DNA from: Mycolicibacterium aichiense
Lineage (GTDB): Bacteria > Actinomycetota > Actinomycetes > Mycobacteriales > Mycobacteriaceae
Assembly (NCBI RefSeq): GCF_010726245.1
Contig: NZ_AP022561.1
Span: 5,332,001 to 5,396,000, forward strand
DNA: 64,000 nt
Direction: 5' to 3'
Within the stretch, counting starts at the first letter, position 1; each line of letters begins with the position of its first letter. Under the pieces are notes generated by a model. It saw only the letters and a list, made by a program, of their open reading frames with translations, did not search any database and had not been told where the DNA came from. Positions 1-64,000 of this stretch are shown piece by piece. The position numbers and the translations under genes were made by a program.

Positions 1-1
1 G

Positions 2-256
2 AACGACCAGGACGGCGGCACGGGCGAAGTTCTCCGCACGTTGGGCCTGATGCTGAATCTGTCGGCAATCGTGGCATTTGCGCTGTTCCTGAGCACGCTG
101 GGTCCGGGTGCCCCGGGTCCGTCAGCGCTGGCCGCGGCGATCGCCGTCGTCGCTTTCCTGGCCAGCCTCGCCTGCTTCGCCATCGACCGCCGCCGCACCG
201 AGGACGAGTCCTTCGGGCAGGCTGCTCGCCCGGTGACTGTCGCCGCCGAGGCCTAG
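2..256 (+). CDS. C-terminal end of a membrane protein (cut by window start)
   Basis: The reading frame is open from base 2 to the TAG at 254-256, so this is probably the last 84 residues of a longer protein; a TTG at 41 could also serve as a start. Two hydrophobic segments are visible (about NLSAIVAFALFLSTLG and ALAAAIAVVAFLASLACFAI), followed by a basic RRR and an acidic cytoplasmic-looking tail. This would fit the last two helices of a transporter, but the family cannot be assigned from this fragment. The stop lies 9 bases before the GTG of the next gene, so the two may be co-transcribed. Confidence 0.5.
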   Translation, partial: NDQDGGTGEVLRTLGLMLNLSAIVAFALFLSTLGPGAPGPSALAAAIAVVAFLASLACFAIDRRRTEDESFGQAARPVTVAAEA

Positions 257-265
257 ACTTCTGCT

Positions 266-2002
266 GTGCCGACCGTCGCCCAGCACCTCATCGCAGCGCT
301 GAAATCCAGTGGCATCAACCGCGTCTACGGCCTACCGGGCGACAGCCTCAACGGCTTCACCGACGCGATCCGACGATCCGAGGGCATGTCGTGGGAGCAC
401 GTCCGCCACGAGGAGACGGCCGCGTTCGCCGCGACCGCCGACGCCGCGCTGACCGGTCAGCTGGCGGTATGCGCCGGTAGCTGCGGACCCGGCAACACCC
501 ATCTCATCAACGGCCTCTATGACGCTCAGCGCACCCGGGTGCCGGTGCTGGCGATCGCGGCGCACATCCCGCTCAGCGAGGTCGGAACCGGCTACTTCCA
601 GGAGACGCATCCCCAGGAGCTGTTCCGGGAATGCAGCGTCTACTGCGAGTTGGTCAGCACTCCGGAAATGGCCCCACGCCTGGTCGAGATCGCGATGCGC
701 ACCGCGGTCGAGGAAAACGGTGTCGCGGTCTTGGTGATACCCGGCGAGGTGTTCCTGGCCAAGCTTCCCGACCGTGAGTGGAACACCAAGCCGGTGCGAC
801 CGACCCGCTCGGTGCTGCGTCCCGACGACGAGTCCCTGCGCCGCGCGGCGGACATCCTCAACGCCGGCTCGCGCGTGACCATTCTCGGTGGCGCCGGAAC
901 CGCGGGCGCGCACACCGAGCTGCTCCGGCTTGCCGAGACGCTGAATTCGCCTATCGTGCATGCGTTCCGCGGCAAAGAGCACATCGAGTACGACAACCCG
1001 TTCGACGTCGGGATGACCGGCCTGCTCGGTTTCGCATCTGGATACAAAGCCATCAAGGAAGCCGACGTGCTGCTGATGCTGGGCACCGACTTCCCGTACT
1101 CGCAGTTCTATCCCGACAACGCTCAAGTCATCCAGGTCGACATCCGCGGCAGCCATCTCGGCAGGCGTACGCCGGTGGATCTCGGCTTGGTCGGTTCGGT
1201 GAAGGACACCATCGACGCGCTGCTGCCGCTGCTGTCCCGCAAGGCCGACCGGGCGCACCTGGACCGGTCGCTCAACCACTATCAGCGCACCCGCAAGTCA
1301 TTGGACTCGCTGGCCGTCAACGACCGCGACAAGACTCCTATTCGTCCGGAATACGTTGCGGGCGTGGTCAATCAGCTCGCACACGACGACACCGTCTTCA
1401 CCTTCGACGTCGGTTCACCCACCATCTGGGCGGCGCGGTACCTGACCATGAATGGCCGGCGACGGCTCACCGGATCCTTCACCCACGGCACGATGGCGTG
1501 CGCGCTGCCGCATGCGATCGGCGCTCAGACCGCATTCCCGGGACGTCAGGTGATCGCCCTCGCCGGTGACGGCGGGTTGGCCATGGGGTTCGGCGAGCTG
1601 CTCACCCTGGTGCAGAACAACCTGCCGGTGAAGGTGATCGTCTTCAACAACTCGTCGTTGAACTTCGTCGAGCTGGAGATGAAAGCCGCTGGGGTGGTGA
1701 ACTTCGGCACGGAGCTGAAGAACCCCGATTTCGGGGCTGTCGCCCAGGCGATCGGAATGTTCGGCCGCCGAGTCGAGCAGCCTGCCGACTTGGAGCAGGC
1801 CGTCGCCGACGCACTGGCCCATGACGGCCCGGCGCTCATCGATGTCGTGACGGCGCGGCAGGAAATGTCCATTCCGCCAGCCATTTCCGCCGAGCAGGCC
1901 AAGGGTTTCACGCTGTACGCGATCCGCACCATCCTGGCCGGTCGCGCCGACGAGCTGCTCGATCTGGTGAGCACCAACGTCGCGCGGCGCATCCTCGACT
2001 AG
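266..2002 (+). CDS. poxB: Pyruvate dehydrogenase (quinone), PoxB-type ThDP/FAD enzyme
   Basis: A 578-residue ThDP-dependent enzyme starting at GTG 266. The family decarboxylates pyruvate to acetate and CO2 and passes electrons to membrane quinone. Evidence is the N-terminal GLPGDSLNG and RHEETAAFAA region, the strongly PoxB-like stretch AVCAGSCGPGNTHLINGL and GYFQETHPQELFRECS, and the C-terminal ThDP/Mg motif ALAGDGG at about residue 433 with the following NNSSLNFVELEM. Length matches E. coli PoxB (572). Acetolactate synthase is the main alternative, but the AAHIPLSEVGTGYFQETHPQELF signature is specific to PoxB. It probably acts at the inner face of the membrane. Confidence 0.9.
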   Translation: MPTVAQHLIAALKSSGINRVYGLPGDSLNGFTDAIRRSEGMSWEHVRHEETAAFAATADAALTGQLAVCAGSCGPGNTHLINGLYDAQRTRVPVLAIAAHIPLSEVGTGYFQETHPQELFRECSVYCELVSTPEMAPRLVEIAMRTAVEENGVAVLVIPGEVFLAKLPDREWNTKPVRPTRSVLRPDDESLRRAADILNAGSRVTILGGAGTAGAHTELLRLAETLNSPIVHAFRGKEHIEYDNPFDVGMTGLLGFASGYKAIKEADVLLMLGTDFPYSQFYPDNAQVIQVDIRGSHLGRRTPVDLGLVGSVKDTIDALLPLLSRKADRAHLDRSLNHYQRTRKSLDSLAVNDRDKTPIRPEYVAGVVNQLAHDDTVFTFDVGSPTIWAARYLTMNGRRRLTGSFTHGTMACALPHAIGAQTAFPGRQVIALAGDGGLAMGFGELLTLVQNNLPVKVIVFNNSSLNFVELEMKAAGVVNFGTELKNPDFGAVAQAIGMFGRRVEQPADLEQAVADALAHDGPALIDVVTARQEMSIPPAISAEQAKGFTLYAIRTILAGRADELLDLVSTNVARRILD

Positions 2003-2122
2003 TTGGTCCGTTCGGCCCGCAACCGTTCTCAAAAGAGAGCCGGCGGGGCAGAATCAGGATTGCCACCGCTATGCTGGGTCAGGTCCAGTAAACTCAGCAG
2101 TGCCACGACTCGAGGGAGTGCC

Positions 2123-3136
2123 ATGGCCACGCATCGCGCCGTCCACGTGAAATCAGCCAATGCCCCGCTGGAGCTGACGGAGGTGCAGACCACCTCACCC
2201 CCGCCGGACCATGTGCGCATCGCGGTCAACGCCTGCGGAGTGTGCGGTACCGACCACGCCTTCGTCACCGGGGCGTTCCCGAACCTCACCTGGCCCATCA
2301 CGCCCGGCCACGAGATCGCCGGCACGATCGCCGAACTCGGCTCGGGTGTCGACGGTTTCGCGGTCGGCGACCGGGTGGCGGTGGGCTGGTTCGGCGGCAA
2401 CTGCAACGCCTGTCTGCCCTGTCGCAAGGGCCAGTTCATGCAGTGCGTGAATCTGGAGATCCCGAGCTGGAACTATCCGGGCGGCTATGCCGAGTCGGTC
2501 ATCGTGCCCCGCACCGCGCTCGCACGCATCCCTGACGGTCTGTCGTTCGCCGAAGCCGCCCCGATGGGGTGCGCCGGGGTGACGACCTACAACGCGCTGC
2601 GCACCACCCGCGCGGTGGCCGGCGACCGGGTCGCCGTCCTGGGCATCGGCGGGCTCGGCCATCTTGGCGTGCAGTGGGCCCGCGCCATGGGGTTCGAGAC
2701 GATCGCAATCGCGCGCGGGGCAGGAAAGGCCGACGACGCCAAAGAATTGGGTGCCCACCACTACATCGACTCCACGGCCAGTGACGTCGGCGAGGCACTG
2801 CAGAAACTGGGCGGCGCGCAGGTGGTGCTAGCCACCGCGGCCAACTCCGCAGCCATGGCGGCCACGGTCCCGGGGCTGGCACCGCAGGGCGAGCTGGTGA
2901 TCGTCGGGGCCACATTCGATCCGCTGCCCATCGCTCCGGGCGATCTGATCTTCGGTAACTTCAGCGTGGTGGGCCATCCGTCGGGCACCTCCGCCGACGT
3001 CGAAGACACCCTGCACTTCGCGCTGCAATCCGGGGTCCGGGCCCGCATTGAGGAGCGGCCCCTGGCCGAGGCCGCCGAAGCGTACGCAGCGATGGACGAA
3101 GGCCGTGCGCGCTACCGCATGGTCCTGACGATGTAG
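2123..3136 (+). CDS. Zinc-dependent alcohol dehydrogenase (MDR family)
   Basis: The frame is open upstream, but the ATG at 2123 has a good Shine-Dalgarno (GAGGGAG, 2112-2118) and gives a normal 337-residue protein. Catalytic zinc ligands are seen in NACGVCGTDH and in the PGHE motif. The structural zinc loop is NCNACLPCRKGQFMQC. The Rossmann motif is GIGGLGHLGVQWA at about residues 173-185. The family oxidises alcohols or reduces aldehydes with NAD(P); the fold is closest to the cinnamyl-alcohol or AdhC type. The substrate is unknown. It ends one base before the stop of the convergent neighbour. Confidence 0.87.
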   Translation: MATHRAVHVKSANAPLELTEVQTTSPPPDHVRIAVNACGVCGTDHAFVTGAFPNLTWPITPGHEIAGTIAELGSGVDGFAVGDRVAVGWFGGNCNACLPCRKGQFMQCVNLEIPSWNYPGGYAESVIVPRTALARIPDGLSFAEAAPMGCAGVTTYNALRTTRAVAGDRVAVLGIGGLGHLGVQWARAMGFETIAIARGAGKADDAKELGAHHYIDSTASDVGEALQKLGGAQVVLATAANSAAMAATVPGLAPQGELVIVGATFDPLPIAPGDLIFGNFSVVGHPSGTSADVEDTLHFALQSGVRARIEERPLAEAAEAYAAMDEGRARYRMVLTM

Positions 3137-3544
3137 CTACTCGGACTCGCCCTCGGCGTTGTTGTCCTCGGTGTGCTCGGACGCGTCGAGGACGCTGACG
3201 TCGATCCCGTAGGGCAGGAACCGGACGTTCCGGGTGGGGTCGGTGTTGTGCTTGTTCGCGCGCAGCGCGTCGAGTTCGTCGCGGTAGACCTGTTCGACGC
3301 GGGCCTTACCGTCGGAATCGGTGGTGTAGATCGCCCACACCCCGTCACCGGCTTCTCCCGCTGTCTCAGGCTCCGAACGAGGCCGAGAGCGCCGGGTGAA
3401 CTCGTCGAACAGCCCGCCGAACGCAGCCCCCTGCCCTGAGCTGGTCAAGAACTGCCCGAAGGCGTCGCGAAGGCCCTCACTGGCTTGGCGCACCACGCGA
3501 TCGATGTCGTCGGGATCGAACCCGAACGGTCCGTTGTTATCCAT
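3137..3544 (-). CDS. Conserved hypothetical protein, acidic, 135 aa
   Basis: I place the start at ATG 3544 (MDNNGPFGFDPDDIDR) rather than an upstream in-frame codon, because mycobacterial proteins of this look begin so. The product is acidic and soluble. An N-terminal helical part (residues 10-50) is followed by a β-rich stretch (GVWAIYTTDSDGKARVEQVYRDELDALR) that resembles a short substrate-display domain, and an acidic tail. No signal peptide, membrane helix or catalytic motif is visible. I do not recognise a function. It is tail-to-tail with the alcohol dehydrogenase, without spacer. Confidence 0.72.
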   Translation of the reverse strand: MDNNGPFGFDPDDIDRVVRQASEGLRDAFGQFLTSSGQGAAFGGLFDEFTRRSRPRSEPETAGEAGDGVWAIYTTDSDGKARVEQVYRDELDALRANKHNTDPTRNVRFLPYGIDVSVLDASEHTEDNNAEGESE

Positions 3545-3619
3545 GACTGCCAGTGTGCGCGCAGTTTGCGGCCCCGTCGACAAGTTGAACTTCGCGCACG
3601 GCGAAACCGCCTCTCCGAT

Positions 3620-4663
3620 TCAGCGAGCGCCTCGGTAAAGACTCAACGGCAGGTCTGCCATCGTGACGAATCCCGCCGGGGCGTCGCACACAGCACCGAC
3701 AGCGTTGACCGCCTGCATCGCGGTGGCCACGCTGGCTGACCGAACATGCTCTTCTAGTGGAACGTCGCGACGAAAACTGGCCAGTGTCATCAGGTGTGCC
3801 TGCATCGACGGGGTTCCTTCGATGGTGACGGTCCACCCGTGCCGGGGCGCCGGCCAATGCTTCGGCTGCGGTTCGCCGACTGTCCACAGCGTTTCCACCT
3901 CGATGACCGGAACTCCCTTGCGCAGGCCGGTCCATTGCCAGTGCTGACCGGCGACGGTGCCGGCGCGCAGGGTCCGCCCGCATACATCGCGGTCAGCACT
4001 GGCCGGAATCACTTCCAGTTCGGTGGTGACTTCGTCGACACCCAGATTCAGCGCATCACCGAGCAGCCAAACTTGTTCCCGGAAAAGATGACTGGTGAAA
4101 CGAAGCCCGTCGGTGTGGGCGTCCACCTCGTTGATCGGACTGCCGAACTTCATCTGGTCGAACGTGATCTCGGTGCTGTCGTACACCGACCAGTCGGCCC
4201 GTTCCTGCACTGTGACGTGCTCGACGGTCCGCGACATACCGGCCAGCGCCAACGGAATCACCACACCGAGGTTGCCGGGGTTCAATCCGGTGCCGTGCAG
4301 CGAACTTCCGCCTTCTGCGCAGGCCCGCTGTAGCCGTTCGCGATCGGCGGGTGCCATCCGCGCAGGGTGGAACGCAAAGGCGGTGGTGATCAGATTGGCA
4401 CCGGATGCCAGGATCGCGACCGCGTCGTCCACCGATGGGTGTCGCGGCGCGTACAGAACAGCATCTGCCGCGGCGGTGTCGACATCGACCTCCGCGGTGA
4501 CGCCGACCGGGTTCCGCCCGGCCAAGACGCCGGCGTCAGTTCCGGCCTTGGCCTCCGAATAGACCTTGACGCCAACCAATTCCAGTTCGGGATGGTCCAG
4601 GATGCCGCGGATGGCTTCGACCCCCACCGCCCCGGTGCCCCATTGCACCACGCGGTAGGTCAT
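3620..4663 (-). CDS. NAD(P)-binding reductase, dihydrodipicolinate-reductase-like
   Basis: A 347-residue protein with an N-terminal Rossmann motif VVQWGTGAVGVEAIRGIL (residues 4-21) and a β-strand ending in VGVKVYS, typical of the DapB-N / 2,4-diaminopentanoate dehydrogenase-like family common in mycobacteria. The middle part has TGLNPGNLGVVIPLALAGM, matching the C-terminal α/β fold of that family. It lacks the rest of the DapB catalytic motif, so lysine biosynthesis is not implied. The start lies 3 bp after the stop of the upstream gene, so they form an operon divergent from a TetR regulator. The substrate is unknown. Confidence 0.8.
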   Translation of the reverse strand: MTYRVVQWGTGAVGVEAIRGILDHPELELVGVKVYSEAKAGTDAGVLAGRNPVGVTAEVDVDTAAADAVLYAPRHPSVDDAVAILASGANLITTAFAFHPARMAPADRERLQRACAEGGSSLHGTGLNPGNLGVVIPLALAGMSRTVEHVTVQERADWSVYDSTEITFDQMKFGSPINEVDAHTDGLRFTSHLFREQVWLLGDALNLGVDEVTTELEVIPASADRDVCGRTLRAGTVAGQHWQWTGLRKGVPVIEVETLWTVGEPQPKHWPAPRHGWTVTIEGTPSMQAHLMTLASFRRDVPLEEHVRSASVATAMQAVNAVGAVCDAPAGFVTMADLPLSLYRGAR

Positions 4664-4666
4664 CGG

Positions 4667-5902
4667 CTACACCACCGTCAGCGGCAGGGAGAGACGCTCT
4701 TCGAACTCGAAGGTGACGCCCTTGCTGAATTTGGTGACCTCCACCTCGGGTGAATCCTTGGCGGCGGTCTCGGTCTTCTCGAACTCGGCGGTCCAGTCGT
4801 CATCGGTGCCGGCGATGCGCACGGCGAGGTACGGGTCGACCGCAGTGGCGATGGCCTGCAGCGGTCCCGGAGATGCCGGCGAGCACAGCGACACCCACGA
4901 CCCGTCGTCATGCGACGGTGAGGGGTGCACGTGCAGCCGGCCACCCTCGATCTCGGCGACGACATAGCCGGCCGGGTTGAACAGCGGATGCAGTTCGATG
5001 ACCTTGGCCAGACCATCAAAGTCGTTGGGCAGCTTGAGAGCTCGCATGATGCGCTCAGCAGCCACACCGGCGATCCCGACGAGCTGCTTGGTGCAGATGT
5101 CGGTGGCCAGGTCGGTGTTGTCACCCGCGCGGGCGCGCACCGCGATGCCGAAGGACAGGTTCAGCAGGTGCATCTGCAGCACGACTTCGTCGGCGATGCG
5201 CACCAGTGCGGAGTGCGAGAACGCCCCGAAGTCGACGTCGGAGACCAAAGCACCCGAATAGTCGGCTTGGCCTTCGTCATTCGGATCGATGGGGCCGAGT
5301 TCCCAGTTGGCGGCCTTGGTCTTGGCCACGATGTCCAGCGCGGGGATGCCGGTCACCTCGGGATAGGACTCGTCGATGATGACAGTCCACGCGCAGTGCG
5401 GTGTGCGGTCGGCGGGCGTGCGCGGCGGCCGGTGGATCGGACGCACCTGCGCCTTGGCGTTGGTGGCGACGGCGGTGGCGTCGAAGGTGGGGTCCTCGAT
5501 GTCATGGCACATGCCCTTGACGTAGTCCGGGCCCATCGGTTCGACGTCGAGCAGCGCGCCGCAGTGGTCGAGGTGGAACTCACCGTGCCAGCGGTCGTGG
5601 ACGGTATAGCGGAAGTCCATGAACTGCGGCGGGGCACCGATGTCGAGTTGCAGGCCCTTGAAGATCGTGAAGATGTCGACGCCCTCGTATTTCAGGGCCT
5701 TCTGCATGCGCTTGGTGTAGATGGGGCTGGCACCGGCCCATTCCTCGATGGCGATCTGCAGCATCTCGGGCCGGCCGAACGACTGAATGCACCACGCCAT
5801 GCCGGAGCGGTCGATCATCTGGCCGACCAACAGCAGTTCGGGGACCAGGGTGGCAAGTTCGGCCCGGGACAACTGGGCATAGCGGCTGAGGGGCTGGCTC
5901 AT
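4667..5902 (-). CDS. Conserved hypothetical protein, 411 aa, His/Asp/Cys-rich centre
   Basis: Start chosen at ATG 5902 (MSQPLSRYAQLSRAEL), the second in-frame start, since it leaves room for the divergent promoter. An α-helical N-terminus is followed by a cluster of potential metal or cofactor ligands (TVHDRWHGEFHLDHCGALLD, then GMCHDIEDPTFDA). The C-terminal third is mixed α/β, with HVHPSPSHDDGSW. No membrane helix or export signal is seen. The clustered His, Asp and Cys residues suggest an enzyme, but I cannot name its reaction. It is co-transcribed with the downstream reductase (3-bp gap) and faces a TetR gene, so that regulator probably controls it. Confidence 0.78.
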   Translation of the reverse strand: MSQPLSRYAQLSRAELATLVPELLLVGQMIDRSGMAWCIQSFGRPEMLQIAIEEWAGASPIYTKRMQKALKYEGVDIFTIFKGLQLDIGAPPQFMDFRYTVHDRWHGEFHLDHCGALLDVEPMGPDYVKGMCHDIEDPTFDATAVATNAKAQVRPIHRPPRTPADRTPHCAWTVIIDESYPEVTGIPALDIVAKTKAANWELGPIDPNDEGQADYSGALVSDVDFGAFSHSALVRIADEVVLQMHLLNLSFGIAVRARAGDNTDLATDICTKQLVGIAGVAAERIMRALKLPNDFDGLAKVIELHPLFNPAGYVVAEIEGGRLHVHPSPSHDDGSWVSLCSPASPGPLQAIATAVDPYLAVRIAGTDDDWTAEFEKTETAAKDSPEVEVTKFSKGVTFEFEERLSLPLTVV

Positions 5903-5909
5903 ACCGCGA

Positions 5910-5939
5910 AACATAGTCGGCTCAATGTTATAAAGTCAA
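5910..5939 (-). promoter_or_regulatory. Candidate sigma-70-type promoter for the 5902-3620 operon
   Basis: On the minus strand TTGACT (5939-5934) is followed after 18 bp by TATGTT (5915-5910), just upstream of the ATG at 5902. The resulting leader would be almost absent. The whole 41-bp gap to the divergent TetR start is AT-richer than its surroundings, so the TetR operator probably lies here too. This is a pattern call only. Confidence 0.35.
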
Positions 5940-5943
5940 CGAT

Positions 5944-6537
5944 GTGAAAGCGCTGGGCACTCCCCCGACGCGGCAGACCCAGTCGCCGCGCAAGCGGGGC
6001 GACGACACCCGGGCGCTGATCATCGACGAGACCGTGCGCTGTGTGGTCGAAGAGGGTTTCCAGGCCGCTACCGCCAAGCACGTCGCCGAGCGCGCCGGGG
6101 TCACCTGGGGAGTCATTCAGTACCACTTCGGCGACCGCAACGGATTGCTGATGGCCGTCGTCGACGAGGGTGTGGCCGCCCTGCTCAAGAGCCTCGGCGA
6201 GGCCGACGTCGCCGATCTGGGACTACGGGAGCGCATCGAGGTCGTCGTCGACACCGCATTCCGCTGCTACAGCAGCCCGACGTCGTTGGCGGCTTTCGAG
6301 ATCCTGCGGGCCACCCGCGGCACTCACGGCGACAGCGCCAAACGCCACCTGTTGGAGATCAATACCGCGATCAACCAACTGGGCCGGCTGATCTCCGACG
6401 ATCCCGGCGTGGCCGAAGTGATCTGGTCGTCACTGCGCGGCATGGTGCTGGTCGAGATGATCGTGAACTCACACCTGGAGTGGCAACGCGAGCGTCAGCT
6501 CTTGGTGGACATGGTCACTCGGTATCTGCAGGACTGA
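5944..6537 (+). CDS. TetR/AcrR-family transcriptional regulator
   Basis: A 197-residue protein starting at GTG 5944 (the ATG two bases earlier is followed at once by a stop). A disordered basic N-terminus precedes a canonical TetR helix-turn-helix: TRALIIDETVRCVVEEGFQAATAKHVAERAGVTWGVIQYHFGDRNGLL, roughly residues 22-70, with the YHF(G)D signature. The C-terminal ligand-binding half is helical. It is divergent from the two-gene operon at 5902-3620 with only 41 bp between starts, which suggests it represses that operon and itself. The ligand is unknown. Confidence 0.88.
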   Translation: MKALGTPPTRQTQSPRKRGDDTRALIIDETVRCVVEEGFQAATAKHVAERAGVTWGVIQYHFGDRNGLLMAVVDEGVAALLKSLGEADVADLGLRERIEVVVDTAFRCYSSPTSLAAFEILRATRGTHGDSAKRHLLEINTAINQLGRLISDDPGVAEVIWSSLRGMVLVEMIVNSHLEWQRERQLLVDMVTRYLQD

Positions 6538-6686
6538 GCGAGCGCTACAGCGAACGCCGTCACCCATCGACGTACGGGTGTGCGCCGTCACATGACGCAG
6601 ACCACACCTGGCCACGATCACGTGCTCCTGTCGCGAATCTCACAGGGACAAAGTTGATTTACCTGAAATTAACAAGGAGCATCGAG

Positions 6687-6713
6687 GTGTTCCTTCAGAC
6701 AGGCGATCCCTGA
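6687..6713 (+). other. Possible 8-codon leader ORF
   Basis: GTG at 6687 opens an 8-codon frame (VFLQTGDP) ending in TGA at 6713. It is preceded by AAGGAG (6674-6679) at suitable spacing. It lies 68 bp upstream of the 47-residue gene and just before a stem-loop, which would suit a translated leader. Nothing in the codons suggests attenuation by a particular amino acid. Chance occurrence is quite possible. Confidence 0.25.
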
Positions 6714-6743
6714 TTGATGGACGTCTACAGCAAAAAATCAAAT

Positions 6744-6761
6744 CCCCTGCTGACCCAGGGG
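6744..6761 (+). promoter_or_regulatory. Stem-loop in the leader of the 47-aa gene
   Basis: CCCCTG (6744-6749) and CAGGGG (6756-6761) form a perfect 6-bp GC-rich stem with a 6-base loop. It ends 5 bases before the Shine-Dalgarno of the downstream small gene. No U-run follows, so it is not a simple terminator. It could influence translation initiation. Confidence 0.35.
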
Positions 6762-6780
6762 ACATCAAGGAGTTGAGAAA

Positions 6781-6924
6781 ATGTCGTCGATTGCGCAGTT
6801 CCGCAAAGACATGAAGCGGGCCATGACGCGTCGCCGTCTGTACGCACGTATCAGTGCTATGCCGCCATCAACGGTCCGCGAAGAACTCGTGGCCATCGCG
6901 CAGCGCTACGAAAACGAACTCTGA
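6781..6924 (+). CDS. Small basic protein, 47 aa
   Basis: ATG 6781 to TGA 6924, preceded by AAGGAG (6767-6772) with 8-base spacing. The peptide starts MSSIAQFRKDMKRAMTRRRL and continues YARISAMPPSTVREELVAIA to a short polar end. It is strongly basic in the first half, then a hinge (MPPS) and a probable amphipathic helix. I believe short proteins of this type recur in mycobacteria but cannot name a function; nucleic-acid or membrane binding would fit the charge pattern. It is monocistronic, with a 240-bp leader. Confidence 0.65.
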   Translation: MSSIAQFRKDMKRAMTRRRLYARISAMPPSTVREELVAIAQRYENEL

Positions 6925-6937
6925 CGCGTCGCCGCCC

Positions 6938-7311
6938 TCAGACAGCTGACACCGGAAGCGCGATCGTAAAGCCCAGATCCTTGAGCACGCCGATCTCGTA
7001 GCTACTGAGGGTTCTGAGGCTCTTCCCGTCATCGGTAGCCGAATTCATCAGCTGCAGAGCATTTTTGGCGGTCGGATCGGTGTTGTCGAACACCGTGTCA
7101 TTGAGGTGCGACGGTGAGCCGTCGTAGAGCGGTACGACACCGCCGTAGGCTGCTCGGGCGTTGGGCCCACCGAAGAAAACCCGCCAGTGCCGCCGGTCAG
7201 GTTCGGGGTGAAGCCAGCATCGAATGCGTAACTGCTGCCGTCGATTACAGGCGTTCCGTTCGCATCGGTGATGAATCGGTCACAGGTGGTCCAGACATCA
7301 CGATCGCCCAT
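6938..7311 (-). pseudogene. Frameshifted 3' remnant of a secreted-type protein gene
   Basis: The minus strand reads VWTTCDRFITDANGTP and onward from 7311 to TGGTGGF in one frame. The coherent continuation FFGGPNARAAYGG, NALQLMNSATDDG, SLRTLSSYEIGVLKDLGFTI lies in another frame and ends at TGA 6940-6938. The break is in the short T-run near 7175-7180, as if one base were lost. There is no plausible N-terminus: an in-frame TGA lies shortly upstream of 7311. The C-terminal pattern resembles the end of secreted metalloprotease-like proteins of mycobacteria, which I state only tentatively. The remnant is non-functional unless the shift is a sequencing error and the 5' part is elsewhere. Confidence 0.6.
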
Positions 7312-7433
7312 GCATCCACCCGCCGGTGGGTTAGTCAGTATTGAGCACCCGCAGAGCTTCTCTGAGCTATTCCGGATGGCTCACGGCGTGAGCGCGTCCA
7401 GCGTCAGCGAAGCCCGCCGGCGCGCGCGAAGAC

Positions 7434-8045
7434 TCATCCGGGGTCGGCGGGTCCGAGCCGTCCGGCGATGGTGACCACCCGTCGTGCCAAGTGCTGCAAT
7501 GCCGCGGTGGTCTCCTCGGCGATCGGATTCTGATTGTCCGGGCCGGTGATGTGGCTGACGCCGTAGGGGTTGCCGTCAGCGAATTTCAGCGGATCGGTGT
7601 ATCCGGGCGGTACGAGGATGCCGCCGAAATGCATGAGCGTGATGTAGAGGGCAAGCAGCGTGGTTTCCTGTCCGCCGTGGGCGGTCTGGGACGACGTGAA
7701 CGCGGAGTAGACCTTGTCGGCGAGTTTGCCTTGTGCCCACAGGCCTCCCAGCGAGTCGATGAAGGTGCGGAATTGTGATGCGGGAGAGCCGAATCGGGTG
7801 GGTGTGCCGAAGATGACCGCGTCGGCCCAGACGATGTCGTCGCCGGTGGCGGCCGGCAGGTCTTTGGTGGCTTCGTAGTTGGCGGTCCACGCCGGGTTCT
7901 GGGCGAATGACTCCGGATCGCGGGTCTCGGCGATGTGCCGAAGGCGCACTTCTGCGCCCGCCTCTTCGGCGGCTGCGACAACCGTCTTAGCCATGGCGGT
8001 GCCGTGACCGGTGGCCGAGTAGTAGATGACCGCGAGCTTCGTCAT
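7434..8045 (-). CDS. wrbA: WrbA-type NAD(P)H:quinone oxidoreductase (flavodoxin fold)
   Basis: A 203-residue FMN enzyme. The phosphate-binding loop is VIYYSATGHGTAMA (residues 5-18), and the flavin ring contacts are GTPTRFGSPASQFRTFID and FTSSQTAHGGQETTLL, both hallmark WrbA segments; the family continues with HFGGILVPPGY. It performs two-electron quinone reduction in the cytoplasm and protects against semiquinone stress. ATG 8045 overlaps the stop of the upstream membrane-protein gene (ATGA), so translation is probably coupled. Confidence 0.88.
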   Translation of the reverse strand: MTKLAVIYYSATGHGTAMAKTVVAAAEEAGAEVRLRHIAETRDPESFAQNPAWTANYEATKDLPAATGDDIVWADAVIFGTPTRFGSPASQFRTFIDSLGGLWAQGKLADKVYSAFTSSQTAHGGQETTLLALYITLMHFGGILVPPGYTDPLKFADGNPYGVSHITGPDNQNPIAEETTAALQHLARRVVTIAGRLGPADPG

Positions 8046-8869
8046 GTCGTTTCCTCTTTCTCTTCCGGGAATAGTTTTCGCATGAGCACTCCTGCGAGGA
8101 TGCCGACCACGATCAGTGCGATACCCACTGCTGCGGCAAGCGCACCGCTGACCCAGCCCGCGATTCCGATGCCGATCACGAAACCCGGCAGCCAGTCCAG
8201 AAGCTTGCCGAATGACGGCGGCACTTCAGCAGATTCGCCACTGGCGGCCAAGTACTTCGCTCGTGCGTAGTCGGGGTAGAACTCGGTGATCGCGACGGCG
8301 ATCAGTGTGATGGCGAGTTGGATGATCCAACCGGTCCAGAAGTTGTCGCCGTCGTGCAACACCGCGTCACCGAACGTGCCGACCGCAGTGTTGATGACGA
8401 AGGCGCCCGCCCACACCGCGCTCAGTGTGTAGTTGACCCGGATGAACAGTGGGCTGTCCCAGTGTTCGGGGTCGACGGTGTCGCGAGCGTAGGCAATGGT
8501 GAACGGCTTGCGGATCGCTAGGGTGGCCAACGCGTAGGCGGCTAGTAGTCCGTTGGTGATTTCGCCGGCCCACAGCTCGAGCCAGTTGACGAGCGCTGGC
8601 GAGCCGAAGATGCCCAAGGCAACGAACCCGGCGAAGACCACGGCGCCGAACACTTCGAGGGAATGCACCTTGATCCCGCGACGGCTGCCGGCCCACATGA
8701 CGATGAGGGTCAGTGCCAGCGCGGCGGCCGCGGCCTGGCCGAGGCGGCCCGGGCCGGACATGATGGCCATGACGATCCAGGGCGCGATGCCAGAGAACGG
8801 CGACCGCAGGAAGCCGTCGATGAAGTTGGTTCGCGGGACGGCGGCGTCGGGCTTGTCCGCATCAGCCAT
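8042..8869 (-). CDS. Multi-pass membrane protein, 275 aa
   Basis: Start taken at ATG 8869 (MADADKPDAAVPRTNF); an upstream in-frame codon would overlap the divergent gene's leader. About seven hydrophobic segments are visible, among them GIAPWIVMAIMSG, AAAAALALTLIVMW, VFGAVVFAGFVALGIF, YTLSAVWAGAFVINTAV, IIQLAITLIAVAI, LPGFVIGIGIAGWV and AAVGIALIVVGILAGV. No transport or catalytic signature is recognised. Its stop overlaps the start of wrbA, which suggests a shared role around quinones or redox, but this is inference from position only. Confidence 0.8.
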   Translation of the reverse strand: MADADKPDAAVPRTNFIDGFLRSPFSGIAPWIVMAIMSGPGRLGQAAAAALALTLIVMWAGSRRGIKVHSLEVFGAVVFAGFVALGIFGSPALVNWLELWAGEITNGLLAAYALATLAIRKPFTIAYARDTVDPEHWDSPLFIRVNYTLSAVWAGAFVINTAVGTFGDAVLHDGDNFWTGWIIQLAITLIAVAITEFYPDYARAKYLAASGESAEVPPSFGKLLDWLPGFVIGIGIAGWVSGALAAAVGIALIVVGILAGVLMRKLFPEEKEETT

Positions 8870-8922
8870 GGGCACATTGTCACCGGGACAACGGCCCCCG
8901 GCGACAGATTCGGTGTGCTGCA

Positions 8923-9405
8923 ATGACCGGCATGGCTGATGCGGAAGCAATCGAAGCGATCAAACAGGTCAAGTACCGCTATCTGCGGGCGCTGGACACC
9001 AAGCATTGGGACGATTTCGCCGACACCCTGACTGAGGACATCGTCGGTGACTACGGCTCGTCACTCGGTGAGGAGCACAGCTTCACCAACCGCAAGGACC
9101 TGGTGGAGTTCATGCGCAAGTCGATGCCGGCCGGCGTGCTGACCGAGCACCGCGTCACCCATCCGGAAATCAGCGTGGACGGCGACGAGGCCGAGGCCAT
9201 CTGGTACCTGCAGGACCGGGTGATCGTGCCGGAGTTCAATTTCGTGCTGGAGGGAGCGGCGTTCTACCGCGACCGCTACCGCAAGACGCCCGATGGCTGG
9301 AAGATCAGCAAGACCGGATACGACCGGACCTACGAGTTCACGATGTCGACCGAGGCGCTGAACTTCAAAGCGACGCCGGGCAAGGCGATCAACCCTTCGC
9401 CGTAG
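8923..9405 (+). CDS. SnoaL/NTF2-like protein (Rv0310c-type)
   Basis: A 160-residue single-domain protein; ATG at 8923 or 8932 (MADAEAIEAIKQVKYRYLRALD). The opening helix with IKQVKYRYLRALDTKHWDDFADTLTEDI and the later strand ISVDGDEAEAIWYLQD are typical of the cone-shaped NTF2-like fold used by steroid isomerases, dehydratases and bile-acid 7α-dehydratase-like proteins. Tyr18 and a His/Asp pair could be catalytic. In M. tuberculosis a protein of this size (Rv0310c) is, as I recall, next to the L,D-transpeptidase-like Rv0309, as here. The substrate is unknown. Confidence 0.82.
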   Translation: MTGMADAEAIEAIKQVKYRYLRALDTKHWDDFADTLTEDIVGDYGSSLGEEHSFTNRKDLVEFMRKSMPAGVLTEHRVTHPEISVDGDEAEAIWYLQDRVIVPEFNFVLEGAAFYRDRYRKTPDGWKISKTGYDRTYEFTMSTEALNFKATPGKAINPSP

Positions 9406-9410
9406 TTGCG

Positions 9411-9471
9411 TCGAGCGTGGGGGTTGTCGGCGACGATCGGCGTCGATGTCACCGACAACCCCCACGCTCGA
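9411..9471. repeat. Perfect 20-bp inverted repeat between convergent genes
   Basis: Left arm TCGAGCGTGGGGGTTGTCGG (9411-9430) and right arm CCGACAACCCCCACGCTCGA (9452-9471) are exact reverse complements separated by 21 bases. It fills the whole gap between the stops at 9405 (+) and 9478 (-). It can form a very stable hairpin on either strand and may act as a bidirectional terminator, although no U-tract follows. Its outer bases match a second palindrome at 29644-29701. Confidence 0.85.
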
Positions 9472-9477
9472 TGAGCG

Positions 9478-10140
9478 CTATTTGGCGACGGCGATCAGCG
9501 CGCCGGGCTGAAGCCAGCGCATGATCTTGACGAGCGTGTCGTCGTCGAGCGAGACGCATCCGGCGGTGGGGCCACCGTCGGTGGTGTGGACGAAGAACGC
9601 GCCGCCATTGCCGGGAACGCGAGCCTTGTTGACGCCCATCACGATCGCGTGGGCGTACTGCGGGATGTAGAGGTTCTCGGTGCCGCTGGCCGGGTTGGTG
9701 TCGAACGGGCAGTCGGCTTTCTTGCAGACCTGCATGGTGTTGTAGGTCGGGCTCTTCATGTCGCCGTCCCACCAGTGATCTTTCGTGACCTGGACGTATT
9801 GCAGGCCACCGCCCGGGTTGGGCTGGGTACCGAAGGCGAAGTCGAGGGTGAAGATGCCCATCGGCGTCTTCATTTCGCCGTCATGAGATTGCGGGACCAT
9901 GCCGTTGGCGCCGACGTGGGTGGGGACTCCGACGAGGACGGGCTGCCAGCCGTTGGCGCCGCGCTGCCAGACATCCATCTTCGCGGTGGCTCCGCCGGTG
10001 CTGACGACGGACAGGACCTGGGTGGCATTGCCGACGTTGGACTGAAACCACGGGGTTTCGGCGTGGCTGGGCGGCGCCGAGGACAGCGCGAGCAGTGCCG
10101 CGGTGAAGGCAGCACAGATCGAAACGACGGCTCGACGCAT
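9478..10140 (-). CDS. Secreted L,D-transpeptidase-like protein (YkuD fold, Rv0309-type)
   Basis: A 220-residue exported protein starting at ATG 10140, with a signal peptide (MRRAVVSICAAFTAALLALS, cleaved near SHAE). The YkuD domain runs to the C-terminus. The catalytic region is FFVHTTDGGPTAGCVSLDD, giving the His...Gly-Cys pattern of L,D-transpeptidases around residues 190-205; PMGIF and an upstream His belong to the same site. The family makes 3-3 peptidoglycan cross-links or attaches proteins. It is shorter than LdtMt2 and has no Ig-like domains, so it is the minimal type. It is divergent from the next gene with a 207-bp gap. Confidence 0.85.
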   Translation of the reverse strand: MRRAVVSICAAFTAALLALSSAPPSHAETPWFQSNVGNATQVLSVVSTGGATAKMDVWQRGANGWQPVLVGVPTHVGANGMVPQSHDGEMKTPMGIFTLDFAFGTQPNPGGGLQYVQVTKDHWWDGDMKSPTYNTMQVCKKADCPFDTNPASGTENLYIPQYAHAIVMGVNKARVPGNGGAFFVHTTDGGPTAGCVSLDDDTLVKIMRWLQPGALIAVAK

Positions 10141-10347
10141 CGGTTCATGGTCCCTGTGCGGTTCCTGGCGGGTCAAGTCAAGGTTCGGTGACGGTTGCGC
10201 CTTGGCCAGCTAACGATGTCTGGGCGGTGTGGGTAAATTTGCGGCCGTCCCTGGAGCGCCTGAACTGGGTGTACCGGCTGGTCGGGGTGGGTATTGCACC
10301 TTTTAGTGAATAGCGGACCGGCAAACGCAAGGGATACCATTTTCGAC

Positions 10348-10884
10348 ATGTCGCAAGTGCCGTACGGACCCGGGCCTGCAGGACCAGCTCCGTGGCAGGG
10401 ACCTCCCCCAACGGGAGGCCCGTCGCGGTTGCCGACCATCATCGCGATCGTCATCGCGGTAATAGCTGTTGCGGTCGCGATTGGTGCCTGGTTTCGGCCG
10501 GCGCCGAAGCCGGAGACTCCCGCCGCCAAGACGTACAGCGAGCAGGAGGTCGCCGACGCGAAGAAAGCGGTCTGCACCGCTTTCAATCACATTTATCACA
10601 CACTCGATGTTAGTAACCGAAAGATTCCGAATAATACCGGAGACGCCTTCGCTATTATTGTTAATAATCGTCTCGCCGTACATATATCTGCTGATTATCT
10701 GCTTAGGCAGCTCGCCGAGAATCCTGCAGCCCCGAGCAACATCAGCTCATCTGTTCAAAAGCTCGCGACCACCTATGAAGAAACAGTCCTCGAGCAAATC
10801 GGCGACAGCGATAAAGATCGCCTTGATACATACTTCAAAACAGCGGATGAACTCCAAACGAGCCTTCAGCAGGACTGTGTGTGA
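10348..10884 (+). CDS. Single-pass membrane protein, 178 aa (Rv0313 position)
   Basis: ATG 10348 starts a Pro/Gly-rich cytoplasmic N-terminus (MSQVPYGPGPAGPAPWQGPP), a single membrane helix (LPTIIAIVIAVIAVAVAIGAW, about residues 30-50) and an extracytoplasmic helical domain with two Cys (AVCTAFNHI and QQDCV) that could pair. The architecture is like mycobacterial proteins that accompany secreted-substrate genes. The 3' half is unusually AT-rich: I count 113 G+C in the 240 bases 10621-10860 (47%). The TGA overlaps the GTG/ATG start region of the next gene, so they form an operon. Function unknown. Confidence 0.75.
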   Translation: MSQVPYGPGPAGPAPWQGPPPTGGPSRLPTIIAIVIAVIAVAVAIGAWFRPAPKPETPAAKTYSEQEVADAKKAVCTAFNHIYHTLDVSNRKIPNNTGDAFAIIVNNRLAVHISADYLLRQLAENPAAPSNISSSVQKLATTYEETVLEQIGDSDKDRLDTYFKTADELQTSLQQDCV

Positions 10885-13123
10885 GTGACTACCCTCCCGG
10901 TGACTGGGCGGCATTATTGGTCGGCCATCAATGGCCTGATGCCAGCTCATTGCCAGTACTCAAGTCAGCCGCAAGTAACCGATCTTCGATCGAGTCATTG
11001 CTCCATACCTACTCTGATCAGCTTGCGGCAGTGAGGACAGGGCCGCTCTCAGACCAAGAGGGTGTTACAGCAGACGATGCCCGCTCGACCTTCCATCAGG
11101 GGGAGCAGCATGCCCGCGAACTTGCAGCCCGAAATGAGACCAAGGCGCGATCTTACGATGCTGCTCAACAGTCAGTTTCTGAACTCCGTTCGAGCCTCTG
11201 GACGATAGCGACTCAAGGCGACGCGGAGATCAAGAGTATTCAAGCATCCAAGGACCCGCTCCCCGCAAAAGTCGGCAAGATCGTGGTGGCAGTTGTAAAG
11301 GGTCAGGCGCAAGCGAACGCGGAGGCCGCCAAGCATTGCGGGTCTATCTTCGGTGCGATTCAATCGATTCTCGATGACGATCCATCTGGACAATCCGCTC
11401 ATTTATTCGCAAAGTCGAATGGGGTAGATCTCGATCGCGCATTCGGGTCGCCTAATCCGGACGCCGTGCGCCAGCAGGTCACCAAAACGCTCGACAACCT
11501 CAAGCAAGGCTCAACAACAGAAGGAAGTTCACACAACTTTCTGGCAGCCGGAAATGACGAGCCATCGACGTCTCCGCAGGGAAACGCCTCACTGCCTGCG
11601 AATACCGCTGGACCTGCTGCTCAACCTGGAACCGAACACACCACTGCGGTTCCACCGCCCGCCGCTGCGCCGGCGGCGGCTGCAGCACCAAGACCGGTAT
11701 CCGCTCCTGGCACCGAGTCCACACAGCCCGTTCCTGCGACCACCACCACACTTCCTTCTGCACCTGCCGTAGCACAAACGCCACAATCTTCTTTTGGAGG
11801 AACGCCCCTCACGTCTGGATCAACTCCCGGCGTAACGGCACCACAGTCCGGCGCACTCACGCCGTCGGCATCACTCCCCTCCGCCCCCACAAACGCCCTC
11901 TCCCCCGAGGGCTTTGCCCAGAACTTCAACACCGGCGCACAAGCCGGCGGCCCCGTGTCGTCGGGCGCTGAAGGTCTCTCGAACACCGCTGCCCACGCCA
12001 TGCAGCCGCAGGCACCCCTCCACCCCGAGAGCATGGCCGCACCGCCGATGGCGCCCACGGCGCCGAGCGCAGGAGCGCCGCTCTTCGAAACAGCCCACGC
12101 CGCACCAACATACGATGCCGCCCAAGCGCCCGTCGCTCCCCCAGCAGACACCACCCAGACCTACGTCGCCGCCCCGCCGCCCAGGCACCTGTCATGCCCT
12201 CGACGGCCACCCCCGCCGCGCCCCAAGGTCCGCTCCCCGCCTACGGTGCGGACCTGCGACCCCCCACAGCCACCACACCTGCCGCCCAGCCGGCCATGCC
12301 GACCGCGGCCTCCCCCGGATCGGCACCGGTCCACCCATCCGCCGGCACCCAGCTCAATCAACCCGCCGTGGTCCGCCAAGCTCCGGCAGCTGCATCAACG
12401 GCGGCCCCCGCACCGGCTGGGCTCACCGAAAATGCCGTCGCCGCAACCACTACCGGCGCCATGGCGGGCGCCAGCGCCGTCGTCACCCAAGCTCAGCAGC
12501 GCCTCAACAGGCTGCTCGACGCTGTCGCCCGCCAAGAACCGAAGTTGCGCTGGGCCATCGGCGATCGCGATGACGTCACCACCGTGCTGGCTACCGACCT
12601 GGCTAGCGGCTGGATCCCACCGCATGTCGAAATCCCCACCGGCATCAAGCTTCTCAAGCCCGGAAATCGCACCAGGCCACTCGACGCGCTACTCGGCGAG
12701 ACCACCCTGACCGCTGCCTATGCCCCCGGGCAATACCTTCCGCCTGCAGAAGACGCACAACCCACGCAGATGTCCATCCGCGCACGCGACACCGCAGACG
12801 TCGAAGACCTCGGCTGGGAGCTCGCCCAAGCCACCAAGTGGCGTGACGGGCTACCCCGCCTCGCCCACACCCTGGCCAAAGCCGCATCGACGGGCACGGG
12901 CTACCTGGACTCCGAAGTGGAACTCCTTCGCGAACACCTCGCGACCGTCGCAGGCAAGGTTCTGGGTGACTACCCCGATCATGTCGACACCGCTAATGTC
13001 GGCAACTGGCAGCTCCTGGCGACCATCGACGCCCTGATCAAGGGTGAAAAGACCGCTGCCAACTACCACTTCGCGTGGTTTCAGGCCCTGAACCTGGCAC
13101 TGAAGGGAGAGGTGCACCGATGA
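10881..13123 (+). pseudogene. Frameshifted large Pro/Ala-rich ESX-associated-type protein (Rv0312-like)
   Basis: The coding signal runs in one frame from 10881 (MSDYPPGDWAALLVGHQWPD) to about 12175, then in another frame from about 12170 to TGA 13123. The junction is in the C-rich stretch near 12165-12180: AQAPV is read in the first frame before it and AQAPVMPSTATP in the second frame after it, and one extra C would restore a product of about 747 residues. The N-terminal 160 residues are helical and start like ESX-exported channel/toxin proteins (WALLVGHQWPDA). A Pro/Ala/Thr-rich linker follows, and the C-terminal 250 residues form a globular domain (LRWAIGDRDDVTTVLATDLASGWIPP) that I associate with the DUF5631/DUF5632 type. 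It may be a real mutation or a base-call error. Confidence 0.7.
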
Positions 13124-14082
13124 GTGGCGGCGGACGGCTCAGCGCGAGTGCGGGCCAATACCTTGCAGCCCAGGGCGGCAATGTGCCCCCACCACCCATC
13201 ACTTCCGATCCCCTCGTCGCCGGCGCGACCCCCATCGAACAATTGCTGCGCGTACTCGGCCTGGCCGCCAATCTCGGTGACCCCAAGGACAACACCGAAA
13301 GCATCGAGGAACACGCCAAACGCGACTCCAAGACCGCCGAGGCCGCCGCGAAGTTCCCCGCCCAGGACGAGCAAGCCAGCGCCGAGATGAAAGGCGTTGC
13401 CGGGCAAGGCCAGGCCGATCAGATGGCCCAACAACTTCCGCAGATGGCCTCCCAGCTTGCCGGGGCCCTGGCCGGTGCGATGGGCGGAGCCTTGCAGCCG
13501 CTGGCCCAGATCCCCCAGCAGGTCGCCCAAGGCGCCCAACAGATGATGCAGGCCGGCATGGGCATGATGCAGCAAGCGGGTGGCACCTCCGCGGAACTGG
13601 ACAAAGCCAGCCTGACCGACCCGTTGGGTGAGTTCGGTGAGACACCCGGTGAAATGGGTTCTGGCGGTGGCGGATCCGGCGGTGGCGGCGGCATCGGCGG
13701 TACCTCGCCGACCGCTATGCTCGGGCCGCCCCCGGTGCCCGCTGCAGGCACCTCGCCGTCAGCAGCAAACACCCAAGTGCCGGCACCACGAATGGCTGCG
13801 CCGACGTCGGCCCCCGCGGGCGGCATGGGCGGCATGCCGATGATCCCGCCGGGCGCAATGCACGGCGCGGGCGGATCGGAAAAGGACGCCAAGGCCGACA
13901 CCAAGCGGGTGTCCGTGCCGACCGTGAAAAACGGCGCCCCGGTCCAAGGCCGCATCACGACTCCGCCGCCTGCCAATCCTCAGGTCACCAAGAAGGTCGA
14001 CGGGAAGCCGGTCGCGACCAGGCGCATCATCCTGCCCGACAGCAAGCCGACAGACGAGGGATCCGGCGAGCCCAAGTCCTGA
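13120..14082 (+). CDS. Gly/Met/Pro-rich ESX-associated-type hypothetical protein, 320 aa
   Basis: ATG 13120 overlaps the previous stop (ATGA) and follows GGGAGAGG. Residues 1-60 hold a short helical region (PIEQLLRVLGLAANLGDP). Residues 85-165 form a long Gln/Met/Ala-rich helix-prone stretch reminiscent of PPE or Esp proteins, followed by a glycine run (GGGGSGGGGG). The basic C-terminal part (KRVSVPTVKNGAPVQGRI, KKVDGKPVATRRIILPD) looks like a conserved short domain. No signal peptide is present, in line with a type VII-linked or cytoplasmic partner of the preceding protein. It sits in the position of Rv0311-type genes. Function unknown. Confidence 0.75.
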   Translation: MSGGGRLSASAGQYLAAQGGNVPPPPITSDPLVAGATPIEQLLRVLGLAANLGDPKDNTESIEEHAKRDSKTAEAAAKFPAQDEQASAEMKGVAGQGQADQMAQQLPQMASQLAGALAGAMGGALQPLAQIPQQVAQGAQQMMQAGMGMMQQAGGTSAELDKASLTDPLGEFGETPGEMGSGGGGSGGGGGIGGTSPTAMLGPPPVPAAGTSPSAANTQVPAPRMAAPTSAPAGGMGGMPMIPPGAMHGAGGSEKDAKADTKRVSVPTVKNGAPVQGRITTPPPANPQVTKKVDGKPVATRRIILPDSKPTDEGSGEPKS

Positions 14083-14100
14083 CCCCGATACCGTGGAGCG

Positions 14101-15591
14101 ATGACATCGCGAAGCTTGCTCGAAGGTCAAGGCATCCGTCAGATCACCGGCGGGCTGGGCACCCTGGACCGCGAGGTCTTCGAGGCCGTGGCCGAATCCC
14201 CGAGCCTGCTTCTGGATAAGGCCATGCCCCTGCTCACCCGAGCCGCCGACCACTCCAAGCTGTGGTTCGCCATCGCCGCGGTTCTGGGCGCGACGGGTTC
14301 GCCCTCGGCGCGCCGCGGGGCCGGCCGCGGGGTGATCACGCTGGCCATCACCAGCCTGGTGACCAATCAGGGCGCCAAGCGGGCGTGGAAACGCGATCGC
14401 CCGAACCGCACCCTGGTTCCGCTGGTCCGACGGTCGCGCCGAGTCCCGACGTCGAACTCTCTTCCCTCCGGCCACTCGGCCAGTGCCGCCGCCTTCGCGG
14501 TCGGCGTCGGCCTGGAGAACCCGCCGCTGGGCCTGGGCCTGGCGCTGCTGGCGGGGTTGGTGGGCCTGTCCCGGGTGGCCACCGGCGCGCACTACCCCGG
14601 CGACGTGTTCGCCGGATTCGGTATCGGCGCGGCGATCGCTGTGCTGGGTGGACGGCTGGTTCCGCCGATCGTGCCGGCGAAGCTGCCCTCGACCGAGCCT
14701 CTGGTGATCGACACCCCGGAGCGTCCGGAGGGCGAAGGCGTCGTGCTCGTCATCAACCCGGCCTCGGGCAGCGGTACCGGAACCCGGGTCATCGACGAGG
14801 TCCGCGAAAAGCTACCGAAGGCCGAGATCGTCGAACTCGGCGAGGACGACAACCCGGAGACCGTCCTGAAGGAGGCCGCCCAGCGCGCCGAGGTGCTCGG
14901 AGTGGGCGGCGGCGACGGGACCGTGTCCGCCGCGGCGTCGGTGGCAATCGCCACCGGCCTGCCACTGGCGGTGTTCCCCGCCGGAACGTTCAACCACTTC
15001 GCCAAGGACATCGGCTGCGAGACCGTCGACCGCACCGTCTCGGCCATCCGAGGTGGCAACGTCTCGTGCGTCGACCTGGTGTGCCTCAACGAAGACCAGA
15101 TGGTGATCAACACCGCCAGCATCGGTGCATACCCGTTGTTCGTCCAGACCCGCGAGAAACTCGAACACAAGGTCGGCAAGCCACTGGCCGGGATGTACGC
15201 GATGCTGCACACATTGCGTCGCGGGACGCCGGTTCGAATCCGGTTCGACAACAAGACGATTCAGACGTCGCTGTTCTTCCTCGGTAATTCCGTCTATTTG
15301 CCGTCGGGATTCGCACCGGCGCGGCGGACCCGTATGGACGACGGGCTCATCGACGTTCGAATCCTGGAGACCGGCAAGCGATTCAGCCGGCTGCGTATCC
15401 TCAGCGCGGTCGCGTTCGGCCGGCTTGAACGCAGCCCGCTCTACCACGAGATTCAGGCGCCGGAATTCTCGTTCGAGGCCGTCGACGGGCCGACGCCGCT
15501 GGCCCGCGACGGCGAGGTCGGCGACACGTACGACAAAGCCAGTTTCAGCGCGAAGTACCGAGTGCTACCGGTGTTTCGGCCGCTGGCGTGA
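14101..15591 (+). CDS. PAP2 phosphatase-diacylglycerol kinase-like fusion protein
   Basis: A 496-residue two-domain protein. Residues 1-205 are a PAP2-type lipid phosphatase with its three motifs: KRAWKRDRPNR, PSGHSAS and SRVATGAHYPGDV. Residues 218-496 are a DAGK/sphingosine-kinase catalytic domain with VLVINPASGSGTG, the nucleotide loop GVGGGDGTVSAAASVA, PAGTFNHFAKD and NTASIGAYP. The pair suggests coupled dephosphorylation and rephosphorylation of a lipid or polyprenol at the membrane; the substrate cannot be read from sequence. Fusions of this type are known in actinobacteria. Its 3' end overlaps the convergent PAP2 gene by 47 bp. Confidence 0.88.
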   Translation: MTSRSLLEGQGIRQITGGLGTLDREVFEAVAESPSLLLDKAMPLLTRAADHSKLWFAIAAVLGATGSPSARRGAGRGVITLAITSLVTNQGAKRAWKRDRPNRTLVPLVRRSRRVPTSNSLPSGHSASAAAFAVGVGLENPPLGLGLALLAGLVGLSRVATGAHYPGDVFAGFGIGAAIAVLGGRLVPPIVPAKLPSTEPLVIDTPERPEGEGVVLVINPASGSGTGTRVIDEVREKLPKAEIVELGEDDNPETVLKEAAQRAEVLGVGGGDGTVSAAASVAIATGLPLAVFPAGTFNHFAKDIGCETVDRTVSAIRGGNVSCVDLVCLNEDQMVINTASIGAYPLFVQTREKLEHKVGKPLAGMYAMLHTLRRGTPVRIRFDNKTIQTSLFFLGNSVYLPSGFAPARRTRMDDGLIDVRILETGKRFSRLRILSAVAFGRLERSPLYHEIQAPEFSFEAVDGPTPLARDGEVGDTYDKASFSAKYRVLPVFRPLA

Positions 15592-16213
15592 GCGGCAGCG
15601 GTGGCACCAGCCGCAGGCACAGCAGGTAGTAGAGGTAGCCCAGCGCCCACCCGGCCAGCACATCGGACGGGTGGTGAACGTTGAGCACCACCCGCCCCAC
15701 CCCGACCGTCACGATCAACAGACCACCGACGACGCTCAACACCCGCCTGAGCTGGGGACTGAGGTGCGGCCACAGCACTGTGAGCAAGGCCAACACGCCC
15801 ACCATGACCCCCAGCGCGTGGCCCGACGGGAACGACGTCGACGACCCGTGGGCAAGTGCCGTCGCCGGGCGGGGTCGGCCTGCCAGCGACTTTGCGCCCT
15901 CGGTCACCAGGCCCATCAGTCCGATGCTGATCACCAGAAACATCGCGGTAGGCACCTTGCGGCGCACCAACGCGATGATCAGCAGTATCAATGCGGCGAC
16001 CCGGAAGCCGTTCGGGCCGAATACGACGCAGAACACCACCCAGAAGGACACCCAACCGGGGCGTGACGCACCGATGTTGTGGAAAGCCTGGAGCAGGTCA
16101 GTGTCGACTGAATCCAACCATCCCCAGTTGAGCGCATACCCGACCCACATCGTCGCGTAGACAGCCACGGCGACGACGATCGAGGCGATCAGCCAGGTCT
16201 TCTTCGATGCCAT
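15545..16213 (-). CDS. PAP2-family membrane phosphatase (Rv0308-like)
   Basis: A 222-residue membrane protein from ATG 16213, with five to six helices (for example WLIASIVVAVAVYATMWVGY, VAALILLIIALV, MFLVISIGLMGLV). The PAP2 motifs are KSLAGRPRPA, FPSGHALGVMVG and GRVVLNVHHPSDVLAGW, with the catalytic His in HHPSD. The family removes phosphate from phosphatidic acid or undecaprenyl pyrophosphate on the outer face of the membrane. It is a separate gene from the fused PAP2 domain of its convergent neighbour, and their last 47 bp overlap. Confidence 0.87.
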   Translation of the reverse strand: MASKKTWLIASIVVAVAVYATMWVGYALNWGWLDSVDTDLLQAFHNIGASRPGWVSFWVVFCVVFGPNGFRVAALILLIIALVRRKVPTAMFLVISIGLMGLVTEGAKSLAGRPRPATALAHGSSTSFPSGHALGVMVGVLALLTVLWPHLSPQLRRVLSVVGGLLIVTVGVGRVVLNVHHPSDVLAGWALGYLYYLLCLRLVPPLPLTPAAETPVALGTSR

Positions 16214-16411
16214 CTGTTCTTGAGTACCACGCGAGCCTGGCACGATCGTCGGAGTGACCGTCCTGCTACCAGGATTGTTCGGAATCGGTAACCTTCCGCG
16301 CTCAATGCCCGACCAAACTCCGACTGTGGATAACGGTTGCGCCGGACACCGGATGCGGGCAGCGTCACCGGTCGGGGCAAGCTAGACCCCACCAGCCGAA
16401 CGGAGGCGTAT

Positions 16412-17785
16412 GTGAGCCCGGACAACCTGCTGATCGTCCACTGGCACGACCTGGGCCGCTGCCTGGGCGCCTACGGATATCCGGGGGTGTCGAGTCCGCG
16501 TTTGGACCAGCTCGCCGCAGAAGGCATTCTGTTCACCCGCGCACACGCCACCGCCCCGCTGTGCTCGCCCGCGCGAGGGTCGCTGTTCACCGGTCGCTAT
16601 CCCCACAGCAATGGACTGGTCGGCCTGGCTCATCACGGCTTCGAGTACCGCGCCGGTGTGCGGACCCTGCCCCACATTCTTCACGAGCACGGTTGGTATT
16701 CAGCACTATTCGGTATGCAGCATGAGACGTCGTTCCCGGCTCGGCTGGGATATGACGAGTTCGACGTCTCCAATTCCTACTGCGAGTACGTCGTCGAGCG
16801 GGCCCAGGAGTGGCTCACCGACAGCGCGCCGCTTGAGCAGGGCAGCCCTTTCCTGCTGACCGCCGGCTTCTTCGAAACGCACCGTCCTTATCCGCGCGAG
16901 CGTTACGAGCCTGCCGAGACCTCCGACGTCGAGGTCCCCGATTTCCTCCCCGACACCCCAGAGGTGCGCGGTGATCTCGCCGACTTCTACGGTTCCATCG
17001 CCGTCGCCGACGCCGCGGTCGGCCGACTGCTCGACACCCTCGATGAGACCGGTCTCGCAGCCAACACCTGGGTGGTGTTCCTCACCGACCACGGCCCGGC
17101 GTTCCCCCGCGCCAAGTCGACCCTGTACGACGCCGGCACCGGCATCGCGACGATCATCCGCCCGCCACGCCGGCTCCAGAACACACCATTGGTGTACGAC
17201 GAACTGTTCAGCGGCGTGGACCTGCTGCCGACTTTGTTGGAACTGGTCGGCATCACCCCTGGCGATGACATCGAAGGACTGTCCCATGCGGCCAATCTGC
17301 TTGCCGGGCATGGCAATGAGATCCGCGATCACGTCTACACCGAAAAGACCTACCACGACTCCTATGACCCCATCCGCGCGATCCGGAGCAAGAAGTACAG
17401 CTACATCGAGAATTACGCCCGACGCCCCCTGCTCGACCTGCCGCTCGACATCGAGGAAAGCCCGTCCGGCCACGCCGTGGAGCCGTTCATCAACGCACCG
17501 CGACCGGCGCGCGAACTCTACGACCTCGAAGCCGACCCGGCCGAACTGAGCAATCTTCTGCTCGAGCCGACCGCGGAAGCCGAAGCCGTCGCCGAAGAGC
17601 TCGCGGTCCGGCTCAACGATTGGCGCCAGAAGACCGGCGATGCCATCCCTTCCGAATTCGCCGGAACCCGGATCGCGGCCCGCTATACCGAGACCTACTT
17701 CGAGATCAACGGATTGAAACTGACCAGCAGATCTGCCATCGCCGCCGAGCGCGGATTCGACGACGAAGTTGGCTCACAGCAATAG
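16412..17785 (+). CDS. Sulfatase (arylsulfatase/alkaline-phosphatase superfamily)
   Basis: GTG 16412 follows CGGAGG (16401-16406); the longer frame upstream has no conserved start. The 457-residue protein has the formylglycine-generating motif C-S-P-A-R-G-S-L-F-T-G-R at about residues 51-62, so the cysteine must be matured by a formylglycine-generating enzyme. Metal ligands are seen in the N-terminal HWHDLGR region and in FLTDHGP. There is no signal peptide, so it is likely cytoplasmic. It lies next to a Stf0-like sulfotransferase, the same pairing as Rv0296c/Rv0295c, which suggests removal of sulfate from a sulfated metabolite. Confidence 0.87.
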   Translation: MSPDNLLIVHWHDLGRCLGAYGYPGVSSPRLDQLAAEGILFTRAHATAPLCSPARGSLFTGRYPHSNGLVGLAHHGFEYRAGVRTLPHILHEHGWYSALFGMQHETSFPARLGYDEFDVSNSYCEYVVERAQEWLTDSAPLEQGSPFLLTAGFFETHRPYPRERYEPAETSDVEVPDFLPDTPEVRGDLADFYGSIAVADAAVGRLLDTLDETGLAANTWVVFLTDHGPAFPRAKSTLYDAGTGIATIIRPPRRLQNTPLVYDELFSGVDLLPTLLELVGITPGDDIEGLSHAANLLAGHGNEIRDHVYTEKTYHDSYDPIRAIRSKKYSYIENYARRPLLDLPLDIEESPSGHAVEPFINAPRPARELYDLEADPAELSNLLLEPTAEAEAVAEELAVRLNDWRQKTGDAIPSEFAGTRIAARYTETYFEINGLKLTSRSAIAAERGFDDEVGSQQ

Positions 17786-17853
17786 TTTTCGTCAGCACGA
17801 GTTTAAACTTCTCCGACTGCGCAGCTCGGCTTCACCGCCGTTAGGCTCAGCGC

Positions 17854-18657
17854 ATGCCCGATCATCCGACCGCCTACCTCGTCCTCGCCTCTCAGCGCAG
17901 CGGCAGCACGCTGTTGGTGGAGTCATTGCGAGCGACCGGCGTCGCCGGTGAGCCCCAGGAGTTCTTCCAGTACCTGCCGAATACCAGCATGTCCCCGCAG
18001 CCCAAAGAGTGGTTTTCCGACACCGACGACGAATCGATTCTGCGACTGCTCGATCCACTGATCGAAGGCAAGCCAGACCTGGCTCCCGCGGAGATCTGGC
18101 GCGACTACATCCGCACGGTCGGCCGCACTCCCAATGGAATCTGGGGCGGAAAACTGATGTGGAATCAGACCGCGCTTCTGCTCAGCCGGGCCAAGGATCT
18201 GCCCGAGCGGTCGGGATCCGGGCTCCTGTCCGCCATCCGCGATGTGGTCGGCAGCGATCCGGTGCTGATCCACGTGTATCGACCCGACGTTGTCTCGCAA
18301 GCGGTTTCGTTCTGGCGGGCAGTCCAGACCCGGGTCTGGCGCGGCAGGCCGGATCCGGTGCGGGACGCGCGGGCCGAATACCACGCCGGCGCGATCGCCC
18401 ACGTGGTGCAGATGCTGCGGGCGCAGGAGGAAGGCTGGCGCAACTGGTTCGCCGAAGAGGACGTCCACCCGATCGACGTTCCCTACCCGGTGTTGTGGCG
18501 CAACCTGACTGACGTGGTCGCGCAGGTACTCGAGGCGCTCGGGCTTGACCCGCGACTGGCGCCCGCACCTGTTCTGGAACGCCAGGCGGATCAGCGGTCC
18601 GACGAATGGGTGGACCGCTACCGCGCCGACGCCGAGCGGGACGGACTGCCCACCTGA
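17854..18657 (+). CDS. stf0: Stf0-type sulfotransferase
   Basis: A 267-residue protein, the same length I recall for trehalose 2-sulfotransferase Stf0 of M. tuberculosis. The PAPS 5'-phosphosulfate loop is SQRSGSTLL (residues 13-21), followed by [10 protein letters not shown]. Further family segments are [33 protein letters not shown], and the C-terminal [15 protein letters not shown]. In M. tuberculosis this enzyme transfers sulfate from PAPS to trehalose, the first step to sulfolipid-1; many species have the enzyme without sulfolipid-1, so the final product here is open. It sits in a pair with a sulfatase, and its 3' end overlaps the convergent tam gene by 40 bp. Confidence 0.87.
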
Positions 18658-19409
18658 GCGACGACGAAGATCCGGCGGAACGGAAAGTACGTACGCCCGT
18701 CCGGGCGAGCGGGGTAGGCCTCGTCGAGCATCGGGATCAGTTCGGTCCGAAACTGGTGCCACTGGTCGTCGTCCAGCCGATCACGCACGGGAGTGAGTGC
18801 GGTGCCGGTGATCCAGTTGAGCACGGCGTTCTCTCCGTCGAGCTCATGGACGTAGGTGGTCTCCCAGGCGTCGACGTGGCAGCCCGCATCGGTGAGGATC
18901 TCGGCATACCGGATCGGTGACTCGACGACCTTGGCCGAACGGAACACGAAGTCGCCCAGGATGTTTGACCAGCGTTCCTGATCTGCCAGCCGGCGCACCG
19001 CCACATGGGACGGCGCGTCGAAGTTGCCGGGCACCTGGACGGCGATCCAGGCGCCCGGATCCAGCTGGCCGGCCCAGCGCACCATCAGCTCGGGATGCCC
19101 CGGAATCCATTGCAGTGCCGCGTTACTGAACACGACGTCGGTGTCCGGCTGCGGTGTCCACGCGGTGATGTCAGCCAACTGGGCGTCGATTCCGCGCTCC
19201 CGAGCGGCGGCGACCATCTCCGCAGAGCTGTCCACAGCCTCCAGCACGGCATCCGGCCAGCGCGCAGCCAGCTGTTCGGTGAGATTGCCCGGGCCGCACC
19301 CCAGGTCGGCCACCCGCCGCGGGGACTCGGCGCCGACCCGCCCCAGCAGGTCGAAGAACGGCCTGCCGCGCTGGTCGGCGAACGTCAGATAGGTCTGCGG
19401 GTTCCACAT
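18618..19409 (-). CDS. tam: Trans-aconitate 2-methyltransferase
   Basis: ATG 19409 starts [20 protein letters not shown], which matches the N-terminus typical of mycobacterial Tam. The 263-residue class I SAM methyltransferase has motif [17 protein letters not shown], the acidic ribose contact [25 protein letters not shown] (motif IV) and [18 protein letters not shown]. Tam methylates trans-aconitate and relieves inhibition of aconitase. The gene is in the Rv0294 position next to stf0 (Rv0295c). The 3' ends overlap. Confidence 0.87.
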
Positions 19410-19508
19410 TCCGCCCACTTCACCACACGCACGGGAATCATGAAATACACAGCGACTTCCCAGCTCTGCGAACGCGCGTCAGCCAGCACTTTCAGGCACG
19501 GTGGTGCG

Positions 19509-21341
19509 GTGACCGCCACCGCCGACCACACCGAAGTACTCGGTGCGGCCATCGCTGACGTCCCGGTGCGCGCCGCGCCCCGGTGGCCTGCCCTCGCTGT
19601 GACCGTACTGCTGGTCGCCACCGCGGCGCTATACCTCTGGAATCTGCCGATCAACGGCTACGGCAACGCCTTCTATGCGGCGGCCGCCCAGTCCGGCGCC
19701 AAAAGCTGGGATGCGTGGTTCTTCGGCTCACTGGATCCCAACAACTTCATCACCGTCGACAAACCGCCTGCCGCGTTGTGGATAACGGGGTTGTCGGTGC
19801 GGTTGTTCGGGATGAACAGCTGGGCGGTCCTGGTGCCGCAAGCATTGATGGGAGTCGGCGCCGTCGCGCTGCTCTACGCTACGGTGCGCCGCGTCGTGAC
19901 CGACCCTGCGCGCGGTGCGGTCGCGGGCTTGATCGCCGGCGCCGTCCTGGCGCTCACCCCGGCTGCCACCTTGATGTTTCGCTACAACAACCCCGACGCA
20001 CTCATGGTTCTGTTGATGGTCGCGGGCGCCTACTTTCTGATTCGCGCCATCCCCGGCGCGTCGTGGCGATGGCTGATGCTCGTCGGGGTCGCGCTGGGGC
20101 TGGCATTTCTCACCAAGATGCTGGCCGGGCTGATGGTGCTACCCGCCTTTGGTCTCGTCTATCTCTTGTTCGCACCGACGAATTGGTGGCGACGACTGCT
20201 GCACCTCCTGAGTGCCACTGCCGCACTGGTGATTTCCGGTGGTTGGTGGGTCGCGGTGGTGCAGCTGTGGCCGGCTGCGGCACGTCCGTACATCGGTAGT
20301 TCGACAGACAACACGGTGCTCAATCTCGCACTGGGGTACAACGGCGTTGACCGCATAGTCGGAGGCGGCAACGCAGTGGCCCACGGGCACCCCGGCGGCT
20401 GGAGCACCCACGCCGGGGTGCTGCGGCTCCTTTCCGCGGAGATGGGCTACGAGGCGTCCTGGCTGCTGCCCGCCGTGGTCGTCGCCGTCGTGGCGGGCGC
20501 GTGTCTTGCGTTGCGCCGCAAGCTAAGCCGCGTCGAAGCGGCCAGCTTCACCATGTGGACCGGGTGGTTGGCCGTGTGCACAGTCGTATTCAGCTACATG
20601 ACCGGCATGGTGCACCCGTACTACACCATCGCCTTGGCGCCGGCGGCCGGTGCCCTGATCGGCTTGGTCGCGGTGTGGAGCAGATCCGCGGCGATCGCGA
20701 TGGTGGTGGCCGCCGCCTGGTGGGCCGTCGTTCTGCTGAACCGGGCACAACTGGGTCCGACCTGGACCCGCTCGCTCATCGAGGGTGCGGCCATTGCGGC
20801 CATAATTCTGCTGGCCGCGGCGCTGACCCGATGGCCGCGGCTGACCCCCGTCGCGCTGGCGGTGTCGCTCGTGGCGGGCCTCACCGGCACAGCGATGTTC
20901 TCGGTGGCAACCGCCGCCACCCCACACAACGGGTCGATACCCAACGCCGCCCACACCGCCGACGTGTGGCCGACCGTCGGCAACCGTTTCGGCAAGACGA
21001 TGATCATGGGCGCCAGCTCGGACAGAGTCGATCCGAAGCTGGCCGAGACGCTGGCCGCCACCCGCACCCCGTGGTCGGCGGCCACCTCCGGATCGCAGGC
21101 GGCGGCCGCACTGGAAATCGCGTCCGGTACCGCGGTGATGGCAATCGGCGGCTGGAGCAACGACCCGGTGCCCACGCTGGACCAATTCATCGACGACGTA
21201 CACGCCCAGAAGATCAGCTACTACGTCGACAGCGGCCGGATGCGCAGCCACGACCGGGTCGGCGGGCAGATCGCCGACTGGGTACAACACCATTACCGAC
21301 CGGAGAAGGTCGGCGGCGCGACGGTGTATCGCCTGTTGTGA
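19509..21341 (+). CDS. GT39/ArnT-like membrane glycosyltransferase
   Basis: The start is uncertain: GTG 19509 (VTATADHTEVLG) gives 610 residues, ATG 19440 gives 633. About eleven membrane helices follow a 40-residue N-terminus. The first extracytoplasmic loop contains FGSLDPNNFITVDKPP, the Asp-Lys-Pro-Pro signature of polyprenyl-phosphate-sugar mannosyl/aminoarabinose transferases, then a helix ending in RYNNPDALMVLL. A soluble C-terminal domain (residues 480-610) resembles the YkcB-type extension. It probably transfers a sugar from a polyprenyl phosphate donor at the outer face; the acceptor is unknown. It is divergent from tam. Confidence 0.85.
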   Translation: MTATADHTEVLGAAIADVPVRAAPRWPALAVTVLLVATAALYLWNLPINGYGNAFYAAAAQSGAKSWDAWFFGSLDPNNFITVDKPPAALWITGLSVRLFGMNSWAVLVPQALMGVGAVALLYATVRRVVTDPARGAVAGLIAGAVLALTPAATLMFRYNNPDALMVLLMVAGAYFLIRAIPGASWRWLMLVGVALGLAFLTKMLAGLMVLPAFGLVYLLFAPTNWWRRLLHLLSATAALVISGGWWVAVVQLWPAAARPYIGSSTDNTVLNLALGYNGVDRIVGGGNAVAHGHPGGWSTHAGVLRLLSAEMGYEASWLLPAVVVAVVAGACLALRRKLSRVEAASFTMWTGWLAVCTVVFSYMTGMVHPYYTIALAPAAGALIGLVAVWSRSAAIAMVVAAAWWAVVLLNRAQLGPTWTRSLIEGAAIAAIILLAAALTRWPRLTPVALAVSLVAGLTGTAMFSVATAATPHNGSIPNAAHTADVWPTVGNRFGKTMIMGASSDRVDPKLAETLAATRTPWSAATSGSQAAAALEIASGTAVMAIGGWSNDPVPTLDQFIDDVHAQKISYYVDSGRMRSHDRVGGQIADWVQHHYRPEKVGGATVYRLL

Positions 21342-21396
21342 ACCGCGTGCCCAGTTAGCATCCGAGGACAGATGCCGACCTCGAAAGGCCGCGACA

Positions 21397-22590
21397 ATGA
21401 CGTCGAACGTCGACCTGCCCATTCCGGTGCCGGTACCCGATGTGCCGGGTGCCGACGCCGGATACGAGGGATTGCCCGACCGGTCCGATCTGACCGCCCT
21501 TCAGCGTCTCACCGTAGACGCCTCCGCGGTGGCCGACATCGGCCTGCGCACGGCGATCGCGTCGCTGGTCGGGGCGTCCATGCTGCCGACCGTCGCCAAG
21601 AGCATCGTGCGCCGGTCGGACCTGCACCGCGAGCGCAGCAATCTGGAGTTCTACGCCGAACTCGCCGCGCGCCGCGACCCGGTGGCATCCTTTCCCGCAC
21701 CAACCGACGTGCCCGCCGTGACGACCCGCCCGGCCAACCCCGTCGCGCAGTACATCGCACACGGCAACGTGGAGAATCTGCGTTTCGAGAGCAGTTTCGT
21801 ACCCGTCAATCCGGACATGCGTAAGCAATGGACGCGACTGGAGCGCAACAACGTTGTGTGGGCTCAGCATTGGCGCCACGACGACGGACCACGGCCGACA
21901 TTGTGCGTGATCCACGGTTTCATGGGTTCGCCCTATCTGTTCAATGGGCTGTTCTTCTCGCTGCCGTGGTTCTACAGGACCGGATACGACGTGCTGCTCT
22001 ACACGCTGCCGTTCCACGGCCGCCGCGCCGAAAAAGGCTCGCCCTTCAGCGGATACGGCTTCTTCTCCCAAGGCATGGCCGGATTCGCCGAGACCATGGG
22101 CCAGGCGGTCCACGACTTCCGGTCGGTCGTGAACTGGTTACGCGACACTGGAGTCGACCGCATCGCGCTCACCGGAATGTCGTTGGGCGGCTACACCTCA
22201 GCGCTGGTGGCCTCGGCTGATGACCGGCTGGAGGCGGTGATACCCAACGTCCCGGTGGTCACGCCGGAGTCGACGTTCGACGAGTGGTGGCCGGCCAATA
22301 AGCTGATCGAGATGGGCCGCAAGTTCGGCACCATCGGACGTGCCGAGTCCGCGGCCGCCTCGGCCTACCACTGCGCGTTGAACTACGAGCCGTTGGTGCC
22401 GCGGGATCGGCGACTGATCATCACCGGTCTCGGTGATCGGCTGGCGCCGCCTGAGCAGGCCGAGGCGCTGTGGGAGCACTGGGATCGCTGTGCGCTGCAC
22501 TGGTTCCCGGGCAACCACATCCTGCATGTCAGCCAGCCCGAGTATCTGCGGCGCATCAACCGGTTCCTCCGGCCGGTGATGTGGGATTAG
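21397..22590 (+). CDS. α/β-hydrolase, 397 aa
   Basis: ATG 21397 is preceded by GAAAGG. An N-terminal helical part of about 150 residues is followed by an α/β-hydrolase core: oxyanion region VIHGFMGSPYLFNGL, nucleophile elbow ALTGMSLGGYTSALV (Ser of G-M-S-L-G), an acidic residue in LIITGLGDRLAPP and the catalytic His in FPGNHILHV. No signal peptide is seen. The family hydrolyses esters or related bonds; substrate unknown. The stop is 3 bp from the stop of the convergent methyltransferase. It occupies the stretch where, by M. tuberculosis gene order, ESX-3 would be expected. Confidence 0.83.
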   Translation: MTSNVDLPIPVPVPDVPGADAGYEGLPDRSDLTALQRLTVDASAVADIGLRTAIASLVGASMLPTVAKSIVRRSDLHRERSNLEFYAELAARRDPVASFPAPTDVPAVTTRPANPVAQYIAHGNVENLRFESSFVPVNPDMRKQWTRLERNNVVWAQHWRHDDGPRPTLCVIHGFMGSPYLFNGLFFSLPWFYRTGYDVLLYTLPFHGRRAEKGSPFSGYGFFSQGMAGFAETMGQAVHDFRSVVNWLRDTGVDRIALTGMSLGGYTSALVASADDRLEAVIPNVPVVTPESTFDEWWPANKLIEMGRKFGTIGRAESAAASAYHCALNYEPLVPRDRRLIITGLGDRLAPPEQAEALWEHWDRCALHWFPGNHILHVSQPEYLRRINRFLRPVMWD

Positions 22591-22593
22591 CGT

Positions 22594-23493
22594 CTAGCCT
22601 TTGATCGCGCTCACCAGCGTGATGCTGGACAGCATGTTGGCCGCATCGGCGTCCGCAGACTCGACCGAGCGGCCTACGGTCTCCAGGTAGTCGATCAACG
22701 TGGTGTCCTGCGCCGTCCACCCGCGCTCGGCGAACCACTGCGCAGCTGGTGCATGCTGCTCGTTGTACACCAGCTGCCACCACTGGCCCCGCTCGTCGTC
22801 GCTTGCCTTCGCTTCGTCGACTTTCTCGCGGAAGGCATCGCGATCCATCGGTCGCCCCTCCTCGACAGCCGCGTGGCTGCCCGGTGCCGCCAGTGTGTCG
22901 ATCCCGGTGAACAGCTGCTCCTGGGCACTGGCGGGCAGGTAGATGAGCAGACCCTCGGCGATCCATGCCGACGGCTCGTGGGACCGGAAACCGCTGTCGC
23001 GCAAGGCTTGCGCCCAGTCGTCCCGCAAATCGATCGCGATCTCCTTGCGCTCGGCTTTCGCGGTGGCGCCGTGCGCGGCCAAGGTCTCGCGCTTGAACTC
23101 CAGCACCTGCGGCTGGTCGAGTTCGTAGACGGTCGTACCTGGCGACCAGTCCAGCCGGTAGGCGCGGGAATCGAGGCCCGCGGCGAGCAGGACGATCTGA
23201 CGCACGCCCGCCTGTGCCGCCGCGCGGAAGTACGCGTCGAAATACCGGGTGCGCGCGGCCTGGAAGGTGACGAAGTGTTGACCGAACTCCGGGGTCTTCA
23301 GCGGATGGTCGGGCGCCTCGCCGTCGAGGACTGCAGCCCATGGACCGCCCACGGCGCGACAGAACACCTCGGCGAACGGGTCGACCGCCAATGGGTCGGG
23401 TTTCTGGGCCTCGAGTGCGCGGGCGGCGGCGACGAACAACGCCGTCGACCCGACGCTGGTGGTGATGTCCCAGGTGTCGTTGTCACTTCGCAC
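22594..23493 (-). CDS. SAM-dependent methyltransferase, mycobacterial Rv0281 type
   Basis: I start at GTG 23493 ([21 protein letters not shown]), as in homologues that begin with the same residues; a TTG 30 bases upstream is the longer choice. The 299-residue protein has the features of the abundant mycobacterial putative methyltransferase family (TIGR00027): [47 protein letters not shown] (motif I), [15 protein letters not shown] and [11 protein letters not shown]. Its substrates are largely unknown. In M. tuberculosis Rv0281 lies directly upstream of ESX-3; here it does not. Confidence 0.86.
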
Positions 23494-23540
23494 TTCCGCG
23501 AGGGTACTCGCGGAATCTGGCAATGCGCGGGTGGCAGGGA

Positions 23541-23861
23541 TCAGTGCGAGGGAATCTCAATGTCCGAGAAGAGGACTCGAACACCCCCGGTCGACAGCCG
23601 CGCCATGGCCTCGAAGAACGCGCCGGCCTCCGCGGTGGCCACCGCTGCGCTGGCCGCGTCGTAGTCCGGGTAGTACAGGTCGATCATCCGGTAGGCCGGA
23701 GTCGGCGAGCCGTCCTCCTTGGGCCACACCTTCGAGGTCTCGAACCGGATGTGGCCCGGGATCTTGCGGGCCGCTTCGAGTTGTTCGGCCTCGTACGCGG
23801 CCTCGAAGGCATCCGGATCGGTGGGGTTGTCGTAGATGACCGTGATCTTGGTTTCCGGCAC
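23541..23861 (-). CDS. EthD-family protein, 106 aa
   Basis: GTG 23861 with GGAGA 9 bases upstream. The small ferredoxin-like αβ fold is seen in [36 protein letters not shown], followed by a Tyr-rich stretch and [18 protein letters not shown]. EthD-domain proteins bind or modify small molecules in degradation pathways and often act as dimers. No specific role can be read here. It follows the MpaB-like gene in the same direction with a 90-bp gap. Confidence 0.78.
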
Positions 23862-23951
23862 CTGATCTCCTTTGACGTTACTGACGCTGGCGACGCCAGC
23901 CAGTATTGCCGGTCAGGCCCAGAAGCGATACCCGAACCGGGTCCGACCGGG

Positions 23952-24851
23952 TCAGACCAGCGGTCGGCCGGTGCGGATCCGCCAATCCACATCGCGCAGA
24001 AGCAGATTGAACGGGAACTCGCGGATGATCCGCGGAGTCAGGTTGTTGACGAACCGGATGCGCGCCATCAACCGGTCGAACTTGCGCTGCTTGTCCGGAT
24101 TCCAGTCGAGGCGCATCTCGTCGCGGAAGCGCTGGGGTAGGAAGCCCGTGGTGATCAACAGATTGAATTGTTCGAGCGGTTCCTGCACCCGCTTCGGCAG
24201 CCGCACGCCCCGGATCCGCGACACCGCGAAGGGGTACAGATATTCGCGGATGGTGTCGTCGATGTGCAGCTTGTCCAGGGATTGCTGCCAGTACTCGTCG
24301 AACGCGACCCGGTCGGCCGGCCACATCTCGGCGGGTACCTGCAACGTGGTGGCCAATGCCGCACTCTCCCGGTAGTGCCGGTCGGCGGTCTCGTCGTCCA
24401 TCTCACCGATGAACACCCGGGCCACATCGACTCCGCCCTTGTAGAGGCACGCGGCCACCCAGAGCTGCAGGTTCTTGTCGAACGCGTTGTACTCCACCGG
24501 GCTGTCTGGCGTCGAGTAGACCTGCGCGTGCGACTTGTTGACCGCACGCCGGTACGCCTTCTTCTGTTCGTCGGTGCCGCGGGTGGCCACCGCCAAATAC
24601 GTGAAGGTCGTCCTGGCCCGTTTGATCGGGTGCCGGTCGGCTCGCCCACTCTCGACCCGGCTCTCCATCACTCCGTAGCCGACACCCGGCAGGGCCAGCT
24701 CCATGATGACGTTCGCCGGGCCGGCAAGCAGCGCAACACCCATCAGCCCGTCGTCGAAACCCGGCCCCCATTTCCGGCGGCGGGCCGACGGCATCGGCGG
24801 CGCACTCACCGCCCGATCGACGTGGCTGAAGACGGGTTCGCGGATCGCCAC
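23952..24851 (-). CDS. MpaB/DUF2236-type oxygenase-like protein (Rv0276-type)
   Basis: I choose GTG 24851 (VAIREPVFSHVDRAV), which has a nearby GATAGGTGG and leaves a consensus promoter upstream; the longest frame begins inside that promoter. The 299-residue protein has the DUF2236 pattern: GFDDGLMGVALLAGPANVIMELALPGVGYGVMES, RARTTFTYLAVATRGT, KSHAQVYS and FDKNLQLWVAACLY. The family includes latex-clearing oxygenases with b-type haem and the fungal MpaB; the mycobacterial members are uncharacterised. It is divergent from a TetR gene, in the Rv0273c/Rv0276 arrangement. Confidence 0.82.
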   Translation of the reverse strand: MAIREPVFSHVDRAVSAPPMPSARRRKWGPGFDDGLMGVALLAGPANVIMELALPGVGYGVMESRVESGRADRHPIKRARTTFTYLAVATRGTDEQKKAYRRAVNKSHAQVYSTPDSPVEYNAFDKNLQLWVAACLYKGGVDVARVFIGEMDDETADRHYRESAALATTLQVPAEMWPADRVAFDEYWQQSLDKLHIDDTIREYLYPFAVSRIRGVRLPKRVQEPLEQFNLLITTGFLPQRFRDEMRLDWNPDKQRKFDRLMARIRFVNNLTPRIIREFPFNLLLRDVDWRIRTGRPLV

Positions 24852-24896
24852 GCTGGGCCACCTATCGAATGAGAATCTGACAACGAATGTTTCCCA

Positions 24897-24926
24897 ATAT
24901 TGCCGCCCTGGCCGGAACAATGTCAA
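24897..24926 (-). promoter_or_regulatory. Promoter for the MpaB-like gene
   Basis: On the minus strand a perfect TTGACA (24926-24921) is followed by an 18-bp spacer and CAATAT (24902-24897), 45 bp upstream of the chosen GTG. The TTGACA ends 9 bases from the ATG of the divergent TetR gene, so the regulator could bind over both promoters. An operator palindrome is not evident to me. Confidence 0.45.
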
Positions 24927-24935
24927 GATGGGCTA

Positions 24936-25556
24936 ATGACGCAGGCGCGGCCATATGGAGGCGTGGATGCCGCCGACCGGCTGGCCCGGAGACGGGCCCG
25001 CCTACTGGAGGCCGGGCTGGAGCTGCTGGGCAGCGACGTCGACCCTGCTGAGCTCACGGTTCGAGGCATCTGCCGAGAGGCCGGCGTCGCCACCCGCTAC
25101 TTCTACGAGAGCTTCGCCGACAAGGACGAGTTCGTCGCGGCGGTCTTCGACTGGGTGGTCGCCGAGCTGGCCGCCACCACGCAGGCCGCGGTGGCAACCG
25201 CCCCGGTCGATGCGCAGAACCGGGCAGCGATGGCCAATATCGTGCGGACCATCGAACTCGATCCACGGGTCGGTCGGCTGATGTTCAGCTCGCAGCTGTC
25301 CAACACCACGGTGGTCCGGAAACGGCAGGAGTCCGGCGCGCTGTTCGCGATGCTGTCGGGCCAGCATGTCGAGGCGTTGTTACACCGCCCCGCCAACGAC
25401 CGGATCAAGGCATTCGCGCACTTCGTCGTCGGCGGCGTCGGTCAGACCATCAGTGCCTGGCTGGGCGGGGCGATCACACTGACACCCGCCGAACTCGCTG
25501 ATCAGCTCACCGCGATCATCGACGAACTCGGCGATCCGCGGCTGTTCCGCGACTAG
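24936..25556 (+). CDS. TetR-family regulator (Rv0273c-type)
   Basis: ATG 24936 gives 206 residues. The HTH is LEAGLELLGSDVDPAELTVRGICREAGVATRYFYESFADKDEFVAAVF, residues about 22-70, with the RYFYESFADKDE signature. The C-terminal half is helical and includes FVVGGVGQTISAWL, typical of a TetR ligand domain. It is divergent from the MpaB-like gene and convergent (4-bp overlap) with a VOC protein, matching Rv0273c-Rv0274 as I recall. It probably regulates the MpaB-like gene. Confidence 0.87.
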   Translation: MTQARPYGGVDAADRLARRRARLLEAGLELLGSDVDPAELTVRGICREAGVATRYFYESFADKDEFVAAVFDWVVAELAATTQAAVATAPVDAQNRAAMANIVRTIELDPRVGRLMFSSQLSNTTVVRKRQESGALFAMLSGQHVEALLHRPANDRIKAFAHFVVGGVGQTISAWLGGAITLTPAELADQLTAIIDELGDPRLFRD

Positions 25557-26131
25557 CCTGCAGAGATCGGCAGCTTGCGGTCGGCTGCCGTCTTGGGTGC
25601 AGTTGCGGCTTCGTGATCGGTGAATTCCCGCGTCCAGCAGGCGAATTCGAGCACGATGCCGTCCGGATCGCTGAAGTAGAAGGACCGTACGTAGACCCCG
25701 GGGTGGAGTTCGCGAGTGGCCCCCTGCGGACTGTCGTCGTGGTTGAGCACCGGCCCGACCCGCACACCTTTGTCCTTGAGCCGCTGGCGGTACTCGTCGA
25801 ACTTCTCTTCCGGCACATGGAACGCCAAGTGATTCATCGAGCCCACTGCGCTGACGATCGAACCCAGGCCCGGTAGCGCTGCCGGCGTGGTGCTGCCCGC
25901 CGTACCGTCCGGCGCCTCGGCGAACCAGAAGAACGCCACGCAATCGCCGTTACCTGCGTCGAAAAAGAAGTGCTGCCCCAGTCCGTCCGGCAGATTCAGC
26001 GACTTGACCAGCGGCATACCCAGAACGTTCGAGTAGAAATCGACTGTGCGCTCCATGTCGGAGCACACCAACGCGATGTGGTTGATTCCACCGAGTTCGA
26101 ACTCTGGGTTGGTGTTGTGCGGCTTTATCAC
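25553..26131 (-). CDS. Glyoxalase/dioxygenase (VOC) superfamily protein (Rv0274-type)
   Basis: GTG 26131 gives 192 residues, in line with Rv0274 (193); a longer frame from 26179 is less likely. Two βαβββ halves form one VOC site: GGINHIALVCSDMERTVDFYSNVLGMPLVKSL and SMNHLAFHVPEEKFDEYRQRLKDKG, with metal ligands in NHIAL, NHLAF and the final DPDGIVLEFACW (Glu). The length and order are those of type I extradiol-like or ring-cleavage dioxygenases. Substrate unknown. The 3' end overlaps the TetR gene. Confidence 0.84.
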   Translation of the reverse strand: MIKPHNTNPEFELGGINHIALVCSDMERTVDFYSNVLGMPLVKSLNLPDGLGQHFFFDAGNGDCVAFFWFAEAPDGTAGSTTPAALPGLGSIVSAVGSMNHLAFHVPEEKFDEYRQRLKDKGVRVGPVLNHDDSPQGATRELHPGVYVRSFYFSDPDGIVLEFACWTREFTDHEAATAPKTAADRKLPISAG

Positions 26132-26254
26132 GGCGTGCCCCCACAGATCCTGGTCGACTCTCCCAACCGAACCTAACACCGGATTCAGGCATGTACATCG
26201 ACGCTGACGAATATCGTCTCCTCAGCGATCCACACCCGAAGGAGGCCGCCGGAG

Positions 26255-27376
26255 ATGCCCACCCCCGGAGTCGTGCGCGAATTCATCGGGATGACGTCGC
26301 CAACCGCGCGCCGTGCCGGCGCAGGCGGCCATCCCTGCCAGGGGCTTTACCACCGCGGAGTGGGCCGCAAGCCGAAGGTCGCCGTCATCGCCACCCACTA
26401 CCAGATCGACTTCTCCGAGCACTACCTCGCCGATTATCTGGCCACCCGCGGCGTGGGGTTCCTCGGCTGGAACACCCGCTTCCGCGGATTCGAAAGCAGC
26501 TTCATGCTCGACCACGCCCTGGTCGACATCGGCGTCGGAGTGCGCTGGCTGAGGGAAATCCAGGGCGTGGAAACGGTTGTGCTCCTGGGTAATTCCGGGG
26601 GCGGCTCGTTGATGGCGGCGTATCAGTCCCAGGCCGTCGATCCCAACGTCACCCCGTTGGACGGTATGCGGCCCGCCGCGGGGCTGACCGAACTGCCGCC
26701 TGCCGACGGTTACATCGCCAGTGCCGCCCACCCCGGGCGTCCCGACGTCCTGACCGCATGGATGGACGGCGCCGTCATCGACGAAAACGATGCGGTGGCC
26801 ACCGATCCCGACCTCGACCTGTTCAACGAGCGCAACGGGCCTCCGTTCTCCGACGAGTTCCTTACTCGCTACCGGTCGGCTCAGGTAGCCCGTAACCACG
26901 CCATCACCGACTGGGCAGAGACCGAGCTCAAACGGGTGCAAGCCGCCGGCTTCTCGGATCGGCCGTTCACCGTGATGCGGACCTGGGCCGACCCGCGCAT
27001 GGTCGACCCGGCCATCGAACCCACCAAACGGCAGCCCAACCTCTGCTACGCCGGCGTCCCGGTGAAGGCCAACCGCTCCGCACACGGCATCGCCGCAGCC
27101 TGCACGCTGCGCAGCTGGCTGGGCATGTGGAGCCTCACCACCGCCCAGACCCGCGCCGAACCGCATCTGGGCCGGGTCACGGTTCCGGCATTGGTGATCA
27201 ACGCCGAACAGGACACCGGGGTGTTCCCATCGGATGCTCAGCGCATCTTCGACGCGTTGGCCAGTACCGACAAGACTCTGTGTGCCATCGACACCGACCA
27301 CTACTTCACCACGCCCGGCGCGCGCGGCGAGCAGGCGGACACGATCGCGAAGTGGATCGCAAAGCGGTGGCGCTAA
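26255..27376 (+). CDS. α/β-hydrolase-like protein, 373 aa (Rv0272c-type)
   Basis: ATG 26255 lies behind GGAGGCCGCCGGAG. The core shows a strand-turn VAVIATHYQIDFSEHYLADYLATRGVGFLGWNTR, the nucleophile elbow VVLLGNSGGGSLMAAYQ (Ser of GNSGG), and the late acid/His region ALVINAEQDTGVFPSDAQ and TDHYFTTPGARGEQ. It is close in size to Rv0272c (377 aa). The stop overlaps the next gene's start, so it begins a three-gene operon with a 2-hydroxyacid dehydrogenase and an MFS transporter. This suggests hydrolysis of an imported or ester-bound organic acid; that is inference. Confidence 0.83.
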   Translation: MPTPGVVREFIGMTSPTARRAGAGGHPCQGLYHRGVGRKPKVAVIATHYQIDFSEHYLADYLATRGVGFLGWNTRFRGFESSFMLDHALVDIGVGVRWLREIQGVETVVLLGNSGGGSLMAAYQSQAVDPNVTPLDGMRPAAGLTELPPADGYIASAAHPGRPDVLTAWMDGAVIDENDAVATDPDLDLFNERNGPPFSDEFLTRYRSAQVARNHAITDWAETELKRVQAAGFSDRPFTVMRTWADPRMVDPAIEPTKRQPNLCYAGVPVKANRSAHGIAAACTLRSWLGMWSLTTAQTRAEPHLGRVTVPALVINAEQDTGVFPSDAQRIFDALASTDKTLCAIDTDHYFTTPGARGEQADTIAKWIAKRWR

Positions 27377-28338
27377 GAGTTCTGGCGCACTTTCTCCCCG
27401 GCGAGAAGGTGCTGGATATTGTTGCGCCAGAGTCGGATTGGCTGGACATTCGCTGGTGCCACGAAAACGACGACGAGGCGCTGCACCGCGAGTTGCCCGA
27501 TGCCGAGGTGATCTGGCACGTCCTGCGTCCGCTGTCCGGTGAGGATCTGCGCCGTGCACCGCTGCTGCGGCTGGTACACAAGTTGGGCGCGGGGGTGAAC
27601 ACCATCGATGTCCAGACAGCCGACGAGCTGGGGATCGCGGTGGCGAACATGCCGGGTGCCAACGCGCCCTCGGTCGCCGAGGGCGCGGTGCTGCTCATGC
27701 TCGCCGCGCTGCGCCGACTTCCCGCGCTGGACCGCCTCACCCGGCAGGGCCTGGGCTGGCCGACGGACCCCAGCTTGGTCGAGACCGTGCGCGACATCGG
27801 CAGTTGCACCGTCGGCCTGGTCGGCTACGGCAATATCGCCAAACGCGTCGAGCGGATCGTGCTCGCGATGGGCGGCACCGTCCTGCACACCAGCACCGCC
27901 GACGACAAGACCGCGACCTGGCGTCCACTGCCCGATCTGCTCGCCGCCAGCGACGTGATCAGTCTGCACTTGCCGCTGACCGCCGCGACCGACAAGCTGA
28001 TCAACCGGGCAGCGCTGGACGCGATGAAGCCGCATGCGGTGTTGGTCAACACATCTCGTGGCGGTGTCGTCGACGAGTCGGCGTTGATCGGCGCCCTCCG
28101 CGATGGCCGGCTGGCCGCCGCCGGACTCGATGTGTTCGCCGACGAGCCCGCCGATCCGGGCAGCCCCCTGCTCCAGCTCGACAACGTCGTGGTGACGCCC
28201 CATGTCACCTGGTGCACCGTCGACACCATGCGGCGCTACCTGATCCAGGCCGTCGACAACTGCCGCCGTCTGTACGACGGCCGCGACCTGGTCAACGTCG
28301 TCAACGGGAGGCCGGATGTCCGTCGTATCGACCGGTGA
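27367..28338 (+). CDS. D-isomer-specific 2-hydroxyacid dehydrogenase
   Basis: Start at GTG 27367, inside the last codons of the preceding gene; 323 residues. The NAD-binding Rossmann motif is CTVGLVGYGNIAKRVE (about 150-165). Catalytic Arg is in VNTSRGGVVDESALI, Glu in GLDVFADEPADP, and the C-terminal His in VVTPHVTW. The N-terminal part has HKLGAGVNTIDVQTADELGI and VANMPGANAPSVAEGAVLLML, typical of D-2-hydroxyacid/glyoxylate reductases. It interconverts a 2-hydroxy and a 2-oxo acid. The next gene starts 23 bp before its stop, so it is translationally linked to the transporter. Confidence 0.87.
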   Translation: MALRVLAHFLPGEKVLDIVAPESDWLDIRWCHENDDEALHRELPDAEVIWHVLRPLSGEDLRRAPLLRLVHKLGAGVNTIDVQTADELGIAVANMPGANAPSVAEGAVLLMLAALRRLPALDRLTRQGLGWPTDPSLVETVRDIGSCTVGLVGYGNIAKRVERIVLAMGGTVLHTSTADDKTATWRPLPDLLAASDVISLHLPLTAATDKLINRAALDAMKPHAVLVNTSRGGVVDESALIGALRDGRLAAAGLDVFADEPADPGSPLLQLDNVVVTPHVTWCTVDTMRRYLIQAVDNCRRLYDGRDLVNVVNGRPDVRRIDR

Positions 28339-29638
28339 GCAGTCGCTGGAAGCGCGCACCATGCGCAAGGTGGCCGTGCGCGCTCTGCCGTTCCTCATGG
28401 CGCTGTACTTCGTCAACTACCTCGACCGCACCAACCTCGGCATCGCCAAAGCCGACATCAGCGAACACCTCCAGCTCACGGCGAGCATGTTCGGCCTGGC
28501 GTCGGGCATCTTCTTCATCGGATACGTCCTGGTCGAGGTGCCGTCCAATCTCGCTCTCGAACGCTTCGGCGCCCGCCGTTGGCTGGCGCGCATCGCGGTG
28601 TCATGGGGAATCGTCGCCGTCGCAATCGGATTCGCGCCCAACGCGCCAACCCTGCTGGCGTTGCGATTCCTGCTCGGCGTCGCCGAGGCGGGGCTCTTCC
28701 CCGGGGTGATCTTCTATCTGACCCGCTGGTTCCCCGCCGCCTACCGGGCGCGGATCGTGGCCTTGTTCATGATGGCCAGCCCGATCGCCGCAGCCGTCGG
28801 AACTCCGTTGGCAGCGTGGATGATCCAGGCCGGTGAAGGCACGTTCGGGCTGGCCGGCTGGCAATTCATGATGATTGGCGTCGGGTTGCCCGCGATCATC
28901 CTCGGCGTGATCTGCTGGTTCTACCTGACCGACCGGCCCGCCGAGGCGCACTGGCTGCAGCCCGACGAACGGCAATGGCTGACCGACGTGCTGGCCGAGG
29001 AGGAACGCGACGTCGCAGCCAGTTTCGACTTCCCACTGCGCCGGGCGCTGACCAGCCCGCGGATCTGGTTGTTGGCCCTGGTGTACTTCGGCGTCGCCTA
29101 CGGTTTGTACGCGCTGGCGTTCTTCCTGCCCTCGATCATCTCCGACTTCAAGAAGACCTTCGATGTGCACCTGTCGATCGTGCAGGTCGGCCTGATCACC
29201 GCGGTGCCCTACACCCTTGCCGCGATCGCGATGTACCTCTGGTCACGCCACGCTGACCGCCAGAACGAACACGTCTGGCACGTTGCGATCCCAATGGGGT
29301 TGGGCGGCTTGGCTATTCCGATCGCGCTATATCTCGACTCCCCGCTGCTGGTGATGATCCCGGTGTGCATCACCGCGATGGGAGTGTTCAGTGCGATCCC
29401 CAGCTTCTGGGCGCTTCCGGCGCAGTTCCTCACCGGCGCCGCCGCCGCGGGCGGGATCGGGCTGATCAACTCGATCGGCAATCTCGGCGGATTCGCAGCC
29501 CCGTACGCGACCGGTGCGCTGAACCAGTTCACCGGCAGCGACAAGGCCGGCATGTGGGCGGTGGGCATCGTCATGCTGATCTCCGCGGTCGTCGTGGTGG
29601 TGCTGCGCGCAACCCCTGACCGGGATACCCAGCAATAG
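28316..29638 (+). CDS. MFS transporter, anion:cation symporter type
   Basis: ATG 28316 follows GGGAGG (28306-28311) and overlaps the dehydrogenase gene. The 440-residue protein has 12 predicted helices; helix 1 is PFLMALYFVNYLDRTNLGIA, the NYLDRTNLG signature of the ACS/phthalate-permease group, and GVAEAGLFPGVIFYLTRWFP is the family's helix 4 motif. Members import organic anions such as tartrate, glucarate, 4-hydroxyphenylacetate or allantoate. With the dehydrogenase and hydrolase it probably forms an uptake-and-oxidation unit for a carboxylic acid. Confidence 0.88.
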   Translation: MSVVSTGEQSLEARTMRKVAVRALPFLMALYFVNYLDRTNLGIAKADISEHLQLTASMFGLASGIFFIGYVLVEVPSNLALERFGARRWLARIAVSWGIVAVAIGFAPNAPTLLALRFLLGVAEAGLFPGVIFYLTRWFPAAYRARIVALFMMASPIAAAVGTPLAAWMIQAGEGTFGLAGWQFMMIGVGLPAIILGVICWFYLTDRPAEAHWLQPDERQWLTDVLAEEERDVAASFDFPLRRALTSPRIWLLALVYFGVAYGLYALAFFLPSIISDFKKTFDVHLSIVQVGLITAVPYTLAAIAMYLWSRHADRQNEHVWHVAIPMGLGGLAIPIALYLDSPLLVMIPVCITAMGVFSAIPSFWALPAQFLTGAAAAGGIGLINSIGNLGGFAAPYATGALNQFTGSDKAGMWAVGIVMLISAVVVVVLRATPDRDTQQ

Positions 29639-29643
29639 CGGCG

Positions 29644-29701
29644 TCGAGTGTGCGTCGGGATTGAATTTTGCCCCCGGGCCGCGATCTGCACGCACACTCG
29701 A
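29644..29701. repeat. Perfect 12-bp inverted repeat, second copy of a TCGAG-type palindrome
   Basis: TCGAGTGTGCGT (29644-29655) and ACGCACACTCGA (29690-29701) are exact reverse complements around a 34-base loop. It starts 6 bp after the MFS stop. Its outer bases TCGAG(C/T)GTG, and the CG/TG next to them, match the repeat at 9411-9471, whereas the loops differ. It could terminate transcription of the operon or be a dispersed palindromic element. Confidence 0.8.
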
Positions 29702-29796
29702 TGGCATAGCCGGGGTAGGTGAACACGCCTCCGTGAGCTGTGAGCCGTTAGGTACCCTGGCTCCCAACCCACCGGTTAATAGGGAAGGCACCCGAC

Positions 29797-31995
29797 ATGC
29801 CCATCGCGATCACCCAGGACCACAACGATCTCGCCGATTCGGTGAAATCCCTCGTCGCACGGGTCGCGCCGTCGGAGGTACTACACGACGCGCTGGAGAC
29901 GCCGATCCCCAACCCGCCGCCGTACTGGAAGGCCGCGGCCGAGCAGGGCCTGCACGGCCTGCACCTGGCCGAGTCGGTCGACGGGCAGGGCTTCGGCCTG
30001 CTGGAGCTGGCGATCGTGATCGCCGAGTTCGGCTACGGCGCGGTGCCCGGGCCGTTCGTCACCTCGGCGACAGCCAGTGCGCTCATCTCCGCCCATGATC
30101 CCGAGACCGCGTTGCTGAGCAAGTTGGCCTCCGGCGAGCTGATCGCCACCTGCGCGCTGGAGTCGGGTCTGACCGCGACCCGCCAGGACGGCTCGCTGGT
30201 GATCCGCGGCGAGGCCCGCTCGGTGCCCGCCGCCGCGCAGGCCGCCGTTCTGGTGCTGCCGGTTGCGATCGAAAGCGGCGTGGAATGGGTGATCCTCGAC
30301 GCCGACCAACTCGAGATCGAGCCGGTCAACTCGGTGGACTTGTTGCGTCCGGTGGCGCATGTGCGGGCCAACGCCGTCGAAGTCAGCGCCGACCGCGTGC
30401 TGTCCAACATCTCCCAGGCCGCCGGCCGAGCGATCCTCACCACTCTGCTGTCCGCCGAGGCGGTCGGTATCGCCCGCTGGGCCACCGACACGGCTGCGGC
30501 GTATGCGAAAATCCGCGAGCAATTCGGCCGCCCGATCGGCCAGTTCCAGGCCATCAAGCACAAGTGTGCCGAGATGATCGCCACCACCGAGCGGGCCACC
30601 GCGGCGGTCTGGGATGCCGCGCGTGCACTGGACGAAGCGGCCGAAAAGGACTGGGACAACGGCCAAACGGCGTACGAGTTCGCCGCGGCCGTGGCTGCCA
30701 GTCTGGCGCCGGCAGCCGCCCAGCACACCACCCAGGACTGCATCCAGGTGCATGGCGGCATCGGCTTCACCTGGGAGCACGACACCAACGTCTACTACCG
30801 CCGCACGCTCGGTCTGGTCGCCGCGTTCGGGCGCCCCAGCGAATACCAACAGAAGGTCTTCGACACCGCGACCAGCACCGGCATGCGGGCCATCAACATC
30901 GACCTCGACCCCGAGACCGAGAAGCTGCGCGACGAGATCCGCGCGGAAGTGGCTGCCCTCAAATCGATTCCGCGCGAGGAACGCAAGACCGCGATCGCCG
31001 AGGCCGGCTGGGTGCAGCCGCACCTACCGAAGCCGTGGGGCCGGGCCGCCAAGCCGATCGAGCAGATCATCATCGCCCAGGAGTTCACCGCAGGGCAGGT
31101 CAAGCGACCGCAGATGGGTATCGCAGCCTGGCTGATCCCCTCCATCGTGGCATTCGGCAACGAGGAGCAGAAGCAACGCTTCCTGCCGCCGACATTCCGC
31201 GGTGAGATGATTTGGTGCCAGCTGTTTTCCGAGCCGGGCGCGGGCTCCGATCTGGCCAGCCTGACCACCAAGGCCACCAAGGTCGACGGCGGCTGGCGAA
31301 TTACCGGGCAGAAGATCTGGACCACCGGCGCCCAGTACGCGCAGTGGGGCGCGCTGTTGGCGCGGACAAACCCGAGCGCGCCGAAACATAATGGCATCAC
31401 CTACTTCCTGCTCGACATGAAAGCCGAGGGGGTCGAGGTCAAGCCGCTGCGTGAGCTCACCGGTCACGCCATGTTCAACACGGTGTTCATCGACGATGTG
31501 TTCGTTCCCGACGAGCTGGTGCTCGGCGAGGTGGACCGTGGGTGGGAGGTCAGCCGTAACACCCTGACGGCTGAACGGGTTTCGATCGGAAGCAGCGAGC
31601 CGGGATTCCTGGCCAACCTCGACGGGTTCGTGGACTTCGTGAGCAAGGGACATTTCGACCAGGTCGGTCATCACCGGGCCGGCGAACTGATCGCTGAGGG
31701 GCATGCGGCCAAGCTGTTGAACCTGCGCTCGACGCTGCTGACCCTGGCCGGTGGCGATGCGATGCCGTCGGCCGCAATCTCGAAGCTGCTGTCGATGCGC
31801 ACCGGGCAGGGCTACGCCGAGTTCGCGGTGTCCTCGTTCGGCGTCGACGGCGCCATCGGCGATTCCGCAGAGCTGCAAGGCAAATGGGCGGAGTATCTAC
31901 TGGGCAGCCGGTCGACGACGATCTACGGCGGCACCTCCGAGGTTCAGCTCAACATCATCGCCGAGCGCCTGTTGGGGCTGCCCCGCGATCCGTAG
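29797..31995 (+). CDS. fadE6: Two-headed acyl-CoA dehydrogenase (FadE6-type)
   Basis: A 732-residue protein (Rv0271c is about the same length) made of two acyl-CoA dehydrogenase repeats. The N-terminal half (1-365) ends with IQVHGGIGFTWEHDTNVYYRR, but its flavin/substrate motif is degenerate (ATCALESG). The C-terminal half (375-732) keeps the ACAD signature CQLFSEPGAGSDLASL, TGQKIWTTGA, and the final IYGGTSEVQLNIIAERLLGLP. It oxidises acyl-CoA thioesters in a lipid or sterol degradation path. It lies near FadD2 and the LigD-type PrimPol in the Rv0269c-Rv0271c order. Only the second half probably binds FAD in a standard way. Confidence 0.88.
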   Translation: MPIAITQDHNDLADSVKSLVARVAPSEVLHDALETPIPNPPPYWKAAAEQGLHGLHLAESVDGQGFGLLELAIVIAEFGYGAVPGPFVTSATASALISAHDPETALLSKLASGELIATCALESGLTATRQDGSLVIRGEARSVPAAAQAAVLVLPVAIESGVEWVILDADQLEIEPVNSVDLLRPVAHVRANAVEVSADRVLSNISQAAGRAILTTLLSAEAVGIARWATDTAAAYAKIREQFGRPIGQFQAIKHKCAEMIATTERATAAVWDAARALDEAAEKDWDNGQTAYEFAAAVAASLAPAAAQHTTQDCIQVHGGIGFTWEHDTNVYYRRTLGLVAAFGRPSEYQQKVFDTATSTGMRAINIDLDPETEKLRDEIRAEVAALKSIPREERKTAIAEAGWVQPHLPKPWGRAAKPIEQIIIAQEFTAGQVKRPQMGIAAWLIPSIVAFGNEEQKQRFLPPTFRGEMIWCQLFSEPGAGSDLASLTTKATKVDGGWRITGQKIWTTGAQYAQWGALLARTNPSAPKHNGITYFLLDMKAEGVEVKPLRELTGHAMFNTVFIDDVFVPDELVLGEVDRGWEVSRNTLTAERVSIGSSEPGFLANLDGFVDFVSKGHFDQVGHHRAGELIAEGHAAKLLNLRSTLLTLAGGDAMPSAAISKLLSMRTGQGYAEFAVSSFGVDGAIGDSAELQGKWAEYLLGSRSTTIYGGTSEVQLNIIAERLLGLPRDP

Positions 31996-32005
31996 GACTC
32001 GGCGG

Positions 32006-33844
32006 TCAGGCCTGCGGGTAGGGCGCCCAACGCTTGTCGAAGCCGGACTTGCGCAGAACAAGCTGCTCATCACGCTCGGTCTGCGTGATCACGGCGGTGC
32101 CGTTGGTGTCGTGGGTGAGCTCGCTGAGCTTGACCACCTGCGACTGGACGCTGGGCGCAGCCGGATCCTCGGTATCCAGATTCTGGAATCGCATCGAAAT
32201 GATGCCCTGATTCAGCCCTCCGGTCGAGATCCAGTTGGCCACAAGCGGATCGGTCGGTGAGATCACCACCGTGTAGGTTCCGTCGTCGTTTTTCACAGCC
32301 TGATCGGAGTTGAGACTTGTCGGCTCGTTCCAGTAGTCGCCGGTGATCGTCCAGTCGTTGTATACCGGAATGCTGACGAATTTGGCGTTGCCGGGATCGA
32401 TCGTCAGGACCAACGCCTCGTCGTCGGCAAGCTGGAAGTAGCCGTTGCTCTGCAACTGATTGGCCAGGAACTCGGCGTTACTTGCCGGCTCCGTCATGGT
32501 GTTGGGCTGGCGTGGCATTCCGGTCGCAGGATCGGTAGTGGCCAGCGCCATGTACTTGGCTTCCTGGTTCGCGCCGCGAATGATCATCAGCAACGCGGTC
32601 AGCGTTCCATGCACGATGGGTGTGTCGGCGATCGGCAACGGCGGTATCACGGAGACCAACTTGGCCAGCGTCGGATTGTTGTTGACCACCGAGCCGAAGA
32701 ACAGAAACCCACCGAGCTGAGCGAATAAACTGTTCGGTGGCCCACTGACCTTATGCACCGCCAGATCCATCGGCTCTTCGGCGTTCCAGTCGCCCAACGT
32801 GTTTCGCACCGCGACCAGTGTGGAGCTCGAGGTCAGCTGGAGATGGTTCTTCTCCCCCGGTGTCGCGGCAGCACCGCTGACCGTGATCACGAACGAACCG
32901 TCGTCGCTGACATCGATGTCTTTGAGACTCAGAATGGTCGACGTCTTTCCCGAGCTGCCCTCCAGCACGCTGAATGTGGTGTCGGCGGGAATCGCGTCAT
33001 AGAAGCGCCCGGTGATCACGTACTCCGACGTCTTGTTGACCGCGATGAACCGGTAGATGGTGTCGGGGTTGTCGTAGAGCAGGCGCGAGCCACCGACATC
33101 CACCCCGTACCAGCCGTGCGGAGGCGCTACCTGGGTGACCACCGCAGGATTCATCGGGTTGAGAATCTGTTCGGAGAATGCCGAGGCGAGCGCATACTCG
33201 TTGACCGCGTTGTCCAGCGCGGCCAGATTCGCCGCGTCGGGCCCGCCAACCAGAGCGAACTGCTTGTTGGCTGCGGCGAGGAAGCCCTGGCGCAGAACGA
33301 ATTTCATCAGCTTCACCGGCAACGTGCGGACCGCCTGCATAGCGAACTGCTCACGGGAGACCTGCTGCTGGGTGCCCAGCGGACTGACCTGGTTGGTCAA
33401 CTCGACCGTGGTTGTTCCCGCCGCGCCCTGCTGCAGTGCCGCGGAGCGGCGACGGGTGTAGGCCACCGCGTCCAGATCGATGGGCGATGCGACCGGAGCG
33501 GCCGGATCAGTGGCCCGGACCCGGCGCGAGGACGCGACTGCCCGGGGCAGGCCGGTCACCGTGGCCGCGGCAGACGTGGTCGTGACACGCGCCGAACCCG
33601 CCCGGGCACGCTGACTCGCGGCAGCGCCGCCGGATTTCTTCGCACTCGCAGCGTGTGACGACGAGCCCGCACCCGACGAGTGCGCCGAGCCGCCGGTGTC
33701 GGCCTCCGCAGTCGGCATGGCAATCGCCGCACCGACACCGAGGAACAGGGCCAGTGCACCTACCCGGCCGACGTACCTGGCGTAGCTCGTTCGCGGCGGC
33801 GAGCCGCCGTCGACACCTCGGACGGGCCGGGCCGCGTGGTGCAT
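32006..33844 (-). CDS. Secreted DUF1214-like protein, 612 aa
   Basis: ATG 33844 with a strong GGAGGCAAC spacer. The N-terminus is RPVRGVDGGSPPR followed by a signal-peptide-like helix GALALFLGVGAAIAMP and cleavage near AEA. Residues 60-130 are Ser/Ala-rich and disordered. The folded part includes PHGWYGVDVGGSRLLYDNPDTIYRFIAVN and, near the C-terminus, WTITGDYWNEPTSLNSDQA, a jelly-roll pattern I associate with DUF1214. It has no homologue that I recall between FadD2 and FadE6 of M. tuberculosis, so it may be an insertion. Function unknown; it is probably exported or cell-wall attached. Confidence 0.78.
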   Translation of the reverse strand: MHHAARPVRGVDGGSPPRTSYARYVGRVGALALFLGVGAAIAMPTAEADTGGSAHSSGAGSSSHAASAKKSGGAAASQRARAGSARVTTTSAAATVTGLPRAVASSRRVRATDPAAPVASPIDLDAVAYTRRRSAALQQGAAGTTTVELTNQVSPLGTQQQVSREQFAMQAVRTLPVKLMKFVLRQGFLAAANKQFALVGGPDAANLAALDNAVNEYALASAFSEQILNPMNPAVVTQVAPPHGWYGVDVGGSRLLYDNPDTIYRFIAVNKTSEYVITGRFYDAIPADTTFSVLEGSSGKTSTILSLKDIDVSDDGSFVITVSGAAATPGEKNHLQLTSSSTLVAVRNTLGDWNAEEPMDLAVHKVSGPPNSLFAQLGGFLFFGSVVNNNPTLAKLVSVIPPLPIADTPIVHGTLTALLMIIRGANQEAKYMALATTDPATGMPRQPNTMTEPASNAEFLANQLQSNGYFQLADDEALVLTIDPGNAKFVSIPVYNDWTITGDYWNEPTSLNSDQAVKNDDGTYTVVISPTDPLVANWISTGGLNQGIISMRFQNLDTEDPAAPSVQSQVVKLSELTHDTNGTAVITQTERDEQLVLRKSGFDKRWAPYPQA

Positions 33845-33971
33845 GTTGCCTCCGCTGTGCGGTGTGTCACTCAGGACCTTTGGTGTAGCACAGATCACAG
33901 CTAACCTGCAACAGTGTGAAGGCTATGTCTTACTAGCGAAACACGTGGCTGTTTTTGTCTCGGAGGCGCAG

Positions 33972-35651
33972 CTACTGCACCTCGATGTCGCGCAACTCCC
34001 GCTTGAGGATCTTGCCGGTGGGGTTGCGCGGCAACTCGGAGAGGAACACCACCTCGCGCGGAACCTTGTAGCGCGCAAGGTGTTCGCGCACATAGTTCTT
34101 GATCGCGTCCTCGGTGAGTTCGGCTTCCTCGCGCAGCACGACGAATGCGCGAAGCCGGGCACCCCAGTCGGGGTCGTCGACGCCGAGTGCGGTCGCCTCG
34201 ACGATGTCGGGGTGGCCGCTGATGAGGTCTTCGACCTCGGCGGGGAACACATTCTCCCCGCCGGAGACGATCATCTCGTCGTCGCGGCCGCTGACGAACA
34301 GCAGGCCGTTGTGGTCGAAATAGCCGACGTCACCGGATGACATCAGCCCATCGATGATCTGCTTGTGACCGCCGCCGGTGTAGCCCTCGAACGGGAAGCT
34401 GTTGCCGACGAAAATCCGCCCGACCTCGCCCTGCGGTAGCTCGTTGCCGTTGTCGTCGAGGATCTTCACGGTGACACCGGTGACGACGGGTCCGACGGTT
34501 GCCGGATTCATCTGCAGATCCTTGGGCCCCGCGATCGTCGCGAACGCGACTTCCGTTGAGCCGTACATGTTGTAGATGACCGGACCGATGTCCTTCAGCG
34601 CCCGGGTGGCCAGTTCCGCGCCGAGCTGAGAGCCGGAGACGAACACGATCCGCAGCGACGACAGGTCCGGCTTGGTCTCCATCTTCTCCAGCGCATCGAG
34701 CATCCGCGCGAGCATCACCGGGACCACCACGATCGCGGTCACTCCGTGCTTCGCTACGTCCTGCAAGACGATGTCCGGCTTGAACTTTCGATGCAGCACC
34801 AGCGTCGAGCCCAACGTCAGGGCGATGGTGGCATGCAGATATCCCAGGGCATGAAACATCGGCGACGGCAGCGAGGTGACCTCGCCGGCGCGGAACGGCA
34901 CGGCGGACAGAATGCCGCCGATCGGCGCCAGCGTCGGCGGGGTGTTCCTGGTCGCTCCCTTCGGGGTTCCGGTGGTGCCGCTGGTGAGGATGATGATCGA
35001 CGACCGCTTGGTGGCCTTCGGCGCGGGTGCGGTGCTGCTGCGCTTGATGACCTCGGCCAGGGTTTCGTCGGTGCTGCCAGACGGACTGTCGGTATCAGGG
35101 TTGGTCCCCAGTGCGCGCAGCTTGCCCAAGGGCGGCTCGGCGAGCTTGACGGCCTCGGCGTACTCATCGTCGTAGATGATCAGCTTGGCGCCCTCACGCT
35201 CGGACACGTCTCTGATCTGCGGTCCGGAGAACTCGGTGTTGAGCATGATCGTCCTGGCGCCGACGCGAGCGGCCCCGTAGTTCGCGATCACGAACCAGCG
35301 GTGGTTCCGGGCCAGGATGGCCACCCCGTCGCCACCGGTGACACCCTTGGCCAGCAACGCGTTGGCGACAGCGTTGGCGGCGTCGTCGAGTTCTTTGAAG
35401 GTCATCGAACCTTCGTCGTCGATGATCGCCGCCTTGGTGGGTGTGCGGCGGGCGTTGAGAGCCGGAACCATCCCGATCTCACCCCACCGGCGGATGTCGG
35501 CCACCATCCCGATGAGATTCTGGGGCGGCTCGAGGCGGAAGGCGCCCGACTCGATCATTTTCGCCAGGTAGTGCAGCTCAGCGGACCCTCGGTCGGCCAA
35601 TCGCTGAGCCTTGGCCAGTGCCTGCGCGGGGAGATCGAAAAGACTGGGCAT
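33972..35651 (-). CDS. fadD2: Acyl-CoA synthetase FadD2-type
   Basis: ATG 35651 gives 559 residues (FadD2 of M. tuberculosis is about 560); the much longer frame to 36953 is spurious because the LigD-type gene is on the other strand. AMP-binding motifs: SSIIILTSGTTGTPKGATR (P-loop, about residue 205), VIYNMYGSTEVAFATI, GYFDHNGLLFVSGRDDEMIVSGGENVFPAEVE and the C-terminal lysine in NPTGKILKRELR. It activates a fatty acid or other carboxylate to the CoA thioester. The adjacent genes agree with the Rv0269c-Rv0270-Rv0271c cluster. It is divergent from the PrimPol gene by 66 bp. Confidence 0.88.
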   Translation of the reverse strand: MPSLFDLPAQALAKAQRLADRGSAELHYLAKMIESGAFRLEPPQNLIGMVADIRRWGEIGMVPALNARRTPTKAAIIDDEGSMTFKELDDAANAVANALLAKGVTGGDGVAILARNHRWFVIANYGAARVGARTIMLNTEFSGPQIRDVSEREGAKLIIYDDEYAEAVKLAEPPLGKLRALGTNPDTDSPSGSTDETLAEVIKRSSTAPAPKATKRSSIIILTSGTTGTPKGATRNTPPTLAPIGGILSAVPFRAGEVTSLPSPMFHALGYLHATIALTLGSTLVLHRKFKPDIVLQDVAKHGVTAIVVVPVMLARMLDALEKMETKPDLSSLRIVFVSGSQLGAELATRALKDIGPVIYNMYGSTEVAFATIAGPKDLQMNPATVGPVVTGVTVKILDDNGNELPQGEVGRIFVGNSFPFEGYTGGGHKQIIDGLMSSGDVGYFDHNGLLFVSGRDDEMIVSGGENVFPAEVEDLISGHPDIVEATALGVDDPDWGARLRAFVVLREEAELTEDAIKNYVREHLARYKVPREVVFLSELPRNPTGKILKRELRDIEVQ

Positions 35652-35717
35652 GGCTGCAACCCTAGGTGACGCACGTCGCAGCCAAGACGGAACGAGCACG
35701 CTAATTACCATGGCCTC

Positions 35718-36926
35718 ATGGCCGACTCCATGAAGATCGGGGGCCGCCAGGTCACCATCAGTCATCCCGACAAGGTGGTCTTCCCGGCGGCCGGCGAACG
35801 GGCTGCGGTCACCAAGGCCGACCTCGTCAGCTACTACCTCGCCGTGGCCGACGGTGCGCTGCGCGGTGTCGTCGACCGACCGATGATCCTCAAGCGGTTC
35901 GTCAAAGGCATCACCGAGGAAGCGATCTTCCAGAAGCGTGCCCCGGAGAAGCGCCCGGACTGGATCGAGGTGGCCGAGCTGCGCTACGCCCGGGGCACAT
36001 CGGCCAAGGAAGCGGTACTCCACGAAGCCGCCGGGCTGGTATGGGCGATCAACCTCGGCTGCGTCGATCTCAATCCGCACCCGGTCCGCTCGGGTGACCT
36101 TGACCATCCCGACGAGCTGCGCATCGACCTCGATCCGATGCCGGGTATCGAGTGGCCGCAGATCCTGGATGTGGCCCAGCTGGCTCGAGAAGTGCTCGAG
36201 GACCACGGGCTGACGGCCTGGCCCAAGACGTCGGGCTCGCGGGGATTCCACATCTACGCCCGGATCGCACCGCACTGGCCGTTCAAGCAGGTGCGGCTGG
36301 CCGCGGAGACCGTCGCCCGCGAGGTGCAACGCCGAGCGCCCGACCTGGCGACCAGCCAGTGGTGGAAGGAAGACCGCGGCCAGCGAGTCTTCGTCGATTT
36401 CAATCAGAACGCCAAGGACCGCACCGTCGCCTCGGCCTATTCGGTGCGGGCCACCCCGGACGCACGGGTATCGACGCCGTTGACGTGGGACGAGGTGCCC
36501 GGCTGCCGGGCCGAGGACTTCACGATCCTGACCGTCCCGGCCTGTTTCGCCGAACGCGGCGATCCCTGGGAGTCGATGGACGACGCCGTCGGCTCGCTGG
36601 ACCGATTGCTCGTGCTGGCCGAGGAACTCGGCCCAGCCGAGAAGCCGCCGAAAGGCAACAAACCGCTGATCGAGGTTGCCCGCACCAAAACCCGGGACGA
36701 GGCGATGGCTGCGCTGGATGTCTGGCGGGCCCGCCACCCCGAGGCGGCCACGGTCCTGCAGCCCACCGACATCCTGGTGGACGGAATGCGCGGGCCGAGC
36801 TCGATCTGGTACCGCATCCGGGTCAACCTCGAACACGTTCCCGAGGCCCAGCGACCGGAGCAGGAAGAGCTCATCGCGGATTACAGTCCCTGGGAGGGAT
36901 ATTCGGGGCGCCAGGGCCGACCCTGA
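35718..36926 (+). CDS. Stand-alone LigD-type primase-polymerase (Rv0269c-like)
   Basis: A 402-residue protein from ATG 35718 (or 35730). The LigD polymerase (PrimPol) core contains the metal ligands in ELRIDLDPMPG (Asp-x-Asp, about residue 137), WPKTSGSRGFHIYARI with the catalytic His, the RVFVDFNQNAKDRTVASAYSVR segment with the third Asp, and STPLTWDEV. It lacks the ligase and phosphoesterase domains of LigD. Stand-alone PolDom proteins (PolD1/PolD2 in M. smegmatis) act in nucleotide or ribonucleotide insertion in repair. The neighbours do not point to a repair operon. The position agrees with Rv0269c. Confidence 0.86.
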   Translation: MADSMKIGGRQVTISHPDKVVFPAAGERAAVTKADLVSYYLAVADGALRGVVDRPMILKRFVKGITEEAIFQKRAPEKRPDWIEVAELRYARGTSAKEAVLHEAAGLVWAINLGCVDLNPHPVRSGDLDHPDELRIDLDPMPGIEWPQILDVAQLAREVLEDHGLTAWPKTSGSRGFHIYARIAPHWPFKQVRLAAETVAREVQRRAPDLATSQWWKEDRGQRVFVDFNQNAKDRTVASAYSVRATPDARVSTPLTWDEVPGCRAEDFTILTVPACFAERGDPWESMDDAVGSLDRLLVLAEELGPAEKPPKGNKPLIEVARTKTRDEAMAALDVWRARHPEAATVLQPTDILVDGMRGPSSIWYRIRVNLEHVPEAQRPEQEELIADYSPWEGYSGRQGRP

Positions 36927-37021
36927 GCGCCAGAAGCCACGCACAGTCCGCACACAGGGTGAACAAAGCCGCGAACTCTATCGTGTATGTCGATAGCTGC
37001 TCTGAAGATTGGACGTCTCAC

Positions 37022-38047
37022 GTGTCTGGCCCCACCCCACCGGCTCCGGCCGCCATCGACGTCGCAACCCAGGTGGTTTACTACCTGAGCTTGTCGATTC
37101 CGGTCGGAATCGGGCTGACCGCAGGCGCTTTGGCGATCCCCGAGTCGCGGGGCGGTCGCGTCGCGCAGCAGGTTCGCATACTCGCCGTTCCGGCCGCGGT
37201 TGTCGTACTGCTCGGTGTCGCGCTGCAGTTCCGTGCCACCGCGCACCTCAGCGTGATGACACTCGCCCAGCTGCTCGCGCTGATGCTGGCCGCCTGCGGG
37301 TTGGTGGCGCTGCGATGGAATCAGTCGCGGACGCTGCCGCTCGGCGTCGCCGCGGTTGCGGCGGTCGCGGCGGTGATCCCCGAAATCCCGCTGCAATTCG
37401 TCAATCTGACTCGGGTGGTGTCGAACGCGCTGACGGCGGTGCACGTTCTCGGTGCGATCACCTGGGTGGGTGGACTGGTGGTCCTGTCCGCGACAGGAAT
37501 TGCTCTACGGCGCAATACGACTCGAGACGACGAGGGCGTGGCGGCGGACTGGGCGCGGATCTGGGAGCGGTTCAGTCTGATCGCGATGGTTGCGGTCGGT
37601 GCGCTGGTGGTCAGCGGCTCTTGGCTGGCGTGGAGCCACGTCGGAACGCTGGACCAATTGCTCACCACCGCTTACGGGCGCGCGCTCGCGGTCAAGCTCG
37701 TCCTGGTGGTCCTGCTGCTGTGTGCCGGCACATACAACGTACGGGTGCTGCTGCCGCGCATCCGTGCCCTGCAGTCCAGCGGCGAACCTCACGGCCTTTT
37801 TCACCTTGCCGCCCAACACTTTCCCGCGGTCGTCCTCGCCGAAGCCCTGGTGGCGATCTGCGTACTGACCGTGGTTCCGTTCCTGCGCGGGTCGGCGCGC
37901 GCCCAAGCGGGCAGCCCTGCGGCGGTGTCGTTCGACCTGGGCACCTTCGGCGTGGGGGCCGTGCTGATCGCAGCGGTCGCGGGCGCCATGTGGGTGGGTA
38001 GCCGCCGGCCGGTCACGCCCCTTGCGCCCAGTATGCCTGCGCCTTGA
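37022..38047 (+). CDS. CopD-domain membrane protein, 341 aa
   Basis: GTG 37022 (VSGPTPPAPAAIDV) is chosen; the longer frame from 36152 overlaps the PrimPol gene. Eight to nine hydrophobic helices are seen, for example VVYYLSLSIPVGIGLTAGALAI, ALTAVHVLGAITWVGGLVVLS (with H-x-x-x-x-x-x-W-x-G-G, the CopD-type signature), FSLIAMVAVGALVVSGSWLAW and ALAVKLVLVVLLLCAGTYNVRVLLPRI. CopD proteins move copper across the membrane. The last 35 bases overlap the convergent siderophore-interacting gene. No copper-binding partner is adjacent. Confidence 0.82.
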   Translation: MSGPTPPAPAAIDVATQVVYYLSLSIPVGIGLTAGALAIPESRGGRVAQQVRILAVPAAVVVLLGVALQFRATAHLSVMTLAQLLALMLAACGLVALRWNQSRTLPLGVAAVAAVAAVIPEIPLQFVNLTRVVSNALTAVHVLGAITWVGGLVVLSATGIALRRNTTRDDEGVAADWARIWERFSLIAMVAVGALVVSGSWLAWSHVGTLDQLLTTAYGRALAVKLVLVVLLLCAGTYNVRVLLPRIRALQSSGEPHGLFHLAAQHFPAVVLAEALVAICVLTVVPFLRGSARAQAGSPAAVSFDLGTFGVGAVLIAAVAGAMWVGSRRPVTPLAPSMPAP

Positions 38048-38735
38048 TCGAATTGCGCGGGATGCGGTACTGCTCGCGGAGGACCTTCGCGACAGCGCGG
38101 GTTGTCCGATTGTCGCATGCGACCCAACCGAAGTGGTCCTCCGCGTCGTAGGCGGCCCCGCTCACGGCGTCGACGAGTCCCGCGCCTGATTCGGTGCGGT
38201 CGATCCATTCGACCCCGGCGTCGCGAACCACCGGTAACTCTTTGTCGTCGTCGTGGCCGGCCGCGAGGAACACCCGCGCGGGAGCATCACCGATGGACTC
38301 CAGCAGCGAGTTGATCGCCGGCAATGATGCTGTGTCACCGACGATCACGTAGCCGGCCGGTGCCGGATCCGGCAACGTGAAGCTGCTGCCGAGCATGGTG
38401 GCGCCGATCGTGTCGCCGGTCTGAGCCGCACACGCCCACCGGGAGGCGATGCCGTCGTGCAACGCGAACTCGACGTCGAAGCGGTCGCCGGCCACGTCGG
38501 GGTTGGCCAGGGTATACCCCCGCTGGTGCAGTTTCGTGCCGTCCGGGAACCACATCCGGATCCACATCGTCGTATGCACATCCCGTTCGGCCAGCAGGCC
38601 GCCCGCATCGAAGTTCAGTCGCAGGTAGTGCTCGCTGAGCTGCTCCCGGCCTGTCACCGTCAGTTCGTAATCCGCGGCGCCGAACAATTTCAGAATGGTG
38701 CCCTGCCAGCCGCGTGACGCCATCTCGTTCACCAT
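38013..38735 (-). CDS. Siderophore-interacting FAD/NAD(P)H reductase (ViuB/SIP type)
   Basis: A 240-residue protein starting at ATG 38735 with AAGGAG. The N-terminal FAD-binding barrel holds LRLNFDAG and HQRGYTLANP (the R-x-Y-T flavin motif). The C-terminal NAD(P) part is GYVIVGDTASLPAINSLLES, VFLAAGHDDDKEL and GWVACDNRTTRAVAKVLRE, all typical of siderophore-interacting proteins that reduce ferric siderophore to release iron in the cytoplasm. It starts 14 bp after eccE3, so it is the last gene of the ESX-3 operon; this links it to mycobactin iron use. In M. tuberculosis the related viuB (Rv2895c) is elsewhere. The 3' end overlaps the CopD gene by 35 bp. Confidence 0.88.
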   Translation of the reverse strand: MVNEMASRGWQGTILKLFGAADYELTVTGREQLSEHYLRLNFDAGGLLAERDVHTTMWIRMWFPDGTKLHQRGYTLANPDVAGDRFDVEFALHDGIASRWACAAQTGDTIGATMLGSSFTLPDPAPAGYVIVGDTASLPAINSLLESIGDAPARVFLAAGHDDDKELPVVRDAGVEWIDRTESGAGLVDAVSGAAYDAEDHFGWVACDNRTTRAVAKVLREQYRIPRNSIKAQAYWAQGA

Positions 38736-38749
38736 TGGGGCTCCTTTCC

Positions 38750-39628
38750 TCAGACGATTCGCGTACCGGACAGCGGGTGCAGCGCAGCAAGGGCGGTGGC
38801 TTGCCGTCCGGCGATATCGGTGAGTCCGGGCACAGGCGCCGGTCGGGCCGGGGGTTCTTCGGTGCGGATCGCGACGCCGGCCTTGACATCGGTGACCGTC
38901 GAGGGGCCCGCGATCTCCACCACCGTCCAGATCTCCTGCGCCCCGGCGGCACTCACTCCGCCGAGCACCGTCTGCGGATCGGCAACGCTGTAGGTGGTCA
39001 GGTGGCCGCGCGAGTCAGCGACCGATCGCCATCGCTCACGCGCATTCGCCGCGGCCAGGGCGGGCACGTCTGCGGCGTCGACAAGCGTGGCAGTCCAGCC
39101 GGTTTCATGCAGATGGCCGGCCAGGCGGCGACCCGCGTTCTCGGCGGTCTGATGCAGCGGGATCTGCGCCGACCGGCCTTGCAGCGCCGCCAGGTTCCGC
39201 GCGCCACTGAAGGTCAGACCGATCCACGTCGTGGTCGAATCCGGAGTCGCGCGGGTGGTGACGCGAACGGCATCGCACACCACTCCGTAACGATCGAGGT
39301 AGCCGGTCAGCAGGCCGAGGGGCAGCTCGCCCTGTCGGCTGTCCACCCGTAGCAGAACAGTCGCGACCACGTCGGTTCCCGTTCCGCGGATCTCGGCGAA
39401 GGCGCCCTCAATCGGTCTGCGGCTCAGCAGAAGTCGCAGCCGACGCCACAGGATCGTGGTCAGGAACTGACTGCGCCACCAGATCAGCGACACCAGCACC
39501 ACACCGACTGCGATACCGAGCGCCCACCGATCGGTCATCGACCGCCAGGGGTATGCCAGCACCGCCGTGGCGATCGCCAACCCGACAACGGTGAGCCGAC
39601 CGGCGCTCGGTCCCTTGACATCAGTCAT
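38750..39628 (-). CDS. eccE3: ESX-3 component EccE3
   Basis: A 292-residue membrane protein. Two N-terminal helices (LTVVGLAIATAVLAYPW and WALGIAVGVVLVSLIWW) precede a cytoplasmic domain (LSRRPIEGAFAEIRGTGTDVVATVLLRVD). This matches EccE, which forms the outer rim of the ESX membrane complex with EccB, C and D. ATG 39628 overlaps the mycP3 stop by 4 bp. It precedes the siderophore-interacting gene. Confidence 0.9.
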   Translation of the reverse strand: MTDVKGPSAGRLTVVGLAIATAVLAYPWRSMTDRWALGIAVGVVLVSLIWWRSQFLTTILWRRLRLLLSRRPIEGAFAEIRGTGTDVVATVLLRVDSRQGELPLGLLTGYLDRYGVVCDAVRVTTRATPDSTTTWIGLTFSGARNLAALQGRSAQIPLHQTAENAGRRLAGHLHETGWTATLVDAADVPALAAANARERWRSVADSRGHLTTYSVADPQTVLGGVSAAGAQEIWTVVEIAGPSTVTDVKAGVAIRTEEPPARPAPVPGLTDIAGRQATALAALHPLSGTRIV

Positions 39629-41007
39629 TCTCGTTCTTCCTTGCGTCTGCGGGTGACGACCGCGACCACGATGACGGCAGCGGCGAGCACGGCCGTTCCG
39701 ATAAAGGCCACCGTGCGCGGGGTGTGATCGACCGGCGTTGGCGGTGTCGGTGCCGCAACGCGTGTGGTGACCGGTGCCGTGTCACCGGCCGGACTGACGG
39801 TCCAGGTGAGGGCGCCGACCGGATCCAGCGCTCCGGCACCGACCAGGTTGGACGGTGCCTGCGCCGCGTTGTGCGCAGTTGCCGTCAGGCGCCGGATCAC
39901 CTCGTCGGAGCGCATGCCCGGGTTGCGGCTGCGGACCAGTGCGGCGGCTCCGGCGACATAGGCGGCGGCGAAACTTGTTCCGTCCAGCGGCGACATCCCG
40001 CCGCGCCCGTCGGGCATGCCGTTGGCCAGCCCACCCACCGCATCGTTGCTCAGCGATACGACGTTCTCTCCGGGCGCGGCGATGCCCACCCACGGGCCGG
40101 CCATGGTGAAGTCGGTCGGTTGTCCGTCGGCGGTCAGCGCCGCAACCGAAAGGACGTAGGGCTGCCACCACGACGGGACCGATACCGAACTGACGCCCGC
40201 CCAGTTCCGCGGATCCCCGGGGCTGGTCGAGTCGCCTGCCGGGTTCGACGCGCACTGGGTGCCCGGCGTGCCGTCCATGGAGGCCCCGGCATTTCCCGCC
40301 GCGGCGACGATGACGACGTCCTTGTCGATCGCGGCGTAGCGCAACGCTGCGCCCAAAGTCTGCTGATCGCTTAGCTTGTCAGGCTTCAGACAGGTGGTGG
40401 TGGAGATGTTGATGACGGTGGCGCCAAGGTCGGCGGCATGAACTACCGCGCGGGCCAGGGTTTCGATCTCCACGTTTGCCTGGACCGACGCCGGGTCCTT
40501 CCCCCCGGCGCTGGGTGAGAACCGCGGCGAGGCCTGCCGGATCGACAGCAGCCGCGCCGACGGTGCGACGCCGCTGAATCCGTCGGGTCCGGGTTGCCCG
40601 CCAATGATCCCGGCCACCAGCGTGCCGTGGCCATCACAATCCGTCAGCCCATCGCCCGAGGCGAGGTAGTCGCCGCCGCCGACCACATTGGGTAGCCGTG
40701 GGCCCGGCCGGACACCGGTGTCGATGACGGCGACGGTCTGGCCTTCACCCCGCGAATACTGCTGGGCTCCGGCCAGATCGAGCATCACCGAATTGGGGCT
40801 CACGGCAGCTGGGTCACTGCCGGGACGCACACCGGTCGTCACGCATTCGGACCGCTGGGACATCCCCGCGGTGGGTCCGACGGTCCCGGCCGGGGGCTGC
40901 GCCCCGGGGTCGGCGACGGGCGGGTTCACGGCGCCGGCTGCCGGCGCAGCCATCAGCAGTACCACCGCGGCGACCGCGGCGGCCCGCATCATCGATCGAG
41001 TACCCAT
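39625..41007 (-). CDS. mycP3: Mycosin-3, membrane-anchored subtilase
   Basis: ATG 41007 (MGTRSMMRAAAVAAVVLLMAAP) gives 460 residues, the length of M. tuberculosis MycP3; it overlaps the eccD3 stop by 19 bp. A signal peptide is followed by the catalytic triad in VAVIDTGVRPGP (Asp, ~95), DGHGTLVAGIIGG (His, ~126) and LDGTSFAAAYVAGAAALV (Ser, ~344). The tail ends in a single membrane helix (AFIGTAVLAAAVIVVAVV) and RRRKEERE. The protease stabilises the ESX membrane complex and processes substrates in some ESX systems. Confidence 0.92.
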   Translation of the reverse strand: MGTRSMMRAAAVAAVVLLMAAPAAGAVNPPVADPGAQPPAGTVGPTAGMSQRSECVTTGVRPGSDPAAVSPNSVMLDLAGAQQYSRGEGQTVAVIDTGVRPGPRLPNVVGGGDYLASGDGLTDCDGHGTLVAGIIGGQPGPDGFSGVAPSARLLSIRQASPRFSPSAGGKDPASVQANVEIETLARAVVHAADLGATVINISTTTCLKPDKLSDQQTLGAALRYAAIDKDVVIVAAAGNAGASMDGTPGTQCASNPAGDSTSPGDPRNWAGVSSVSVPSWWQPYVLSVAALTADGQPTDFTMAGPWVGIAAPGENVVSLSNDAVGGLANGMPDGRGGMSPLDGTSFAAAYVAGAAALVRSRNPGMRSDEVIRRLTATAHNAAQAPSNLVGAGALDPVGALTWTVSPAGDTAPVTTRVAAPTPPTPVDHTPRTVAFIGTAVLAAAVIVVAVVTRRRKEERE

Positions 41008-42380
41008 GTGAAGACGCCCACGAGATAGGCCATCACGGGGATCAGCGATGCGTCCACCCCGGCGGCGAGGAAGCCCACCAGGCGGCGCGCCGGTAGCGAA
41101 TAGCGTTCGGCGGAGGCAGTATCCGGATTGACGGCAACGATCACCCACACCGCGGTGAGCGCTCCGAGCATCACGAGAGCCCACAGCGCGGCAATGAAGC
41201 GGTGCTGCGCGGCGAACGCGACCAGTAGTCCTGCGGTCACCAGGAACGGTTGAGCGAGCAGCCAGCCCTTGCACGCCGCGGTGTCCCACACCCTGGCGCG
41301 GAGCACGGCCGCGGCTGCCGCGGCCACCACCAGATACCAGCCCCAGACCCCGGGACCTTCGGTGCGCCCGGCCACGATCAGCGACCCGGCACTGGACAGC
41401 AACACGCTGCCTGCGATCACACCGGTCTGGTGCGCTTCGGCGACCCGGACCCGGCGCGGCAGATCGGTGAGCAGGCGGGCCGCGGGGCTCGACGGCGTCG
41501 GATCACCGGGGGCCGGGATCACCGGCAGCGGGAACCGGGCCCACATCGCCGCGAGCGCGGGGGCCGAGACGGCGAGCAGCAGGGCAACCAGGATCAGGGC
41601 ACAGCCAACCGTCCGGGCGGGTAGTTGCCACAGCGCCGCGGCGCCGGCGACCAGCAACACGCCCACTCCGACAACAGCTGTGGCGGTGAACAACCCGACG
41701 CCGTCCTCGGTCTGGGTCAACACGATCAACGACCACGCGGCCACCCCGGCCGCGGCCAGCATCACATGCGGCGATCCCCACAGTCCCGGCACGGCCAGCC
41801 AGAATGCCGACGCGATGGGCAGCAGAGCCGCCGCCGACACCTCGGTGGCGAGCCGGGCGGACCTGGCCCGCAACACCAATCCGGTGACCGCGGTGAGCAC
41901 AGCCAGGGCGGCGACCGCGTACAGCCCGATCGTCGAGGCGGTCACGGTGCGGTGGGTTATCGCCACCGCGGACAATGCCACCACGAACACCGCGGCGGCC
42001 AGTCGCGCGCCCAGCTGCAGACGGTGCGGCCCCCAGGGCCGGGTGCGGGCGGCCGAGAAGATGACGGCGGCGTCGGCGACGTCCTCCACCACCCCGGGTG
42101 CGGTCGGTCCAGTCGGAACAGGCTGCAGCGCAAGCAGATCACCGTCCACCACACCGACGGTGTCCAGACTCGCGTCCACGCTGAACGGCGGGCCGCCGAT
42201 CGGGGCGAGGGTCATCGGGCTGGGGCTCGCGGTCTCGTCGTCAGAGTCCGGCGGCACCAGCCGCTTCACCGCGGGCAGGATCTCGCGCAGTGGCAACTCC
42301 GCGGGCAGCGCCACGTCGGTGATCCGGCCATACGCCAGAACGGCGACCCGCACGATCGGCAGCACCGGGGTTTCGGTCAT
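40989..42380 (-). CDS. eccD3: ESX-3 membrane channel subunit EccD3
   Basis: A 463-residue protein: an N-terminal ubiquitin-like domain (IVRVAVLAYGRITDVALPAELPLREILPAV, residues 1-90) and about eleven membrane helices, for example LAAAVFVVALSAVAI, LYAVAALAVLTAVTGLVL and LILVALLLAVSAPALAAMW. EccD forms the hydrophobic dimer cavity of the inner-membrane complex. It follows espG3 by 18 bp and overlaps mycP3 by 19 bp. Confidence 0.92.
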   Translation of the reverse strand: MTETPVLPIVRVAVLAYGRITDVALPAELPLREILPAVKRLVPPDSDDETASPSPMTLAPIGGPPFSVDASLDTVGVVDGDLLALQPVPTGPTAPGVVEDVADAAVIFSAARTRPWGPHRLQLGARLAAAVFVVALSAVAITHRTVTASTIGLYAVAALAVLTAVTGLVLRARSARLATEVSAAALLPIASAFWLAVPGLWGSPHVMLAAAGVAAWSLIVLTQTEDGVGLFTATAVVGVGVLLVAGAAALWQLPARTVGCALILVALLLAVSAPALAAMWARFPLPVIPAPGDPTPSSPAARLLTDLPRRVRVAEAHQTGVIAGSVLLSSAGSLIVAGRTEGPGVWGWYLVVAAAAAAVLRARVWDTAACKGWLLAQPFLVTAGLLVAFAAQHRFIAALWALVMLGALTAVWVIVAVNPDTASAERYSLPARRLVGFLAAGVDASLIPVMAYLVGVFTWVLDR

Positions 42381-42398
42381 TGTTGTTCTCTCTCTGGA

Positions 42399-43238
42399 TC
42401 AATTCGTGGTGAAGTCGCGTGTCAGCGTGGCGGACGGGTACCAGCGGCCATCCGGCAGCGTGGCGGTGAGCCGGTCGAGCGCCAGCGCGATCGCGAACGG
42501 GCTGCCCGGCGAGAACGTCGACAGCCACTCCCCGTCGGCCGCGCGTTCGGGGTTCACCAGCACGCGACCGGCGTCGCTGTCGACGATGCCGACGCCGACC
42601 TCGCTGAGGCGGTGGACACCGTCATGGGCGGAGCCGGCGCGGATCTCGACGTAACTGCGCGGTCCGGTGAACACCGATCGCACCACCGGGACCGCCGAGC
42701 CCGGGATGCCCAGATTGTCGAGGACTCGGTCGAGATCGGCTCCGCCCCGCAACTTTTCGTCGGCCCGGACCCCGGTTCTGGTCGGCAGGGTGAACTCCGC
42801 GAACCGTGCCGGTGAGCGGTCGGCCAGCCCGGCGGCAACGACCAGAGCAAGCGCCAACGGGTCGCTTATGTCGAGTTCGGTGAGAGTGACCAGCTCCGCA
42901 CTGCGCAGCGCCACCACCGTGTGGTCTCCGCGGCGCGCCACCAGGCCGCGCAACATCTCGGCACCGGTACCCCGAACGTAGCGGAGCTCGAGCCACCGGT
43001 CCGGCGCGCAGACCGTGCGTGTCCAGCGGGCCACCGCGGGTGCCACCGTCCCGTCCTCGCGCATCACCCGTGCGCGGGTCAGCTCGGCTCGTAACCGGGC
43101 CAGGATCGCCGGGGCCTCACGCTGGTCGGCCACCGCAGGCGTGATCGCCAGCACCCACGGAAACGAGCCTGCACCAACGCTTTCAGCGACGCACCATGCG
43201 GCGTCGGCGGTCAACTCGACCGCGTTAGGTGCGGCCAC
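42399..43238 (-). CDS. espG3: ESX-3 cytosolic chaperone EspG3
   Basis: A 279-residue protein from GTG 43238, 3 bp after the esxH stop. It shows the quasi-2-fold EspG fold: [52 protein letters not shown] and the second half with [35 protein letters not shown]. EspG proteins bind the tip of their cognate PE-PPE pair, here PE5-PPE4, and keep it soluble for secretion. Confidence 0.91.
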
Positions 43239-43241
43239 GTC

Positions 43242-43529
43242 TCAGCCCCACTTGGCGCCTTCGGCTTGATCACGCGCATGCATCGACAGAGTGTTGGTCT
43301 CGTGGGTGCCCGCAATCGCCCGGTACGCGCGCACCAGTTCCTCCATGGCGAGGTTCCACTGCGCCTGCCATGCCTGGTAGGTCATCCCGCTCTCGCCTTG
43401 CCATGCCCCCTGCAGGGCGGACTGCTCAGTGGCGATATCGGCGCCGACTGCCTGCAGTGTGCCTGCGTAGCCGGCCATATCACCGGCATGCCCCAGCATG
43501 GCCGGGTAGTTGTACATGATCTGAGACAT
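43242..43529 (-). CDS. esxH: WXG100-family secreted protein EsxH
   Basis: A 95-residue helical-hairpin protein, one base overlapping esxG. The turn motif is AWQGESG (W-x-G) near residue 43, and the second helix ends in the secretion-type pattern before [12 protein letters not shown]. EsxH forms a heterodimer with EsxG; the M. tuberculosis pair binds zinc and acts in metal acquisition and in blocking host ESCRT. Its adjacent mbt genes fit the iron role. Confidence 0.93.
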
Positions 43530-43822
43530 CAGAACCCCCCATAAGTCGTTGCCGCTGCGGCATCCTGGGCCACATAAGTTGCGCCGGCCTCACCGAGGTT
43601 CACCTGCGCGATGTCGAGCAGCGAGTTGACCTTTGCGGACACCTCGACGAACCGCGCATGCGCGGCTTGGAAAGCGGCCGAGGACTCGCCCATATGGAAC
43701 GCCTGCGCAGACATTGCGGCTTGTTCCGCCTGTGCGATAGTGCTGCGCATCAGCGCCGTCTTGGCGCCGAAGGCCGCCTCGGCGGCCACGAGTTGCGGTA
43801 TGTGCGCATCCAGCATGCTCAC
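43529..43822 (-). CDS. esxG: WXG100-like secreted protein EsxG
   Basis: A 97-residue protein, identical in length to M. tuberculosis EsxG. It starts [24 protein letters not shown] and has a short turn (HMGESSAAF, an S/M-x-G variant in place of WxG), then the second helix with [15 protein letters not shown] at the end, which fits the Yxxx(D/E) secretion signal. It is the partner of EsxH. The gene follows ppe4 by 13 bp. Confidence 0.93.
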
Positions 43823-43835
43823 GGTATTTCTCCCA

Positions 43836-45374
43836 TCATTCTCGGTGGTGATCTCTGTCGGACGGATCGCTGTCCCACGTGGCCGGAAGCATCGGTGTGA
43901 CAGGGCTTTCGTGGTGTGTGTCGCCGGTGAACTCGGTCAGACCCGCGGCCGTCACATCGCGAGCTTTGGTCGCGGTGCCGGTGAATCCGAGCGTTCCCGC
44001 ACCCCGGTCGGAGGACGACGTGCTGGGCGGCGCAGCCGGTTCGGCGGGTACGCCGGTGTCGCTGTTGAGGTCCATGTACTCGTCCCGGTGCCCGCGGTCC
44101 TTGAGTCGCTGGGCACGTCGCCGCTGCGCGCGTTCCTTGGCTTGCACCGAGGACAGCGCAGCCGCGGCGGGTGCCGCCTCGGACACCGGGGCCTTGGCGC
44201 CGCTGCCCTCGGTCAGTGACGGGCCAGGGCCGTCGTCGGGGTCGACCCCGCCGACTGCGTAGAACATCGCCTGCGCTGCCGGTGCCGGTGCCGCCGGTGC
44301 CGGAGCGGAGGCCGGTGTACCGGTGGCTGTCGGTGCGGCGGGCGCGGTGGCGGGAACGGACGGCGCCGCCGACGACACCGGCCAGACGTTGGGTTGCCGC
44401 GCTTGGATCGGTGCCGGGGCCGGATCGGGCGCGACATCCGGGGCGGCCGGATTCGGTATCAGGGTCAACAACCCGAGCAGCGGTAGCGCGGCGACCAGGA
44501 GCATCGGGGCCCACAGCGGTGAGCTCAAGACCAATCCCCACGTGGTCCACCCGAGCGGCTGGAAGATCGCCTGGTACAGCAGCGCGGACAGCAGCGGACC
44601 CCAGGTCTGCCAGGCCTGGACCGGGTTGGTCAGGAAATCGACGATGATCTGCTGAAGGCTCTGAACCGGATGGGTGAGAAAGTCCCAGATCAGATCGCCG
44701 TCCGGGAGGGACTTGATGTACGCCTCCAGCAGGTCCAGGATGCTGTTCGAATTGGTCAGCGCCGAACCGGATTCGCCGGCCTGCGGTTGCGCAGCTGTCG
44801 ACAGGGCCATCGTCGACGATGCGGCTTCTGCGCCGGGCAACACGATCGCCGGAGCGGGCACGCTGCGGGGGGCCGCGGCCAGGGCGGTGCCTGCGACGGT
44901 CTGGTAGACACTCATCGTGGTGGCCGCCTGGATCCACATCCGGACGTAGTCCGCCTCGTTCAGGGCGATGGGGATCGTGTTGATACCGAAGAAGTTGGTG
45001 GCCATCAGCACCCCGTGCACGGTGTGGTTGGCGGCCAGTTCGGGCAGCGTCGGCATCGCGGCCAGCGCCGCGGTGTAGGCGGCAGCGGCCGTCTGCTGCT
45101 GGGCGGCTGCCCCGGCGCTGTGAGCGCTGGCCTGCTCGAGCCACGCCAGATAGGGCGCGTGGCTCACGACGTACTGCTCTGCACTCGGACCCTGCCATGA
45201 TCCGGCCTGAACAGCAGCGAGGATCTGGGTCAGTTCGGCTGCGGCGTCGGCGTATTCGACGCTCAGCGCCTCCCACGCAGCGGCCGCGGCGAGCATCTGA
45301 CCGGCGCCGGGGCCGGCACTCAGCAGCGCCGAATGCACCTCGGGGGGCGACGCGAACCAGATTGGCGCGGTCAT
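43836..45374 (-). CDS. PPE4: PPE family protein PPE4-type
   Basis: ATG 45374 ([18 protein letters not shown]) gives 512 residues, against 513 in M. tuberculosis PPE4. The PPE motif is at residues 10-12, the WxG is [12 protein letters not shown], and the helical core covers the first 180 residues. A hydrophobic part follows ([16 protein letters not shown]), then a Pro/Ala-rich stretch and a charged C-terminal tail ([23 protein letters not shown]). It pairs with PE5 and is delivered by EspG3. It is linked to iron-mycobactin uptake in M. tuberculosis. Its start overlaps the pe5 stop by one base. Confidence 0.92.
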
Positions 45375-45685
45375 CAGCCTCCCCGTGCGATCACGTAGGA
45401 GCCCGCCGCGGCGGCATCTGTCGCGGCGTAACCGGCTGCCGAGTCCCCCACCGCACCGCCGGATCGGGCGAGCTCGGTCGCGCCCTGGGTGGCCGTCGCG
45501 GTGTGCTCGAGTCCCTGGGCGCTGAAGCCTGCTGCTGTCTGCAGCGAGACGGCGTCCGAGCCGGGCGGGAGCACTGCTGTGATCAACGGTGCGGCAGCCG
45601 CGTTCGCGGCGGCCAATCGCGCCGTCAGGGCCGCCACCTGGGCGCTGGCCGCGGCCAGTCCCTCTGGGACAACACGCAGAGTCAT
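45374..45685 (-). CDS. PE5: PE family protein PE5-type
   Basis: A 103-residue PE protein with Pro-Glu at residues 7-8 ([20 protein letters not shown]) and two long Ala-rich helices; the C-terminus GSYVIARGG has the Yxxx(D/E)-like end region less clearly than usual. Only the PE domain is present. ATG 45685 overlaps the eccC3 stop (ATGA), so translation is coupled. Confidence 0.9.
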
Positions 45686-48600
45686 GACGGGTTCTCCTCT
45701 GGGTAGCGCGCATGAGATGCGCTGTGCGCGAGGGCAAACGGGTTGACAAGTTGGACATGCTCGACACCATCGCTGTCACCGAGCAGCATCGCCCGTCCGG
45801 CGGGGAGTCTGGTGAACCGATGCCCGCGGATCTTGGCACCATCGGCGGGATTGCCCGACAACATCAGCACTGCCGCCTGCAGATCGCTCATGCGGCGCAG
45901 CAGCGGGTTGGTCATCAGCGCATGCGCGGAGCCGCTTGCCCGGCCGGTGACGATCACCCGCAGGCCCAGATCACTTGCAGCGGAGAGCAGTCCGATCAGC
46001 GGCGTCCATGGTCGATGCCCAGCGTACGGTCCGCTCATCGCCGGACCGTCTGGGATCTGGTCGACGTCGTCGATGATCAGGAAGTGGGTGTGCGCCGACG
46101 CGGTGCGGGTGCGGTAGTCCCAGGCCGACAGTTCGCCGGCGGTGAGACCCGCCGGCGGCCTGCGCTGTTCGATCAATGCCGACAGACCCATCACCGCCGG
46201 AGTCACCCGGTCGATGTTCGCGCTGTATTCGTTGTCCGCGAAGAGCGGTTCGTCGACGAGGTGCAGACGACGGTCGAACACGGTGAACGCGACGTCCTCC
46301 GCGCGGGAATTGTCGCGGACGGTGCGGATGAGGTGCCGCAGCAGGGTGGTCTTACCCGACTTGCTGTCGCCGAGCACCATCAGCAGCGGATGCTCGGCGA
46401 AATCGTGGACCACGGCATCGAGATCGAACTCGCGTTGTCCCAGCACCACTCGCTCACCGCCCCGATGCAGGGGGGCCACCACCTGCGGCTCCAGGTCGGC
46501 GGGCAGCAGCCGCACCGCCGGGGCGTGCAGTCCCGGGTGCGCGGCGTTGATCGCCGGAATCCGGGCCAGATCAGGCTCGGCGAACAAGAAGTGCTCCCCC
46601 GCCATAGTCAGTCCACGGCCGGGCTGGTCGTGCGGAACCGATTCGGCGGGCCTGCGCAGGCTGTCGGTGACCCGGACATTGCTGTCCCGCGGGTCCGGCA
46701 GCCGCAGTTCCAGGCGCAACCCGAGCCCGTCGCGCATCGCCAGCGGCACCTCGAGCCAGTTCGGCGTGGTGATGACGACGTGGATACCGTGCGCCAAACC
46801 GGTATTCGCCAGTTCGGTGACGTCAGCCAGCAGCGGGTTCCGGGTGTTGAACTGGTCGGTGTTGTCGCGTCCGAAGGCGTACAGGTTGTCGATCAGCAGG
46901 AACACTTCACCATAGGAGTCGGAGTAGCCATCCTGGTGTCCGGCAGTGCGCTGCCGCGACCGCAGCAGCTGCTCCAGCTCGCCGAACGTGCGCCGGATCC
47001 GCTCCGGTTCCAGCGGTGAGGCCACGCTGCCCACATGGGCCAGGTCTGCCAGGCCGCGCAGTCGTCCGCCGCCGTAGTCCAGGACGTAGAACGTGACGTC
47101 GCGCGGCGAATGCAGCTGCGCCGCCGACAACACAAAGGTCTGCAGCGCCGTCGACTTTCCGGACTTGGCGCCACCGTGGATCACCACATTGCCCGCCGAC
47201 GAGGTGGCGTCGAAAACCAGCGGCTCACGGCGCATCTCGAACGGTAGATCGATCTCTCCCAGCGGCCAGCGCCAGTGCCGCTCAGGCACGGCCGCTCCCG
47301 CGAGTACCTCGTCGAGCGTGATGTCCTCGTCCAGCGGGGGCAGCCACAGTGCCGGTGCCTTCGGACCGTACTGCGCCAGTTGCTCACCGATGGTGGTGAT
47401 CAGCTTGCGCGGCACGGCGGCCGGTGCGATCTCGTGGTCGGACAGCACCACGATGTCCTCGTCGAGTACGGCCGGACCGGCCGTGAACGGCACCGGATCA
47501 GGCGCGGACGGCACCGCGTACGACGTCACCGGGCGCGGTGGGTCGTAGATGCCGTCGACATAGGTGCTGCGGAACTTGATCGGTGCGGCTCCCGGCGAGG
47601 GGACCAGGAAACCGACTCCCTTGTGTTCTCTGCCTGATTCGATGTGATACGCGTCCTCGACGCCGATGACCTGCCGCGAGACCGCGGGGCTGGCCACCTT
47701 GAGACCGATCCGGTACGAGGTGTTCTTGTCGATGTCGCGGATACGACCGATGTCGAGGGTCTGCGACGCGAACAGGATATGAATCCGGAACGAACGCCCC
47801 TTGCGGGCCACGTAGTCGAACAGCTCGGCGTATTCCGGATGCTCGGCCAGCATCAGGGTGAACTCGTCAGCGACGACGAACAGCGTTGGCAGTGGCGGCA
47901 GTTCGATGCCCGCCGCCTCGGCGGCCGGCCGCGCGGCCTCGTACTCGGCGACCGAGCCGAACGCGCTGCCCTGCACGCGACGGCCTGCGTCACGCAGCAG
48001 ACCCTCCCGACGAGCGACCTCACCGCGCAGCGTGTCGGCGAAGCGATCGGCCAGTGACTTCTTCTCCGCCATGTTGGAGATGACGGCAACCACCTGCGGG
48101 AAGTTGCGGAAGATGTCGGCGCCGGCCTCACCCTTGAAGTCCACGTAGATCACGATGAGCCGATCGGCCGAGTGAGTCGTCAACAACGACAACAGGATCG
48201 ACATCAACATCTGTGACTTGCCGGAACCCGTCATGCCGATCATCAGACCGTGTGGACCCATCCCACCTTCGGCCTCGTCTTTGAGATCGAAGTACAGCGG
48301 CACACCGGTCGCGGTGACACCGATCGGCACGCGCAGCTCCTCATCGCGAAGCCGCGGTGCCCACACGTCCGCGATGTCGAGCGCCGACGCATCCGGTATG
48401 CCCATCAATGTGGTGAAGCTCGCACCCCTGGTGGCCGGCGAGCGAAGGCCGGCATGAGTGGGGTTGGAGTCCCATCGCGCCAGGCCGCGCGCCAGATGCA
48501 CGGCGTCGGCAGATGACAACTGATCGGCGTGGGCGACATAGGTCTGCCAGCCATCGCTCTCCCAACGCTCGATCTTCCCGCCGGCAACCCGCAAGATCGG

Positions 48601-49677
48601 CCGCTCCGGATCGGCGTACTGCCCCGGTCGCGGCCCGGAGTGGGCTGCGGCCGTATAGATCACCGTGACGCCGGCCCAACCGGTGGCGAGCACCGAATCC
48701 TCCGGCGTGTGGCCCGGATCGTCGACAACCAACAGCAGATGTCGAAGCGGATCGTCGCCGTCGACGCCGAACAGCGGGCGATTGGCAAGTGCGGGCCCGA
48801 TAGCCGCGATCAGGTCGTCGGTGTTTGCCGCCAGGTACCGAGCGGGTCCGCAGCCATCGAGCTGCCCGGGAATATCGCTGTGCGGCAGCCATTTCAGCCA
48901 GTTCCAGGCAGGTGATTCCAGGTCGGGGCTGGCCAGCGCGACACCCAGGGACGCCGCGTCATGCCAGGTGACGGCCTGAGCGAGCCAAGCCCGCAGCGCG
49001 CCCCTGACCTCGTCGGCGTCGCCGTGGACGGTGATCCGCGACACCGCCGTCACGTCGATTCCCCGAGGGGCGTCACGAACGGTGCGCTGCGTGCCGAGCA
49101 GGGCACGTAACGCGCTGTGTGACACCGGCTCCAGGTCGACCTCGTCAGCGGTGTCCTTGACCCGCAGCGTGGTGGCCAGCGGCACGTCGTGCCGCCCGGC
49201 CCGCAGCACCAAGAAGTCGGGGTCGTGCGGGTCACGCTCCCACTGCCGGCGCGAACCAGGGATGACGGTCAGGGCCGAGGGGTCGGGGTGCGACCACAAC
49301 AGCGCATTGCGTTGTGCGACGGCCTCGGCGCGCACGTTGTCCCGGATGACCGAGAGGTAGCGCAGGTAGTCGGCGCGTTCGGCGTCGACCTCCTCGGTGC
49401 GCATCTTGTTGTCGCTTCCCCGGTACAGGGCGGTGGCGGCGAGCAGCAGGACGAACGGGAAGAACAGCGTCTGAGCCGAGATGAGCTTCATCCCGGTGGC
49501 CACCATCGCGACGATCATGCCGACGATCAGGATGACGATCAGGAACGGCAGCGCGCGGCGAAGCAGCGACGCGGGCACCACGCGCGGCAGCTCGGGGGGC
49601 GGCTCGATGACGATCGCCCCCGTGCTGGTTGGGGGGGCCGGCAACCGCCGTCCGGCCTCGAAGATCAGGCGGCTCAT
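45682..49677 (-). CDS. eccC3: ESX-3 motor ATPase EccC3 (FtsK/SpoIIIE)
   Basis: A 1331-residue FtsK/SpoIIIE-type protein. Two N-terminal helices ([18 protein letters not shown] and [14 protein letters not shown]) are followed by a DUF domain and three ATPase modules with P-loops [10 protein letters not shown] (about residue 485), [12 protein letters not shown] (839) and [13 protein letters not shown] (1107). The module 1 Walker B is [11 protein letters not shown]. EccC recognises the C-terminal signal of Esx dimers and powers export. The gene is one polypeptide here, as in ESX-3 of other species (ESX-1 splits it). The ATG overlaps the eccB3 stop. Confidence 0.93.
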
Positions 49678-51200
49678 CGGTTCTCCTGCTGGACTACGGG
49701 CCGGACGGCGTCATATGCGACGAGAGCGTCGGCTTGGGACAAGGCCGGACCTGGGGCGAAAAGTGTCAGCACCGACCACGGGATCGGCATTGGCGGTTCA
49801 GACAGACCCAGTGCGGCGACGGTCTTTTCACCTGCTTTGGGATCGCCGCCGATTCCGTACCGGACGCCGGTGTCGGACACCCAGAACAGTGATCCCGCCG
49901 GTGGCGACGCCGGCTGCTGGCCGACGGTTTGGACAAAGTAGCCGCGCCCGGGCGGCAGCACGACTCTGGTCGCTGTGCCGGGATCGGTGCCGCCGACGAG
50001 GTCGACCGATTGCGTTCCGCCCGCGACCGGCAGGACCGATCCGGACAGCAATATCGTCGAACTTGTTGCGGCACCGTCGATCTTGGACCACTGCGCGCAG
50101 GTCACCGGCTCGGTCGTGGCGTCGACCAGCTTGATCGGCGCGGACGGGAAGGCCGACACATCGAGCATCGACGAGACCGGCAGGCGGGCGATGTCGTCGG
50201 CGCCGAGTTGCGGCGGCTGCGCCAGCCCGTAGGAGTTGGCGTTGCGCAACGCCGCCGCCAAGACCGTGCTGATCGGCTGAAGCCCGTCCGGCAGCACCGC
50301 ATAGTTCAGCGGGGTGCCGTCGTTGCGGTAGGCGATCACCACCGCGCCGATCGGGGCGGGCGCAGGAAGCGGATAACCGGCCGGCGAACCTGCCTCGGGG
50401 ATCTGCGGGATCCGCAGTGCCGGCGCCTCCGGGATCGCATTGAACAGACCTGGCGCAATGGACCGCGGGGTGGGGGTTGCGGCGGGCAAGCCGAGCGCGT
50501 CGGTGACGGCGCGGTCGGCGAGGTCGATGGCGCTGCGCCGGCCGTCCCAGAGCAGCCAGGTCCCGTCTGAGCCGCCGACCAGCACGCCCCTGCCCTCGCC
50601 CAGCTTGCCGGCGCGGGCACCGCCGCGTTCCACCTGTCCGGCGATCACGGTGACCCCGGACTGATCCGATCCGGCGGTGGTGTCACACACCGCCCAGTGT
50701 GCGTCGCGAGAGGTGTTCTGCACCATGCGTTCCGGAGCACCGGGGATGCCGATCAGGCTGCCTCGGGCGAACTTGTCCAGCTGCTCACCGCTGACCGTGG
50801 TGGGATCCACCGCCCGCCCCACGGCGAGTCGCGCGGACGTCAGGTTGAGCACCGGATGCAGCCGGTCACCGAGGCGCACATAGAGCGCGGCGGTGGAGCG
50901 GTCGGCCAGCACCGGGTCGCTGCCCGGCACACCGCCGGGGCGCAGCACCGAGAAGACGAAGCAGCCGAGCAGGGCGGTCACGACCAGAAGGACGCCCATC
51001 AGCACCGCGCGCGACTGGCTGCGCAACGGATCCACCAGCATCCGGGTGTCGTGCAGCGCAAGTCCGGATGCGATGCGGCGCATGACGAATCGCCAGCCCG
51101 TCACCTGATGGCGAGTGATGAAGCCGCGCCGGTACGTGACCTGCTCGGCGTTGTCGTTCGCTGGTGTACGCGACGAGAAGGACCGTCTTTCGTCGCTCAT
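49674..51200 (-). CDS. eccB3: ESX-3 membrane complex protein EccB3
   Basis: A 508-residue protein with a cytoplasmic N-terminus ([34 protein letters not shown]), a single membrane helix ([22 protein letters not shown], residues about 65-86) and a large periplasmic domain with repeats and a Cys pair (WAVCDTT, VTCAQW). This is the standard EccB architecture. The ATG overlaps the eccA3 stop by 4 bp. Confidence 0.92.
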
Positions 51201-53038
51201 GATGGGTCAGGCACCGTAAGGCCGAGCCCACCCAGCAGCGGCACGACCGAGGCACGGACATCGGCGGCGGTGATCGTCATCAGCTGCTCATCGGTGAAGT
51301 CAGCGCCGGCCAGATCTGTGTGGTCCAACCTGAATTCTCTTTCCTCCTCGGACCGTTCGACCACATTGCGGACGAAGCGCCCGTTGCCGGCGATGTCGAG
51401 GCTGCGCCGCGCCACGCCGTTCGAGTCGGGCGTCGACGAATCGGCCAGCCGGCCGAACAGCTCCTCGAGATGATGCAGGGCAGCGGGCTCGAAGACGCTG
51501 TCCCGGTTGGCGGCCATCGCGACCGCGATCTCCACGAGTTCGGCCGCCGAGTAGGACGGGAAGACGATGCTGCGGGTGAACCGGGACCGGAGGCCTTCGT
51601 TGGTGTCCAGGAACCGATCGAGGTCGGCGCGATAGCCCGCGATGATGACCACGAGGCGATCGCGGTCGTTCTCCATCCGCGCCAGCAGGGTGTCGATGGC
51701 AACCAGACCGAAGTCGTTCTTCGCGCCGGTCGCGACCAAGGCGTAGGCCTCATCGAGAAAGAGCACGCCGTCGAGGGCACTGTCGATGAGGGCGTTGGTC
51801 TTCGCTTCGGTCTCGCCGATGTGCTGACCGATCATGTCCGCGCGGTGCACCTCACGGACATTCTCCCGCTTGAGCAGGCCGAGACCGCAGTAGATCTTGG
51901 CGACGACGCGCGCGATCGTCGTCTTGCCGGTGCCGGGCGGGCCGGCGAACACCAGGTGGTGGGTGCGTTGAGCCACGGCCAACCCGCGCTCCTCGCGCCG
52001 CAACGCCATCGCCACCGAGCTTTTCAGCCTCGAAACCTGGTTCTTCACCTCGTCGAGGCCGATGAACTCGCCGAGCTCGCGTTCGGCCTCGTCGAGAAGC
52101 GCGGCCTTCCGCTCGCGGGCCTCCGGGTCGATGAAATCGTCTGCGGTGGGCTCGGTTTCGACATCCCACGGGTCGGTGCGGGCTTCGATGCGCGCCGCGG
52201 TGGTGGTGACAACGCCGAACGTCGGGTCGGACAGTGCATGCTCGACCTCCTCGTTGTTCGGGTTGGCGGCATACAGATCCTGCAAGACGTCGGCGGCGGT
52301 GTCCTCGTCGCCGTAGGCGCGCAGAGCCAACGCCTTGACCAGGCCACCATCCACCGCTGCGACGGCGACCGGGCCGTCGGGCTCCTCGAGATAGGACAAC
52401 GCGGGGGCGAACATCCCGAGCCGGGCAAGTGCAACACCGAGCGCCACCTTCGCGGCGTGCGCGAAGAAGGGGTCCAGCCCGGTGTCGTTGACCACCGGCG
52501 TCAGCAGCTTGACGACATCCGACCAGCGCTGCGCGCGCGACCGCAGCGCCACGTCGACCCAGCGCGCCTCATGCCACTGTGGATGGCGGGAGCGGATCTC
52601 GCCGATGATCTCGGCGGCGGCATGGAACGCACCGTCGGTCGCCAGCGCGGCGGCATGGGCGAGGCGGAAGTCGTCGATGGTGGTCGCGCGAAATCGCAGG
52701 TACAGCCCGGTGTCGTAGTCGAACCCCAACGCCCCGGCAGGCAGCTCGATGCGCCGCTGCAGCACGCCGGCCGTGTCGGCCGTGCGGACGACTGCGGCCA
52801 GCACCTCCAGCGAGTCCGCCCCGCCTGCTGCTGCCAGTCCGGTCCACGCGTCGCACTGATCGTGGGCCACCCGGGTCAGTTCGGTGAACGCGCGGTGCGC
52901 GGCCGGCATGTCGGCGGGGCGGCGCCGGTCGTACACCGGCAGGCCCAGCGCCTTGCAGCAGGTGGCGAATCGGCTCACCACATCCGCATCCACGCGCGTA
53001 ACCCGCGCGTGCGTCACTACACCGTTGTTCATGCGCAT
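51197..53038 (-). CDS. eccA3: ESX-3 AAA+ ATPase EccA3
   Basis: A 613-residue protein from ATG 53038 (or ATG 53032). The N-terminal 280 residues form a TPR-like domain (AHAAKVALGVALARLGMF, LVKALALRAYGDEDTAADVLQDLYAANPNNEE). The C-terminal CbxX/CfqX AAA+ module has Walker A FAGPPGTGKTTIARVVAKIY (about residue 369), Walker B GVLFLDEAYAL (428) and the RSRFTRSIVFPSY arginine-finger region. It is the cytosolic recycling ATPase for chaperone-substrate pairs. It is the first ESX-3 gene, behind the iron box. Confidence 0.92.
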   Translation of the reverse strand: MRMNNGVVTHARVTRVDADVVSRFATCCKALGLPVYDRRRPADMPAAHRAFTELTRVAHDQCDAWTGLAAAGGADSLEVLAAVVRTADTAGVLQRRIELPAGALGFDYDTGLYLRFRATTIDDFRLAHAAALATDGAFHAAAEIIGEIRSRHPQWHEARWVDVALRSRAQRWSDVVKLLTPVVNDTGLDPFFAHAAKVALGVALARLGMFAPALSYLEEPDGPVAVAAVDGGLVKALALRAYGDEDTAADVLQDLYAANPNNEEVEHALSDPTFGVVTTTAARIEARTDPWDVETEPTADDFIDPEARERKAALLDEAERELGEFIGLDEVKNQVSRLKSSVAMALRREERGLAVAQRTHHLVFAGPPGTGKTTIARVVAKIYCGLGLLKRENVREVHRADMIGQHIGETEAKTNALIDSALDGVLFLDEAYALVATGAKNDFGLVAIDTLLARMENDRDRLVVIIAGYRADLDRFLDTNEGLRSRFTRSIVFPSYSAAELVEIAVAMAANRDSVFEPAALHHLEELFGRLADSSTPDSNGVARRSLDIAGNGRFVRNVVERSEEEREFRLDHTDLAGADFTDEQLMTITAADVRASVVPLLGGLGLTVPDPS

Positions 53039-53074
53039 CGTCTCGGGGTGGCGGTCGAACCCGGCCCCGCCTCC

Positions 53075-53093
53075 TTAGGTTTGCCTAACCAAT
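53075..53093. promoter_or_regulatory. IdeR-type iron box upstream of eccA3
   Basis: TTAGGTTTGCCTAACCAAT (53075-53093) matches the mycobacterial iron box TWAGGTWAGSCTWACCTWA at all but two positions. It is palindromic and centred about 46 bp upstream of the eccA3 ATG. IdeR with Fe2+ would repress ESX-3 here, as known for M. tuberculosis and M. smegmatis ESX-3. It lies downstream of mbtH, so ESX-3 has its own iron-controlled promoter besides any read-through from the mbt genes. Confidence 0.8.
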
Positions 53094-53100
53094 GTAAGGA

Positions 53101-53122
53101 GAAGTTAGCATTGCATAACTTC
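53101..53122. promoter_or_regulatory. Unassigned palindrome next to the iron box
   Basis: GAAGTTA (53101-53107) and TAACTTC (53116-53122) are exact inverted arms around an 8-base spacer. It covers the stop codon of mbtH and begins 8 bp after the iron box. The spacing and sequence do not match the iron box. The metal regulator Zur, which controls ESX-3 in M. tuberculosis, would be a candidate, but the sequence is not close to the Zur sites I remember. Confidence 0.4.
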
Positions 53123-53333
53123 ACTGTCGAGTCGCTGAGCGCAGGCTCTTCGGCCGGATATCCGACCAGTTCTGCTCGACGAACTCCGCACAGTCCGCCC
53201 GGCTCGCTACGCCGAACGCGATCTCCCAGCCGCTGGGGATGTCGGCGAACGCCGGCCACAGGCTGTGCTGTTCCTCGTCGTTGACCAGGACATAGAAGCG
53301 GCCGTCCTCGTCGTCAAATGGATTGGTACTCAA
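53121..53333 (-). CDS. mbtH: MbtH-like NRPS accessory protein
   Basis: A 70-residue protein, MSTNPFDDEDGRFYVLVNDEEQ in its first part, then HSLWPAFADIPSGW and NWSDIRPKSLR. The motifs NxEEQHSLWP and GW and the S-x-x-x-NW-D-x-RP ending define the family. MbtH-like proteins bind and activate adenylation domains of the cognate NRPS. It is closest, in my memory, to MbtH of M. tuberculosis. It overlaps the 3' end of mbtG by 20 bp. Confidence 0.93.
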   Translation of the reverse strand: MSTNPFDDEDGRFYVLVNDEEQHSLWPAFADIPSGWEIAFGVASRADCAEFVEQNWSDIRPKSLRSATRQ

Positions 53334-54603
53334 CGTTCCTCCCGTTCGTGTGGGTCAACTGCGCGCCGGGGCGGGCGCCGAGGATGCGATCCGACAGCAG
53401 CCCCAGGCAGCTCAGGTTGGGAAAACCGGGACCCTGGTTGAGCCCGGACAGGTTGGGCAAGAACAGCTTCGGCGACACTCCGCTCAACGCAAGATCGTCG
53501 CCGATCGCCCGCTGCAATCGGTCGCTGGTCAGCGGTCCGTTCAGCCTGACCTCGAGCAGGTCGAGAGCGTCCTGCGTCAGCAGCGGCAGAAACCACAGCG
53601 AGTCGGCGCCCGAGCCGTCGATGACGAGGTCGAATCCGTGCACCGTCTCCAGCCGCTCACCGTGCCGGTCGGTGTGCAGCGTGATGCGGATCCGACCGTC
53701 GGCGGCGACCCCGTGCGCCACCCGGCCGCGCAGATGCCGGATCCGGTCGTCGGCGAGCAGCGAATCCTGAACGCGCGCAGAGAAAACCCCGCGATCGGTG
53801 CGGGCCATCACATCACGCCGCTCGGCCGGGGTCAGTCCGACCCAGTCTGTCGGGTCGCTGAACATCCGGTTCTCGAAGAAGCTCTCACCCCGGGTGAACA
53901 GCGTCGCCTGCGGCGAGATCACTGTAATCGTGGACACCCGGTGCCCGAACAGCTCGTTGAGCATCGACGCAGCGGTCTCACCACCGCCGACCACCGCGAC
54001 CCGCTCGGCATCGATCCGTTCTTTCGATGCCGACAACTCCCAGAATTGGGCGATCGAAAGGACCTGCGGATGGCCGGGTAGCACCGAGCGACCCGGCTGT
54101 CCGGGGCCGGTGATCATCACCGCGTCTGCCTCGACCGTGCCGCCGCCGGTGTGCAGCACCCACGACTGGCCGTCGAGAGAAATCCGGATGACCTCGCCGT
54201 CAACGACATTCAGCGCCACCGCGTCGGCCACCCAGCGCAGATAGTTCGCCCAGGTCTCATGGGTCGGCGCAGGCTTGCCGCGGTCGACCCACTCCGCGAA
54301 GCGTCCGGTGCCCACCAGGAAGGACTGCCAGCTCAGCCGCATCATCCGCTGGTCGAGTTCGCCGTTGCGGCCCGGCAAAATCATCGACCGGTACGGGAAA
54401 CCGACGTCCTTCTCCGGGCTGGTTCCCAGCCGGTGCTGGCCGTCGGTCCACCCACCGCCGGCGCGCCAGTTCGCCGCGACCGCCGTGCGCTCGACAGCCA
54501 CGATCTCCGGTGTGGTGACGCCCATCTCGCGCAGCATCGCCGCCTTCGCGGCCACCGCCACCGCCTTGGCTCCGGCGCCGAGAACAGCCAGCCGCCGTAT
54601 CAC
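53314..54603 (-). CDS. mbtG: Lysine N6-hydroxylase MbtG
   Basis: Start at GTG 54603, whose GTGA overlaps the NRPS stop; the frame further upstream lies within that gene. The 429-residue flavin enzyme (MbtG of M. tuberculosis is 431) has an FAD motif LAVLGAGAKAVAVAAKA, the family block GGWTDGQHRLGTSPEKDVGFPYRS, a second nucleotide-binding motif RVAVVGGGETAASMLNELF and a C-terminal PGFPNLSCLGLLSDR. It hydroxylates the side-chain amine of lysine, giving the hydroxamate that binds iron in mycobactin. An ornithine hydroxylase is the alternative; the overall sequence is far more MbtG-like. Confidence 0.93.
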   Translation of the reverse strand: MIRRLAVLGAGAKAVAVAAKAAMLREMGVTTPEIVAVERTAVAANWRAGGGWTDGQHRLGTSPEKDVGFPYRSMILPGRNGELDQRMMRLSWQSFLVGTGRFAEWVDRGKPAPTHETWANYLRWVADAVALNVVDGEVIRISLDGQSWVLHTGGGTVEADAVMITGPGQPGRSVLPGHPQVLSIAQFWELSASKERIDAERVAVVGGGETAASMLNELFGHRVSTITVISPQATLFTRGESFFENRMFSDPTDWVGLTPAERRDVMARTDRGVFSARVQDSLLADDRIRHLRGRVAHGVAADGRIRITLHTDRHGERLETVHGFDLVIDGSGADSLWFLPLLTQDALDLLEVRLNGPLTSDRLQRAIGDDLALSGVSPKLFLPNLSGLNQGPGFPNLSCLGLLSDRILGARPGAQLTHTNGRNVEYQSI

Positions 54604-57600
54604 GATGTCACCCCCGCCAGCTCGTGCAGAATGTCGGCCCAGATCTGTTGCAGCGCGGCGACATCCGTCGTGCTGAAGATGTCGGGCACAGTTCGCCACT
54701 GGGTGACCAGCTTTCCGCCGGCGACGGCGGCGACCAAGGTCAATTCGTGCCGCACCGCGACATTCGGTTCGGTCATGATCGACAGCTGGGCAAGCAGACC
54801 GCGGTCCAGCAGCGCTCCGGCATCGAGGTCGAGCCTGCCGAGGTAATTCAGGAGTACCTGCGGACCGTGGAACCCTCGCAGCAGCTCGGCGGTGTCCTGC
54901 CTCAGGTAGCGCAGCGCAGCGTAATCAGTTGATTCGCCGGGAATCTCGGGCATCGGGTATCCCGGACGGATCCGTAGCGGGTAGATGGCGCTGAGCAGGC
55001 CGACCGTATCGTCCGCGCCGGTGCGGCCGTGGGTCTCCAACGCCAGCAGCGGAACCGGGCTGACACCACCGCGCCGCTCGCGCCAGCGAGTGATCAGGCG
55101 GGCACAGGCATCGGCAAGGAGGTCTTGGATCGGTGTGCGAGCGCGCAGCAGTGCGCCGGTGACGTCGGCCTCGGTGACCGTCACGGTGATCGCGAGGTCG
55201 GCGAACCGATCCTCCCCGGGGCGCACCCGCCGGTCCCCCAGCGCCGGATCTTCGCCGTTTATCTGCGCGAGCCAGAAACCGACGGTGTCGAGTCCGGCCG
55301 CACGGTCGGCAAGGCTGTGCGCCCACCGGCGATAGCTGACCTGTTCACCGCTGACCGGGCCGAACTCGGCCGCACCGGCCGCCGACCAGTTGGCCAGCAA
55401 CTCGCCGAGCACGACGCGCCATGACGCGGGATCCATCGCCAGGACGTGGACGACCATTACCAGAACGCCCGGCTCGCCGGGGCCGTGCAGCCACAGCGCT
55501 TCGGTCAGGTGGCCGCCCTCGGGATCGAGCCGTTCGATAGCGGCGGCCGCGTGTTCGGCGACGGCGTCACCGAGCTCGCCGGACACCACGACCTCGGCCA
55601 GGGGGATGTGGTCTCGACCGGCCGGAACGAACGTCATCGTCGCGCGGTCGAGGCGGCTGCGGAACATCTCGTGCCCCGCGGCGATCCCGTCCAGCAGCAG
55701 ACGCAGCCGCTCGGCGGTCGCGTCGGCGGGCAATCGGATCGCCTCGACCTGCGACAGGCGTCGCGGGTCGCCGTGCTCATAGAGCCAGTGCACGGCAGGC
55801 AGCGCGGGGATCGGGCCCTGTGGCTCCGGCCCGGCGGCGAGTTCGTCGTCGGTGTCGCGATCTACTGCGGCCGCGAGTTCGCGCAGCGTGCCGCACTCGA
55901 GGACCAGCCGAGCGCGCAGCGACAGCCCACTGCTGCGCGCCAGCTGGACCAAGGACAGCGCGGCGATGCTGTCGAGCCCCAGCTCCAGCAAGTCGGCGTC
56001 GAGGTCGACGGCGGGAAGGCCAAGCAGCTCGGCGACGGCTCGGCCAAGAGCGACCTCGGTCGGGGTGCTCGGCGGCTCCGGCACCTCGTCAGGCAACACG
56101 GTGCCCGCCAGGGCCGCCTCGTCGACCTTGCCGTTGGCGGTCAGCGGCATCGTGTCGACGATGATCAGCCGGTGCGGAAGCATGTAGCGCGGCAACCTGT
56201 CCCGCAGCAGCGGTCGCAGCTGCGCCACCGTCACGTCACCGGTGACATACGCGACCAGCCGGGGACCTGCGGTCTGCCCCTGCACCGCGACGTGCACATG
56301 CCGTACCCCGGGCATCTCTTCCAGTACCGCCTCGATCTCACCGAGCTCGACACGATGCCCACGGACTTGGATCTGGGCGTCGGCTCGGCCGACGAAGGCC
56401 AGCGCACCGTCCTGATCCCGGCGCACCAGATCGCCGGTGCGGTACATCCGGGCACCGCCCGGGGCAGCGACGAACCGCGTCGCGGTCTCGGCCGGGCGGC
56501 CGAGGTAACCCCTCGTCACCTGATCGCCGGCCAGATACAGTTCGCCCACCACACCGTCGGGGACGGGCTGCAGCCACGAGTCGAGGACCGCGGCGCGTGT
56601 CGTTCGTGTCGGATAACCGATCACCGGTGTGTCGTGCTCGGCAATCGCGGCGACGACGGCCTCGACGGTCGTCTCAGTCGGGCCGTAGCAGTTATGCGCC
56701 GCCAATAGCGGTCCGGTGCAGGCTTTCCGAATATCGGTCCAGTCCCCCGCGCCAACCGCTTCACCGCCGAGCGCGAGCACCGAGAGTCGCCCAGAATCCA
56801 GCAGACCGGCCTGACGCAGACTGGTGAACAGCGAGGGGGTGACGTCGAGCATGTCGATGCCGTCCCGTTCGATGATCTCGACGAGTACCTCGGCATCCCT
56901 GCGGTCATTCTCGGAAATGATGTGCACGGCGTGGCCGAACAGCAGTCCTGCCAGCGGTTGCCAGGCGGCGTCGAACGCGAACGACCAGGCGTGGCCGATG
57001 CGCAGCGGCCTGCCGAGGCGTTCGGCCGCCGGCGTCAGCATGCGCTCGGCATGGTCGTCGATGTAGGCGAGCAACGCCGCATGAGTTCCGATGACACCCT
57101 TGGGTTCTCCGGTGGTGCCGGAAGTGAATACCGTGTAGGCGGCCTGGCCGGGATGGACTGGCACGCAGAGGTGCGGTGCGGTTCGGGCGGCGGCCATCGT
57201 GGTGTCGTCGATGACGATGGCAGCTCCGGTCTGGCCCAGAATGGACTCCACCCGGCCCGCCGGCATCGCTGGGTCCAGCGGCACACACATGCCGCCGGCC
57301 TTGAGTACGGCGAGCATCGCCACCACGTAGTCAGCGCCTCGCGGGAGCTGGATCGCAACCGGCGTCTCCGCGCGGACACCGCGGTCGGCCAGGAACCCCG
57401 CGACCCTGTCCGACTGCTCGTCGAGCTCGTGATAGCTCAGTTGGCCGCCATTCCACCGAAGTGCGATGGAATCGCGATGCGCGACAGCGGTTTCGGCGAA
57501 CCGCTCGGCTAACCCGGCCCCGGCGGTGCCCGCGGGCATCTCGATCGGTGGTAACTCACCCCCGAGGAGGATTCCGACTCCGCCCAGCGGTCGGTCCCAC

Positions 57601-58871
57601 TCCTCGATCAGACGGCGCATCGTCTGCAGCACGCGACGGCCGAGCGTCTCCGGCGACATCATCCCCAACGCGTTGTCGGTGACCTCGACCAACAGTGTCA
57701 GCTCAGTGGTGTTGCGGTAGGCGGCGACCGTCACCGGGAAGTGGGTCAGGCTTTCCATCGCCGCCGGCCGGAAGGTGACGTCGCCTGCGGAGAACTGCTG
57801 ACCGCCGACCACGCCGCCGGGCGGAAAGCTCTCGTAGACCAGCAGGGTGTCGAACATCTCGCCGACGCCGGCCAGTGTGCGCAGCTGCGAGTGGCTCAGG
57901 TAGCTGTGGTCGCGCAGTTCGGCGGCGTCCCGCTGCAGCGCCGAACAATGCTGTCCGACAGTCCTGTTCGGGTCGAGACGCACCCGCAGCGGAAGGGTGT
58001 TGATGAACAGGCCGACCATGGTTTCCACGCCGGCGAGTTCGGGTGGGCGACCGGACACGGTGACCCCGAAGACGATGTCGTCGCGATCGGTCAGCCGGGA
58101 CAGGATCAGCGCCCAGGCCATCTGCATCACCGTGTTGAGAGTGACGCCCCGAGACCGGGCCGCGGCGGCCAGTAGTTCGGTATCGGCAGCGGGCAGCGAC
58201 AGCTCGGTGCGCTTCGGCAGCCCCGATCCGTCGCCACCCAGTGCCGGCGACAACAGTGTCGGCCCGGGCAGGTCGGCGAGGTACCTGCGCCAGAGGAGTT
58301 CGCCGGCCTGCTGATCACGCTCGGTCAGCCAGCCGATGTAGTCCCGGTACAACCGCGGAGTCGGCAGCGCGTCGAGATTGCCACCGACGCGGTACAGGGT
58401 GAGCATCTCTCCGATGAACACCGGCAGCGACCAACCGTCGAGCACGATGTGGTGCGCGGTGACCACCAGTCGCCAACGCTGATTCGACAGCTCGATGAGC
58501 AGGAACCGGATCAGCGGACCGTCGTGCAACGCGAACTGCCTGCCGCGTTCACGTCGTTCGATATCGGCGGCGTGGCGGTCATCGGTGGCCGACAGATGCT
58601 GCCACGGCAGTTCGACTGTGGCAGGCACGATCTGGACCGGTTGCGGTAAATCCTGGTGCCAGAAGCTGGCCCGCAGGTTGGGGTGGCGCACCAGCATCGC
58701 CGCCGCGCAATCGCGGAGCAGCCCGATGTCCAGCGGGCCGGTCACGTCGGCCGTCATCGCGATGACATACGGGTCGTCGCCGTCCGGACCGATCAGCGTG
58801 GCGTGCGAGTACAGCCCCAGCTGCAGAGGCGAGAGCGCCAGGACGTCCTCGATATCGACGGCATTGGTCAC
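54600..58871 (-). CDS. mbtF: NRPS, MbtF-type: C-A-T-E
   Basis: GTG 58871 overlaps the upstream stop as GTGA; 1423 residues. Domain order: C (1-430, intact AHHIVLDGWS), A (440-920, YTVFTSGTTGEPKGVIG, YGPTETTVEA), T (about 930-1000, LLELGLDSIAALSL), and an E-type domain (1010-1423). In the last, the HHxxxDG motif has become VHVLAMDPASW, so the second His is missing, while LETHGRTG and NYLGRLD of E domains are kept. By hand alignment the A pocket reads D-A-Q-D-A-G-C-V-E. The terminal domain fits the caprolactam-forming end of mycobactin assembly, proposed for MbtF, but that is inference. Confidence 0.88.
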   Translation of the reverse strand: MTNAVDIEDVLALSPLQLGLYSHATLIGPDGDDPYVIAMTADVTGPLDIGLLRDCAAAMLVRHPNLRASFWHQDLPQPVQIVPATVELPWQHLSATDDRHAADIERRERGRQFALHDGPLIRFLLIELSNQRWRLVVTAHHIVLDGWSLPVFIGEMLTLYRVGGNLDALPTPRLYRDYIGWLTERDQQAGELLWRRYLADLPGPTLLSPALGGDGSGLPKRTELSLPAADTELLAAAARSRGVTLNTVMQMAWALILSRLTDRDDIVFGVTVSGRPPELAGVETMVGLFINTLPLRVRLDPNRTVGQHCSALQRDAAELRDHSYLSHSQLRTLAGVGEMFDTLLVYESFPPGGVVGGQQFSAGDVTFRPAAMESLTHFPVTVAAYRNTTELTLLVEVTDNALGMMSPETLGRRVLQTMRRLIEEWDRPLGGVGILLGGELPPIEMPAGTAGAGLAERFAETAVAHRDSIALRWNGGQLSYHELDEQSDRVAGFLADRGVRAETPVAIQLPRGADYVVAMLAVLKAGGMCVPLDPAMPAGRVESILGQTGAAIVIDDTTMAAARTAPHLCVPVHPGQAAYTVFTSGTTGEPKGVIGTHAALLAYIDDHAERMLTPAAERLGRPLRIGHAWSFAFDAAWQPLAGLLFGHAVHIISENDRRDAEVLVEIIERDGIDMLDVTPSLFTSLRQAGLLDSGRLSVLALGGEAVGAGDWTDIRKACTGPLLAAHNCYGPTETTVEAVVAAIAEHDTPVIGYPTRTTRAAVLDSWLQPVPDGVVGELYLAGDQVTRGYLGRPAETATRFVAAPGGARMYRTGDLVRRDQDGALAFVGRADAQIQVRGHRVELGEIEAVLEEMPGVRHVHVAVQGQTAGPRLVAYVTGDVTVAQLRPLLRDRLPRYMLPHRLIIVDTMPLTANGKVDEAALAGTVLPDEVPEPPSTPTEVALGRAVAELLGLPAVDLDADLLELGLDSIAALSLVQLARSSGLSLRARLVLECGTLRELAAAVDRDTDDELAAGPEPQGPIPALPAVHWLYEHGDPRRLSQVEAIRLPADATAERLRLLLDGIAAGHEMFRSRLDRATMTFVPAGRDHIPLAEVVVSGELGDAVAEHAAAAIERLDPEGGHLTEALWLHGPGEPGVLVMVVHVLAMDPASWRVVLGELLANWSAAGAAEFGPVSGEQVSYRRWAHSLADRAAGLDTVGFWLAQINGEDPALGDRRVRPGEDRFADLAITVTVTEADVTGALLRARTPIQDLLADACARLITRWRERRGGVSPVPLLALETHGRTGADDTVGLLSAIYPLRIRPGYPMPEIPGESTDYAALRYLRQDTAELLRGFHGPQVLLNYLGRLDLDAGALLDRGLLAQLSIMTEPNVAVRHELTLVAAVAGGKLVTQWRTVPDIFSTTDVAALQQIWADILHELAGVTS

Positions 58872-61800
58872 GACGGGCGGGCCTTCGACCACGACGACTT
58901 CAGGGCGGCCAGGTCGCCTGCCGACAGTCCCGACACGCTCATCGCCTCGTGCCGGGTGTCGGCTCGGCCGGCAGCCGGGTCGATGTGCCCGTCGTCGATC
59001 GCGGCGGCCAGCGCCGCCACGGTCGGATGGGCGAAGATCGTCCGGGGTTCCACCGCCAGGCCGGCGGCCCGGATCCTCGCCGCGAGCTGCACCGACATGA
59101 TGCTGTCTCCACCCAGTTCGAAAAAGTCGTCGTCCCTACCGATCTCGGCAACGTCGAGCAGTTGCTCCATCGCTGCGGCGACGGACCGCTCGGTGTCGGT
59201 GCTGGCCGGCTCACTCGCACCGGTGGTATGCACCTCGGGCCGTGGCAGCGCGGGGCGGTTCAACTTCCCGGATTCGGTCGCGGGCATGACGTCGAGGACC
59301 GAGATCGTCGCCGGTGTCATGTAGCCCGGCAGTGCCGCAGCCACCGATGCGCGCACCGAGGCGGCAAACGCCGCGGGATCGTCCACCGGATCCCGCGGTA
59401 CGACGTAGCCGGCCAGCGAGGCGCCGCTGGCTCCGTCCCAGGTTCGCGCGGCCGCGACGGCTACCCCCTCGGCGGCCTTCAAGGCGGCTTCGACTTCGGC
59501 GAGTTCCACCCGGAACCCGCGCACCTTCACCTGGTGGTCGGTGCGGCCGACGAACTCGAGATGCCCGTCCTCGGTCCACCGTCCGCGATCGCCGCTGCGG
59601 TAGAAGCGCGATCCCGGCTCGGCCGCATAGGGATTCGCGACGAAGCGAGATGCGGTCAAAGCGGGCTGCTTCCAGTACCCACGTGCGATCTGTTCACCGG
59701 CGTAGTACAGCTCCCCGACGACACCGACCGGCACCGGTTGCAGAGCCTCGTCGAGCAGGTAGACCTGTGACCCCTCCATCGGTGTGCCGATCTTGGGGAT
59801 GGGCAGATCCAGCGGTCCGCGAATCAACGCGCCCGAGGTTTCAGTGGCGCCGATCGCGTTGAGCAGCTCCATGTTTCGCGCCGCGCCCTCGCCCACACAG
59901 GAGACCAACCGCTGCAGCAGCGAAACGCTCACCGGCTCGCCACAGGTCACCAGCCTGCGCAATGCGCGCACCGCGGTCGGCGCGTTGTCGACAAGCGCGG
60001 AAACCAGGCTGGCAACACCGGTGACCTGAGCAACGGAGTGCCGCTGGATCAGTCCCGCGATCGCCTCGGCGTCGCGGTGCTCTGCGTCGTCGGCGATGAT
60101 CAGTGTCGCACCGGCCGCCAGGCCGGCCAGCGTCTCGATGCACCCCTCCAGGAAGGTCATCGGCGCCTGCGCGAGTCGGATGTCCTGTCCCGGAACCGGA
60201 TAGTGCTTGAGCTGCCAGGTCAATCTGGTGCTCATCGCACGATGGGTGCCCACGACACCCTTCGGTTTTCCGGTGGAGCCCGACGTGAACATCAGGTACA
60301 TCGGGTCGTCGGGGTGCGGCTGGGGCAAGAGGGCGACGGGATCACTGGACGCCAGCTCGGCGCGGACCGCCGGATCGTCCATCGAGATCACCGTGACCCC
60401 GTCGGCGGGCGGCATCGACGCGCCGGCCTCCGCGGTGACCACGACGACGGCGGGTTGGACGTCGGCGAGCATGAACTGCTTGCGCGCGACGGGATAGGTG
60501 GGGTCCAGCGGGAAGAACCCTGCACCGGCTTTCATGATGCCGACGAGCGCGACCACCAGATCGATCCCACGCCGCATCGACATGCCGACCAGGGATCCCG
60601 GGCCGGCGCCGTGGCGCGCCAGCAGCTGGGCGAAGCGATCCGAACGCTGATGCAGCGCGGCGTAATCGAGCTCATCACCGGCGCACCGCAGCGCGACCCG
60701 GCCCTGACCCAGCGCCCGGCCGGCCTCGAGCAGTCCCGGAACGGTGCGGGGCCGGTCGACCGGCGATGCGATGCCTCGGCTCTGCCCGAGCACCTGCTGC
60801 CGCTCGGACGCGCCGAGCAGGTCGACATCACGCAGCCGGACATCAGGATCGGCGGCGAATGCGCCGATGACCTGACCGAGCCAACCGGCGAAGCGCTCCA
60901 TGGTCGACTGGTGGTACAGCTCGGTGCGGTAGATCACGTGTCCGCGATAGCCGTCGTCACCGACGAAGAAGTTCACGCTCAGGTCGGCGTGGGCCACGTC
61001 GAATGTCGGTTCCAGGGCGGTGAATCGGGTGTCACCGTCCGGGCCTGCCTCGATCAGCTGGTTTTCGGGAAGCTCCTCGCGAACGTGGACGACCACCTGG
61101 AAGAGCGGGTTGCGGGACAGCGACCGCACCGGGTTGACCGCGTCGACCACCCGGTCGAACGGGAGGTCTTGGTTGGCGTAGGCCGCCAAGGCCATCTCCC
61201 GCGAGCGCAGCAGGATCTCACGCAGCGTGGGATTACCCGACAAATCGTTGCGCAACACCAGGATGTTGACGAAAAAGCCGATCAGCCGGTCCAGTTCGGT
61301 GTCGGTGCGGCCCGCAACCGGTGTGCCCAGCGGGATGTCATGACCACCACCGGCTTTGGACAGGACCACTGCGACGACGGTTTGCAGCAGCATGAACTCG
61401 GTGATCCCGAGCTCGCGACTCAGCGCGGTCAGCCGGTCTCGCACAGCGGTACCGAAGTGCACCGGGATGGCCGCACCGGCCCCGCCGGCCATCGGCGGCC
61501 TGGGCAGATCCGGGCGCAGGCCGGTGTCCTCGGGAAGTTCGTCGAGTTCGCGCACCCAGAACTGCCGTTGCGCATCCATCAATTCGGTGTCGGACAGCAA
61601 CTGGATCTGCCAGGCGGCGTAGTCGCGGTACTGGATCGGCAGCGGCTGCCAGGACGGCTCGGTGCCCTGCCGTCGCGCCCGGTACGCGGTGAGAACGTCG
61701 GCGAACAGCACCCCGGCCGACCAGTGGTCGGCGGCGATGTGATGCACGACCATCGACAGCACGCATTCGCCGGGTGTGCGCAGCACGGCGACGCGGATCG

Positions 61801-64000
61801 GCAGTTGGGTTTCGAGCTCGAACCGATGTCCCCGCTCGGCATCGAGTTGCGTTGTCAGCCAATCGTTGTCGGGACCGTCGAGTAGCCGGACCGCAGCGCT
61901 GGCGCCGGCGTTGACAACCTGATGGGCTACGCCGTCGATCTCGCGGTAGACGGTGCGCAGGATCTCGTGCCTGCCGATCACGTCGTGCACGGCGGCAGCC
62001 AGGGCGTCGGCATCGCAGGGGCCGGTCAGGCGCGCAGCGAACGGGATGTTGTTGACCGGGCTGGGTCCGTCGACGCGGTATTGGAACCAGCTCCGCAGCT
62101 GGGCGGCTGACAGCGGTGCGCTCGCAGGGTCGCCCCCGGCGGCGACCAGCGGCGGCCGGGCCGACGTCGCCTGACGGTCGCGGCACCCATCGATCACCGC
62201 GGCGAGCTCGCCGACGCTGCCGGCTTCGAAGATGTCACGAACGGTGACCTCGACGCCGCAGGCCTCGCGGATCGCGGCCACCAGTTTGGTCGCGAGCAGC
62301 GAGTGTCCGCCGAGGGCAAAGAACGAGTCGTCACAACCCACGTCGCCGGCACCGAGTAGCCGGGTGAACAGAGCGGCGACGGTGCGCTCGGTCTCGGTGA
62401 CCGGTGCACGGTAGTCGACCACCGGCCCGATCTCGGGTGCCGGCAGGGCAGCCCGATCCAGTTTGCCGTTGGCGGTGACCGGGATCTCGTCGACGACGAC
62501 GTAGGCGGCCGGGATCATGTAGTCCGGCAACGCGGCGGCGACCCGGATCCTGATCCGCTCGACGTCCACGACATCGCCGGCCGCCGGTGCCACGTAGGCA
62601 ACCAGGCTCTTGCCGAGCTGGGGCAGGTCGGCGGCAACCACGACCGCATTTCCGACACTCGGGTCCACGGTGACGGCCGCGGCGACCTCGCCGAGCTCGA
62701 TGCGGAAGCCGCGGATCTTGACCTGTTCGTCCGCGCGGCCGACGAACTCGAGGTCGCCGTCCCGGTTTCGCCGTGCCAGGTCGCCCGAACGGTAGAGCCG
62801 TCCGCCGGGAGTGAAGGGGTCGGCGACGAACCGTTCCGCGGTCAGCGCCGGCCTTTCGTGGTATCCGTGCGCCAGTTGCGTTCCACCGATGTAGATTTCA
62901 CCGATCACATCGGTCGGCACCGGCCGCAAAGCGTCGTCCAACAGGTAGATCGCGGTGTTGATCTTGGGAGTGCCGATCGGGACCACCCGGGTGCCCTGCC
63001 TGCCCTCGACCTTGTAGCGGGAGGCATTGATGACCGTCTCGGTGGGCCCGTAGAAGTTGTGCAGCAGTGCGTCGAAGGTCGCGTGGAATTTGTCAGCCAG
63101 TTCTCCGGGCAGCGCTTCCCCACCGATCGGCACTCGCCGCAGGCTGCGCCACTGCTCGACGCCGGGCAGCGACAGGAACAGCCCGAGCAGCGACGGCACG
63201 AAGTGCATCGACGTGATGGCCTCGCGCTGCAGCAGATCGGTGAGATAGCCGATGTCCCGTAGTCCGCCGTTGCGTGGGATCACCAGGCGGGCACCTTGGC
63301 CCAGGATTCCGAAGGTCTCACCGATCGACACGTCGAAGCTCGGGGACGCCACCTGCAGGAGACGGTCGCCGGGACCGATCTGGTATTCGTCGGCGAACCA
63401 CCGGAAGTAGTCAGCGACGGGACGGTGCGGTACCGGCACCCCCTTGGGCTGTCCGGTCGACCCGGAGGTGTAGATCAGGTAGGCGGTGTTGGCCGGACCG
63501 AACGGGCGCACCAGATCCGACGGACCGGGGTCGCGGTCGGGGAAGTCATCGACACCGGTGATGGGTTGGCGGATCACCATTTTGGGATCTGCGTCGCCGA
63601 GGATGTAGGTGATGCGGTCGGCCGGATACTCGGGATCGACCGGCAGATAGACCGCGCCGGCTTTGGCGATACCCAGCGCGGTGATGACCAGCTCCGGCGA
63701 CTTGTCCAGCAGCACCGCGACACGATCTTCGGCACCGATGCCCTGGGCGGCGAGCCAGTGCGCGTGCCGGTTGGCCGCCGCGTTCAGCTCACGATAGCTG
63801 TAATGGCGGTCCTCGTAGACGACGGCGATCGCGTCCGGCTGGCGAACGGCTTGCTCGGCGACCAGGTCACCGAGTGTCATCGGTGGGCAGGCGTACTCCT
63901 CACCCCGGGACATCTCGAACAACCGCGCGGTGTCCGCCTCGTCGATTACGGCCAGATCGGCCAGCACCCGATCCGGATGGGACAGCGCGTCCTCGAGGAG
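58868..64000 (-). CDS. mbtE: NRPS, MbtE-position, dimodular: (C)-A-T-C-A-T, N-terminus beyond window
   Basis: The frame is open to base 64000; the visible 1710 residues start in a C-A linker. First A domain: IYTSGSTGQPKGVPVPHRP and FYGPTETVIN; pocket by hand D-V-G-H-P-G-F-I-N. Then T (GGHSLLATKLV), C (VVHHIAADHWS), a second A (FTSGSTGKPKGVVG) and T (LGGDSIMSVQL). The second A domain is atypical: the A4 core Phe-Asp-x-x becomes TFLEGCIE, with Leu at the residue that normally binds the substrate amino group, and YGPTE becomes IGATE. MbtE of M. tuberculosis is about 1680 residues in total, so this protein, at about 1710 before its N-terminal C domain, is larger. Mycobactin-type assignment rests on position and on mbtG/mbtH. 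Confidence 0.8.
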   Translation of the reverse strand, partial: LLEDALSHPDRVLADLAVIDEADTARLFEMSRGEEYACPPMTLGDLVAEQAVRQPDAIAVVYEDRHYSYRELNAAANRHAHWLAAQGIGAEDRVAVLLDKSPELVITALGIAKAGAVYLPVDPEYPADRITYILGDADPKMVIRQPITGVDDFPDRDPGPSDLVRPFGPANTAYLIYTSGSTGQPKGVPVPHRPVADYFRWFADEYQIGPGDRLLQVASPSFDVSIGETFGILGQGARLVIPRNGGLRDIGYLTDLLQREAITSMHFVPSLLGLFLSLPGVEQWRSLRRVPIGGEALPGELADKFHATFDALLHNFYGPTETVINASRYKVEGRQGTRVVPIGTPKINTAIYLLDDALRPVPTDVIGEIYIGGTQLAHGYHERPALTAERFVADPFTPGGRLYRSGDLARRNRDGDLEFVGRADEQVKIRGFRIELGEVAAAVTVDPSVGNAVVVAADLPQLGKSLVAYVAPAAGDVVDVERIRIRVAAALPDYMIPAAYVVVDEIPVTANGKLDRAALPAPEIGPVVDYRAPVTETERTVAALFTRLLGAGDVGCDDSFFALGGHSLLATKLVAAIREACGVEVTVRDIFEAGSVGELAAVIDGCRDRQATSARPPLVAAGGDPASAPLSAAQLRSWFQYRVDGPSPVNNIPFAARLTGPCDADALAAAVHDVIGRHEILRTVYREIDGVAHQVVNAGASAAVRLLDGPDNDWLTTQLDAERGHRFELETQLPIRVAVLRTPGECVLSMVVHHIAADHWSAGVLFADVLTAYRARRQGTEPSWQPLPIQYRDYAAWQIQLLSDTELMDAQRQFWVRELDELPEDTGLRPDLPRPPMAGGAGAAIPVHFGTAVRDRLTALSRELGITEFMLLQTVVAVVLSKAGGGHDIPLGTPVAGRTDTELDRLIGFFVNILVLRNDLSGNPTLREILLRSREMALAAYANQDLPFDRVVDAVNPVRSLSRNPLFQVVVHVREELPENQLIEAGPDGDTRFTALEPTFDVAHADLSVNFFVGDDGYRGHVIYRTELYHQSTMERFAGWLGQVIGAFAADPDVRLRDVDLLGASERQQVLGQSRGIASPVDRPRTVPGLLEAGRALGQGRVALRCAGDELDYAALHQRSDRFAQLLARHGAGPGSLVGMSMRRGIDLVVALVGIMKAGAGFFPLDPTYPVARKQFMLADVQPAVVVVTAEAGASMPPADGVTVISMDDPAVRAELASSDPVALLPQPHPDDPMYLMFTSGSTGKPKGVVGTHRAMSTRLTWQLKHYPVPGQDIRLAQAPMTFLEGCIETLAGLAAGATLIIADDAEHRDAEAIAGLIQRHSVAQVTGVASLVSALVDNAPTAVRALRRLVTCGEPVSVSLLQRLVSCVGEGAARNMELLNAIGATETSGALIRGPLDLPIPKIGTPMEGSQVYLLDEALQPVPVGVVGELYYAGEQIARGYWKQPALTASRFVANPYAAEPGSRFYRSGDRGRWTEDGHLEFVGRTDHQVKVRGFRVELAEVEAALKAAEGVAVAAARTWDGASGASLAGYVVPRDPVDDPAAFAASVRASVAAALPGYMTPATISVLDVMPATESGKLNRPALPRPEVHTTGASEPASTDTERSVAAAMEQLLDVAEIGRDDDFFELGGDSIMSVQLAARIRAAGLAVEPRTIFAHPTVAALAAAIDDGHIDPAAGRADTRHEAMSVSGLSAGDLAALKSSWSKARPS

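Follow-up and report, generated by a model that had tools for sequence, protein, structure and literature searches.

A joined mycobactin, ESX-3 and siderophore-reductase locus in one clade of Mycobacterium, probably formed by relocation, from which mbtC and mbtD are missing

Introduction

How did genes for making a mycobactin-type siderophore come to lie directly beside ESX-3, and do the two blocks form one iron-acquisition unit or are they merely neighbours? The question is raised by a stretch of 64,000 nucleotides of the Mycolicibacterium aichiense chromosome (NZ_AP022561.1, positions 5,332,001 to 5,396,000), here called the window. Text passages of PMC4791881 and PMC9505556 report, for other species, that ESX-3 is required for iron uptake from mycobactin. 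The initial annotation of the window had proposed that one of the two blocks was relocated beside the other. Titles and abstract openings in the literature covered, outside which most subscription journals lie, mention neither an mbt-ESX-3 join in Mycobacterium nor a PKS-free mycobactin; coverage went beyond titles for text passages of PMC4791881, PMC9505556, PMC10667711, PMC10949194, PMC11355689, PMC7413640 and PMC12607788.

Results

The order in which the initial annotation had placed the minus-strand genes (two NRPS genes, mbtG, mbtH, eccA3 through eccE3 and SIP) is borne out by Pfam and NCBIfam matches and by the coordinates (Table 1), which also place the SIP start 14 bp past the eccE3 stop, as had been claimed. 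Both the mbt and the ESX-3 parts are carried by a single 5.93 Mb contig, the complete chromosome, and 17 other genomes have the same join; their contiguity therefore holds and misassembly is ruled out. Gene identities and contiguity together support the view that mbt for synthesis, ESX-3 for use and SIP for probable reduction stand together in this locus.

Table 1. Features of the M. aichiense window, with the evidence on which each was named
Feature	Position	Strand	Evidence
Former ESX-3 slot, now closed	22588..22596	.	relatives of its two flanking genes bracket ESX-3 in conventional genomes
fadD2 (residues 435-992 of ORF)	33972..36953	-	NCBIfam FadD2 above cut-off; synteny
SIP	38013..38735	-	Pfam SIP and FAD_binding_9 above cut-offs; stand-alone, FAD-binding siderophore-interacting reductase family
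eccE3	38750..39628	-	NCBIfam TIGR03923 above cut-off
mycP3 ORF	39625..41289	-	TIGR03921 above cut-off, residues 171-552
eccD3	40989..42380	-	TIGR03920 above cut-off
espG3	42399..43238	-	position and relatives in same place; no NCBIfam match
esxH-like WXG100	43242..43529	-	TIGR03930 above cut-off
esxG-like partner	43529..43822	-	position; no NCBIfam match
ESX-3 PPE protein, 512 aa	43836..45374	-	first residues; no NCBIfam match; start located
ESX-3 PE protein	45374..45685	-	Pfam PE above cut-off
eccC3	45682..49677	-	TIGR03924 and TIGR03925 above cut-off
eccB3	49674..51200	-	TIGR03919 above cut-off
eccA3	51197..53038	-	TIGR03922 above cut-off
IdeR-type iron box, mbtH/eccA3 interval	53075..53093	-	motif match
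mbtH	53121..53333	-	Pfam MbtH above cut-off
mbtG ORF, lysine N-monooxygenase	53314..54699	-	Pfam Lys_Orn_oxgnase above cut-off; start may be internal
mbtF, C-A-T-C NRPS	54600..58892	-	Pfam, two condensation stretches
mbtE, C-A1-T-C-A2-T NRPS	58868..64000, on to ~65308 outside window	-	Pfam domains

The secretion system resembles ESX-3 more closely than it does the other ESX types, both by its usual ESX-3 neighbours and by EccA3 identity, which reaches 71-79% to single-copy relatives in other mycobacteria (among the matches listed), against 38% for the next EccA match within the M. aichiense genome. Its component set (EccA-E, MycP, EsxG/H, PE/PPE and EspG) is present in ESX-3 order, EspG, EsxG and PPE being without family match. 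Judging by start-codon inspection, translation of mycP3 probably begins at an ATG in the 41007-40953 stretch. The order eccA3-B3-C3-PE-PPE-esxG-esxH-espG3-eccD3-mycP3-eccE3 and the iron box before eccA3 are those of usual ESX-3 loci, from which this one differs in lying upstream of fadD2, with mbtH before it and SIP after. At the new site fadD2 is the first gene past SIP that is common to conventional loci, where it is found upstream of ESX-3.

On the mycobactin side, the MbtB, MbtE and MbtF synthetases, MbtG and MbtH are present by Pfam, and relatives keep the same order. Past position 64000 the start of mbtE is followed by mbtB, mbtA (on the plus strand), mbtI, an unnamed ORF and mbtK; a Chorismate_bind protein and the AMP-binding MbtA, divergent from mbtB, are the candidate salicylate synthase and salicyl-AMP ligase. 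Of the mbtA-D genes expected upstream, mbtB and mbtA were thus found and mbtC and mbtD were not, so that the assignment to the mbt cluster stands for the E-F-G-H order and fails for the canonical content, these two genes not being found in the genome. With the canonical mbt-1 cluster at hemN-mbt-hrcA the locus shares the MbtA, B, E, F, G, H and I set, the divergence of mbtA from mbtB, the E-F-G-H order and iron-box-like sites, but it differs in lacking detectable mbtC/mbtD, in an MbtE with a full second module, in the adjoining ESX-3, and in the attachment to the block of mbtK, which a passage of PMC9505556 places in a separate mbt-2 cluster. Matches to mbtK adjoin mbtH in the second clusters of two other genomes (G150 and G071).

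The iron box announced at the inner border is indeed there, on the side towards eccA3, with 3 mismatches to the 19-mer and 0 occurrences in 100 shuffles. In the 82-nt mbtH-eccA3 spacer it follows a conserved promoter-like element, TCGACA-N17-TAACTT. Conserved iron boxes were found at three promoter regions of the joined locus, in a survey whose shuffles kept base composition only, with one orientation counted and a GC filter. As eccA3 has an iron box and a conserved promoter-like element to itself, the two blocks give the appearance of adjacent iron-controlled units, and co-transcription of mbtH with eccA3 is not implied.

Distribution of the join

That the order is unusual among mycobacteria, as had been supposed, agrees with the gene-order comparison: among the matches listed, the mbtG-eccA3 join is seen in 18 of the 116 Mycobacterium genomes for which both coordinates were available, all of one clade that includes M. 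rhodesiae JS60, ENV421 and others, and the idea of a common mycobacterial order is accordingly rejected. In the non-clade genomes of the 116, mbt and ESX-3 are separated by 573 kb or more, or lie on separate contigs (among the matches listed); the survey placed 116 of the 297 genomes of the genus, and in 50 of those placed the genes are on different contigs. Ten of 80 named loci have the join; for some of the 70 that lack mbt the sequence available upstream of eccA3 is short. An rpoB protein tree recovers a clade of 16 with support 99/97 and leaves open its placement among other mycobacteria. Within the clade the join is kept in 18/19 genomes, down to 80% EccA3 and 73% MbtG identity (among the matches listed).

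SIP, by comparison, has been lost repeatedly in the clade, being absent or broken in 6/19 genomes; in a seventh, a different contig carries a fragment of it. The protein has 240 amino acids and has the SIP and FAD_binding_9 domains in common with the siderophore-interaction domain of IrtA, from which it differs in being a stand-alone protein encoded right behind eccE3. Its nearest solved relatives are chains of the mycobactin importer IrtA (PDB phmmer, 1.3e-38), and it is 35% identical to the IrtA-like domain found elsewhere in the M. aichiense genome; a role in siderophore reduction is probable. In two other species a second mbtG has a SIP relative 19-20 kb away.

Emptied sites and relocation

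The hemN-mbt-hrcA and usual ESX-3 sites are common to the conventional genomes read. In the clade, the old ESX-3 slot is closed in seven of the eight genomes whose flanks were read (the eighth was not judged), and the hemN-hrcA slot is without mbt in 10/10, with a gap of 0.5-7.7 kb, the larger ones measuring 5.7-7.7 kb; the two conventional genomes compared have 27.4 and 41.7 kb there. Since both usual sites are empty, both blocks were probably relocated, once; relocation thus stands as the best explanation, while the movement of a single block, as in the initial annotation, does not. The number and order of these moves we infer from sites and trees. A PPE remnant between the sulfatase gene and mbtK was considered as a mark of insertion and dropped, as no match to one was found in the three genomes searched (G241, G295 and G284) and, judged by eye, ABC-transporter-like and other ORFs occupy the interval.

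Could the blocks have arrived together with SIP by horizontal transfer, replacing native copies? The empty slots would fit such an event, as would the stem of the clade ESX-3, which is long (0.19 in the EccA3-B3-C3 tree), the GC of the block (0.675-0.712, slightly above most of the remaining window) and a second ESX-3 copy, at 74-76% identity, in four clade members. The clade ESX-3 nonetheless falls within Mycobacterium in the tree and the new site is only 15 kb from the old ESX-3 one. A plasmid origin is unsupported, with MbtG relatives on 3 of 72,556 plasmid records, all below 60%. We regard joint transfer as improbable.

An equally improbable scenario is that the join is ancestral, predating the split of Segniliparus and Mycobacterium, and was broken up in most mycobacteria. 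Two Segniliparus-like genomes (G303 and G332) have mbtH directly upstream of a same-strand ESX-3-type eccA, with other mbt genes near, and a passage of PMC4791881 already remarks on mycobactin genes in the ESX-3 of S. rotundus. With EccA3 alone, too, the clade comes out, weakly, as external to the remaining 21 Mycobacterium rows (86/77). However, EccA3-B3-C3 together place the clade in one group with G012, G084 and two second copies (100/99), to which Segniliparus does not belong, and given this nesting an ancestral join would need many losses. That the conventional genomes read have their two sites in common speaks against it as well. The junctions differ as well: in G303 and G332 eccA overlaps the mbtH stop and mbtI and mbtA are on other strands, whereas the clade has its 82-nt spacer with an iron box. 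G332 has a second, complete ESX-3, and no SIP match was found in the Segniliparus-like stretches read. The trees, the one of EccA3 alone excepted, mostly favour separate origins for the two linkages.

In one clade member, M. litorale F4 (G009), mbt is absent, while ESX-3 sits at the new place together with SIP. Flank genes place it inside the clade (p-AU 0.009), rpoB DNA gives a p-AU of 0.069 only, and in the ESX-3 tree it branches first (91/82). It could be taken for a state preceding the arrival of mbt, which the flank genes disfavour, the ESX-3 tree and rpoB DNA being less decisive; mbt was apparently lost by this strain. Still, its first branching together with the uncertain rpoB placement means that ESX-3 may have moved first.

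The missing polyketide arm

The polyketide arm of the mycobactin pathway is lost from the clade; new here are the absence of mbtC and mbtD and, beside it, an intact second adenylation domain in MbtE that has no amino-binding Asp. No mbtC was found in M. aichiense or the 18 other clade genomes, where the best MbtC match per genome is at most 48%, in frames of at least 1519 aa, against 69-89% in the positive controls, five further genomes not counting that of the query (all among the matches listed). Likewise mbtD was found in 0/19 clade genomes at E 1e-60, with 38 candidates per genome scored, and in 3/3 other genomes besides the query's own.

The Asp of the adenylation-domain core binds the alpha-amino group of the substrate. 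In the second adenylation domain (A2) of MbtE, the position read by motif alignment, this Asp of the FDxSxxE core is missing; it is replaced in 9/9 clade MbtE proteins, all of which retain core motifs A3, A5 and A10. A2 may therefore load the central hydroxy acid directly. If instead A2 were a relic, another PKS would load the hydroxy acid in trans, for which other multidomain PKS genes are present in clade genomes, and Asp-less A2 domains coexist with MbtC elsewhere (5 MbtE proteins of 4 genomes, among the matches listed). A relic would hardly be expected to keep its motifs in all nine proteins under constraint like that of A1 (dN/dS in four pairs 0.087-0.146 for A2 and 0.091-0.159 for A1), and no stand-alone MbtC- or MbtD-like gene turned up among the matches listed and the MbtD candidates scored. 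We consider this possibility unlikely, albeit less so than the two histories discussed above.

Discussion

The reading we prefer, with a probability of roughly 0.57, is that of a lineage-specific iron locus formed by relocation, with separate iron promoters, a PKS-free mycobactin-type assembly line with a hydroxy-acid A2, siderophore use through ESX-3 and reduction by SIP. In the common ancestor of the clade, ESX-3 would have moved out of its usual slot and mbt out of the hemN-hrcA slot, both landing in the interval from a sulfatase gene to fadD2, where SIP follows eccE3. In low iron, IdeR would release the mbtA/mbtB promoter, the one preceding the unnamed ORF and mbtI, and the separate eccA3 promoter, SIP probably being produced from the eccE3 transcript. 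MbtK-I-A-B-E-F-G-H would then make a mycobactin-type siderophore on a line without MbtC and MbtD, in which A2 of MbtE probably supplies the central ester unit by activating a free hydroxy acid; ESX-3 would export substrates required for siderophore use, and SIP would reduce the ferric siderophore and free its iron. Gene content, the join and its distribution, the emptied sites, the absence of mbtC and mbtD, the integrity of A2 and selection on it, and the conservation of the iron boxes are observed; regulation, enzyme activities, A2 substrate and transport role are what we infer.

A stronger version holds that synthesis, ESX-3-dependent use and reduction are inherited as one unit, and that mycobactin is made without any PKS, a hydroxy-acid A2 in a dimodular MbtE replacing the MbtC/MbtD step; this is tentative, its chances falling somewhat short of even. 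At the other end, neutral rearrangement could have made the two iron-controlled blocks neighbours by chance, in keeping with each block having its own iron-box region, M. litorale F4 doing with ESX-3 and SIP alone and several members dispensing with SIP. Retention of the join across all but one of the clade genomes speaks against chance, however, as do the two other species in which a SIP relative is found in the vicinity of a second mbtG, and we hold neutral rearrangement to be rather unlikely, if the least so of the alternatives weighed here.

The relocated iron locus physically joins ESX-3 and mycobactin genes in a field where how ESX-3 aids mycobactin use is an open question. M. litorale F4 and the SIP-less members are natural comparisons, in which ESX-3 substrates and reductases can be set against the siderophore. 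From the missing PKS arm, for its part, one would expect a variant siderophore and a shortcut in its enzymology, which a single purified domain would suffice to check. With the joined layout and the lost polyketide arm found in one branch, both the value of the layout and the variant mycobactin route become testable.

Results and Discussion

The source genome (G000; G-numbers denote compared genomes, L-numbers the loci read) is a single contig of 5.93 Mb, the window being its bases 5332001-5396000, and the coordinates and gene order given in the initial annotation for the mycobactin (mbt), ESX-3 and siderophore-interacting reductase (SIP) block are correct. On the minus strand, in descending coordinates, mbtE, mbtF, mbtG and mbtH lead into eccA3, eccB3, eccC3, PE, PPE, esxG, esxH, espG3, eccD3, mycP3 and eccE3, and then, after the 14 bp already described, into SIP; this gap suggests, from the sequence, that eccE3 and SIP may lie on one message. 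NCBIfam models identify EccA, B, C, D, E, MycP and EsxH above their cut-offs, as Pfam models do MbtH, MbtG, PE, SIP and the NRPS domains; the names of espG3, esxG and PPE rest on position or first residues. Of mbtA-D, sought past 64000, mbtB and mbtA are there and mbtC and mbtD were not found. The 461-aa ORF among these genes has no Pfam match; its start looks signal-like by eye, its tail is of low complexity, and it recurs in seven of the eight other clade clusters read, G172 being the exception. Between mbtK and mbtI, G172 has about 17 kb (~1912850-1930070), where the other clade clusters have this ORF alone.

Features beyond the window end, in window coordinates
Feature	Position	Strand	Remark
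mbtB	65301-68735		
mbtA	68826-70421	plus	
mbtI	about 70428-71963		
461-aa ORF without name	71830-73215	minus	L005 9831-11216
mbtK-type acetyltransferase	73309-73908		

This order is unusual for mycobacteria. A search for EccA3 across 297 Mycobacterium genomes gave 251 matches with E of 1e-150 or below, and MbtG was searched in 70 chosen genomes (match at 1e-60 in 66) and in all 297 (match at 1e-195 in 218). Both coordinates were among the matches listed for 116 genomes, 181 of the 297 not being placed, and the two matches start 1.6-2.1 kb apart in 18 of them, lie at least 573 kb apart on one contig in 48, and occupy different contigs in 50. EccA3 identity of at least 80% delimits 19 genomes (the clade, presumably rapid growers): the 18 joined ones and G009, in which no MbtG reached E 1e-60. 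Of the 80 EccA3 loci with names, some of which have little sequence before eccA3, 10 show mbtG-mbtH-eccA3 (L007-L016: ENV421, D4_Bin_10, P1-5, BK086, UC10, M. pinniadriaticum, M. vinylchloridicum, M. rhodesiae JS60, shizuoka-1 and M26).

The rpoB protein tree, which does not fix the clade's place among other mycobacteria, unites the 16 of 19 clade genomes sampled (99/97), and the rpoB DNA tree (root chosen: G016 and G150) groups the clade with G012, G084 and G011 (98/99). In the EccA3-B3-C3 tree it joins G012 and G084 as well as two second copies (100/99), separate from the M. leprae/M. gordonae/M. triplex group and from G303 and G332, which we take, partly on a remark in PMC4791881, to be Segniliparus, another genus of the family. 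A passage of that paper remarks on mycobactin genes in the S. rotundus ESX-3. Both genomes have eccA directly after mbtH in the mbt region (G303, L110 1-420; G332, L113 1-560), yet mbtH there overlaps or abuts eccA (its stop is overlapped in G303), with mbtI and mbtA alongside, and in G332 this eccA is additional to that of a complete ESX-3 elsewhere. The different junction, together with the three-protein tree, argues for separate origins of the two joins, although EccA3 alone, which places the clade weakly outside the other 21 Mycobacterium rows (86/77), does not favour this.

Relatives of the window genes at 22.6-24.9 kb form one flank of conventional ESX-3 loci, and a relative of the gene at 21139-22587 forms the other in G012. 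These old neighbours touch in seven of the eight clade genomes whose flanks were read (G000, G293, G241, G295, G172, G136 and G284; the eighth, G009, did not show the old slot), ESX-3 now lying before fadD2, ~15 kb from its old slot. The usual place of mbt is between hemN and hrcA, which stand 27.4 kb apart in G012 and, in G110, 41.7 kb, both genomes being conventional; in all 10 of the 10 clade genomes this span is shorter, from 0.5 kb (G241, G295) up to 7.7 kb. The closed slot and gaps too short for mbt indicate that both blocks left their usual sites, so that relocation is borne out, but not in the form first suggested, of one block moving beside the other.

The trees disagree on G009, which seems, with doubt, to have lost mbt. 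Its three flank proteins (one, encoded at 29752-31992, presumably an acyl-CoA dehydrogenase by synteny) group with G176 (90/95; the sulfatase row of G176 is absent), and with them a grouping of the linked genomes that leaves G009 out is rejected (p-AU 0.009). The rpoB protein agrees (97/87), rpoB DNA gives no decision (p-AU 0.069), and in the ESX-3 tree G009 branches first in the clade (91/82).

Twelve of the 19 clade genomes carry a full-length SIP 12-15 kb past the start of eccA3. The gene is fragmented in G151 and G172 and, as a fragment, sits on another contig in G286; beyond eccA3 none was found in G004, G136, G093 and G018. The remains past eccE3 in G151 (3099361-3099773) and G172 (1963196-1963387) indicate repeated loss. 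Extra ESX-3-type EccA copies (74-76%) occur in four clade genomes (G018 C28, G184 C16, G172 3590422, G241 828569), those of G018 and G184 having no conventional ESX-3 neighbours alongside in the stretches read. Second mbt clusters, with MbtC, occur in G150 (MYC340) and G071 (MFM001) (L100-L103), a SIP relative lying 19-20 kb from mbtG.

Unlike the conventional mbt cluster, that of the clade has no PKS arm between mbtB and mbtE. This interval is 4.9-5.2 kb in the conventional G012, G046 and G084, encoding in G046 a ketosynthase and an AT-KR-ACP protein, whereas 5-131 bp separate the matches to MbtB and MbtE in all eight clade clusters read besides the window's. With G046 queries, the best MbtC match listed for each of the 19 clade genomes is at most 48%, in a frame of at least 1519 aa (69-89% in G110, G071, G150, G012 and G084; 51% in G332, 41% in G303), and MbtD was found in none when 38 candidates per genome were scored (controls: G110 76%, G084 50%, G012 49%). 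The arm is lost in the clade with the join, a loss not mentioned in the literature searched, as judged from titles and abstract openings. Mycobactins have a central 3-hydroxybutyrate group (in a passage of PMC7413640), and the hydroxy acid moiety is attributed to MbtC-MbtD (in part of PMC9505556).

MbtE of G000 reads C-A-T-C-A-T, and its second adenylation domain, A2, has FLEGCIE in place of FDxSxxE, the Asp of this A4 core being kept in A1 and in the A domains of MbtF and MbtB. Asp235 binds the alpha-amino group (a passage of PMC11355689); in domains that activate keto acids, the residue at this position is typically aliphatic (a passage of PMC10949194). The A3, A5 and A10 cores of A2 are intact in nine of nine clade proteins, and its dN/dS over four pairs (0.087-0.146) resembles the A1 values (0.091-0.159) and does not exceed those of the C domains (0.115-0.267). 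Such an A2 accompanies MbtC in G110, G046, G150 and G071 (five MbtE proteins) and is absent from MbtE of G012, G084 and G332, which speaks against a simple swap. The best reading is that two hydroxy-acid routes once coexisted and different lineages retained different ones, A2 presumably loading the substrate of one.

A scan of 100.9 kb with an assumed iron-box consensus gave four sites at 15 or more of 19 matches (0-2 in each of 20 composition-only shuffles): one before eccA3, where an iron box at the block's inner border had been noted, one between mbtA and mbtB, and two directly before the 461-aa ORF preceding mbtI. G009 and every one of the 10 linked named loci keep the eccA3 box at 16 or 17 of 19, and just upstream of it stands TCGACA-N17-TAACTT in nine of the 10 (TAATTT in G009). 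Putative iron boxes precede mbt genes and serve the esx-3 locus in M. abscessus too, according to part of PMC9505556.

In conclusion, the joined locus is a real, clade-specific relocation uniting two known systems; judging by these motifs, mbt and ESX-3 are likely to be neighbouring iron-controlled units, and we infer that their join would be of functional importance.
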